From a virus: a stretch of 35,098 bases of DNA. Shown here in pieces: positions 1-35,098 of this stretch. Position numbers and translations under genes: made by a program. The number at the start of each line of letters is the position of its first letter. The first letter of the stretch is position 1. The stretch lies in IMG/VR virus record IMGVR_UViG_3300044980_000225, positions 1-35,098 of that record; one strand, written 5' to 3'. The notes under the pieces were generated by a model. That model saw only the letters and a program-made list of their open reading frames with translations, was not told where the DNA came from and did no database searches.

Positions 1-1025
1 CAGGTGCTTTGTTCAAAGAACACGATTAAACGATCTTTTAATATTTGACAGCTAATGATAGCTTCACGTGTAGAAGCATCTAAATATCCTCCTTTGCCCG
101 CAGTTTCGGCTAACTGTAAAAAAGCGGTAGCATCGATTGGATCGCCTACTTGTGAATAACGGCATCGTTGTGAATACGTAAAAGTTCCTGCTCCGCCTCC
201 AGCTAAGATGGTTTCGACGGTATTCAATAATATCAATCTCCCCTTAAAAGGAATCATAAGTCTGGCAGTATTAATAAAATCGCCAGCAAGATCATAAGGT
301 GGCTGAAAGTTAGTCCAGTTAGGTCCACCAGTCCAATAAGCCATGCCATCAGGAGTATTAAAATTAGTTGTAAATAAAACGTAATCGCTCGCTTGAACAC
401 CGCGAAAATTTGTTGACCAAAAGAATTGTGAATCATTTCCAGTCCATATTTTTACGGGTGGATTCTCAAGACTTTGCCATGCACCATTAGTAAATATATA
501 CGCAAATTGTGTATCAAATGCAATGGTGGGTTCATTGTTTATAGCTGCTTGTTGATAATTGGTTATGCCCATTACTGGTTCTGCAGGATAAAAAAATACC
601 GGAGTAGTTGCATCAGCACCAGTTATATTTACCGTACCATTGGTAGTATTATAATTTGATGGAGCAGCTGTATTAATAGTTCTAATCATAGTTGCAGGCG
701 TGCCAGTTTGCCACACGGTAAATATCTCATCCCCAACAGAGAACAATTGTCCTACTTTAAATATAATTCCCGGAACTACTATGGGTCCAAATACTCCCGC
801 ACCATTGGTGGTGCCAATTTGTATTCGTAATCGTGAATATAATTGCGCAACTGAATCGTCGACTACTTCATTCATTAATCGAGATCCAAATCGTTTGGTT
901 ACGCGTCCTCTGAATACATAGGCATTATTAAGCGATACAAATGCATCGTCTGCAACTAAAAATGGCTTTACATCTGTTTGTAAACCAGTATCAGGAGGAC
1001 CTATTACAAAACGATCCATTGGCAT
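1..1025 (-). CDS. Tail nozzle/hub-like structural protein, N-terminal part (cut by window edge)
   Basis: The frame starts at ATG 1025 (protein begins MPMDRFVIGPPDTG), preceded by the SD sequence AGGGGAT, and stays open to base 1, giving 341 residues without a stop. The N-terminal stretch with NAYVFRGRVTKRFGSR, followed by beta-rich sequence with many aromatic and Gly residues, resembles the large beta-propeller-like tail hub or nozzle proteins of short-tailed phages. It follows the adaptor-like gene, as a nozzle gene would. The last residues before the edge are FFEQST and then TG. The ORF entering at base 35098 on the same strand looks like the C-terminal part of the same gene. The nozzle role is inferred from position and composition; the continuity of the two halves is a stronger inference. 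Confidence 0.6.
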   Translation of the reverse strand, partial: MPMDRFVIGPPDTGLQTDVKPFLVADDAFVSLNNAYVFRGRVTKRFGSRLMNEVVDDSVAQLYSRLRIQIGTTNGAGVFGPIVVPGIIFKVGQLFSVGDEIFTVWQTGTPATMIRTINTAAPSNYNTTNGTVNITGADATTPVFFYPAEPVMGITNYQQAAINNEPTIAFDTQFAYIFTNGAWQSLENPPVKIWTGNDSQFFWSTNFRGVQASDYVLFTTNFNTPDGMAYWTGGPNWTNFQPPYDLAGDFINTARLMIPFKGRLILLNTVETILAGGGAGTFTYSQRCRYSQVGDPIDATAFLQLAETAGKGGYLDASTREAIISCQILKDRLIVFFEQST

Positions 1026-1035
1026 ATTGTATCCC

Positions 1036-1638
1036 CTATGTTCCGATGGTTAGAAAAGCAAACGCTACAGGCGTTGGAACACCAACTTGTGTTCTTGTAC
1101 CACCATACACTGTAAAAGATGTAGTTAAATAAGTACCTGCGCCAACATCAACATTCACAAAATCATTAGTGTCCAAAGCACTCGGTGTAACAATTTGTGT
1201 AAAAGTGACCAATACAGACTGAAATACTGGTATTGTAGGATCAACGGTATAGGTAACTACCGAAACTCCATTAGCAAGCGCTAATCCCCATTTTAATAGT
1301 ATTCCAGAAGGCAAATAAGACCATCCTTGTGCAGCAAGAGCTAATTTCCCGCTTATATTAGAAGTAGTACCATCTTGTCTACGTATAAATAATTCATTCA
1401 CTGCAGTGAGTGGACTTGTGGTGGGAATCTGCGCCCACAAACCAATATCATTTCCTGCAAAAACAGGAGGAATTCCTTGATCAGGAAGCGTGACTTTCAT
1501 ATGCTCACCTTGATTTGGTGATCCGAAAGTATAATGATCAACACTCACTAGGTTATTAATTTCTATGAAATTTTGTTCGATTTGCGTTTGTGTATCTTTT
1601 ATCCGCTGAGCGGCCATAGGTGTATCAACATATGCCAT
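1036..1638 (-). CDS. Structural protein with fiber-tip-like C-terminal beta domain
   Basis: A 200-residue protein with SD AAAGGAAT six bases before ATG 1638. It ends eleven bases before the nozzle-like gene, with the stop TAG inside that gene's SD region. The N-terminus (residues 1-35) is helical and Gln/Asn-rich. Residues 45-95 contain GEHMKVTLPDQG and LFIRRQDGT. The C-terminal half, from KWG through beta strands to FAFLTIG, has the pattern of small tail-fiber tip domains that end in a W/F-x-x-IG motif. The likely role is a short fiber or a neck/tail accessory subunit, on domain pattern and operon position. No enzymatic motif is visible. Confidence 0.6.
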   Translation of the reverse strand: MAYVDTPMAAQRIKDTQTQIEQNFIEINNLVSVDHYTFGSPNQGEHMKVTLPDQGIPPVFAGNDIGLWAQIPTTSPLTAVNELFIRRQDGTTSNISGKLALAAQGWSYLPSGILLKWGLALANGVSVVTYTVDPTIPVFQSVLVTFTQIVTPSALDTNDFVNVDVGAGTYLTTSFTVYGGTRTQVGVPTPVAFAFLTIGT

Positions 1639-1650
1639 AAGATTCCTTTA

Positions 1651-2628
1651 TTAAAATGGACCACCACCCCAGCCCCAGGCTCCAGAACCAGGTCCAAAAG
1701 AGCTTTGTTCTGTATAAATTGTAGCTACTCGTTCATTAGCAAGTTGCATTATCGTGCGACGAATCATCATTGATTCTTGTTTCTTATATTCAGGCATAAT
1801 TTGTTGTACAGATTCTAAATCCATACGATCTTCAAATATCTTTTTAGCAGCGCCGTAGGCAATCCATTGCCACCATTCCTCGAGTTGAGGCGACTGATTT
1901 GCTGCAAGTAATTGAGTTGGTCGTATATACACTTCCATATTGACCCGATATACCTGGTCTGGTATTGGCCTTATAGTAAACTTGGAATCATAAAATAATA
2001 ATGCTTGAGGTAGCGCAGCAACATACGGTACGGTCTGGCTATTTACTATCGCATTGGCGGCGGGCGCGACGGCAAAAGTAATAGTAAATTGTCCCGTAAC
2101 ATAATTTATGGTACCCGCACCATCACCAATCAAATTACCAGCGCCATCATCATGTACTTCGATACCAACATTATTTGCTGAAATACTATTAAAAAGCACT
2201 TGATTTGCTTGTACAGGAACAGAAGGTAAGAAACCATTAAACTGCGTATTAATGCCATCACCGGTACCAATTTGTGCAATAAAATTTATTTGTGGATAAA
2301 TACCAAAGAATTTTTCACGAGATTGAGAATATAACGACAAATAACCGGCAATATAAATGGGCTCATGCACACTCAGATAAATTTGTTCAAATTGATAAAA
2401 TGCACTTGTAGGATCTATGGTATTAGTCTCATACGTATCAACATATGGTTCAGTAAAAAATGTAAATGTTGTTCTTAATGTGAATTGACGTAGATGTTCA
2501 GGAAAATCATATTGGATAAATGTATTGATATACTCATCGAGCTGAGGAGTCGTAATATCATTTTCTGTCATGGCACGTGTCAATCTGCGTACCTTGATAC
2601 GAATTGCATTAAGTGTCGAATCTGCCAT
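1651..2628 (-). CDS. Head-to-tail adaptor-like protein with inserted beta domain
   Basis: I place the start at ATG 2628 (MADSTLNAIRIKVRRLTRAM) because GGAGAAAAG lies just upstream. A longer GTG-started frame from 2664 exists but would begin inside the promoter region. The protein is 325 residues. The helical N-terminus (PQLDEYINTFIQYDFPEHL) and C-terminus (EEWWQWIAYGAAKKIFEDRMDLES) match the general pattern of podophage adaptors that sit under the portal. About 80 residues in the middle (from IGTGDGINTQFNG to TFAVAPAANA) look like an inserted beta-sandwich. It is followed by the fiber-like and nozzle-like genes. The function rests on fold pattern and gene order. The C-terminus is Gly/Trp-rich (GAWGWGGGPF). 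Confidence 0.6.
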   Translation of the reverse strand: MADSTLNAIRIKVRRLTRAMTENDITTPQLDEYINTFIQYDFPEHLRQFTLRTTFTFFTEPYVDTYETNTIDPTSAFYQFEQIYLSVHEPIYIAGYLSLYSQSREKFFGIYPQINFIAQIGTGDGINTQFNGFLPSVPVQANQVLFNSISANNVGIEVHDDGAGNLIGDGAGTINYVTGQFTITFAVAPAANAIVNSQTVPYVAALPQALLFYDSKFTIRPIPDQVYRVNMEVYIRPTQLLAANQSPQLEEWWQWIAYGAAKKIFEDRMDLESVQQIMPEYKKQESMMIRRTIMQLANERVATIYTEQSSFGPGSGAWGWGGGPF

Positions 2629-2667
2629 AACTTTTCTCCGAATTCTTTTCCAATCATTCTTCACATC

Positions 2668-2696
2668 AGACTAAGAGTGCGATTAATTTTCGACAA
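2668..2696 (-). promoter_or_regulatory. Late promoter element, copy 1 (adaptor unit)
   Basis: Read on the minus strand: -35 TTGTCG, a 17-bp spacer containing ATCGCACT, and -10 TAGTCT. Transcription would start near 2661, about 30 nt before the adaptor ATG. The whole 29-bp element is identical to the copy at 10679-10707. Promoter function is inferred from repetition, spacing and placement. Confidence 0.6.
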
Positions 2697-2718
2697 CTAA
2701 AAAACACAAGTGATTATT

Positions 2719-3081
2719 TTAAAAGGGAAGCGTGTTTTGTACCGCTGCCAATAAGGTACTATTATCCTCTCCAACCGGTATTACCTGGGCACAAATATCA
2801 TTATGTGGATTTGCCATTCCAGGTATAGAAAATGATTGAAAGGTAGTCGAATTTATGGGTAAAGTAAAAGTCGTAGGACTCGTTACCACGATGTAGCCAG
2901 TAATTCCATTTGCTTCTGGCATACCAGTTGCCACGGGAACATATAATCTCACATAGGTATCAGTGATATAGTTATGTGGAAATGTTGTCGTGACTTGCAT
3001 GGGATCAGATTGGGATATAGCAGCGATTAATGTCATAGCCGGCTGAAAAATGGGATCTTGAAAGGCAAAACATCGTGGCAT
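2719..3081 (-). CDS. Small structural protein with FCCH/Ig-like beta domain
   Basis: A 120-residue protein with SD AAAAGGAAAA before ATG 3081. Residues 18-85 follow the pattern 'I-S-Q-x-x-P-x-x-V-T-T ... H-N-Y ... G-I-T-G-x-I ... T-T-F-T-L', a small beta-sandwich seen repeatedly in phage structural proteins and resembling the FCCH domain. The C-terminal AQVIPVGEDNSTLLAAVQ is closely similar to AEVIPVGEDTATALAQ in the 346-residue protein at 3561-4601, so the two are partial paralogues. It is probably a head-surface, neck or connector subunit. It lies between the capsid cluster and the adaptor. Confidence 0.6.
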   Translation of the reverse strand: MPRCFAFQDPIFQPAMTLIAAISQSDPMQVTTTFPHNYITDTYVRLYVPVATGMPEANGITGYIVVTSPTTFTLPINSTTFQSFSIPGMANPHNDICAQVIPVGEDNSTLLAAVQNTLPF

Positions 3082-3093
3082 AGAATTTTCCTT

Positions 3094-3516
3094 TTAAAGG
3101 ATAACTTTACTTACCGTTACCAAATCAGATTCGTTAAAATCTGATTCATCAGTAAACTCAAGACTCTGGAATCCAAATCGTCTTATTTTTTTACCGATTT
3201 TAGCAATTGGCTTTCCTGTTTCTCCGTCAACTACAAAAGCATGTTCTGGATACCACCCATTTTTATTAAGATGCTTTGCAACACCTAATGGTACTTCATA
3301 GATTTGTCCATCATACATATCATAACGTTCTATTTCATCACCTTCATATGCACAATATACAAAGCTCATGAATCCATCTGGTACTTCATAAAAACGGAAT
3401 ATTCCTCGTACTTTTTCGCGATCTTTTTCACGATTCCATTTTACCCACCCTTTATAATCTTTTCGTATATCGGGACATCCTGGCTTCGTGGTTATTATTT
3501 TTTGATCAACGTGCAT
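3094..3516 (-). CDS. Conserved phage structural-operon protein, function unknown
   Basis: A 140-residue protein with SD GAAAGGAAGAA before ATG 3516. It is a mixed alpha/beta, charged soluble protein with stretches such as FRFYEVPDGFMSFVYCAYEGD, GVAKHLNKNGWYPEHAF and KKIRRFGFQSLEF. I associate this pattern with unnamed proteins found next to capsid genes in uncultured short-tailed phages, but I cannot assign a role. It has no membrane segment or catalytic signature. It lies downstream of a strong hairpin at 3535-3554, so part of its transcription may depend on read-through. Confidence 0.6.
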   Translation of the reverse strand: MHVDQKIITTKPGCPDIRKDYKGWVKWNREKDREKVRGIFRFYEVPDGFMSFVYCAYEGDEIERYDMYDGQIYEVPLGVAKHLNKNGWYPEHAFVVDGETGKPIAKIGKKIRRFGFQSLEFTDESDFNESDLVTVSKVIL

Positions 3517-3534
3517 TTCTTCCTTTCAAGAAAA

Positions 3535-3554
3535 GGGGCTCAATTAAGAGCCCC
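3535..3554 (-). terminator. Intrinsic terminator or attenuator after the 346-residue protein gene
   Basis: On the minus strand GGGGCTC, a 6-nt loop TTAATT, GAGCCCC, then TTTTCTT. The 7-bp GC-rich stem plus short T-run fits a rho-independent terminator of moderate strength. It lies 7 bases after the upstream gene's stop and 19 bases before the next start. Confidence 0.65.
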
Positions 3555-3560
3555 GCAGTG

Positions 3561-4601
3561 TTATACATTAAAAGAGTTTCCAGCGGTCCAGAACATGACA
3601 TCTCCGTTTGAACCAGCAGGTCCAGCGGTTATGCCACCAACAGTTGCTGCACCACCGAGTAACATACCGATTTGAGCAGTGTTTGTTGTAGCATCAGATA
3701 ATAAATTAACGCCAGGAGCTGGTTGTGCTAATGCGGTAGCCGTATCTTCACCAACTGGAATTACTTCAGCAGGAGTGAATGGCACATTAGCAGTCACTGG
3801 GAATGCGAATGCATTAAATCCAGTAGTGTTAATATCAACAGTGAAAGTAGTTGCTGTTGTTGCAATGATATTACCAGTTAATCCGTTGATTTGAGTCATG
3901 CCATACGCAACTGATCCCGGACGTACTTGATTTACGTTAGAGAATCGTACTTGTTGGCCAATTTGATAATTATGATTAACGGTAGTGGTAACGACTGCAT
4001 TATTCGCTTGAGTAATGCTTGCAATTATTCTATTTGATGGATACCAATAACGAACATTATGTAAAATACTGAATGTACCACCAACTGCACCACTTGTTGC
4101 AGCAATACCAGACATATTTTGCAGCGTAAAACTTGTATTATTAATAACCGTTCCAACGGTGAAATCAATACCAGCAAGTTGCTGTGCAAAAGGACCTGTT
4201 CCATTTTGGAAATACATACGAACGATAGACTGTCCCGCAATTAAACCTGAAGTATCAGCAGTAGATACTACTGGAGGAGTTGCATTACTCACCATGGTAA
4301 ATGCAACCGGTGCACTCACTGTAGCAACAGAAGTATCTACAAAAGTAAATCCAGGTACACCAAGTATTGCTGCTGTATCGCCAGTAATAGCAGTACCAGC
4401 CCCATTGAACAATTCTATAATTGCATCACCATTATTCATACCCAATTGCCAATAATAATTCACACCATTATCAGCAGTTTGTGCACCATAAATAGTATAG
4501 TTATAGACTTTCATCCAAGAAACACCAGAACGCAATGGGATAAAAACATCCGCACCTGTTGAAGTGAAAAATCCTTGTTGAATTATAGTATTATTAGACA
4601 T
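3561..4601 (-). CDS. Capsid-adjacent structural protein with two Ig/FCCH-like domains
   Basis: A 346-residue protein with SD AAGGAG before ATG 4601, encoded directly after the major capsid gene. The N-terminal ~90 residues are beta-rich (GFTFVDTSVATVSAP). Two later segments share one pattern: about residues 100-160 (VVSTADTSGL...NNTSFTL) and 195-275 (ITQANNAVVTTTVNHNYQ...GLTGNIIATTATTFTV). The tail AEVIPVGEDTATALAQ is shared with the protein at 2719-3081. The C-terminus is Gly/Ala-rich. The position and all-beta make-up suggest a capsid decoration protein, head fiber or neck protein. The exact location in the virion is unknown. Confidence 0.6.
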   Translation of the reverse strand: MSNNTIIQQGFFTSTGADVFIPLRSGVSWMKVYNYTIYGAQTADNGVNYYWQLGMNNGDAIIELFNGAGTAITGDTAAILGVPGFTFVDTSVATVSAPVAFTMVSNATPPVVSTADTSGLIAGQSIVRMYFQNGTGPFAQQLAGIDFTVGTVINNTSFTLQNMSGIAATSGAVGGTFSILHNVRYWYPSNRIIASITQANNAVVTTTVNHNYQIGQQVRFSNVNQVRPGSVAYGMTQINGLTGNIIATTATTFTVDINTTGFNAFAFPVTANVPFTPAEVIPVGEDTATALAQPAPGVNLLSDATTNTAQIGMLLGGAATVGGITAGPAGSNGDVMFWTAGNSFNV

Positions 4602-4610
4602 GAGTACTCC

Positions 4611-5561
4611 TTAAGGTAATAATGTCGCACGAAGATTTAGTACCCATAGATCATTCGTAATACGTGGAACTTCAGCGAATTTATACCCAACTGAAGCATT
4701 CAATGCAAGTGGACCATCATATATTGGTGGACGATAAATAAAGGTTGCTGAGTAGCCATCTTGTTCAATACACGCATATCCTTCCATACCGGTAACAAAT
4801 ATGTTGTAGACATTCGCATTAAGTGCAGATGCATTTGGAAATACTGATCCAATAGATGAAATCAAGAATCTGACGTTACCTATTGATCCCCATTCGCTAC
4901 GTAATGCATTCATTGGTGAGGGATACTGATTCTTTTGAATAAATCCTGCAACAGAATCTAAATTGCCCGTCAAATTTGTAGAGCACATTGCGAAGTACGC
5001 GTCCCTAACAGGTGCAGTACCAAATTTGTCTTCGCCCTCAATATTATCAAGGATGGTGTATGCATTGTTGTTAAGTAATGCACGTACCACTTTATCTACA
5101 TCCGAGCGGGTAATATTGGTTGGATTATCTCCATTAATACCACCAGTACAGTTAATAAATGAAGCAGTTGCTGCTAACATATCGCGCGTTAATTGATCTT
5201 CTGTCTGACGTAAACTTACTCCAAGACGAGCAGCACATTCATTTAATACCGGATCTTGGTTCTGTAAGGTAACTTGTTCATTAAGTTGAACATAAGTACC
5301 GTAAAATGAAATTTTTGCGTCAATATCGACTGCAGTCAAATTTTGCGGCGGAGGTGTTACGCCACTATTACCCAGGGGAACCATTGCAACAGCAAGAGGG
5401 TTATATCTACGCATACGAAGCGTGGTCCCACCATTACGTGGCATACGTTTATGCATTGCGGGAATTTTATGTATCATATTAGGTACCGGTACACTTAAAA
5501 GCTTATAACTAAAGCTTTGTTGTACAGGCGCAGGCAAAGTCGATGTAGTTGTAATTGCCAT
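4611..5561 (-). CDS. Major capsid protein, N4-gp56-like (HK97 fold)
   Basis: A 316-residue protein with SD TAAGGAAT before ATG 5561. The N-terminal layout SYKLLSVPVPNMIHKIPAMHK, then GGTTLRMRRYNPLAV, then a TPPPQNLTAVDIDAKISFYGTYVQL segment is typical of the N4-gp56 group of major capsid proteins. So are the following DPVLNECAARLGVSL and TRDML helix (spine-helix region). It lies after scaffold and portal, as expected for the shell subunit. It has its own promoter candidate (5703-5731) and a stem-loop near the predicted mRNA start, consistent with a need for high expression. I saw no cleavage-site signature. Confidence 0.85.
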   Translation of the reverse strand: MAITTTSTLPAPVQQSFSYKLLSVPVPNMIHKIPAMHKRMPRNGGTTLRMRRYNPLAVAMVPLGNSGVTPPPQNLTAVDIDAKISFYGTYVQLNEQVTLQNQDPVLNECAARLGVSLRQTEDQLTRDMLAATASFINCTGGINGDNPTNITRSDVDKVVRALLNNNAYTILDNIEGEDKFGTAPVRDAYFAMCSTNLTGNLDSVAGFIQKNQYPSPMNALRSEWGSIGNVRFLISSIGSVFPNASALNANVYNIFVTGMEGYACIEQDGYSATFIYRPPIYDGPLALNASVGYKFAEVPRITNDLWVLNLRATLLP

Positions 5562-5674
5562 AGCATTCCTTAGAGTTGAATATATAATTTTTCTCTAAGC
5601 TGACGAGACTTGCTATACGTCAAAACGAGGTGGTGAATCTCTATACACCAGTATTAATTTCAGATAGATTTGAA

Positions 5675-5699
5675 GGTAGCGAAGCTTCATAACGCTACC
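5675..5699 (-). promoter_or_regulatory. Stem-loop at the predicted 5' end of the capsid mRNA
   Basis: GGTAGCG and CGCTACC form a 7-bp stem with an 11-nt loop. The promoter candidate at 5703-5731 would start transcription near 5696, so the hairpin would sit almost at the mRNA 5' end, a position known to stabilise bacterial transcripts. It could instead be a terminator for read-through; no T-run follows. Confidence 0.45.
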
Positions 5700-5702
5700 A
5701 AT

Positions 5703-5731
5703 AAAATAATAGTGCGATTAATATTTTGAAA
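5703..5731 (-). promoter_or_regulatory. Late promoter element, copy 4 (major capsid)
   Basis: Minus strand: -35 TTTCAA, 17-bp spacer containing ATCGCACT, -10 TATTTT, with the same geometry as the other four copies. It lies 142 bases upstream of the capsid start. Its -35 overlaps the ribosome-binding site of the + strand gene at 5744. Confidence 0.5.
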
Positions 5732-5743
5732 GGAGAATATATA

Positions 5744-5968
5744 ATGTATTTTGAAGATATTTTGGATTTACTTATAGCGCTATTAGGCATTATAATGGTA
5801 ATTTCTCTTATACTGGTATTATTTACTCCAGAACGACCACAAATAAAAACTACTTATATAACTTTGCCAAATGGAGAAGTAACAAAAAAAGTTACAGAAA
5901 AATCTCCAAAACGACATAGATCACATTCGAATTTGATTATGGTTAATCAACATAGATATAATCATTGA
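5744..5968 (+). CDS. Small single-pass membrane protein, moron-like
   Basis: A 74-residue protein starting at ATG 5744 with AAAGGAGA eight bases upstream. A TTG-started frame from 5726 would run through that SD and is unlikely. Residues 5-29 are one hydrophobic helix (DLLIALLGIIMVISLILVLF), followed by a polar tail rich in Lys, Arg and His, suggesting N-out/C-in insertion. It is transcribed against its surroundings and sits between hairpins at 5675-5699 and 6017-6046, the usual look of an inserted 'moron' gene. A holin, antiholin or superinfection-exclusion role is possible, but nothing in the sequence decides it. Confidence 0.65.
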   Translation: MYFEDILDLLIALLGIIMVISLILVLFTPERPQIKTTYITLPNGEVTKKVTEKSPKRHRSHSNLIMVNQHRYNH

Positions 5969-6016
5969 CGCCGAAAAATAACCATATGCTCCTAAAATTA
6001 TCCATAATTTTTGACC

Positions 6017-6046
6017 ATCTTCTGGCCGGAAAGGCAACCAGAAGAT
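6017..6046. terminator. Convergent hairpin between scaffold gene and membrane-protein gene
   Basis: ATCTTCTGG pairs with CCAGAAGAT (9 bp, 12-nt loop). It lies between the 3' ends of two convergent genes (stops at 5968 and 6083). No clear T-run follows on either strand, so it may act as a bidirectional terminator or as an RNA-stabilising end. Confidence 0.5.
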
Positions 6047-6082
6047 AGTTTACATGATACAATCAGGTGCTTTTAGGATGAT

Positions 6083-6841
6083 TTAATAACCACGGCGTGA
6101 ATCATTCATTTCTTTTCGCAATTGTTCTTTTAGATCATCAGTCAACCCATTCGCAAACGCATTCGCTCGAGATAAAGGACTATCTCCTTGCTGAGGATTT
6201 ACTGATGCAAGTGGTTTAGGTTTTGCTGCATTTGCTTTAATTCTCTGAATATCTTGCGCATAGGGTGCTTGTGCTTGTGTATTCATAGTATTTATACCCA
6301 GTTTTTTTATGATATTATATGCGGCTATTGCCTTTGAACGTATGTCTGGATTCGATTTGAGACTTTCAGCAATATCGGGATATTGTTGTATAAGCGCATC
6401 AACATTTTCTTTTGTTACAACATCTCGATAATCTTTATATTCATTCAATACTTGTTGTGCTTGTTGTTCTTGTTGATAATGTTGTAACTGTTGTTCATAT
6501 TTACGTATCTTTTTATCAATAATACGATCAACATGTTTACGTTCAACCAGATCGTCATCTGCAAGACCAAGATCATCTTCTACTGGCACCTGTTTTTGTT
6601 GTGTTTGTAATGAGCGTATATAATTCATTGCTTCATCACGTTCACGTTCAGCTCGTTCAGCTTTTTCACGCAATTGGCGAAAGTTACGTGCTGAAGGTGT
6701 TTCTATGTCTGATTGCATTTGCTGAGATTCTTGCTCCGGTACATGGTCATTATCAACATCAACAACTGGTTGTTCATGTAAGGTTTCTTGTTGTAATTGA
6801 AAGCTTTCTTGTGGTGGGAAATGTTCTAAATTGTCTTGCAT
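6083..6841 (-). CDS. Scaffolding protein
   Basis: A 252-residue protein with SD AAAGGACG before ATG 6841. It is highly charged and Gln-rich. It has an acidic, disordered N-terminus, a long predicted coiled coil at about residues 50-140 (LREKAERAERERDEAMNYI, then KKIRKYEQQLQHYQQEQQAQ), and a positively charged C-terminus (LKEQLRKEMNDSRRGY). This composition, plus its place directly before the major capsid gene, is typical of an internal scaffolding protein; the basic tail would bind coat protein. Assigned from architecture and synteny. Confidence 0.75.
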   Translation of the reverse strand: MQDNLEHFPPQESFQLQQETLHEQPVVDVDNDHVPEQESQQMQSDIETPSARNFRQLREKAERAERERDEAMNYIRSLQTQQKQVPVEDDLGLADDDLVERKHVDRIIDKKIRKYEQQLQHYQQEQQAQQVLNEYKDYRDVVTKENVDALIQQYPDIAESLKSNPDIRSKAIAAYNIIKKLGINTMNTQAQAPYAQDIQRIKANAAKPKPLASVNPQQGDSPLSRANAFANGLTDDLKEQLRKEMNDSRRGY

Positions 6842-6875
6842 CTTCGTCCTTTCTACGAAATACTAATTAATCTAA

Positions 6876-7367
6876 TTAAATGTTATCAAGTAAAATTACC
6901 GGTGGTGTTTCTATTTCCCCATTACGTTTTTTTGCTAATCTAAGCAACGTACCATCCTTAAAGTCTAATATAAATTTTAACAATTCAAGTTCATCTGGCT
7001 TTACCATTGTTCTATTCAAATAGAATGCTTCACAGGTAGCTTTGTCCGGTACAACCCATAAGAATTCAAGTTTGTCATCACTTTTGGTATAAGCATAGAC
7101 TACCTGATCCCATGTAGGAGTGGGACAATCACGCGTATCTAAAAAATAACTACGAATAACATTTTTCATGAGTGGTTCTTTTTTTGTAATAACTACTACA
7201 TAAAAATCACCGGGATATTTTGATTTGGCCAGAATCAATCGTTCAAATATATTCTTGTCATAATCGGAAAGTTGTTCAGTCATCTGCTCATAGCTCGACT
7301 CAGATTCCAATGGTTTCACTATGAGCTCAGATGACAATTTACCGATAGTATCACGTGTTTCGATCAT
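6876..7367 (-). CDS. Conserved phage protein of unknown function in head operon
   Basis: A 163-residue protein whose ATG overlaps the stop of the upstream DUF6496 gene (TAATG), so the two are probably translationally coupled. It is an alpha/beta soluble protein with YPGDFYVVVITKKEPL, CPTPTWDQVVYAYTKSDDKLEFLWVVPDK and LLKFILDFKDGTLLRLAKK. I recognise this as a recurring unnamed family beside scaffold genes in uncultured phages, but no role is known to me. It has no signal peptide or catalytic motif. Confidence 0.65.
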   Translation of the reverse strand: MIETRDTIGKLSSELIVKPLESESSYEQMTEQLSDYDKNIFERLILAKSKYPGDFYVVVITKKEPLMKNVIRSYFLDTRDCPTPTWDQVVYAYTKSDDKLEFLWVVPDKATCEAFYLNRTMVKPDELELLKFILDFKDGTLLRLAKKRNGEIETPPVILLDNI

Positions 7368-7657
7368 TATTTTTTCTTCATTTCAGAAGCAGAACCATAT
7401 TTACGGGCTTCATTCATGGCAATTGCAATAGCTTGTTTGCGATTTTTCACCATAGGGCCTGTTTTTGAGCCTGCATGAAGTTCACCATGTTTAAATTCAT
7501 GCATAACTTTTTCGATCTTGCCTTTTTTTGAAGGCTTATGATGCATCTTTTCTGGTTCATGCTTCTTTTTTTTATTTTTGTGTTCTATTTCTATTTCAAT
7601 ATCGATACCACGATGCTTTTTACGCATAGGTGATTTTTTTTCTTTATGTTTTGCCAT
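7367..7657 (-). CDS. Lys/His-rich basic protein with DUF6496 motif
   Basis: A 96-residue protein with SD GGGAAGA before ATG 7657; its start overlaps the preceding gene's stop (TAATG). The first 50 residues are almost all Lys, His, Arg and Glu. Residues 50-88 (KVMHEFKHGELHAGSKTG then RKQAIAIAMNEARKYG) match the DUF6496 pattern. Function is unknown. The strong positive charge and place among head genes would suit DNA binding inside the capsid or at the portal, which is inference. Confidence 0.7.
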   Translation of the reverse strand: MAKHKEKKSPMRKKHRGIDIEIEIEHKNKKKKHEPEKMHHKPSKKGKIEKVMHEFKHGELHAGSKTGPMVKNRKQAIAIAMNEARKYGSASEMKKK

Positions 7658-7971
7658 TAATCTTCCCGTTTTTCAGATTTCTTTTCTCTTTCTAGTTTGT
7701 GTTTTTTAAGTTCGGGGTACATTCTATAGACTTTTGATTTGATTCCTGCGGGGTCTGGGGCGAAATGTGCTCTTGCAAGTGCATTCCGTGCGTGCGCCAA
7801 ATCAGGAATAGGGAAACTATACTTATTAGCCCCACCGCTAGCACCAGCGAAATCTTTTGGGGCGACATGTTTATATTTTCCAGCATTTGATGATCCTTTC
7901 TTAGAGCGCATTTTTTCTTCTACGCCCCGTTTCACTTTAACACCTTTTGCTACCGTAACTTTATTTTTCAT
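7657..7971 (-). CDS. Small basic head-operon protein
   Basis: A 104-residue protein with SD CAGGAACC before ATG 7971. The basic N-terminus is followed by a conserved-looking core FPIPDLAHARNALARAHFAP and KSKVYRMYPELKKHK, and by a charged C-tail. The 'P-D-x-x-H-A-R-N-A-x-A-R' block recurs in phage head proteins and in proteins of the DUF6582 type, of unknown role. Its stop overlaps the next gene's start. With its neighbours it forms a run of tiny basic proteins between portal and scaffold. Confidence 0.65.
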   Translation of the reverse strand: MKNKVTVAKGVKVKRGVEEKMRSKKGSSNAGKYKHVAPKDFAGASGGANKYSFPIPDLAHARNALARAHFAPDPAGIKSKVYRMYPELKKHKLEREKKSEKRED

Positions 7972-7995
7972 TTTGGTTCCTGAAAATGAAATAAC

Positions 7996-8012
7996 GGGGA
8001 GTTTTCCTCCCC
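7996..8012 (-). terminator. Intercistronic hairpin after the 49-residue ORF
   Basis: Minus strand: GGGGAG, loop GAAAA, CTCCCC, then GTTATTTCATTTTC. The stem is 6 bp and GC-rich with a GNRA-like loop. The T content downstream is weak, so partial termination or mRNA end protection is more likely than full termination. Confidence 0.5.
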
Positions 8013-8032
8013 ACTATTTCAACCACGACTAA

Positions 8033-8182
8033 CTAACGTACACGAAAAGTATCTTCAAATTGTAATCTACGCTTTACTTCATTTTCTTTAGTCTTCTTTT
8101 TAGTATCATCTTTGGTATTCAGATTCAATAAACGCTTGGCGATCTTAGTCGCTTTGCCTTTTTTGCGGATTGTTCCCGGCAT
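8033..8182 (-). CDS. Tiny basic protein, 49 residues
   Basis: ATG 8182 (MPGTIRKKGKATKIAKRLLN) to TAG at 8033-8035, with a near-perfect AAGGAGGATCAG SD directly upstream. The product is extremely Lys/Arg-rich (more than a third) with no acidic cluster except near the C-terminus (FEDTFRVR). It fills an otherwise empty gap in the head operon. The strong SD makes it a convincing gene despite its size. A role in binding DNA or in the scaffold/portal complex is possible. Confidence 0.7.
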   Translation of the reverse strand: MPGTIRKKGKATKIAKRLLNLNTKDDTKKKTKENEVKRRLQFEDTFRVR

Positions 8183-8192
8183 CTGATCCTCC

Positions 8193-8531
8193 TTAATACT
8201 TTGTATCAGATCTAAATTTCTTCATGCCGGCTTCATCTTGACCCATTTGTTTATCGATACCACCAATAGTATCATCAAGATCAGGATATGGATTGCCATG
8301 ATACGAAGATGGCCACGCTCTCATAATTACCTGTTGAGGCATGTTTGCTACCGCATTATGGTCTTCACTAATCATACGCGAATCTTCTCGCTCCATACGA
8401 CGTCGTGCATCAACGCCAGCATATTCGCCTTCATTCATATTTTTTCCATTTCCGCCATGTACGTCCATACCATGGCTATGATGTCCCATTTTTCGTTCTT
8501 GACGGGACTCACTATAATGTCTTTTCTTCAT
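8193..8531 (-). CDS. Small charged head-operon protein, unknown
   Basis: A 112-residue protein starting at ATG 8531 (MKKRHYSESRQERKMGHHSHG). AAGGAA lies six bases upstream; the longer frame to 8576 lacks an SD and would run close to the portal gene's end. It is rich in His, Gly, Met and Arg, and predicted largely disordered. It contains DARRRMEREDSRMISEDHNAVANMPQQVIMRAWP followed by PYPDLDDTIGGIDKQM. It is encoded directly after the portal. It may be a portal-associated or internal head protein; no family assigned. Confidence 0.65.
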   Translation of the reverse strand: MKKRHYSESRQERKMGHHSHGMDVHGGNGKNMNEGEYAGVDARRRMEREDSRMISEDHNAVANMPQQVIMRAWPSSYHGNPYPDLDDTIGGIDKQMGQDEAGMKKFRSDTKY

Positions 8532-8594
8532 TCTGCTTCCTTGTAGCAACTGAGTTATCTTTTTTGATAATCTCAAGGTTTAAATATCCTCTAA

Positions 8595-10643
8595 CTACTG
8601 TATCATTGGCTGGGATTGTTCTTGCATATCGGGTTGTTGCATCTGTCGCTGTTGAACGTCTTGAATAGCGCTTGCATCTTTAAGGGTCTTAGCAACAGTA
8701 ACAAGCTGAGCCAAATGATTAATATCCATTCCATCTAATTCTTTCATAGCTTTTACCAGATTCAATAAGCCGAGTTCATGGTCTTTAATCGCTGCCGCAC
8801 GGCGTTCTTCAGCAAGCGCCTGATTTTCTTGAATACGACTGTATCGTTCTGCACCAAGTCCTTGATCTGCTTGAGCACGCGCCTGAGCTAATTGAATGCG
8901 TGATTGTGCTTCTTGCTCAGCAACTTGCATTTGAGCTTGTTGTTGCTGCATCATTTGTTGTTTTTCTTGTTCCATAGCGGCCATTAATTTGCGTTTATCC
9001 TGTACGGTAACTGCATCAATAATTGAACTGTCTGGAATTGGAATACCAAGTTCACGAAGTTGTAAGAGCTGTGCCAGTTCCATTTGTTTTTGCGTAGTAC
9101 TATTAATGCCTTCTTCAACTGCAGAATCGTACTTTCCAAAAGCTTTATTATAAAATTGTGGCGCTGGTTCTTCTTGTATAATTTTTTTTATTTTACCTGG
9201 CGTAAAGTTACTTTGAATAACATCAATCATAATCTTACCCAATAATTTTTGTGATCGATCAAGTTGATCGAAAAGTCTCTGAAGAGTAGTAAGACCAGCT
9301 CCTTGTCTAAGCATGCTTAAAATGCCTGCTTTGTCATCAATTGCTGAACCGAGCAATTCTTCATTTACACCTGAAATTTCTTGAACTTCCCGTGAAAGAA
9401 TTTCTGACAATTGGATCATTGATGGCGGAACTTGTGGCGGAATGATCTGTTCAACATCACTCATTTGCGCTTCTTCTTTTAATGCCAGACCTCGTCCTTG
9501 ACCGGATAAGAATATGTCTCGTGGATTTACGAGAGAACTTTCTTTATACTTCCAACCCGAATTAATTTGGCTTTCAAGGATATCAAGTTCAATTGCTTTA
9601 CGTCGATTATAGAGATATTGTGCATCACGCAGACCACGCACTACTCCTTGTACACGGCCGGGAAAGTAAGGCATTTCTGGGGTGTAATATGCCATGACTG
9701 GTACAAATGGATATAAATCTATATTGAGAGGATTAGGGCCATCATACATGACCTTACCTTGGACAACAATAGCAAGACGTACCGTTGGTATTTCTTGATC
9801 TATTACCGCTATAGATGGTTCATGTTGTAAAAATATTTTCAACATGTCTTCATCTTGACCGCGCCATTCTTGGCTTTCACCTGTCTGAGAATCAACAAGC
9901 ATTTTTTGTTTGCGATAATCACGGTAATAATATTCATCGTACGTTAATAAATTTTTCATACCATAATTGTAATTCTCTGGCATAAATTGGAACTTACCAT
10001 CACGATTATCATTTCCCATAAGTTGCATAATTTGATCAACTTTATCGGGTAATAATGAAGCACATTCTCCTTTTGTAAGGAATGATCGCTTCCAAATTGC
10101 ATTACAGTCTGATAAATCATGTTTCCTAAAAAAGGGGTCAATCAGAAAGCTATTATAGGAACAATTATCAACTTTTATATTACCTGATATGGGATCAGAC
10201 CTAAAGTCTAACCAAACCTGTAAAAGATTCATGCCGGTACCAAGAGCACCATGAAATGCATCTGATATGGTTTCCAATACCCCTTCTTGTTGATTGCACC
10301 ACAATAATATCTTTGAATATTGATCTGCAGTTCCTTCATCAGCATTTTCAACAGGAACCACGATCGTTGACTTCCTATTGCGACGCTGATGGCCAGATAT
10401 CATTTCTACAACGCGGCGAATACGGTTAAAAGAAAAAGAACGACGACGATTTGCAGGTAAATTTCCATATATATCATTCCAAACGGTTTGATCACCCGTT
10501 AGGAATCGGGTATCGGTATCAGCTTCAGTCCAAAAAGATTGATTAATTGAGATAGATTCGGCATAAAACGCCATCATACGATCAAGAATTCCTCGATCTT
10601 GTTCATTATAATATTCTGGTCCAAGTTGGGGAAATAATGGCAT
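8595..10643 (-). CDS. Portal protein, P22-like
   Basis: A 682-residue protein with SD TAGGAGTAG before ATG 10643. The N-terminal region (WTEADTDTRFLTGDQ, FNRIRRVVEMISGHQRRNRKS) and the stem region (PYFPGRVQGVVRGLRDAQYLYNRRKAIELD, then SREVQEISGVNEELLGS) fit the P22-type portal family. These form the dodecameric vertex through which DNA is packaged and to which adaptors bind. The last ~130 residues are a long Gln/Ala-rich coiled coil (from about residue 555), comparable to a barrel extension. The length is close to P22 portal size. It lies after the terminase and under its own late promoter element (10679-10707). Confidence 0.85.
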   Translation of the reverse strand: MPLFPQLGPEYYNEQDRGILDRMMAFYAESISINQSFWTEADTDTRFLTGDQTVWNDIYGNLPANRRRSFSFNRIRRVVEMISGHQRRNRKSTIVVPVENADEGTADQYSKILLWCNQQEGVLETISDAFHGALGTGMNLLQVWLDFRSDPISGNIKVDNCSYNSFLIDPFFRKHDLSDCNAIWKRSFLTKGECASLLPDKVDQIMQLMGNDNRDGKFQFMPENYNYGMKNLLTYDEYYYRDYRKQKMLVDSQTGESQEWRGQDEDMLKIFLQHEPSIAVIDQEIPTVRLAIVVQGKVMYDGPNPLNIDLYPFVPVMAYYTPEMPYFPGRVQGVVRGLRDAQYLYNRRKAIELDILESQINSGWKYKESSLVNPRDIFLSGQGRGLALKEEAQMSDVEQIIPPQVPPSMIQLSEILSREVQEISGVNEELLGSAIDDKAGILSMLRQGAGLTTLQRLFDQLDRSQKLLGKIMIDVIQSNFTPGKIKKIIQEEPAPQFYNKAFGKYDSAVEEGINSTTQKQMELAQLLQLRELGIPIPDSSIIDAVTVQDKRKLMAAMEQEKQQMMQQQQAQMQVAEQEAQSRIQLAQARAQADQGLGAERYSRIQENQALAEERRAAAIKDHELGLLNLVKAMKELDGMDINHLAQLVTVAKTLKDASAIQDVQQRQMQQPDMQEQSQPMIQ

Positions 10644-10678
10644 CGCTACTCCTAGACGTCAGGGAATGAATCCTCAAC

Positions 10679-10707
10679 AGACTAAGAGTGCGATTAATTT
10701 TCGACAA
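10679..10707 (-). promoter_or_regulatory. Late promoter element, copy 2 (portal unit)
   Basis: Minus strand: -35 TTGTCG, 17-bp spacer with ATCGCACT, -10 TAGTCT, identical over 29 bp to the copy at 2668-2696. It overlaps the 3' end of the 81-residue gene upstream and lies 36 bases before the portal ATG. Identity between two sites 8 kb apart argues for function. Confidence 0.6.
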
Positions 10708-10939
10708 GACTATTTTCTAATAGATTTTCGAGAAGGTCTACAACACCTTCATCGCTGAAATAATTGAGTGATTGGCATGTATAATGGCTTTTTGGATTAA
10801 TTCGTGCATTATATATAAAATCAATGAATTCTCTAAGTACTTCTGACTCTTGGTATATATCCGAATAAAGATCTTCAAGATCATCGATATCATTTTTATG
10901 TTTACTGGCAAGTTTAAACAATCGTTTATTTTCCATCAT
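10694..10939 (-). CDS. Small hypothetical protein
   Basis: An 81-residue acidic, helical protein starting at ATG 10939 (MMENKRLFKLASKHKNDIDDL) and overlapping the end of the preceding gene by 14 bases. The overlapping starts and stops suggest translational coupling. It is rich in Asp, Glu and Leu (DDLEDLYSDIYQES, VVDLLENLLENSL). No domain recognised. It lies between terminase and portal; its stop region is inside the portal promoter element. Confidence 0.5.
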   Translation of the reverse strand: MMENKRLFKLASKHKNDIDDLEDLYSDIYQESEVLREFIDFIYNARINPKSHYTCQSLNYFSDEGVVDLLENLLENSLVEN

Positions 10940-11174
10940 TTTTTGGTTCTGAAAATATAATATGATCGATTATTTTATACACATCATTAGGATATTTATC
11001 ACAAAACGCCTTTAGAAGATGAAGATCTTTGATCAAATGCAATAAGCGACCAATTTTATCAAAATATTCTTGAGCTTCGCGCTTATTGTCTAGTTTTGCC
11101 GCATTGTTTAATGCATGTAGACTATATTCATATGTTTCGCAAATTTTCTTAAATAACACTGTATTGGTGTTCAT
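10926..11174 (-). CDS. Small helical hypothetical protein
   Basis: An 82-residue protein with SD AAAGGTAT before ATG 11174, 23 bases after the terminase stop. It is mostly helical (ICETYEYSLHALNNAAKL, RLLHLIKDLHLLKAFCDKY). I do not recognise a family. It belongs to the packaging operon by spacing and strand. Confidence 0.55.
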   Translation of the reverse strand: MNTNTVLFKKICETYEYSLHALNNAAKLDNKREAQEYFDKIGRLLHLIKDLHLLKAFCDKYPNDVYKIIDHIIFSEPKNDGK

Positions 11175-11197
11175 ATATACCTTTCTAAAAAATTAAC

Positions 11198-12556
11198 TCA
11201 GAAAAATCCTGGGCCGCTTTGAGGCAAATCATCTCTGAAAACTGAGGGCATATTAGAAGGAGCGCCATATACCGTTTCCATATAGCGTTTTTCTAATTCT
11301 TCAGCTGATAACCCATCACGCGTTTTAGGTAATGACACACATAAATATCGCATCGCATCTGCAAAATGTGAAGCAAAATTATGAAGAGGTTGAGATTTAT
11401 ATATTTTCTTTTTCGTATCATATTCTTGGCGATAGTTCTCTAATGCTTTTATAAGCGGGGCACATTTGCCTTCATCAATCCATATCTTGCTGAAGGACGA
11501 ACGAACTGATTCGATACCATCCATTATCGTCACATTTTCTGCAACTGTAAACTTAATGCCCAGTTGTTTTGCTTTCTCAATACGCGTCATTCCAGAACCC
11601 CATTCGTTGACGGCGATGTCATGGGGAGCGATATGTTTTCCATATGAATAATCTTTAGAGTTAATCACGTTTATGTAATGCTCAAGGCCTTCTTTATTGT
11701 TTTCGTAACAATCAATTATGCGCACCGTTTGACCAATAACCTGAAAGAAGATTATAGTAGTACTATCACGCATACCGATATCCCATGCGGTATGAACTTT
11801 GAATGCCACTTCCCATGGAACTTGAGATATTTGCCCTTTAAGGCGCATCTTATCAAGATATTTTGCATAATAAGCACCTTCAACACCAAGTGAAAATGAT
11901 GTAAAATATTCTTGCTGAATTAAATCCTCACTCATTATACCTTCTAATCGTTCTTTTTCGATTAAAGATATGGGTATGTGATTGGTATCTTCAACGGTGA
12001 GTTTATATACAAACCAGTCTGATAAATTGAGAGCAATTTGATACAATTCCCATAGATGGTTCTTGCCACGAGGAGTACTTAAAAAGATAGCAGTTCCTAG
12101 ATTGGCGGTTAAGATCGGCCGAATATATTGATATGCCCGTGGGTCTTGTAATGCATATTCAGAAAATATAGCCATTTGGCAATTTGTTCCCATAAGAGAA
12201 TCATAGTTATCTGATCCCACTATTTGAAGTAGACTATCATTTATAAAACGTATTTTCATTTCTTGGCTGTTTATGGAATGTATTGCTTCTTTAGGAATAT
12301 AATCTAAAAAGCGTTCACCAGAATTGGTTACTGAATCCCAGATAACTTTCTTGCCCTGTGCATAGGAGGGGAATATATAATATATGACCTGAGTTTTGGT
12401 CAAAGCAGAACGAATGGCTAAATTCCATGCACAGATATCTTTTCCCGCACGTCTCGGAAGTATGGCCAATACCCGTTTATACTTTTTATTTATAACGGCA
12501 TCAAGAATCGGTATTTGATATTCCCTTGGAATGAACTTATCAAGATTGATCTTCAT
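11198..12556 (-). CDS. terL: Terminase large subunit (packaging ATPase/nuclease)
   Basis: A 452-residue protein. The Walker A motif LPRRAGKD spans residues 33-40. The Walker B-like CQMAIFSEYA is at about 126-135, with Ser-Glu where many relatives have Asp-Glu. The coupling motif IFLSTPRGKNHLWEL follows. The C-terminal RNase H-like nuclease has its acidic residues in HTAWDIGMRDSTTI, HDIA and the final HFADAMRY. Length and motifs fit the P22-like/Terminase_6 large subunits that translocate DNA into the procapsid and cut the concatemer. ATG 12556 has only a weak SD; a strong GGAGGAT lies farther upstream. It lies upstream of the portal. Confidence 0.9.
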   Translation of the reverse strand: MKINLDKFIPREYQIPILDAVINKKYKRVLAILPRRAGKDICAWNLAIRSALTKTQVIYYIFPSYAQGKKVIWDSVTNSGERFLDYIPKEAIHSINSQEMKIRFINDSLLQIVGSDNYDSLMGTNCQMAIFSEYALQDPRAYQYIRPILTANLGTAIFLSTPRGKNHLWELYQIALNLSDWFVYKLTVEDTNHIPISLIEKERLEGIMSEDLIQQEYFTSFSLGVEGAYYAKYLDKMRLKGQISQVPWEVAFKVHTAWDIGMRDSTTIIFFQVIGQTVRIIDCYENNKEGLEHYINVINSKDYSYGKHIAPHDIAVNEWGSGMTRIEKAKQLGIKFTVAENVTIMDGIESVRSSFSKIWIDEGKCAPLIKALENYRQEYDTKKKIYKSQPLHNFASHFADAMRYLCVSLPKTRDGLSAEELEKRYMETVYGAPSNMPSVFRDDLPQSGPGFF

Positions 12557-12606
12557 TACGGCCCCATATAAAGTTGCGTAAATCCTCCGATTGGATTACC
12601 CCCTAT

Positions 12607-13173
12607 TTATTTTTTGCATTCATTATGCCCTACACATTTTTGTTTTGGCTCTTCAGTTTTAAGTTTGTAGTTTATATTGTCTTGAACAAACGTTTGCCCT
12701 GTAAAGTGTTTATTATTACACCAACAAACACATTTTGCATGACAATCGCAATACCCATCTTCTTCATCAAGATCCATACAATGGCTACAGTTACAGCAAT
12801 TCCAAATGATGTGTCGACTACGTTTTTTAAATTCAAGCAAACCGAGCTGCTGAGCTAAGTCATCACTGAAACAAAGTTGATCAGCACCATCAATTTCAAC
12901 TGGTGGTATATATGGCTTATAAGAGTTCGAAACCGTTTGGGGTTTATTTATATTCTCACCAGGAACTGTTTTTTGACGATAAAATTCACGATTAACAATG
13001 CCACATTCTTCCTGGATTAAAGTAGCACAGTTATCAAAGTGGTCTGAAATCCACTTACTTATAAAACGTGGTGTGACATAATTATTACTTAAACGAGAAT
13101 GTATTTTCAACAAACGATCATATATTCCAACTTTCAAGTGCAGGCTTATTCGTTTCATCTTGTTTTTTTGCAT
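12607..13173 (-). CDS. RHH-like protein with Cys-rich zinc-binding C-terminus
   Basis: I place the start at ATG 13173 (MQKNKMKRISLHLKVGIYDRL), 7 bases after GGAG; the product is 188 residues. The N-terminal ~75 residues (a short strand, then two helices, then QEECGIVNREFYRQK) align with the next upstream gene, so the two are tandem paralogues. The predicted strand-helix-helix shape suggests ribbon-helix-helix DNA binding. About residues 130-165 are packed with Cys and His (WNCCNCSHCMDLDEEDGYC, then DCHAKCVCWCNNKH), probably binding two or more zinc ions. It overlaps the preceding gene by 56 bases. Unknown role near terminase; possibly a regulator. Confidence 0.6.
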   Translation of the reverse strand: MQKNKMKRISLHLKVGIYDRLLKIHSRLSNNYVTPRFISKWISDHFDNCATLIQEECGIVNREFYRQKTVPGENINKPQTVSNSYKPYIPPVEIDGADQLCFSDDLAQQLGLLEFKKRSRHIIWNCCNCSHCMDLDEEDGYCDCHAKCVCWCNNKHFTGQTFVQDNINYKLKTEEPKQKCVGHNECKK

Positions 13174-13552
13174 CTTCTTGCTCCGGTGTTGGCGGCATTT
13201 TAATATCAATTAGATTAGCAGGCATATTCATCCCATAATTCATCAAGGGAATCGGGGGAACCACTGATAATGGTTGTGGTTTTATACACTCAGACGATCT
13301 GTCATTATAAAACTCTCGCGTAGCAATAGCACATTCTTCTCGATAAAGAATGTCATTGTTTTCAATAAGGTGTACGAGCCAATCATTAAATTCAGATCTC
13401 ATGACCCATTGAGTTCCCATAGAAGATCGATTGCCACCATCCCATTCTTGACGACCACCATGGTGCTTATAAATGAACTTTAACCGATTCATTAAAATGG
13501 GATTGATAATCAGAGTTACTCTGTGATTCTTCAATTTTTTTTGGCGTGCCAT
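13118..13552 (-). CDS. RHH-like putative DNA-binding protein (paralogue of next gene)
   Basis: A 144-residue protein with SD TAGGAAT before ATG 13552. Residues 8-30 (NHRVTLIINPILMNRLKFIY) and 52-90 (RSEFNDWLVHLIENNDIL, REECAIATREFYNDR) mirror the gene at 12607-13173, with an insertion (GGRQEWDGGNRSSMG) between the helices. The C-terminal part is Pro/Met-rich and lacks the Cys cluster of its paralogue. The likely role is DNA binding or transcription regulation, inferred from the strand-helix-helix pattern only. Confidence 0.6.
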   Translation of the reverse strand: MARQKKLKNHRVTLIINPILMNRLKFIYKHHGGRQEWDGGNRSSMGTQWVMRSEFNDWLVHLIENNDILYREECAIATREFYNDRSSECIKPQPLSVVPPIPLMNYGMNMPANLIDIKMPPTPEQEDAKKQDETNKPALESWNI

Positions 13553-13600
13553 TTAATTCCTAAAAAATTCCACGTTATATAGTGTAGTGATTTACGTTTC

Positions 13601-13966
13601 TCATTTTACTATATCATTATGCATAACACGTGGTGTTACTCTTGGTTTTTTCGCACCTTCAAGAACATATAACCGTTTTACAATAGCATTTAGACGCTCT
13701 GTTGATTTGTCCGAGTATTCTTTTAATTCTCTCGCAAGTTTTGCTTGGGCGCTTTTACAGCATGTTGCATTGCTTTGAAAAGCATCTTTGAGTTTATGCT
13801 CAATTACCATCAATCGATGTCGTGTGCGCTCATCCATTTCTGTCAGTACCTGTTCACACGCATTCTTATAGTATTTATTAAAACGTTTTTCAAAATGTTT
13901 ATTCGTATAGTAAAATAAACATGATAAAATTAATGTGGAAAAAAACAAAAAAAAATAATCGGTCAT
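13601..13966 (-). CDS. Membrane-anchored coiled-coil protein, possible i-spanin-like
   Basis: A 121-residue protein starting at ATG 13966, whose ATGA overlaps the stop of the preceding gene. An N-terminal transmembrane helix (residues 4-21, YFFLFFSTLILSCLFYYT) is followed by a basic patch and then a long charged coiled coil to the end (VLTEMDERTRHRLMVIEHKLKDAF, ELKEYSDKSTERLNAIVKRL). This architecture is compatible with an inner-membrane spanin subunit. No recognisable holin, endolysin or outer spanin lies next to it, so the lysis role is only a hypothesis. Confidence 0.5.
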   Translation of the reverse strand: MTDYFFLFFSTLILSCLFYYTNKHFEKRFNKYYKNACEQVLTEMDERTRHRLMVIEHKLKDAFQSNATCCKSAQAKLARELKEYSDKSTERLNAIVKRLYVLEGAKKPRVTPRVMHNDIVK

Positions 13967-14226
13967 TGTATCTCTTTCTTTTTGCATTTATCTATTTCTT
14001 CTAAGATTTCTTTTTTCTTACATTGATGCGTATTAAAAAGATCAACACGTCTTTTAAATTCATTAAGGGCTTTAGTGTACCAGGAATCCATATCTTCTTG
14101 TGTAAGATTTGTCTTGTTTATAGAACAATCGGTTTCGACTGTTACGAAGCCCTCTTTATTAATATAAAACTGAGTATCCATCGGATCTATATCTTTTAGA
14201 TCGAAAAGCTTTTTTGTTTCTTCCAT
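13963..14226 (-). CDS. Small hypothetical protein
   Basis: An 87-residue protein with SD AAGGACATG before ATG 14226. It is charged and soluble (MEETKKLFDLKDIDPMDTQF) with repeated KKKEI near the C-terminus (CKKKEILEEIDKCKKKEIQ). It begins one base after the RusA gene and its stop overlaps the next start, so it belongs to a tightly packed operon. No family recognised. Confidence 0.55.
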   Translation of the reverse strand: MEETKKLFDLKDIDPMDTQFYINKEGFVTVETDCSINKTNLTQEDMDSWYTKALNEFKRRVDLFNTHQCKKKEILEEIDKCKKKEIQ

Positions 14227-14227
14227 A

Positions 14228-14608
14228 TCATGTCCTTAAAATGTTATCGATTTCATTCACGTATATTTCGGTGTGAGGAGATTGCGCATAGACTTTTGTT
14301 GCTATTATCTTTACTACTTGTTTATCATCTTCATAGAGAACACCATTGGCACAATCCATGTAAAATTTGATCAAGTTGTCCAAATCGGGACGATTAAAAT
14401 GCCAACAAGACTTAACTTTATGCTTCAGAAAGAACGATATGTGTAATTCGAGTGGTCCTATGAGAAGAGGAAGATTTTTATGCAGATACTTTAAATAAGT
14501 ACTTACCATCAACTTTTCTTTTGATTGGCAATCCCATACATGCCCATTACTAAATCGTGGCCTTTGTAAAGGAATTGGTTGACCATCAAGGATATATCGT
14601 ATGTTCAT
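14228..14608 (-). CDS. rusA: RusA-family Holliday junction resolvase
   Basis: A 126-residue protein, the usual RusA length. QRPRFSNGHVW is followed by RPDLDNLIKFYMDCANGVLYEDDKQVV. D75 and D77 correspond to the paired catalytic aspartates of RusA, D94/D95 to the third acidic residue, and K81 to the conserved Lys. RusA enzymes are dimeric, Mg-dependent nucleases that cut four-way junctions and thus trim branched DNA before packaging. It sits in the recombination/packaging operon with a degenerate paralogue at 15374-15847. The SD at ATG 14608 is weak (GTGGTG), so translation may be modest. Confidence 0.85.
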   Translation of the reverse strand: MNIRYILDGQPIPLQRPRFSNGHVWDCQSKEKLMVSTYLKYLHKNLPLLIGPLELHISFFLKHKVKSCWHFNRPDLDNLIKFYMDCANGVLYEDDKQVVKIIATKVYAQSPHTEIYVNEIDNILRT

Positions 14609-14634
14609 AGCATCACCACTACATGATAATATGA

Positions 14635-14877
14635 CTATATTTTTTCAAGTTGTGCCTCGCAATTTTTACAATAACGACGCCAATTCTTCGTTGCACACTG
14701 AGTACATTGTTTGGAGCTGCCATTTTTCAATGTGAATGCAGCTACAGCTCGTTCATTACCACAAATGCAACGACACAAATACTTCGTTGGTTCGTATGGT
14801 TTCTCCGCGCATATAAGTAATACCGTCCATTTTCCATATGCCGTACCTATCGGTATATATTGTCTACTTCTGCCCAT
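14635..14877 (-). CDS. Small zinc-ribbon protein
   Basis: An 80-residue protein starting at ATG 14877 (MGRSRQYIPIGTAYGKWTVL). The module 'G-x-x-Y-G-K-W-T-V-L ... C-R-C-x-C-G ... L-x-N-G-S-S-K-Q-C-x-x-C' spans residues 11-60 and has two Cys pairs that would bind zinc. A second pair, YCKNC, follows at the C-terminus. The same module appears in the genes at 17492-18277 and 19313-19936. Such modules often accompany HNH-like endonuclease domains in phages, but none is present here. It is probably nucleic-acid binding; the role is not known. Confidence 0.6.
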   Translation of the reverse strand: MGRSRQYIPIGTAYGKWTVLLICAEKPYEPTKYLCRCICGNERAVAAFTLKNGSSKQCTQCATKNWRRYCKNCEAQLEKI

Positions 14878-14897
14878 CTTTACTCTTCTGTAAGGAG

Positions 14898-15377
14898 TTA
14901 TTTTTCTTTATCTTCAGGTAACGGTTTTACTACCGGCGAATCAGGAATTGCATTCACATGCACATGAATTTCTTTTTCTGAAAGAGCGGCCGTATCCGGT
15001 TTATTCATCAACGCTCGTTCGCGCAACCACTCAAGATATTCTTTATCATACAATGGCCGCTTATCAAGCCAATCACGGCGATCAACAATCTTTTGACTAA
15101 AAGTAAGCATATCATTACGTCGTGCGTTAATAACTCCAACCGCATATTCCATGGCCGCAGCAAAATACTGGTTATCATCTATCCATTTTCTTTTCATGCG
15201 ATATGGAGAAAAGCCCCATTGCAATGCGAATACATCCACATAATAAGAATCTTCAAGATCGGCGTATTCACGCAATCGATCAGCCATATAAATCCACTGA
15301 TGGTCATTCCACGGTTTTATGCCATATTTTGGCACTTTTGGATCATCTTTATTAGTGGTCGCACGCACGAGTTTCAT
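14898..15377 (-). CDS. terS: Putative terminase small subunit
   Basis: A 159-residue protein with SD AAAGGATAA; its ATGA overlaps the stop of the upstream gene. Residues 42-85 (YYVDVFALQWGFSPYRMKRKWIDDNQYFAAAMEYAVGVI, in two parts) have the helix-turn-helix look of small-terminase DNA-binding domains: a 'W/F-A-x-x-x-G-F/Y-S-P' turn followed by a helix and an AMEYA-type oligomerisation helix. A charged linker and flexible C-tail follow. It lies upstream of terL with six genes between. The assignment rests on this pattern and size; another DNA-binding role is possible. Confidence 0.55.
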   Translation of the reverse strand: MKLVRATTNKDDPKVPKYGIKPWNDHQWIYMADRLREYADLEDSYYVDVFALQWGFSPYRMKRKWIDDNQYFAAAMEYAVGVINARRNDMLTFSQKIVDRRDWLDKRPLYDKEYLEWLRERALMNKPDTAALSEKEIHVHVNAIPDSPVVKPLPEDKEK

Positions 15378-15847
15378 TGATTATCCTTTGATTTATAAGG
15401 ACCTTCCTTTAATTCAGTTATAGTAAAAGACAAGTATGGTTCAGGCAAAACCGTATATTTCTTAAAACAAGATACCGAACTGATATAAGTACCATCATTA
15501 AACAATATCTTTTCTCCGATGCGTTCAATTAACCCAACAAGAATAGAAATATACGGTTTTATAATACAATATTTCTCATGAGTAGACTTTGTTAGTTTAG
15601 TTTGGCGATAAATTGGCAAAGCAGATATAAAATACACCTCAAGATCTAGATGTAACGGGCCCGAATATAATGGTCTATTCCCATGTTGACGTTCCAATTC
15701 AACGGTTAAAACAATAAGTTGTTGTTGTAAATGAGATAATATTTTGCGGGCAGTGATGCGTGTCTTTGAAAGGGTACGAATATCGCCTTTCAATATGTAC
15801 GCAATTTTTGTGTCAGAATAATTTTTTTGTTCAGAACTCTCTACCAT
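15374..15847 (-). CDS. RusA-like protein lacking catalytic aspartates
   Basis: A 157-residue protein with GGGAG nine bases before ATG 15847. The layout follows RusA: an N-terminal strand AYILKGDIRTLSKTR, then GPLHLDLEVYF as second strand, then KPYISILVGLIERIGEKILFNDGTYISSV. Where active RusA has 'P-D-x-D-N-L', this protein has P98-Y99-I100-S101-I102-L103, so both paired aspartates are lost (Tyr and Ser); one downstream Asp (D118) remains. It is therefore probably a non-cleaving junction- or DNA-binding paralogue of the RusA gene at 14228. The similarity is my own alignment by eye. Confidence 0.55.
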   Translation of the reverse strand: MVESSEQKNYSDTKIAYILKGDIRTLSKTRITARKILSHLQQQLIVLTVELERQHGNRPLYSGPLHLDLEVYFISALPIYRQTKLTKSTHEKYCIIKPYISILVGLIERIGEKILFNDGTYISSVSCFKKYTVLPEPYLSFTITELKEGPYKSKDNQ

Positions 15848-15897
15848 TTACCACAACTCCCAAACTACTTGCGTAGTCGATTTTTGACCCCATATTA

Positions 15898-17244
15898 CTA
15901 TAATTGGACTAGGTTAGCAACCTCGGATAAAACATCACACACATCATTTGCTGAACTATGATCCCTAATGCCTAGAAGTTGTCTAAACTCTTGAGCCTTC
16001 GATTGTAAACGAGTAAATCGTTCAGGCTGATTAACACGAATATGTTCTGTTTCTTGATCAGAACGCTGCTTATAACGCAGACATGCTTCTTGAGAGAACT
16101 GCTTTAAAATCTCTTCATTGCGCTGTATCTTTTCAGGATCACGCTGTTTTTCTGTTATTTTGCGTGTTTGCCTGGTTGGGTTCTTAAAAATTGGTCTTAA
16201 AACCGGTTTAAACCCTACATCAATAAATGGCCCTTCATCTGGCATTGCATGCTGAGTTGCTAATCTAATCATGTCTTTCCAGTTAATTTCAATCATATTT
16301 TCTTTACAATATGCTTCACATATTGCACGAAAATATTTGAACACGTTGTCTATTTTCTTTCCAGCCGACAAGACACTGAGGACCTGGTTGTCTGCATATT
16401 CAATAGCCTGGTCTGGATAACAACAGAGCCTAATCTGTCCCCATATCGTCACTTTCATCGATTGTAATCGACTTGTTACGGATACTGTTTCTGGTATTTT
16501 TGGCTGCATTACGAACATCTCCTTTTTTATGGATGGCTGTTTGTTTGCTGGGTCTTTTTTTTCTGGGCTGATATTTTCCGGACAAGTATTTTCTAAACCA
16601 GGACCAGGAAACCTGGTTTCCATGTCACAATCATCAAAATCAAAGGGCACATAGCTGGTGAGCGTCATCACTTCATCGCATTTTTCTAAAGCTGCATTTT
16701 CTGTATATATATTACCTATTATATTGCGGGACATTTTTAAAGAATCTGCTTTCAAATGAGATACCTTAGTAATATCTGTTTTCATATACAGTAGTCGATT
16801 ATTATACATAATTTGAGCTTCATTTTTTTGACGTGATAATCGTGCATCATGGAGCTGAGGCAATAAGTGTCTTAATGCAATACGAATCTGGGCATTGAAA
16901 AATAATTCGTTAATGTGATAGGTGTGTGCTTCTTTATGACGGCGTACAATCGTGATATGCCCCCATCTTTCCATTTCATTCACAATCCGCGATACATGCT
17001 TGACCGATAAGTTCATACCACGTGCTTTGCTGATCGTTTGCCGCCCCAGCTTTGGAATGAACCCCTGATTGTGAATATATAACAGAAAATCTAATACGCG
17101 GGCAGCACCTTTTCGGCGTAATTTTGATGACAATGCGTATTTACCAAGACAATCTTCAATAAAATTTAATATTTCTGAAGAATCTGAAAATTTCTCTTGA
17201 CGAATCGGGAATGTATGTGTATTATTATTAATAATTAATGACAT
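15898..17244 (-). CDS. Replication initiator-like winged-helix protein
   Basis: A 448-residue protein. Residues 36-115 (LRRKGAARVLDFLLYIHNQGF, QTISKARGMNLSVKHVSRIV, EMERWGHITIVRRH) form a winged helix of the kind found at the N-terminus of phage O-type and plasmid replication initiators. The middle is variable and Lys/Pro-rich. A conserved-looking C-terminal helical block (DNVFKYFRAICEAYCKEN, WKDMIRLATQHAMPDEGPF) could recruit host replication proteins. No polymerase, helicase or primase gene is visible, so loading of the host replisome is the likely task. Tandem 10-bp repeats lie just upstream (17253-17272). The SD at ATG 17244 is weak. Confidence 0.6.
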   Translation of the reverse strand: MSLIINNNTHTFPIRQEKFSDSSEILNFIEDCLGKYALSSKLRRKGAARVLDFLLYIHNQGFIPKLGRQTISKARGMNLSVKHVSRIVNEMERWGHITIVRRHKEAHTYHINELFFNAQIRIALRHLLPQLHDARLSRQKNEAQIMYNNRLLYMKTDITKVSHLKADSLKMSRNIIGNIYTENAALEKCDEVMTLTSYVPFDFDDCDMETRFPGPGLENTCPENISPEKKDPANKQPSIKKEMFVMQPKIPETVSVTSRLQSMKVTIWGQIRLCCYPDQAIEYADNQVLSVLSAGKKIDNVFKYFRAICEAYCKENMIEINWKDMIRLATQHAMPDEGPFIDVGFKPVLRPIFKNPTRQTRKITEKQRDPEKIQRNEEILKQFSQEACLRYKQRSDQETEHIRVNQPERFTRLQSKAQEFRQLLGIRDHSSANDVCDVLSEVANLVQL

Positions 17245-17252
17245 TTATATTT

Positions 17253-17272
17253 CCAGATTTGTCCAGATTTGT
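17253..17272. repeat. Tandem 10-bp repeat upstream of the initiator gene
   Basis: CCAGATTTGT occurs twice head to tail, directly before the initiator start codon. Its position beside a winged-helix initiator gene suggests iterons or an autoregulatory operator. With only two copies the evidence is thin. Confidence 0.4.
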
Positions 17273-17287
17273 CTTCTACATGTTTGA

Positions 17288-17476
17288 TTATATATTTTCA
17301 TTATATTCCTTGTATAGGGGATAAAAATTTAACGATTTTTGCATAAACGGGTTATTAAAAGTAGCCCGTTTGTGTTTTTTTCTATACTGACTTAACAAAC
17401 AATCGTTTTTTTCGAGAATATATCGATCACCCATTAATTTCTTACTGGACCTCCTGTCCCTCGTAAGCATATACAT
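17288..17476 (-). CDS. Small basic hypothetical protein
   Basis: An open frame of 62 residues from ATG 17476; an internal start MGDRYILEKND would give 48 residues. AGGAGG lies 15-16 bases before that internal ATG, which is farther than usual, so the start is unsure. The product is basic (SQYRKKHKRATFNNPFMQK) with no recognised domain. It fills a space between two clear genes on the same strand, and its amino-acid composition looks coding, but the call is tentative. Confidence 0.45.
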   Translation of the reverse strand: MYMLTRDRRSSKKLMGDRYILEKNDCLLSQYRKKHKRATFNNPFMQKSLNFYPLYKEYNENI

Positions 17477-17491
17477 ATTATATCCGTATCT

Positions 17492-18277
17492 TTAATCTTT
17501 CAAGATCTTAGTTAGATTACTTTCTAAATCTTGCCATGAATTTAATAATTCTTCAATCGCTTTTCTCTTATCGTGACATCTTTTTTCTTCATCATGATAT
17601 TTTTGTTGCAATATTCGTAGTGCATCTATGCGATTTAAAACAGCTTCTTGCAGCAATTTTTCAGCAGCTACCTCTTTTACTGCGATTGATTTTATAGAAG
17701 TCTCTGGTATTGCAATTATTTCATCAATTAATTTTTCTTCAATGACATCAGTAGCAATTGTTACGGGCGATATGATTGGAATCATCGATTGATCGCTATT
17801 CCTTTCTATTTTTTTCCTTCCCCTTTTTTTATAGCGTTTAAATTGTTGATTATATGCTTTTATCTGCGCCAATACATCACTAAATTTACCCCAATAACAA
17901 TTATCCGGACCAAAATCAGCAGATAAATCGCGGCGAGCCAATGCATATCCTTCTGGCCGCGAACCCATATCTTTTATAAAATTGTGTATATTATGCCAAC
18001 GCTCGACTACCTTTATACCTTTACCACCAAAATCACTCCAATCTTTGTGTTTTGGATTTTTACATTTATCAATTACATTTATCCATACATTATATAATGT
18101 ATGGGACGACATACCGTGTTTTGTGGTACCACTACATTTACGACATTGTTTACTCATTTTTTGTGGATTTACCTCAGACATATGTCTCACCGATGCCGTT
18201 CCACATTTACATATGCATCGGTAAAAATTGCCAATCCGTTCTTTAACGGTCCAATTATTAATTATAGTGCCAATCAT
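17492..18277 (-). CDS. Zinc-ribbon plus HNH-like (HGM/'NCxW') putative endonuclease
   Basis: A 261-residue protein with SD AAGGAT before ATG 18277. Residues 1-50 carry the zinc-ribbon module (CICKCG ... CRKC) shared with two other genes here. Residues 53-130 (HGMSSHTLYNVWINVIDKCKN, GGKGIKVVERWHNIHNF, DMGSRPEGYALARRD, GPDNCYWGK) match a common phage family related to HNH/homing endonucleases, in which the final 'D/G-x-x-x-x-N-C-x-W' segment belongs to the metal site. The classical catalytic His is not obvious, so nuclease activity is uncertain. The C-terminal ~110 residues are helical and charged (coiled coil). It could be a free-standing homing-type enzyme or a DNA-binding factor. Confidence 0.6.
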   Translation of the reverse strand: MIGTIINNWTVKERIGNFYRCICKCGTASVRHMSEVNPQKMSKQCRKCSGTTKHGMSSHTLYNVWINVIDKCKNPKHKDWSDFGGKGIKVVERWHNIHNFIKDMGSRPEGYALARRDLSADFGPDNCYWGKFSDVLAQIKAYNQQFKRYKKRGRKKIERNSDQSMIPIISPVTIATDVIEEKLIDEIIAIPETSIKSIAVKEVAAEKLLQEAVLNRIDALRILQQKYHDEEKRCHDKRKAIEELLNSWQDLESNLTKILKD

Positions 18278-18291
18278 GAATGATATCCTTC

Positions 18292-18501
18292 TTAGTAATT
18301 ACTACGATTGTCGTGTAAAAATTTTTCTATCAAACAACGAATCTTTATACGTGGTTCATATTTTTCTCGTATAATATTGGTCAATGTTCCTCGGCATATT
18401 CCTATTTTTTTAGCAATTTCATCGGTGCCCATTGGATTTTTCATCATCCACTGCCATAATCGATTGCCGATATCCGTCTTTTGTATGTTTCTCTTTTTCA
18501 T
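18292..18501 (-). CDS. Small Cro/CI-type HTH regulator
   Basis: The start is ATG 18501 (MKKRNIQKTDIGNRLWQWM) with AAAGG close upstream; the longer frame to 18555 would run through promoter sequence. The product is 69 residues. Residues 25-55 (TDEIAKKIGICRGTLTNII) form a clear helix-turn-helix of the lambda repressor/Cro class. It faces the early + operon across a region holding a 26-bp palindrome (18563-18588), which is its likely operator. It would repress its own promoter and the divergent early promoter. No integrase is seen, so it may control timing rather than lysogeny. Confidence 0.75.
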   Translation of the reverse strand: MKKRNIQKTDIGNRLWQWMMKNPMGTDEIAKKIGICRGTLTNIIREKYEPRIKIRCLIEKFLHDNRSNY

Positions 18502-18526
18502 CTGAGCCTTTCTCGCTATACATAAC

Positions 18527-18555
18527 ATATTTATAACATATATATATAATGTCAA
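18527..18555 (-). promoter_or_regulatory. Candidate leftward promoter for HTH gene
   Basis: On the minus strand TTGACA (complement of 18550-18555) is followed after 16-17 bases by TAAATA/AAATAT. A second TTGACA (complement of 18569-18574) followed by ATTATA with an 18-base spacer is an alternative. The region is very AT-rich, so the exact -10 is uncertain. Confidence 0.45.
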
Positions 18556-18588
18556 AGATATTTATTAATGTCAATGTTGACATTAATA
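18548..18588. promoter_or_regulatory. Operator: 26-bp perfect palindrome plus an extra half-site
   Basis: Arms of 12 bp (TATTAATGTCAA and its complement) flank a central TG at 18563-18588. A third AATGTCAA half-site lies at 18548-18555 in the same orientation as the left arm, 19 bp away. The palindrome includes the -35 hexamers of both divergent promoters, so a dimeric repressor bound here would block both directions. Confidence 0.7.
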
Positions 18589-18604
18589 TTCATAATGATA
18601 CAAT
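18577..18604 (+). promoter_or_regulatory. Early rightward promoter
   Basis: TTGACA (18577-18582), 16-bp spacer, TACAAT (18599-18604): a strong sigma-70-type promoter about 50 bases before the first early gene. Its -35 lies inside the palindromic operator. Confidence 0.65.
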
Positions 18605-18654
18605 TAAAGACAATAAATTAAAAACTTTTCTTATACTTATACCAGGATCAATAC

Positions 18655-19044
18655 ATGGAAAATAAAAATTGTTTCGCTTCCGATAGATTCCGTAGAGAAT
18701 TACCAACACACATGAACGAGTTTCTCGATGCAGAAATAAAGATATGGGTAGATCGGTTTAGAGATTGTATATTTGAAGAAAATCCCGCATCACTTGACGC
18801 AGTATACGATGCAGTTTGTGGCGCCATAACAAATACACAAGCAAATACACCAGATAAAGTATTCATCATCATGAAAGACTTGGCTACGGCAACGGTATCT
18901 AAAGCAGCGGTAGATTTTGCTCATCACCATTTTAAGCATGTTGAACATTCCCAAGAAAATGGTACCTCATTAGAACAGGCGCACAAAGTATTGGAACGTG
19001 TAAAGGAAAATATAACTCGTAACAAAAAAGCTGAGTGTATCTAA
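18655..19044 (+). CDS. First early-operon protein, unknown
   Basis: A 129-residue protein starting at ATG 18655 with AGGA eight bases upstream. It is a soluble helical protein (LPTHMNEFLDAEIKIWVDRF, KVFIIMKDLATATVSKAAVDFAHH). It ends with a charged coiled-coil-like tail. I do not recognise the family. As the first gene under the repressed early promoter it is likely made immediately after infection, so a host-takeover or anti-defence function is possible but unproven. Its stop overlaps the next start by one base. Confidence 0.6.
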   Translation: MENKNCFASDRFRRELPTHMNEFLDAEIKIWVDRFRDCIFEENPASLDAVYDAVCGAITNTQANTPDKVFIIMKDLATATVSKAAVDFAHHHFKHVEHSQENGTSLEQAHKVLERVKENITRNKKAECI

Positions 19045-19343
19045 TGTCTTGTAAAATTTCAGAACATTATTATGAATCAAAATGGTCAAAATATTCCGAT
19101 ATTCCGAGTTTGCTCGTACAAGCAGAATATGCCGCCAATATTCATGATATAGAAACACAGCTAAATTCTATAAAAAAAGCAGTTATAATTTATGAAGAAC
19201 TTCTCCAAGAAGAGTATGAACTTCTTTTCCATGATTACGAAGCAGAATATGGCTGGACATTACCTGCTTTAGACTGGTGGAGAGAAGCATTGAAGCAAAA
19301 AGGCAAAGAATCATGCATTATAAAACACCATTCACTCGATTGA
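19044..19343 (+). CDS. Early-operon hypothetical protein
   Basis: A 99-residue protein from ATG 19044, overlapping the previous stop (TAATG), suggesting coupled translation. It is mostly helical and acidic (LLVQAEYAANIHDIETQLNSI, YEELLQEEYELLFHDYEAEYGW). No family recognised. Its 3' end overlaps the next gene by 31 bases. Confidence 0.55.
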   Translation: MSCKISEHYYESKWSKYSDIPSLLVQAEYAANIHDIETQLNSIKKAVIIYEELLQEEYELLFHDYEAEYGWTLPALDWWREALKQKGKESCIIKHHSLD

Positions 19344-19936
19344 AGCGTCCCAAAAAAAAGATAGACAACTGGGTGGGAAAAATATTTGACATGTGGGAAA
19401 TTAAAGAAGTTGTTCGCGGTAAAAAAATGGTAATATGCCAATGCATTAACTGCGGCGAATTCGAAAAAAAATGCCCGTATGGATTAAAAAAAGACCAGAA
19501 ACATCGCTGTAATCGCTGCATTGAATTATCTTTTGTAGGAAAAAAATTTGGTCAATGGACCGTCATCAGTCCCGCACTAAAAAAAGATAAAGAGAAAATG
19601 TTTACCTGTCGGTGTTCCTGTGGAAACATTTCAACGCGCCGTGCATCATCATTAAAAAAAAAAGAATCAACACGATGCCAAGAATGTGCGTTCGAATCCA
19701 GAAGATTAAAAATAAATCAACTTGATATTATTGGTACACGTCTCAATAAAATACTATTTGCCGACATTGTAAAAGATAAAAATCGTACCAAATTAAAATG
19801 TATTTGCGATTGCGGCACTGATTTTTTAATTGATTTTAATTTTTTGAAATACATTCAGGGAATGGGATGCTTAGCATGTTCTAATAGATCTCGAAAAAAA
19901 GTAACAAATAATACTATCTTCAAAAAATATGGGTAA
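19313..19936 (+). CDS. Triple zinc-ribbon early protein
   Basis: I choose ATG 19313 (MHYKTPFTRLKRPKKK) because AAAGG lies about nine bases upstream; a GTG at 19277 has no SD. The product is 207 residues, with three tandem copies of one zinc-ribbon module. About residues 22-70: WVGKIFDMWEI with CQCINCG and CNRC. About 75-125: FVGKKFGQWTV with CRCSCG and CQEC. About 133-185: IIGTRLNKILF with CICDCG and CLAC. Each has two Cys pairs. The protein is strongly basic, fitting nucleic-acid binding. A protein made entirely of this module is unusual. Confidence 0.65.
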   Translation: MHYKTPFTRLKRPKKKIDNWVGKIFDMWEIKEVVRGKKMVICQCINCGEFEKKCPYGLKKDQKHRCNRCIELSFVGKKFGQWTVISPALKKDKEKMFTCRCSCGNISTRRASSLKKKESTRCQECAFESRRLKINQLDIIGTRLNKILFADIVKDKNRTKLKCICDCGTDFLIDFNFLKYIQGMGCLACSNRSRKKVTNNTIFKKYG

Positions 19937-19940
19937 AAAT

Positions 19941-20270
19941 ATGAATAAAAAAGAATTTCTATTATTGTTCGATGAATACGTAGAAATAATTATTCAGGAT
20001 CTTAGATACAACATAGAAAATAAAGAAAATAAAGAAATACTTATGAAAACATTTTTCTTCCCTATTATGAACAAAGTGTCAGAAGAAATGAAAAAAGATG
20101 ATTTTTTAGAAAAAATATTACGATTTTATACACTTTTAGCAGTATTAGATATTAGTGGACGGATGATTCAAAAAATAGGTCAAACTTTAATTAAAAAATT
20201 TGATAATGAAAATACAAAAGATTTAGCTGAATTTGCACGTACTATTTTAAATACATGTACCCATGAATAA
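19941..20270 (+). CDS. Early-operon helical protein, unknown
   Basis: A 109-residue protein from ATG 19941 (MNKKEFLLLFDEYVEIII); another ATG at 19929 would add four residues and overlap the preceding stop. Neither start has a strong SD. It is helical and charged, with KVSEEMKKDDFLEKILRFY and a C-terminal helix. No family recognised. Confidence 0.5.
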   Translation: MNKKEFLLLFDEYVEIIIQDLRYNIENKENKEILMKTFFFPIMNKVSEEMKKDDFLEKILRFYTLLAVLDISGRMIQKIGQTLIKKFDNENTKDLAEFARTILNTCTHE

Positions 20271-20361
20271 TGTAATTAATAATAATATAATAATAACCTG
20301 TATTTTTATTGCATTATTTCACGTTGCAGTCGTATTAATAGGTAAATACTTATCATCATAA
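20263..20361 (+). CDS. Tiny single-pass membrane peptide, 32 residues
   Basis: ATG 20263 to TAA 20359-20361, overlapping the previous gene's end by 8 bases and ending 10 bases before the ERF start. The product begins MNNVIN, followed by a hydrophobic helix (IIITCIFIALFHVAVVLIG) and a short polar end. No SD is visible, so expression would rely on coupling to the upstream gene. The hydrophobic character and exact fit between genes favour a real ORF, but AT-rich DNA can produce this by chance. Confidence 0.4.
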   Translation: MNNVINNNIIITCIFIALFHVAVVLIGKYLSS

Positions 20362-20371
20362 AGAGAACATT

Positions 20372-20995
20372 ATGAACGAATATAAATCAACAGAGTTAAA
20401 CGAAATATTCTCCGCCTTATCAAAAGCTCAAGAAGAAATAAAAGTTGCTGTTAAGGATGCAAATAATCCGTTTTTTAAATCAAAATATGCAAACTTACAA
20501 GCGGTTATTGAATCTTCACGTCCTGCTTTGTGTAAAAATAATCTTGCCGTAACCCAGCAAATTATCCCCAATGAACAGGGGATAGATTATTTAGTCACCA
20601 CACTTTGTCATAGTTCAGGCCAATGGATATCGTCTTCCATGAAAATTAATCCAGCAAAAGCAGACATGCAATCTCTTGGTTCATCTATTACCTATGCAAG
20701 ACGTTATTCATATGCTAGCTTGGTTGGCGTATATGACGGGGAAGAAGATGATGATGGTACAATGGCATGCGCACCATCAGTAACCCATACTAGCCGATCA
20801 GTACAACCATCGCTTTTATCTGAAGATCAGGTCGATATACTTGAAATCGAATTGCGCGGATATCCTACCGTAAAGCAGTCTTTATTAAATATGCTCAATA
20901 TATCCGACTTAAAATTTATGGAAAAAGTACTCTTTAATGATATGCTGAAAAAAGTACGAGAAATAATTGCTGGTCATGTATCTGCCAAAAAATGA
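20372..20995 (+). CDS. erf: ERF-family single-strand annealing protein
   Basis: A 207-residue protein with SD AAAGAGAAC before ATG 20372. The ERF core covers residues 8-130: LNEIFSALSKAQEEIKVAVKD, NPFFKSKYANLQAVIE, QSLGSSITYARRYSYASLVGV and YDGEEDDDG. ERF proteins coat single-stranded DNA and anneal complementary strands, promoting circularisation and concatemer formation. The acidic EEDDDG after the core is typical. The C-terminal ~70 residues are variable and helical. It works in the same pathway as the RusA resolvase on the other strand. The stop TGA is followed directly by TAA. Confidence 0.9.
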   Translation: MNEYKSTELNEIFSALSKAQEEIKVAVKDANNPFFKSKYANLQAVIESSRPALCKNNLAVTQQIIPNEQGIDYLVTTLCHSSGQWISSSMKINPAKADMQSLGSSITYARRYSYASLVGVYDGEEDDDGTMACAPSVTHTSRSVQPSLLSEDQVDILEIELRGYPTVKQSLLNMLNISDLKFMEKVLFNDMLKKVREIIAGHVSAKK

Positions 20996-21018
20996 TAAAG
21001 CATTTTACGGGAGTAATT

Positions 21019-21291
21019 ATGAACGATCGACATTATTTTTTACCTAATCGATTCAATAAAGAACCTTATTTGACTATATGGTGGATGGAAGATCCAAAAG
21101 ATACTCTATGCTTCATACAAATGAGTGAAGATGATCAAAAACCAAATTGGGTACGTTTTGGAGATGTATTAGAAATGCTTGTACGTCATGTACGTGATTT
21201 TGAAAATACTATTTTGAAAGATGTGATACACGTATTGAAATTTCATGAATGTATTTCTGCTGATTTCTTAAAGAAATATTTAACAGATTAA
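21019..21291 (+). CDS. Small early-operon protein, unknown
   Basis: A 90-residue protein. ATG 21019 (MNDRHYFLPNRFNKEPYLT) has GGGAG seven bases upstream; an ATG at 20992 overlapping the ERF stop has no SD. It is soluble, with conserved-looking IWWMEDPKDTLCFIQMSEDD and WVRFGDVLEMLVRHV. Last gene of the + early operon, followed by hairpins. No family recognised. Confidence 0.6.
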   Translation: MNDRHYFLPNRFNKEPYLTIWWMEDPKDTLCFIQMSEDDQKPNWVRFGDVLEMLVRHVRDFENTILKDVIHVLKFHECISADFLKKYLTD

Positions 21292-21302
21292 TTATCTAAG
21301 GA

Positions 21303-21328
21303 TGGCGCAGAACTTAAAAACTGCGCCA
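21303..21328. terminator. Convergent hairpin terminating early and late operons
   Basis: TGGCGCAG and CTGCGCCA form an 8-bp GC-rich stem around a 10-nt loop, between convergent genes ending at 21291 and 21374. Neither side has a strong T-run, so termination may need help. Confidence 0.6.
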
Positions 21329-21341
21329 GTGTTATATTCCA

Positions 21342-21358
21342 ATCTTCCACTAGAAGAT
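21342..21358. terminator. Second hairpin in the convergent gap
   Basis: ATCTTC, loop CACTA, GAAGAT. Short, AT-rich stem 16 bases after the fiber gene stop in the minus direction. Weak evidence on its own. Confidence 0.35.
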
Positions 21359-21373
21359 CATATGAAGTGTATA

Positions 21374-22360
21374 TTATGGAGATATATCTGTAAAGTAAGG
21401 TATATAAGCTACCGTTGTACCGACATATATTTTTATGAATCCTGCCTGCGCGCCAGGATTTGCTGATTGCGAATTAATAGACAATGTGCCTCCTCCAGGA
21501 ACATTCGCAACATTTACATTTGAAAATGAAGTTGATCCCGCTACACCAGCTGTATCCCCCGACGTTACCAATGTCGTGCCTGCTATAACTTCTGCACCTG
21601 CTAGTATTGCAGCGAGTCCATTTATCGGATCGGTAACGGTAAGGCCATATATCCCTGCACTAACTGCATTTATGGTCACCATGCCATTCTGATCAATAAC
21701 AACGCGCGTAAGATCGCCACTAACCGCATCAGGCGTCGTATTAAAACTCATGATACTTGGAACGCGCCCTGCTCCAATAGTACCCGTTGTTGCTACGAGA
21801 ATTTGAGCAGAGGATTGATTAGTGGTGCCATCAAATCCATTAAACTCAATAAATCCGAGAACATCGCCAGAATGAACCGCTCCTCCGCTTCTATTCTTAG
21901 TGAAAGATAATAAGCTAGAAATTCCGGTGTTTGATACATTAGTGGCAAATAAACTACCCGAAGAAGCTTGAATACTGCCTGCGGTGGTAATGATATCCCC
22001 ACCAGTTGTTAAAGATCCCGTCAATGCTACTGATGGATTAAGATTTACTGTAGCAGTATTGGCTACCGTATTCACCGTTATATTAGAGCCTCCAATGACA
22101 TTCAATACTTGACCTTCTTGTCCAATTTCAGCCCAAGTAGCTGCGCTACCATTAAGTGAAACCAGTATCCATATTGACTCGGTATGATTAGGTAATGTTT
22201 GCGTGTTTTGATTAATCCAAATATCACCAATACTAAAATTCTGACTGTCATTTACGGTGGGATCTGTTTGTTTGGTTATTACCTGTGCTGCGGGATTTGG
22301 TGAATTAACCCCTACGTATGCGAGTGGATTAAGACCATTTAATGCATCATTTATACTCAT
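21374..22360 (-). CDS. Tail-fiber-like structural protein
   Basis: A 328-residue protein with SD TAGGAAAT before ATG 22360. The N-terminus (residues 1-80: MSINDALNGLNPLAYVGVNS, then SIGDIWINQNTQT and WAEIG) is shared with the large fiber gene at 25638-27281 and is probably a virion-anchoring domain. The rest is low-complexity beta-helical sequence rich in Gly, Thr, Ser and Asn (TGGDIITTAGSIQASSGS), ending in a Gly-rich beta domain (SQSANPGAQAGFIKIYVGTT). Trimeric fiber architecture is likely. No catalytic or chaperone domain is visible. Confidence 0.65.
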   Translation of the reverse strand: MSINDALNGLNPLAYVGVNSPNPAAQVITKQTDPTVNDSQNFSIGDIWINQNTQTLPNHTESIWILVSLNGSAATWAEIGQEGQVLNVIGGSNITVNTVANTATVNLNPSVALTGSLTTGGDIITTAGSIQASSGSLFATNVSNTGISSLLSFTKNRSGGAVHSGDVLGFIEFNGFDGTTNQSSAQILVATTGTIGAGRVPSIMSFNTTPDAVSGDLTRVVIDQNGMVTINAVSAGIYGLTVTDPINGLAAILAGAEVIAGTTLVTSGDTAGVAGSTSFSNVNVANVPGGGTLSINSQSANPGAQAGFIKIYVGTTVAYIPYFTDISP

Positions 22361-22388
22361 GGCTATTTCCTATCAGTAGCAAACTACA

Positions 22389-22417
22389 GGGGCTCATAAA
22401 GGAGGAAAACGAGCCCC
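22389..22417 (-). terminator. Intercistronic hairpin between fiber genes
   Basis: GGGGCTC and GAGCCCC (7 bp, 15-nt loop), the same arms as the hairpin at 3535-3554. It lies between the S74 fiber stop and the next fiber start on the minus strand. There is no T-run, so an mRNA-stabilising or partial terminator role fits better. Confidence 0.5.
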
Positions 22418-22441
22418 ACACAGTAATAATTTTCAATGTTA

Positions 22442-23461
22442 CTATGACTTTTTTAAAAGTTCTACTTCATTTTTTAATTTAATTAATTCATTTAATAAAA
22501 GAGGTATGAGATCCATATATTTTACTGATTCAATGTGATTGTCTTTATTATAAGTCACCAAATCAGGCATAACTTCATTAACATCTTCAGCGATTAGACC
22601 TACTTGTGGCGTCTTTTTGGCGTCATTTTTAAAATTAAAAGTAACTGGTTTTAATTTTAAAATATCTGACGAAGCATCAGCCATATTTTGTATATTTTCT
22701 TTATATCTTACAGATGAAGATACCGTGCCAAGTTGTCCATTCAGTGAATCGACCAATACAGGAAGCGCGGTATTTACCGTAGTTACACCATAAATGCCTT
22801 GTATATAACATGATGTAGTGGAACTTGGTGTACCAATATAAGTCACACCGGTATCACCTGGATTTCCTCCCACACCAGTTCCTATAATGATATTATTTGA
22901 TTCCGCTCCTACATAATTTATACCAGCACTTCCGCCAATAGCTATATTGTCAGTGCCCGTTAAAACTTGAGCTAATGCAGTGCCACCGATAGCAATATTA
23001 GTTGAGCCAGTTCCATTTGCAGAAAGTGCTTGTGATCCTACTGCGACATTGGAACTTCCACCGTTACAACTTGTTAAAGTATTCCATCCAATACCAATGT
23101 TTTGTCCATCAGTTTGTGATGAATTAAGGGTATTGTAGCCAATAGCAACATTGAAGCTACCAGCACTTAGAGATGCTAAAGTACCAACACCAATTGCTAT
23201 ATTATTGGAACCACCGTTTAACCCATTTAATGCATTATATCCGACTGCTACATTGTTACTGTCGGCGGTGGTTGCTGAAAGCGCATTGCTTCCTATAGCA
23301 GTGTTTGCTGATCCACCGTTTATAGCTGACAAAGTATTATAACCAAGAGCAGTATTAAATGAATCTGCAGTACTACTTACCAGTGCGCTGTCTCCCAATG
23401 CGGTATTGCCACTTTGTCCTGGCACTGGATTATTTGAATTTATTGCGTTTTGAATAGCCAT
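22442..23461 (-). CDS. Tail fiber with YadA-like repeats and S74 intramolecular chaperone
   Basis: A 339-residue protein with SD TAGGAG before ATG 23461. Residues ~17-190 are about ten tandem repeats of roughly 16 residues with the core 'N-x-A-x-G-x-x-[TA]-L', as in the trimeric beta-roll head of YadA-like adhesins. The C-terminal ~95 residues (SSVRYKENIQNMADASSDIL, VTFNFKND, PQVGLIAEDVNEVMPDLV, YMDLIPLLLNELIKL) are a peptidase S74/endosialidase chaperone domain. In known fibers this domain drives trimer folding and then cuts itself off just before the Ser of the 'S-x-R-x-K' motif. Host-receptor binding is the likely role of the stalk/head. Confidence 0.85.
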   Translation of the reverse strand: MAIQNAINSNNPVPGQSGNTALGDSALVSSTADSFNTALGYNTLSAINGGSANTAIGSNALSATTADSNNVAVGYNALNGLNGGSNNIAIGVGTLASLSAGSFNVAIGYNTLNSSQTDGQNIGIGWNTLTSCNGGSSNVAVGSQALSANGTGSTNIAIGGTALAQVLTGTDNIAIGGSAGINYVGAESNNIIIGTGVGGNPGDTGVTYIGTPSSTTSCYIQGIYGVTTVNTALPVLVDSLNGQLGTVSSSVRYKENIQNMADASSDILKLKPVTFNFKNDAKKTPQVGLIAEDVNEVMPDLVTYNKDNHIESVKYMDLIPLLLNELIKLKNEVELLKKS

Positions 23462-23470
23462 TAAAATCTC

Positions 23471-24655
23471 CTAGTGGATGCTTAAATTACCAACAGATCC
23501 ATATACAATCCAAGAAGTATTGGCAACATTGCATACCATTTGAATTGAATCATACGTATTAGTTGATTGAATAGATCCGCTCGATACTGTCGTTGAAGAA
23601 ACACCAAATAATATTTGCTGACCGGTGTTTTGTGAAATCTGCCACCCCGTGGCATTATTCATACCAGAAACTGCAAGCAGATCACCTACAGCAGACGTTG
23701 TTGGTAGTGTGAGTATGAGCGTACCGCTATAATTACAAATGTAGCCATGTCCTGATGCCATTGTTTGCGTTGATGCCGTAATTACAGACCAAGTAAATCC
23801 GCCCCCGCCACCAGATCCTACACCCAATTGACCAGAAGAGCTTATAACTACCGGACCAACCGAAGTAACTGAGCTTCCGACTATACCTGCAATGTAACAG
23901 GCATCTTGTTGGCCAGCACTAGAACCTTGTGTTCCTATGCGTATGGTATTACTTTCGCTTGTAGTTCCTGTATTGCCTATGAGAATATTACTTGATTCAG
24001 TACCGGTATATTGAGTTCCTGAATTGTAACCGATACCAATATTATTTGATCCCGTTGTAGATCCTAAGGAGAACCATCCCATTGCTGTGTTATTAGATCC
24101 CGCAGCTACCGCATGCAATGATGAATAACCAACAGAACAGTTCGCGCTTCCGGTAGTCGCACCACATGATGAAGCGCCGACACTCGTATTTACATCACCG
24201 GTAGTGAGACCGATCATTGATGAATAACCGACTGCTGTAGTGCCATTGGCAACGCCAGAAGTTAAGCTGAAGTTACCAGATGATTGACCAACAAAAGTAT
24301 TTTGTAATCCGTAACTCGATATAAATCGATTGCCATTTACATTTACTACACCAGATGTACCTGATACTGCAGTTGAAGTCAGATCAAGATTCCCGTCGCT
24401 GATGGCCACATCGCCATTAGCAAATACCGATTCACCAGTTCCTTGCGGAGAGAATGTAATATTACCATGAGAACTGGGATCTATGGATATGGATGGATTG
24501 CCGCTTGTAGGATCTATATCTGATGCTGCCGAGGCAACAACTATATTAAATAAATCACCCCCACCTACATTAATGCCTGCTGCAACAGAACCTGAAGTAC
24601 CTTCTAAATAGAGATAAGGATTTCCGGAGCTATTTCTTAAATTCGCTTGTGACAT
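23471..24655 (-). CDS. Fiber protein with YadA-like repeats, no chaperone
   Basis: A 394-residue protein with SD TAGGAG before ATG 24655. The middle part (about residues 100-230) has the same 'N-x-x-x-G-x-x-S' repeats as the S74 fiber; the block CYIAGIVG matches CYIQGIYG there, so the two are paralogues. The N-terminus differs (MSQANLRNSSGNPYLYLEG) and contains a SPQGTGE motif seen in fiber shafts. The C-terminal ~110 residues are a beta domain (FTWSVITASTQTMASGHGYI, LTLPTTSAVGD, WQISQNTGQQILFG, WIVYGSVGNLSIH) that may be the receptor-binding tip. It lacks the S74 domain of its neighbour. Confidence 0.7.
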   Translation of the reverse strand: MSQANLRNSSGNPYLYLEGTSGSVAAGINVGGGDLFNIVVASAASDIDPTSGNPSISIDPSSHGNITFSPQGTGESVFANGDVAISDGNLDLTSTAVSGTSGVVNVNGNRFISSYGLQNTFVGQSSGNFSLTSGVANGTTAVGYSSMIGLTTGDVNTSVGASSCGATTGSANCSVGYSSLHAVAAGSNNTAMGWFSLGSTTGSNNIGIGYNSGTQYTGTESSNILIGNTGTTSESNTIRIGTQGSSAGQQDACYIAGIVGSSVTSVGPVVISSSGQLGVGSGGGGGFTWSVITASTQTMASGHGYICNYSGTLILTLPTTSAVGDLLAVSGMNNATGWQISQNTGQQILFGVSSTTVSSGSIQSTNTYDSIQMVCNVANTSWIVYGSVGNLSIH

Positions 24656-24665
24656 ACCTTTTCTC

Positions 24666-25244
24666 CTACAATAAATTTATCTGATATTGATAGTTGCATG
24701 TCCATGTCCATGCTTCACCATTAAGACCTTGGACAAATACTCCAAACTGAGTTCCATTGATACCAATCCCATAGGTAACATTCGCAACATCTCTATTCAT
24801 AAGTGGGGCATACCCTGGACTGGTAAGATTTCCTGCTGATGCTTTATATGCGACACTGGAAACAAATCCTCCGCATACCCCAGTAAATCCTGCTTGATAA
24901 CCAATGACATTTGCAGAAAATACAATCGCAAATTGTGTGAGAGGAGGTAATTGCGCACTCCAATCAAAATGAGCAAATGGAAAAAAAGTAATTATATTGT
25001 CATTGGTAGTAACTACATCAGTAGAAGCTACAATACTTAAAGTATTTGGAATAACTGCTGTATCAACTTCGACCGTAGCAAAGCTTTGTCCTGTTGTCAC
25101 TTCACCCTTAATAAATATGATTCCTAATCCATTAGGGGCAGCTACGGTATTTGGATCTGCTCCATTATAATTATCTCCTGCCAAAGCAAGAACTGGCCCA
25201 GGTCCAGGACCTTCACCAGTAACAAAACTTTGTATTTGTGACAT
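24666..25244 (-). CDS. Fiber-cluster structural protein
   Basis: A 192-residue protein with SD AAGGAG before ATG 25244. An N-terminal Gly-Pro linker (SFVTGEGPGPGPVLALAGD) is followed by beta-rich sequence with several Phe/Trp residues and NVTYGIGINGTQFGVFVQGL near the end. Probably a baseplate or fiber-connector subunit: it sits between fiber genes and has no enzymatic signature. Family not recognised. Confidence 0.55.
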   Translation of the reverse strand: MSQIQSFVTGEGPGPGPVLALAGDNYNGADPNTVAAPNGLGIIFIKGEVTTGQSFATVEVDTAVIPNTLSIVASTDVVTTNDNIITFFPFAHFDWSAQLPPLTQFAIVFSANVIGYQAGFTGVCGGFVSSVAYKASAGNLTSPGYAPLMNRDVANVTYGIGINGTQFGVFVQGLNGEAWTWTCNYQYQINLL

Positions 25245-25246
25245 AG

Positions 25247-25594
25247 TTATTCTCCTTCAATTCCATAGAAGCAACTTAAATAAACACTGCCGCTCGTTGG
25301 TGCTGTCACGCCATCATCAGCTACCCATATTTGGGTTCCTGCAGAAATGAATGCGCCAGCTTCTTCTACTTGATTGGAACAAAAATCCCACACAATTCCT
25401 GAGTCTGCAGGAACTATTTCATTAAAGTCAATTCCATCAAATGAAATAAATACTGATTGATTTGTCAGATTTTTTATACTTATAATGCGCATTGGATGAG
25501 TAAATGGTGTACCTAGTGGAACTAATTGAGCACCAATAGCTCCAAAAGCAACAGATCGTAATACATCTGGTACAAGTCTAATTGAAAATGACAT
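25247..25594 (-). CDS. Small fiber-cluster structural protein
   Basis: A 115-residue protein with SD AGAGGAG before ATG 25594. Its all-beta sequence (MSFSIRLVPDVLRSVAFGAI, MRIISIKNLTNQSVFISFDG, GSVYLSCFYGIEGE) follows a pattern I associate with small proteins beside fibers in uncultured short-tailed phages. Its stop lies two bases from the next gene's start. Possibly a fiber adaptor. Confidence 0.6.
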   Translation of the reverse strand: MSFSIRLVPDVLRSVAFGAIGAQLVPLGTPFTHPMRIISIKNLTNQSVFISFDGIDFNEIVPADSGIVWDFCSNQVEEAGAFISAGTQIWVADDGVTAPTSGSVYLSCFYGIEGE

Positions 25595-25612
25595 ATTTTC
25601 TCCTCTAGAGAA

Positions 25613-25628
25613 GGGGTCTTATGACCCC
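25613..25628 (-). terminator. Intercistronic hairpin after the large fiber gene
   Basis: GGGGTC, 4-nt loop, GACCCC; on the minus strand followed by TTCTCT. A tight 6-bp GC stem, 9 bases after the stop of the 547-residue fiber gene. Partial terminator or 3'-end protector. Confidence 0.5.
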
Positions 25629-25637
25629 ATACATTTA

Positions 25638-27281
25638 TTAAGACAATACCCAAAATGTAAGAACAATATTACCATTAAGTGCAGATACACCACCATTGGT
25701 GAGCGTTATTACCGCACTTCCTGATTGTGGTAAAATACGATTTACACGCATTTCTGCATCATTTGTACCGGTATTAGTCACTGAAGCAATAATGGCAGAT
25801 GTTGCTGCTATAAAGCTATTGGTTAACGTGACTACAAGAGTACCACCCGCCGCTTGGGTATATCCTGCAAAAGTTACTGAACCAACACGTGCATTATTAA
25901 CCACGGTTACCGTAGATCCTGGTCCCGCTGTTGCAGCAACTTGTATATTTCCTATAGAAACGTTTCCATCGGTACCGCCATCAATAACAACCGTTCCCGT
26001 ACCTGCTGCATTACCAATAGAAGTGTTGCCGTTGCCTGTTGTATTAATATCAATTACCCCAAATTGATTAATGGTAGTTAATCCATCAACATTACCTATA
26101 GTCACCGTTTTTGCACCAGTGGCAGTCGTGCCTGTTGCAATATTAACATTGGTTGATCCGAGAAGATTAGTTCCCGTTGCAATATTGACTGTTTTAGTAG
26201 CACTTGCGCTCGTGTTTACGCCACCAGTTGCTAAGTTTAATGTGTCCGTATCAGCTGTTACCACGGCACCACCATTGATAGTTGTGGTACGATTAACCGC
26301 AGGAGTGACATTGGCAAGATTTATGGTGGTTACCGTATCAGTAGGAGCCATAGTTAAATCAGTAGCAGGATCAATCGTAATAGTGGATCCAGAAGTTTGA
26401 ATAATATCACCCGTTGTGGTTAAACTTACTCCGTCAGTACCAGCTTCTACTAATATACCGCCAGTTGTATCAGTTGCTTCCAAATGGATTGCACTTGCAG
26501 AAACTGCATCAGCAGTTAAATGAATTGTACCGACACTTGCACCATTTGCGGTGAGTGCAATGGGTCCCTGTGCTAAAGCAGCAATACCAGCACTCGTACC
26601 ACCAGTAGTAGCATCAAGCACAAGTGCGCCACTTATATCAGCATCAGATTGAATATAAATTGCACCATCGGTGGACAATATACCAATCGCAGAACTTGTT
26701 ACGGTGCCCGCTCCAGTTCCGGTCGTATTTTCGATCAGAATACCACTTGCGGTTCCACCGTCTGCTTGAATAATAATTGCATCCTGTACGCTTTCTCCTG
26801 CAACGATACCAATAGATCCAAGACCGGAAGAAATAAGTATGTCTTTTGCAGCAGCAGCCGTAGCTATTTCAATACCACCTGCGGCTGATGTAATATCTAT
26901 CGAATTGGCTCCAGTTCCAACCGTTGATTGAATTACGATAGTACTTGAAGTACCGCCAGTTTCTTCAATGGTAACAACACCAGCAGAATTTACATTACCA
27001 TTAATTAATGTGCTTCCGGTAATACTAGTTGGTCCAGGATTTACCGTAAGACTGGAAAGTACTGAACTATTGGTAGAAGCTACTGTCCATATAGCATTAT
27101 TTCCTACAATATTTGTTAAAAAATAAATGTTATCAGTAGCTTGATCAATCCACTCAGTACCAATAGGTGCAAAATCACTTATGGTCGGTGCTGTATTAGC
27201 TAATATTGGGGGATTGATTACGGGAATTAATGGATCTGTAAGCCCATATGCAGTGGGATTAGTAAAATTATTTATTGACAT
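25638..27281 (-). CDS. Large repetitive tail-fiber/shaft protein
   Basis: I place the start at ATG 27281 (MSINNFTNPTAYGLTDPL), preceded by GAGG; the frame open to 27308 has no SD. The product is 547 residues. Residues 1-75 (IGTEWIDQATDNIYFLTNIV) are an anchor domain shared with the protein at 21374-22360. About residues 85-460 are irregular Gly/Thr/Ala/Ile-rich repeats (GILIENTTGTGAGTVT, NIATGTNLLGSTNVN), typical of a beta-helical trimeric shaft. The C-terminus (GSVTFAGYTQAAGGTLVVTL, NGNIVLTFWVLS) looks like a small tip domain. First gene of the fiber block, under promoter element copy 3. Confidence 0.7.
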   Translation of the reverse strand: MSINNFTNPTAYGLTDPLIPVINPPILANTAPTISDFAPIGTEWIDQATDNIYFLTNIVGNNAIWTVASTNSSVLSSLTVNPGPTSITGSTLINGNVNSAGVVTIEETGGTSSTIVIQSTVGTGANSIDITSAAGGIEIATAAAAKDILISSGLGSIGIVAGESVQDAIIIQADGGTASGILIENTTGTGAGTVTSSAIGILSTDGAIYIQSDADISGALVLDATTGGTSAGIAALAQGPIALTANGASVGTIHLTADAVSASAIHLEATDTTGGILVEAGTDGVSLTTTGDIIQTSGSTITIDPATDLTMAPTDTVTTINLANVTPAVNRTTTINGGAVVTADTDTLNLATGGVNTSASATKTVNIATGTNLLGSTNVNIATGTTATGAKTVTIGNVDGLTTINQFGVIDINTTGNGNTSIGNAAGTGTVVIDGGTDGNVSIGNIQVAATAGPGSTVTVVNNARVGSVTFAGYTQAAGGTLVVTLTNSFIAATSAIIASVTNTGTNDAEMRVNRILPQSGSAVITLTNGGVSALNGNIVLTFWVLS

Positions 27282-27314
27282 ATACCATCCTCTTAAAAAT
27301 TTATACATATTTTA

Positions 27315-27343
27315 AGTCTGGCAGTGCGATATTTTCTCGACAA
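27315..27343 (-). promoter_or_regulatory. Late promoter element, copy 3 (fiber block)
   Basis: Minus strand: -35 TTGTCG, 17-bp spacer with ATCGCACT, -10 CAGACT; it lies 34 bases before the large fiber gene. Its -35 region is shared back to back with a + strand promoter for the RHH gene. Confidence 0.55.
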
Positions 27344-27365
27344 GTTAAAATTATCGAGTTATACT
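27337..27365 (+). promoter_or_regulatory. Candidate rightward promoter for the RHH gene
   Basis: TCGACA (27337-27342), 17-bp spacer, TATACT (27360-27365). An inverted repeat CTCGA/TCGAG flanks the spacer (27336-27358) and could be an operator for the RHH protein encoded downstream. Confidence 0.45.
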
Positions 27366-27395
27366 TTTATACAAATGTATATTTATAGGAGATGT

Positions 27396-27584
27396 ATGAA
27401 AGATAGAAGAATTGTATATCAAGCACACCTCAAAAGAATAATATTAGATGTTGAACCAAAGTTTCATAATGAAATAAAAGTGAGAGCAGCGCTTAGAAAT
27501 ATATCAATAAAAGATTATGTTGAAACAGCGTTAAATGTTTTTATACAGCAATATGAAAAAATACCAATAACTACAAAGGAATAA
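27396..27584 (+). CDS. Ribbon-helix-helix (CopG/Arc-type) regulator
   Basis: A 62-residue protein starting at ATG 27396 (MKDRRIVYQAHLKRI) with TAGGAG upstream; the longer frame to 27324 runs through promoter sequence. LKRIILDVEPKFHNEIKVRAAL gives the beta strand and first helix, NISIKDYVETALNVFIQQ the second helix: a textbook RHH fold. It is a lone + strand gene between two minus-strand structural blocks, with a divergent promoter pair in front. It may autoregulate and also affect the fiber promoter. A tiny hydrophobic ORF follows directly. It could be an antitoxin-like or partition-like protein, but no partner of known type is present. Confidence 0.75.
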   Translation: MKDRRIVYQAHLKRIILDVEPKFHNEIKVRAALRNISIKDYVETALNVFIQQYEKIPITTKE

Positions 27585-27585
27585 A

Positions 27586-27642
27586 ATGACTTTCATAGGA
27601 ATCGTAATTACCATTTTTATAATCAGATGGTTATTAGATTAA
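27586..27642 (+). CDS. 18-residue hydrophobic peptide ORF
   Basis: ATG 27586 to TAA 27640-27642, with AAAGGA six bases upstream, inside the end of the RHH gene. The peptide MTFIGIVITIFIIRWLLD is almost wholly hydrophobic, as in small membrane-acting peptides. It lies one base after the RHH stop and would be co-transcribed with it. It is very short and could be chance, but the good SD supports it. Confidence 0.4.
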   Translation: MTFIGIVITIFIIRWLLD

Positions 27643-28973
27643 ATATCCATCCCAAATTTTTTTAAAAGATCGAGATATCTTTTTACGCCTTGTTCATCTC
27701 GTTTCATAGCAGCATCAAAAGCAAGTGCTGCATATTCTTGTAGTTCTGGTTTATTTTTCTTAAAGAAGTGGATTACATCACGGGACGGTTTTCGTTTAAC
27801 ACCCCACGTAAATAATCTCTTTAATTTCCCTGGTTTGAATTTGGAGAAGAGGGGATTTTCCATGATACTTTTCATATAATCATCAGTCTCTTTAATAGTT
27901 CCCAAATTTTCAGCAAGTGTTTCAGCTCTTCGATAGGGCTTTCCGAAGTCTAGATTAGCTTTTTCTGCCTTTTCTATTTGTTCATTAAGCGTGCCATTAA
28001 TACGCTTAAGCCAATTAACTTCCGTTTCAGAGCCAGATTTTTCCAATCGGTCTTTTATTAAAGCATTAATATGCTTTTTTTGTTTTATAGCTCTTCTTAA
28101 ATTAATTTGGCCAACTTTTGTTCCAGTTTTATTAATAATTTTGTTTATATCATTAACTTCTTGAGTAACTCGTTTTATGGCAGTTGATTCCATACCAGTG
28201 CCCCCTTGTCTTATATCCTTTGCTAGTTTATCGATACTTCTTTGTAATGGTTCACCTTGCAAGTATATTTTCTGTGCTTGTTTATCAGCAAGTTTATATT
28301 GCGCTTGTTCAGTATCTTCAGCAAATTTAATAAGATTCATTCCGGACTTTTTATGGGCCCATGCTTCAAAGCCACCAGCACCGACCAGATTAGCTATGGT
28401 TTGCATAAGTGGTCCTCCACCAAGTTCTGAAGTAATAAATCCAGGGGCAACACGAGAAGCAATTTTACCTAAGAAACGTGGTGTTGCGCTTGCTCCTCCG
28501 GTTAATATATCAACAGCAATACGTGGTACTTCTGTTGCCAATTCATCAATACCTCTTTCGACTATATCTTGTGGCTCAAAATAATTTTCTGGCGCAAGTT
28601 TGGCGATATGGCCCTTTATACTTTCCGGCGTCGGTAATTGTTCTCCAATAGTGCCGGCTACTGTTTTTATTATTTTCGCAGGAATTGGTCCTCCGGGAAC
28701 CAATGATTCCAATGCACTCTTTGATGTTTCAGGTAAAGATTTGAGCGTACCATATATAGATCCGGGAAGACCGCCAACACTTTCTGCTATACGTGAAGCA
28801 CCACGACCTAATTGACGAGCCCCATACTCTGGCCATGTTTCTTCAGAAAAATTGTATTGGGAATTTTCTTTTTCGCCGATTGGTTCTTCATCAAAACGCT
28901 CAAGTATTTCATATTTACCCAAAGGTTTTAATGATGGTTGCTCATCAAAAAGTTCTAATATTTCATATGGCAT
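27639..28973 (-). CDS. Ejection-type internal virion protein (large)
   Basis: A 444-residue protein with SD AGAGGAA before ATG 28973. It starts with two copies of a short repeat (YEILELFDEQP, YEILERFDEEP), a feature I associate with podophage DNA-ejection proteins. A hydrophobic, Gly/Pro-rich middle follows (VGGLPGSIYGTLKSLPETSK, ITSELGGGPLMQTIANLVGAG), and then a long Lys-rich helical C-terminal half with coiled coils. Such proteins leave the capsid with the DNA and help form a channel across the cell envelope. The role is inferred from composition and position at the end of a block of similar proteins. Confidence 0.55.
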   Translation of the reverse strand: MPYEILELFDEQPSLKPLGKYEILERFDEEPIGEKENSQYNFSEETWPEYGARQLGRGASRIAESVGGLPGSIYGTLKSLPETSKSALESLVPGGPIPAKIIKTVAGTIGEQLPTPESIKGHIAKLAPENYFEPQDIVERGIDELATEVPRIAVDILTGGASATPRFLGKIASRVAPGFITSELGGGPLMQTIANLVGAGGFEAWAHKKSGMNLIKFAEDTEQAQYKLADKQAQKIYLQGEPLQRSIDKLAKDIRQGGTGMESTAIKRVTQEVNDINKIINKTGTKVGQINLRRAIKQKKHINALIKDRLEKSGSETEVNWLKRINGTLNEQIEKAEKANLDFGKPYRRAETLAENLGTIKETDDYMKSIMENPLFSKFKPGKLKRLFTWGVKRKPSRDVIHFFKKNKPELQEYAALAFDAAMKRDEQGVKRYLDLLKKFGMDI

Positions 28974-28990
28974 AGCATTTCCTCTGGAGA

Positions 28991-30208
28991 TTATTCTGGA
29001 GAAAATGATTTTCCATTAGAAACCATTATCTTACCGGTATTTGAATCTTTATATCGTTTCACTTTAGTTGGATCTGGTAATTCATCGGACATTTCTGGTT
29101 GTCCAGATTTTTCTGCCTTCATAGGAGCAATCAATTGATTGAATTCATCGGTAGCTTCATTTTTTATTTCATTTGCACGTTCATCAGTTAATTTTCGAAT
29201 ATTTGCCGGCCGTTTCCCGCCATTTTCTTCAATGATTTTTTCCATTGCCAAATCTTCTGCTTGCGAAGCGCGTGCCATCGATTTATATATCTCGCCAATA
29301 CGACGACGACCTGCTTCGCTGTTTAATAGCGTTGGTACTGTTGCCATAAAGAATTCAATTTCTTTCTCAGTTACTCGACTACCAAAGAGTTGTTTTGCCC
29401 CTTTTACGAATCCAGCACTTCGTTTCTTATATTCTTGTGTTTCTGGACTGGTTAGACCCCACAAGTTAACACCGTGTCCAAATAGACCTTTTTCAGCAAC
29501 TTCTAAAGCTGCAGCTTTACCAGGGGAAATAAGTTTTCCCGAAGAACCGAGTTTTTCCATTTCTAGAATTTCTTTTACATTATCTTGGTCTGCTTTGGCT
29601 TTATCTTTAATTTGATCATACCATTTCTGTGTTTGTTGATCGATATGATGTTGTTCGACGCGTTCTTCTTTTGTTTGTTCGGTCTTATGTTTCCTTTCAG
29701 CTTCAGACTTTTGAAATCCTAGTTTTTCTTCTGCTAAACGCAAGCGTGCTTGCTCTGGCGTTTCTTTTTTTTGTCTGAATAAAGCAGATTTGCGTGTCTC
29801 CTCTGGCTTTCGTGCGCGCTCAAGGGATATTTCATCAAAAGCTTGTTTGACTGCGGGATTAACTTTCAATTCAGCTCGTTCTTCGGGAACAGTTGCTTCG
29901 GGTTGTGATTGTGCCGGTTCACGTTGTGATATCGCATCAATTAATTTAGCTTGAACAGTCGGGGGTGAATTAACAATAAGACGAGCATCTTCAGGAGTAA
30001 ATCCAGCTTTGACTAACATTTCTTCCGTAAGTTTATTTGGTGTTTCAGAGAGACCAGTAATTTGTCCTAGACCACTTGCAAGAGTGCCGAGACCAGAGCC
30101 GATCCCTTCGCCAATTGTTTGTCCTACTTGCGATCCCAGACCGGTAGCTAATTGATTAGCAAATATTTGTCCCGTTGATTTTGATTCAGGTACTACAGTT
30201 AATGCCAT
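28991..30208 (-). CDS. Ejection-type internal virion protein
   Basis: A 405-residue protein with SD AAGGAG; its ATG overlaps the previous stop (TAATG). Residues 12-55 are Gly/Leu-rich and amphipathic (TGLGSQVGQTIGEGIGSGLG), able to interact with membranes. Residues ~100-210 are a highly charged coiled coil. The C-terminal part (TQEYKKRSAGFVKGAKQLFG, EKEIEFFMATVPTLLNSEAG) is helical with a conserved look. No lytic-transglycosylase or peptidase motif is visible. Together with its neighbours it probably forms the ejectosome. Confidence 0.5.
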   Translation of the reverse strand: MALTVVPESKSTGQIFANQLATGLGSQVGQTIGEGIGSGLGTLASGLGQITGLSETPNKLTEEMLVKAGFTPEDARLIVNSPPTVQAKLIDAISQREPAQSQPEATVPEERAELKVNPAVKQAFDEISLERARKPEETRKSALFRQKKETPEQARLRLAEEKLGFQKSEAERKHKTEQTKEERVEQHHIDQQTQKWYDQIKDKAKADQDNVKEILEMEKLGSSGKLISPGKAAALEVAEKGLFGHGVNLWGLTSPETQEYKKRSAGFVKGAKQLFGSRVTEKEIEFFMATVPTLLNSEAGRRRIGEIYKSMARASQAEDLAMEKIIEENGGKRPANIRKLTDERANEIKNEATDEFNQLIAPMKAEKSGQPEMSDELPDPTKVKRYKDSNTGKIMVSNGKSFSPE

Positions 30209-30651
30209 TATCGTGCTCCTTGGTTGAGTGTATTGGCAGCAATACCCTTGAGATACTTAAGCATTAAGTTTCTGCCATCTCCGCTCATTTTACTCAAGAT
30301 ATTTTCAAATATTCTACGTTGATCATCTTCAGATTCAGCTAATGCTTCTGGAACAATCGATTGTTGTGCTTCGGTTTGCGAACTACTTAATTGTTGTAGT
30401 AAGTTTCTAATGATGTTCTGCATAGCACCATTGCCGATTTCATCCCCAATTTGTTGCATACCGGACTGTCCTGATAAAGATTGGGCTTCCGGATTCTGCT
30501 GGCTGAGAACACTTTCTAAACCGGCACCGGTTAAACCCCCAAGAGCACCACCAATTGGCCCACCTGCAGCATTTCCTGCGGTTTGTGATACAAGTGGCAA
30601 TAACTTCACAAGTAATTGTGCTAATCCCGGATTTACTTGTTGTATTTGCAT
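30208..30651 (-). CDS. Small Gly/Gln-rich ejection-block protein
   Basis: A 147-residue protein with SD GAGGAA before ATG 30651. Residues 10-55 are hydrophobic and Gly/Ala-rich (LLVKLLPLVSQTAGNAAGG, IGGALGGLTGAGLESVL), possibly membrane-inserting. The rest is Gln/Ser-rich and helical. Its stop overlaps the next start, implying coupled translation. A role in DNA ejection is inferred from neighbours. Confidence 0.5.
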   Translation of the reverse strand: MQIQQVNPGLAQLLVKLLPLVSQTAGNAAGGPIGGALGGLTGAGLESVLSQQNPEAQSLSGQSGMQQIGDEIGNGAMQNIIRNLLQQLSSSQTEAQQSIVPEALAESEDDQRRIFENILSKMSGDGRNLMLKYLKGIAANTLNQGAR

Positions 30652-30660
30652 AGTTATTCC

Positions 30661-31218
30661 TCATGTAGGTAGTTGATATGGTTGACTATAATTACTCAAT
30701 TGACGACCCGTAAAATCTATAGCGGGACCTGCTAATGCGCCAAGTGGTCCAAATGCACCTATTCCGGCAGCACCAGCAACGGGAGAAAAATCTTGGAGTG
30801 CATTTCCTACAAACTGACCCGCTTTCTGTCCCCACGTAAGTGGTTTATTGGCTAAATTTTGTGCATTCATATAGGAAGAAGAACGTGTGTTGCCAAATGG
30901 ACTTTGATTCATTTGTTGTGCACTCGTTGGTTCTAGGCGTGCTAATATATTTTCCAGTGTAGCCATATGAGGTTGATTGCCAAATTGACCTTTACCAAGC
31001 AATGCTTCCAGTAATCCTTCAATGCCACTTTTTGATTTAATTTCTGCAGCTTTTTGTTGATCCATTTGCTGTTGATCTTGACGTGGTTTATTTATCTGAT
31101 TAAACAGATATTGCATAATAAAGTTATTTATTTGTTCATCAGTCAACTGATTGGCTTGCATTGGTTGATTTTGATTTGGTTGAGCCATTGGCGTTTGCGG
31201 AACTTGAATGTCTGGCAT
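30661..31218 (-). CDS. Gln-rich virion-type protein
   Basis: A 185-residue protein with SD AAAGGATAA before ATG 31218. The N-terminal 60 residues are Gln/Asn/Pro-rich and predicted disordered (QPNQNQPMQANQLTDEQINN). The C-terminal 60 are Ala/Gly-rich with weak hydrophobic helices (GQFVGNALQDFSPVAGAAGI, GPLGALAGPAIDF). Encoded between other ejection-type proteins on the same strand. No family recognised. Confidence 0.5.
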   Translation of the reverse strand: MPDIQVPQTPMAQPNQNQPMQANQLTDEQINNFIMQYLFNQINKPRQDQQQMDQQKAAEIKSKSGIEGLLEALLGKGQFGNQPHMATLENILARLEPTSAQQMNQSPFGNTRSSSYMNAQNLANKPLTWGQKAGQFVGNALQDFSPVAGAAGIGAFGPLGALAGPAIDFTGRQLSNYSQPYQLPT

Positions 31219-31228
31219 TGTTTATCCT

Positions 31229-32263
31229 TTAAGATATCTTCGGCTCATTAACGCCTTTTACATTTTTAACTACTCGTTTGGCAATATCTTTCCATACTGC
31301 ATTGTTTCGTAAATAACTTGGAATATATTTAACATTGCCGGTTTCGATGAATTTCAACATTTTTTCGATGTCATGTTCATCTTTTAATTCTCTAAGCGCA
31401 TTTATAATATTTGGATCCGTGTTGGCATTAAATAATTCGCTTGTTGCTAACTGATGTAATTTCCGCAATCCAGATTCACTCAATGGATTTTTATTACTAT
31501 TTTTTAGTGATTCAAATTGAGATGCGTTATAATCACCACCAGCATCCATAATATCATCAAGTAATCGTTGTGCTGATGGATCTCGATCTACCAATGCTTG
31601 AGCGGCAGCAGAACTACTAATGCGATCTCGATTAACTTTTGCTTGACCACCTGGCCCATGACCCATGCCGACCGATCCAAGAATGCTTTCGGTAATTGGT
31701 CCAAGTTTTTTACCGACTTTATGACCAATATTACGCGCAACTTCTTTGCCTTTTTCAATGTACGGTGCTGCTGTTTCACTAATTTGTTTCCCCACTGTTT
31801 TTGGTACTTCACCTTCTGGCTTTTCCATTAAAACATTTTCAGAAGTTGGCACAAATCCGAATTTCAATAATTGATCAAGTTCACTTTGACGTAATCGTTC
31901 TTCTTCTTGGCCAAATTTTGCACGTTCAGCAGCTAATTGTGATTCAAGTTCGGTACCTGCTTTGGCGAGTTCTCCCATAAAACCAGAACTTGCAGCGGTG
32001 TTACCGGTACCAACAAAGCGTTCAGCTATTGATGGGATGGTTGTATTTTGAAATTGTCTACGCGCATGTGCTTCAATTGGATTGAATGCATTCGTATTTC
32101 TACCACCAATTAAATTAGTTAATGATTTAAATAATAAAGGATATTGAATAGCCTGTTGTGGTGCTCCCGTTGTTGGTAATTGATATATTTGTCGTCCGGG
32201 ACCTTGACCAATATTTACCAGAGAATTTATAAAATTTCTGGCACTTGTTGTTGTTTCTGCCAT
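31229..32263 (-). CDS. Ejection-type internal virion protein, first of block
   Basis: A 344-residue protein with a strong SD (AGAGGAG) before ATG 32263. Residues 65-135 (EAHARRQFQNTTIPSIAERF, GNTAASSGFMGELAKAGTEL, LAAERAKFGQEEERLRQSEL) form a helical segment of a kind I know from internal and ejection proteins of short-tailed phages. The middle is Gly/Lys-rich and flexible. The C-terminal third is helical (LRELKDEHDIEKMLKFIETG). First gene of the minus-strand block reading toward the fibers, under promoter copy 5. Assigned by pattern and position. Confidence 0.55.
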   Translation of the reverse strand: MAETTTSARNFINSLVNIGQGPGRQIYQLPTTGAPQQAIQYPLLFKSLTNLIGGRNTNAFNPIEAHARRQFQNTTIPSIAERFVGTGNTAASSGFMGELAKAGTELESQLAAERAKFGQEEERLRQSELDQLLKFGFVPTSENVLMEKPEGEVPKTVGKQISETAAPYIEKGKEVARNIGHKVGKKLGPITESILGSVGMGHGPGGQAKVNRDRISSSAAAQALVDRDPSAQRLLDDIMDAGGDYNASQFESLKNSNKNPLSESGLRKLHQLATSELFNANTDPNIINALRELKDEHDIEKMLKFIETGNVKYIPSYLRNNAVWKDIAKRVVKNVKGVNEPKIS

Positions 32264-32315
32264 CAGTATCTCCTCTTACATTACTAACATAATTTTATGC
32301 GCACCTATACGCTAT

Positions 32316-32344
32316 ATAATAAAACTGCGATACAAGTTTTGAAA
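32316..32344 (-). promoter_or_regulatory. Late promoter element, copy 5 (ejection block)
   Basis: Minus strand: -35 TTTCAA, 17-bp spacer with ATCGCAG, -10 TATTAT, 53 bases before the first ejection-type gene. On the + strand the same sequence offers a perfect TATAAT (32315-32320) for the gene at 32356, so it may fire in both directions. Confidence 0.5.
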
Positions 32345-32355
32345 GAAGGAAAAAT

Positions 32356-32895
32356 ATGGCAGATCAGAGCGGTATACAAAGTGCTTATATACAGACGACA
32401 GATGTATATGATGTAGATGTAATACGATCATTAGATATCAAGAGCGATGAGTTTAAAGAATTCTTAGTACGTTTACGCCAAAGCACTAATAATATTGCGA
32501 TAGCGTTGAATTTCAGAGATGCTGGCTATTATATTCAAGAACTATTTAATTGTGGACAAGTATATTTTCCGAATTTGACTTTATCTTCTTCTACTGATCA
32601 AGAGCCGACGTATCGTGCTGTATACCGTATTGTGGTAAATTTCGGCCCATTACCCAATAACGGTACAATTTCAATGCCTCATGGCATTCCAAATATTGAT
32701 GCTATGGTAGCATTCACACGTATTTATGCTACTGCTACTGATCCGATTGCATTACATTATTTTCCGATACCAAATGATAATGTCGGAGACATAACTACTA
32801 TCAATGTTGATGCCGTGAATGTTAATATTACAACCGATTGGGACGCATCAGCATATACAACATGTCTGGTTGTGTTAGAATTTTTCAAGGGATAA
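32356..32895 (+). CDS. Lone + strand structural-type protein
   Basis: A 179-residue protein with SD GAAGGAA before ATG 32356. The first 60 residues are helical (SDEFKEFLVRLRQSTNNIAI). The C-terminal 100 residues are a beta domain (YRAVYRIVVNFGPLPNNGTI, HGIPNIDAMVAFTRIYATAT, ITTDWDASAYTTCLVVLEFF). This domain pattern occurs in unnamed proteins of uncultured phages and may be a head-fiber or tail-attachment subunit. It is transcribed opposite to all other structural genes, so its timing or amount may be controlled separately. Confidence 0.6.
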   Translation: MADQSGIQSAYIQTTDVYDVDVIRSLDIKSDEFKEFLVRLRQSTNNIAIALNFRDAGYYIQELFNCGQVYFPNLTLSSSTDQEPTYRAVYRIVVNFGPLPNNGTISMPHGIPNIDAMVAFTRIYATATDPIALHYFPIPNDNVGDITTINVDAVNVNITTDWDASAYTTCLVVLEFFKG

Positions 32896-33044
32896 AGAAA
32901 TATCAAATCTTAATCCTTGAATTTTTCAAAAGTTATTATATTATAAAGTACTATCGATTATAAAATTAATAGATTTGAAATAGATTTGAAAATTAAAGCT
33001 AATTAATAATATTGGTTTTTTGTTTTTTCTATTTTTCCTATGTA

Positions 33045-33068
33045 CCCAGAAGACGACTCACTTCTGGG
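33045..33068 (+). terminator. Hairpin between the lone gene and the tRNA cluster
   Basis: CCCAGAAG and CTTCTGGG form a perfect 8-bp stem with an 8-nt loop, 20 bases before the first tRNA. The T-rich tract lies before rather than after it, so an RNA-processing signal is as likely as a terminator. The rest of 32896-33044 is AT-rich with a twice-repeated AGATTTGAAA (32971-32980, 32982-32991) that may hold a -35 for the tRNA operon; no ORF. Confidence 0.45.
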
Positions 33069-33087
33069 AAATTGAAATAAAATTTAT

Positions 33088-33159
33088 CCAGCCGTAGCTC
33101 AGTAGGTAGAGCGCATACTTTCATGTAAGAGGACGTTGGTTCGAGCCCAACCGGATGGA
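33088..33159 (+). tRNA. tRNA with 6-nt anticodon loop (identity unsure, Glu-TTC or TCA)
   Basis: Acceptor CCAGCCG/CGGATGG (one mismatch), D-arm GCTC/GAGC with AGTAGGTA loop, T-arm GTTGG-TTCGAGC-CCAAC. The anticodon stem CATAC/GTAAG has one A-A mismatch (28-42) and encloses only six bases, TTTCAT. A one-base homopolymer loss would make it Glu (TTC); read as it stands, TCA is possible. No CCA encoded. Confidence 0.65.
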
Positions 33160-33186
33160 TTTTAAAAAGTAGGGACTTCAAATTGT

Positions 33187-33262
33187 GCGTAAGTAACTCA
33201 ATTGGTAGAGTAATTGCCTTCCAAGCAGTATGTTGTGGGTTCGAGTCCCACCTTGCGCTCCA
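33187..33262 (+). tRNA. tRNA-Gly (TCC)
   Basis: Acceptor GCGTAAG/CTTGCGC, D-stem ACTC/GAGT, anticodon stem ATTGC/GCAGT with 7-nt loop CTTCCAA (anticodon TCC), T-arm GTGGG-TTCGAGT-CCCAC, and encoded CCA (33260-33262). All arms are regular; this is the best tRNA of the cluster. A small hairpin (TGAGTC/GACTCA, 33271-33287) follows. Confidence 0.9.
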
Positions 33263-33298
33263 TTAAATCTTGAGTCAAATGGACTCATACAATCAGAG

Positions 33299-33342
33299 GG
33301 GTAGGGGGCTAAAAAACCTAGCGTGATCGCTTAAACCTACCC
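33299..33342 (+). other. Structured spacer RNA candidate inside tRNA cluster
   Basis: A 7-bp outer stem (GGGTAGG with CCTACCC) encloses an inner hairpin (AGCG-TGAT-CGCT at 33320-33331). The 7-bp closing stem is like a tRNA acceptor, but D- and T-arms are missing. It may be a tRNA relict, a processing element or a small RNA. Confidence 0.35.
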
Positions 33343-33355
33343 ACCGAAAATACGT

Positions 33356-33426
33356 ATATCTGTAGCTCAGTGGTAGAGTATAGGGCTGAACCCCGAATGG
33401 CACTGGTTCGAATCCAGTCAGATATA
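33356..33426 (+). tRNA. tRNA-Phe-like (GAA) with 6-nt anticodon loop
   Basis: Acceptor ATATCTG/CAGATAT perfect, D-stem GCTC/GAGT, T-arm ACTGG-TTCGAAT-CCAGT perfect. The anticodon stem TAGGG/CCCGA has an A-G mismatch at 28-42 and encloses CTGAAC, six bases. A normal Phe loop would have one more base after GAA. No CCA encoded. Confidence 0.7.
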
Positions 33427-33428
33427 AC

Positions 33429-33509
33429 AGTCGGAACGTTCTGTGGTACAGATAGCAGGGCTCCGTATGGATGACCTGAAGATTCAGTGTTCGATTCCTG
33501 ATCCGGCGC
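33429..33509 (+). tRNA. Aberrant tRNA-like gene with enlarged anticodon loop
   Basis: Acceptor AGTCGGA/TCCGGCG (first pair mismatched), D-stem TCTG/CAGA with TGGTA loop, and T-stem TCAG/CTGA plus a G-C pair, with one bulged T, around TTCGATT. The best anticodon stem is GCAGG/CCTGA (27-43 mismatch) around 15 bases (33459-33473), eight more than normal. No anticodon can be assigned. It could be a decayed tRNA or one with an insertion. Confidence 0.45.
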
Positions 33510-33549
33510 TTTTATTGCTCGATAGCTTATCTGGTATTGAACAACCAAT

Positions 33550-33628
33550 GGGGTTTTAGCTTAGTCTGGATTAAAGCGCTTGATTGTCGATCAAGAGATC
33601 ATGGGTTCAAATCCCATATCCCCCGCCA
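33550..33628 (+). tRNA. tRNA-Asp (GTC)
   Basis: D-stem GCTT/AAGC with an 11-nt loop, anticodon stem CTTGA/TCAAG perfect with 7-nt loop TTGTCGA (anticodon GTC), T-arm ATGGG-TTCAAAT-CCCAT perfect, encoded CCA (33626-33628). The acceptor GGGGTTT/ATCCCCC has two mismatches near its inner end. Confidence 0.8.
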
Positions 33629-33632
33629 TAAT

Positions 33633-33707
33633 GGCCCTATAGTTTAATGGTAGAACCCCCGACTTTCTATCGGGAAGCGTAGAGTTCGATTCTCTCTAGG
33701 GCTGCCA
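33633..33707 (+). tRNA. tRNA-Glu-like (TTC)
   Basis: Acceptor GGCCCTA/TAGGGCT (one G-T), D-stem GTTT/GAAC, anticodon stem CCCGA/TCGGG perfect with 7-nt loop CTTTCTA, T-arm AGAG/CTCT plus one mismatch, encoded CCA. The formal anticodon is TTC (Glu), but position 37 is T where a purine is nearly universal, so identity is less sure. Confidence 0.75.
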
Positions 33708-33762
33708 CTATAATGATATTTGATTGAATCAACGAAATTGTATGCTTGTTTGTTCTTTGAGA

Positions 33763-33807
33763 GGATAATACTTAAGCTTTAGGGGGATAATACTTAAGCT
33801 TTTTTTT
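33763..33807 (+). terminator. Tandem 18-bp direct repeat ending in a T8 tract
   Basis: GGATAATACTTAAGCTTT occurs at 33763-33780 and 33785-33802, 22 bp apart, and the second copy runs into eight Ts. The self-complementary AAGCTT of the two copies could pair, giving a terminator for the tRNA operon. The repeat itself is unexplained. The remainder of 33708-33762 shows no ORF. Confidence 0.45.
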
Positions 33808-33864
33808 ACTTTATATCAACATTTGTGGTATTATTTTCCATAGTAAAAACTTTCTTAGTTTAAG

Positions 33865-33891
33865 GTCATCCATTTGAACTGAGTGGATGAC
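33865..33891 (+). terminator. Hairpin downstream of tRNA operon
   Basis: GTCATCCA and TGGATGAC (8 bp, 11-nt loop), followed on the + strand by TTTGTTAATT. It fits a backup rho-independent terminator for rightward transcripts. Confidence 0.55.
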
Positions 33892-33899
33892 TTTGTTAA

Positions 33900-33974
33900 T
33901 TACGTTTTTTGTGCATATTCATTTTTCATTTCTTCAAATTTTTTAATAACTTCATGCTCTATTTGCTTGGCAGT
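33900..33974 (-). pseudogene. Possible gene remnant (24-residue open frame without start)
   Basis: On the minus strand an open frame bounded by TAG and TAA reads TAKQIEHEVIKKFEEMKNEY and then AQKT. It has coding-like, amphipathic helix composition but no usable start or SD. It may be the C-terminal relict of a lost gene; chance is possible at this length. Confidence 0.25.
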
Positions 33975-33991
33975 CTATACTGTAGCTATAA

Positions 33992-34017
33992 TAAAAAAAG
34001 CCGGATATAAACCGGCT
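33992..34017 (-). terminator. Strong intrinsic terminator after the nozzle-like gene
   Basis: Minus strand: AGCCGG, 7-nt loop, CCGGCT, then TTTTTTTATT. A GC-rich stem followed by a T-run is a classical rho-independent terminator, placed about 60 bases after the stop at 34081. It ends the long leftward head-tail transcript. Confidence 0.8.
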
Positions 34018-34080
34018 AAGAGAGTAAAGTTGCACGTATTCCAGAATACCACATCAACATAAAAAACAGAAACATTTGTC

Positions 34081-35098
34081 TTATTGTAAACGCGATGACG
34101 TTTGAGTAGCGTAAAATATCATACTATTGAGTTCAAAATCAGATGATGATATTAAAGGATTTAGCATTTGTTCAGTATTGTAATACAATTGTAATTGAAC
34201 ATATTCACCATCAGCTTGGATATAAACGGGATGAATAAGGTATGCTCGATTGGCTTCCTGTGGTACTAAAACATAGGGTGTCATGTCTAAAACTCCAGTC
34301 CCCGTTAACGCTCCTGTTGCTGCGGCAGGTGCCGTTATACCAGCGCTGGATGAAGATGTGAAATAATCTACCATTATGGCACCATTTGCGGTGGTATCAA
34401 TATTAAAATCGACTTTTGATACAAACATATTTCTCGCTGCTTGTGGATAAAAATTAAACATTTTAGTAGTCATATTTACTTTACTTACAAGACGTGCAGT
34501 TCCGCCACCATTGTAATCACTGAGCTGAGATCCAGCGAGAAATTCAATGATAATAGTATTTGAATCTATCCATTGATAGACTTGGAATATGAGTCCATTG
34601 AGCAGAAGAAAATCATTATCTCCCACTACATTTTCAATCAATATAAAATCTTGTGCCTCAAGATTGTGATCAATAATAGTGAGCACCAAATGTTGGAAAT
34701 CGCCAGGAGCTGCTTGGCTTATATTAGTAATCTGTAAAGCAGGTGCATTTATAGTGAGATTGTCATCAATAATAAATACAAATCCCTCTTGATTCCCTGC
34801 TACGATGTTGCGGAATTCAGCTTGAAAAGTTGCAGCACCCCATGTTTCGGTAGCATCCTGCCATCTAATAGAAGTATTGCCCCAGGTACGATCTATTTGA
34901 TCTTGGAAGTATCCCCAACAGGTAATTGAATCATCGAAGAAAGCCCATGATCCATTGCGATAATTGAATGCAAGTACAAGACTTGGATATACATCATTAA
35001 TGGTCTCGATGGGAAATGTCCAATAGACCATTTCATTGTAATAATCCCGGATACCATGAACACGTTCTATACCTTGATCTGAATTTCGTATGTCAAAT
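34081..35098 (-). CDS. Tail nozzle/hub-like structural protein, C-terminal part (cut by window edge)
   Basis: The minus-strand frame is open from base 35098 (first full residues FDIRNSDQGIERVHGIRDYY) to TAA at 34081, 338 residues. An internal ATG at 35031 is not a credible start, since coding sequence continues upstream and there is no SD. NYRNGSWAFFDDSITCWGYF and the Trp-rich TWGNTSIRWQDATETWGAA are typical of beta-propeller-like hub proteins. About residues 120-205 carry an inserted FCCH/Ig-like domain (LTIIDHNLEAQDFILIENVV ... LLNGLIFQVY ... NTIIIEFL), also found in the capsid-adjacent proteins. It continues the gene that runs off the left edge. Confidence 0.65.
   Translation of the reverse strand, partial: FDIRNSDQGIERVHGIRDYYNEMVYWTFPIETINDVYPSLVLAFNYRNGSWAFFDDSITCWGYFQDQIDRTWGNTSIRWQDATETWGAATFQAEFRNIVAGNQEGFVFIIDDNLTINAPALQITNISQAAPGDFQHLVLTIIDHNLEAQDFILIENVVGDNDFLLLNGLIFQVYQWIDSNTIIIEFLAGSQLSDYNGGGTARLVSKVNMTTKMFNFYPQAARNMFVSKVDFNIDTTANGAIMVDYFTSSSSAGITAPAAATGALTGTGVLDMTPYVLVPQEANRAYLIHPVYIQADGEYVQLQLYYNTEQMLNPLISSSDFELNSMIFYATQTSSRLQ

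Follow-up and report, generated by a model that had tools for sequence, protein, structure and literature searches.

In the 35,098 bases of IMG/VR virus record IMGVR_UViG_3300044980_000225, all of which were analysed and are referred to here as the window, a 29-bp sequence with a promoter-like frame occurs five times, each time with the hexamer ATCGCA in its centre. Two questions follow: whether these elements are promoters, and what might read the fixed motif between their −35 and −10 regions.

Five elements upstream of structural genes

All five sites lie on the minus strand, and the positions and gap-free alignment given for them in an initial annotation of this DNA proved exact. Each site has a 17-bp spacer containing ATCGCA (5/5 sites), followed by a −10 hexamer in which the second A and final T are fixed (TAGTCT, TAGTCT, CAGACT, TATTTT and TATTAT). 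The copies at 2668 and 10679, lying 8 kb apart, are identical over 29 bp, as had been noted. The sites fall into two classes. Class A (2668, 10679 and 27315) follows the pattern TTGTCGA...ATCGCACTnnnAGnCT, also written TTGTCGA...ATCGCACT...AGnCT, and class B (5703 and 32316) follows TTTCAAAA...ATCGCAnTnTTATTnT, also written TTTCAAAA...ATCGCA...TTATTnT. Divergent genes flank both class B sites and site 27315.

2668–2696, minus strand: class A element TTGTCGAAAATTAATCGCACTCTTAGTCT; precedes the adaptor/tail-like gene; kept before the orthologue in contigs L088 and L085
5703–5731, minus strand: class B element TTTCAAAATATTAATCGCACTATTATTTT; precedes the capsid gene with its structured leader; kept before the orthologue in L088 and L085; divergent partner, plus-strand gene 5744–5968
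10679–10707, minus strand: class A element, same sequence as 2668–2696; precedes the portal gene; conserved ahead of portal in both L088 and L006
27315–27343, minus strand: class A element TTGTCGAGAAAATATCGCACTGCCAGACT; precedes the first fibre-like gene; divergent from the RHH gene 27396–27584
32316–32344, minus strand: class B element TTTCAAAACTTGTATCGCAGTTTTATTAT; precedes gene 31229–32263; also present at the orthologous position of L088; divergent partner, plus-strand gene 32356–32895

When the window was scanned with a matrix derived from its own sites plus the orthologous ones, just these five sites were recovered, at 40.2, 40.2, 33.5, 30.7 and 25.8 bits; the next best score was 12.4, and the maximum in 15 order-1 Markov control sequences was 17.3. 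With leave-one-out matrices, every site still ranked in the top five. All five strong sites in the 35 kb scanned are upstream of structural units and on their strand. The 2668/10679 pair is also the best repeat among the gene-upstream regions of the window (29/29 positions; shuffle maximum 21), and the best such pair in the close relative L088 is the corresponding one (26/29).

The genes downstream of the elements are as follows.

1651–2628, minus strand: tail/adaptor-like structural gene, predicted to be served by the 2668 element; weak phrog_10775 tail match; start by Shine–Dalgarno
4611–5561, minus strand: major capsid protein gene (phrog_1357, E 2.7e-31)
8595–10643, minus strand: portal protein gene (phrog_156, E 3.2e-70)
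25638–27281, minus strand: fibre-like gene heading a unit with tail fibre 22442–23461; repetitive sequence, neighbours with tail-fibre matches; start by Shine–Dalgarno
31229–32263, minus strand: first gene of a putative internal-virion/ejection cluster (27639–32263), assigned from position only

The view that every copy precedes a structural transcription unit is thus backed by profiles for portal, capsid and one fibre, but the 'adaptor' label reflects a weak tail match and the 'ejection' label position only; the members of the ejection cluster that were scanned gave no family match. Downstream of site 2668 the probable start codon is ATG 2628 rather than GTG 2664, and downstream of site 27315 it is likely ATG 27281. 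With these starts, leader lengths are 33–52 nt, and 141 nt for capsid.

Conservation of the motif and of the promoter frame

Profile matches in the window include portal (phrog_156), capsid (phrog_1357), terminase, RusA, Erf and tail fibre, and five tRNA genes are present. Megablast of window positions 1–20000 against annotated phages returned no match, and tblastn with the portal protein found distant phages only; portal relatives are encoded by more than 200 contig stretches and capsid relatives by about 600. Capsid relatives in bacterial genomes gave five matches, including one Simkaniaceae and one Parachlamydiaceae MAG. A chlamydial host appears likely, because 9 of 234 Chlamydiota genomes contain portal relatives, with identities up to 66%, compared with 0 of 369 genomes of gammaproteobacteria, the class of a Methylococcaceae MAG, with the qualification that MAG contigs can be misbinned.

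The element was found in three further contigs, IMGVR_UViG_3300025313_000136, 3300032053_008014 and 3300032053_002999. These contain seven counterpart sites, each in an orthologous position, upstream of portal, of the adaptor-like gene, of capsid or of the orthologue of 31229–32263. ATCGCA is present in all 12 sites of the window and the three contigs, as are the second A and last T of the −10 hexamer; since only four contigs are known to carry the element and two of these are short, the 12 sites do not represent 12 independent events. Orthologous elements are 76–93% identical between genomes, and the 60 bp downstream only 20–47%; the exception is the capsid pair of the closely related contigs L088 and L085, with 92% identity over the downstream 60 bp. 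Conservation of the element amid drifted flanks indicates selection on the element itself, not general similarity.

A −35 TTG at a spacing of 16–18 bp is found in 7/7 class A and 0/5 class B sites among the 12. The 'TTTCAA' that had been assigned as the −35 of class B has a doubtful role as such, because it overlaps, on the opposite strand, the Shine–Dalgarno sequence of the plus-strand gene. The position at which the G of an extended −10 TG would stand is not conserved.

Exact-pattern scans of IMG/VR revealed no strict class A form outside the clade. Two further patterns were rejected: a loose 14-base pattern gave more than 100 matches in viral contigs which, besides clade contigs L006 and L085, showed only weak TerL/capsid similarity (~26%), and the class B pattern gave four more matches in unrelated, mostly coding-looking places. 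Among about 30 relatives, no repeated 29-bp promoter element was as clear as those of the window and L088, and the best repeat pairs were mostly at shuffle level or were coding repeats.

The same promoter positions are occupied far more widely than the motif. Upstream of portal, TTG-N19–21-TAGACT occurs in 24 of 99 relatives (0.4 expected), and upstream of capsid, TTG...TAT[AGT][ACT]T occurs in 31 of 91 (6.2 expected); ATCGCA-N4-TAnnnT was found in none of these 99 and 91 regions. The sigma70-like portal promoters of relatives lie a median of 43 nt from the ATG, compared with 35 nt in the window, and their capsid promoters 145 nt, compared with 141 nt. Absence of the motif from related phages that keep the genes had been named as evidence against a promoter element; outside the clade the genes are indeed kept without it, but other promoters occupy the same place there. 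The reading of the five elements as promoters of structural units is therefore well supported, by orthologous conservation and by sigma70-like promoters at matching distances in about 90 motif-less relatives. The weak −10s do not support the altered RNA polymerase that they had suggested, since TAGACT is the usual portal −10 in relatives without ATCGCA; the weak class A and stronger class B −10 hexamers mirror gene-specific −10s of the family, as the matching portal and capsid promoters of relatives indicate. As judged from sequence comparison, the −35/−10 frame is ordinary and family-wide, because the matching positions are occupied by sigma70-like promoters in some 90 more distant relatives, and only the centred ATCGCAC, found only in the clade, is special.

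A proposed reader for the spacer motif

Because ATCGCA is invariant across promoters with differing hexamers, a reader is called for, and a phage factor that recognises a fixed spacer motif is plausibly the best account of the invariance. It is proposed, with confidence somewhat above even, that the elements are structural-operon promoters used by host sigma70-class polymerase together with an activating phage factor that reads ATCGCAC in the spacer. Host RNA polymerase carrying a sigma70-class factor would contact the −10 (A2 and T6) and, in class A, the −35 TTG, and a DNA-binding factor encoded by phages of the clade would read ATCGCAC, at about −22 to −16 relative to the predicted start. 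The factor would most likely be an activator that switches on the structural units jointly in late infection, and in class B it would take the place of the absent −35. In this scheme, we infer that transcription starts at the elements, that a protein reads the motif, and that its effect is activation with late timing.

One comparative argument favours activation over repression: within the clade, capsid and ejection promoters appear to have lost the −35 TTG and gained ATCGCAC. All five class B sites are without the TTG that is present in recognisable capsid promoters of relatives, which suggests that the motif compensates for its absence. The more specific proposal, that a previously undescribed factor of Chlamydiota phages activates via the spacer ATCGCAC and replaces the −35 at capsid and ejection promoters, is tentative and for now doubtful.

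A serious but unlikely alternative takes ATCGCAC as the operator of a phage repressor that would keep the structural promoters silent at first or during a carrier state and release them late. The motif lies between −35 and −10, where a bound protein would block RNA polymerase and where the operator of P22 Arc also lies; the phage has an HTH gene (18292–18555) and RHH-type genes, and class A sites contain a partial dyad, CGA-N7-TCG. Operators of RHH proteins of the Arc/CopG type have dyads or repeated half-sites, however, and only this partial dyad was found, class B being without it and each promoter holding a single copy. The orientation of the motif, fixed with that of transcription, recalls the asymmetric stoperator/operator sites of L5-like phages (PMC9283540), and the operators and stoperators of cluster A are likewise short, asymmetric, transcription-oriented and dispersed in one phage clade. 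Cluster A stoperators of mycobacteriophages are more than 20 13-mers, many outside promoters, with a known repressor (PMC9283540), whereas the five sites here are all in promoter position, which sets them apart from stoperators. Neither an integrase nor a comparable lysogeny gene was recognised, and repression does not require that class B lose its TTG while gaining the motif.

Coupling of late transcription to the host cycle, through a host transcription factor or alternative host sigma that reads ATCGCAC and the −10, is improbable. The probable host belongs to Chlamydiota, which have a developmental cycle, and no phage reader was found, but related phages with presumably related hosts are without the motif at the same promoters, and a host signal should have spread more widely. 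Still less credence attaches to promoter sequence copied by recent duplication or by gene conversion, ATCGCAC having no reader of its own: the two copies identical over 29 bp at 8 kb distance would fit, but surroundings and both hexamers vary across genomes and classes, with ATCGCA unchanged in 12 sites. Promoters of a single-subunit (T7-like) or other phage polymerase are very improbable. The sequence ATCGCACTnTTA vaguely resembles the T7/SP6 promoter core, CACTAT; however, the A/T pattern of the −10 and the spacing of the TTG fit the sigma70-like promoters of relatives, and no polymerase or sigma gene was seen among the window proteins scanned, of which the largest is the 682-aa portal, in a record that may be incomplete. 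The T7-like idea was dropped on that absence of a polymerase.

Candidate genes for the phage factor of the preferred reading are the three listed next; the small proteins of 13118–13552 and of the HTH gene 18292–18555 also count as candidates.

10694–10939, minus strand: candidate reader, a small protein encoded immediately upstream of the portal element; relatives confined to L005 and L006, both motif-bearing
12607–13173, minus strand: RHH-like protein with Cys-rich tail, candidate reader; found only in the window and motif-bearing L005
27396–27584, plus strand: small RHH-type DNA-binding protein; sub-threshold ParD and HicB Pfam matches; divergent from the fibre promoter

None of the three combines presence in all motif-bearing contigs, absence elsewhere and recognisable DNA-binding features, and comparison of RHH and HTH proteins across contigs identified no regulator-like gene that tracks the motif cleanly. 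The product of 10694–10939 is the sole small clade-specific protein seen in the window, L005 and L006, and has no recognisable DNA-binding domain. The gene for the Cys-tailed protein is missing from the syntenic slot in motif-bearing L006, and its structure model was uninformative (pLDDT 32). The small RHH gene has relatives in the motif-less phages L089, L138 and L144, and a single-sequence model of its product did not show the fold. L005 and L006 share a further RHH-like protein, 86% identical between them and absent from the window.

The proposed arrangement resembles a co-regulated set of late promoters in phages and has partial counterparts among known systems. With sigma70-class promoters that have a spacer-bound or overlapping regulator it shares the 17-bp spacer, A2 and T6 of the −10, the class A TTG and positions matching those of relatives; in contrast, an invariant spacer heptamer here is common to promoters whose −35 and −10 sequences differ considerably. 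P2 Ogr, Mu C and T4 MotA are phage late-gene activators whose sites are located at the −35 or further upstream. As with such activators at −35-poor promoters, a few structural operons share one candidate site (ATCGCA, at all five promoters and seven orthologous sites) and class B has a weak −35, but the candidate site lies inside the spacer; no homologue was recognised. Clade-specific upstream repeats that are kept at orthologous places, likewise with no reader assigned, include the start-associated sequences (SAS) of mycobacteriophage cluster K (PMC3203893) and the 17-bp repeats of cluster O (PMC4351075). The former sit at translation starts and the latter are palindromes, whereas the repeat described here is built into the −35/−10 frame. 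A literature search on tailed Chlamydiota phages and spacer-bound phage activators found no direct match.

If the reader is a spacer activator, the elements would represent an unusual form of late-gene control and a small, tractable protein–DNA pair. They also yield a concrete map of promoters for a family of uncultured phages whose hosts are probably chlamydia-like bacteria, and a case in which a clade has retained ordinary promoter positions and inserted a new shared control site.

Pseudoknots in the capsid mRNA leader

Downstream of the 5703 element, the capsid leader has a structure of its own.

5597–5697, minus strand: leader of the capsid mRNA, holding a tandem array of three H-type pseudoknot units (5671–5697, 5627–5650 and 5597–5622)

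Tandem H-type pseudoknots, two to four per capsid leader, are found family-wide with strong covariation, and may be more novel than the promoter elements. A search of the window against Rfam gave no match for the leader, and portal and adaptor leaders contain pseudoknot units at shuffle level. In 86 non-redundant capsid leaders, 221 units with both stems were counted, compared with 62–88 in shuffles. When units were defined by stem 1 alone, the 3-bp stem 2 paired in 116 of 127; in a control in which 3′ tails were dealt among units, the mean was 60 and the maximum 75.

Portal and capsid promoters

Upstream of about one quarter of portal genes in the window phage family, the -10 is TAGACT, not TATAAT (for example in the relatives L018, L024, L027, L029, L032, L042, L051 and L064), whereas the capsid promoters of the family carry TATAAT-like -10s. 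Judged from these -10 sequences, gene-specific promoter strength is apparently maintained among divergent phages.

Tandem pseudoknots in the capsid leader

The following structure lies between the promoter element and the major capsid gene of the window:

5597-5697, minus strand: major capsid 5′ leader with a tandem array of H-type pseudoknots

Two to four such pseudoknots occur in tandem in the major capsid leaders of the window phage and about 86 relatives (L088-L166). Across these relatives, the pseudoknots are strongly enriched compared with shuffled sequences, and stem 2 shows covariation. An Rfam search of the window returned no match to them. The pseudoknots possibly act in translational control or mRNA stability.

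Other genes and probable hosts

Two further features were identified in the window:

12607-13552, minus strand: a pair of paralogous genes that overlap and encode RHH-like proteins
33087-33707, plus strand: five consecutive tRNA genes (ARAGORN, Rfam)

Both RHH-like proteins share the motif EECxIxxREFY, and one contains an additional Cys-rich domain. All five tRNA genes match the Rfam tRNA family; ARAGORN assigned Gly, Asp and Glu, and the remaining two have unclear anticodon loops.

In the relative L006, the terminase large subunit (1878-3965) is seemingly split by an in-frame insert, which comprises the intein-like sequence CFTGDTKILT...VHNS and an overlapping HNH-like frame.

Chlamydiota are probably the hosts of the family (the whole window; L167, L170 and L173-L180), because portal relatives were found in 9 of 234 Chlamydiota genomes and in none of 369 gammaproteobacteria.
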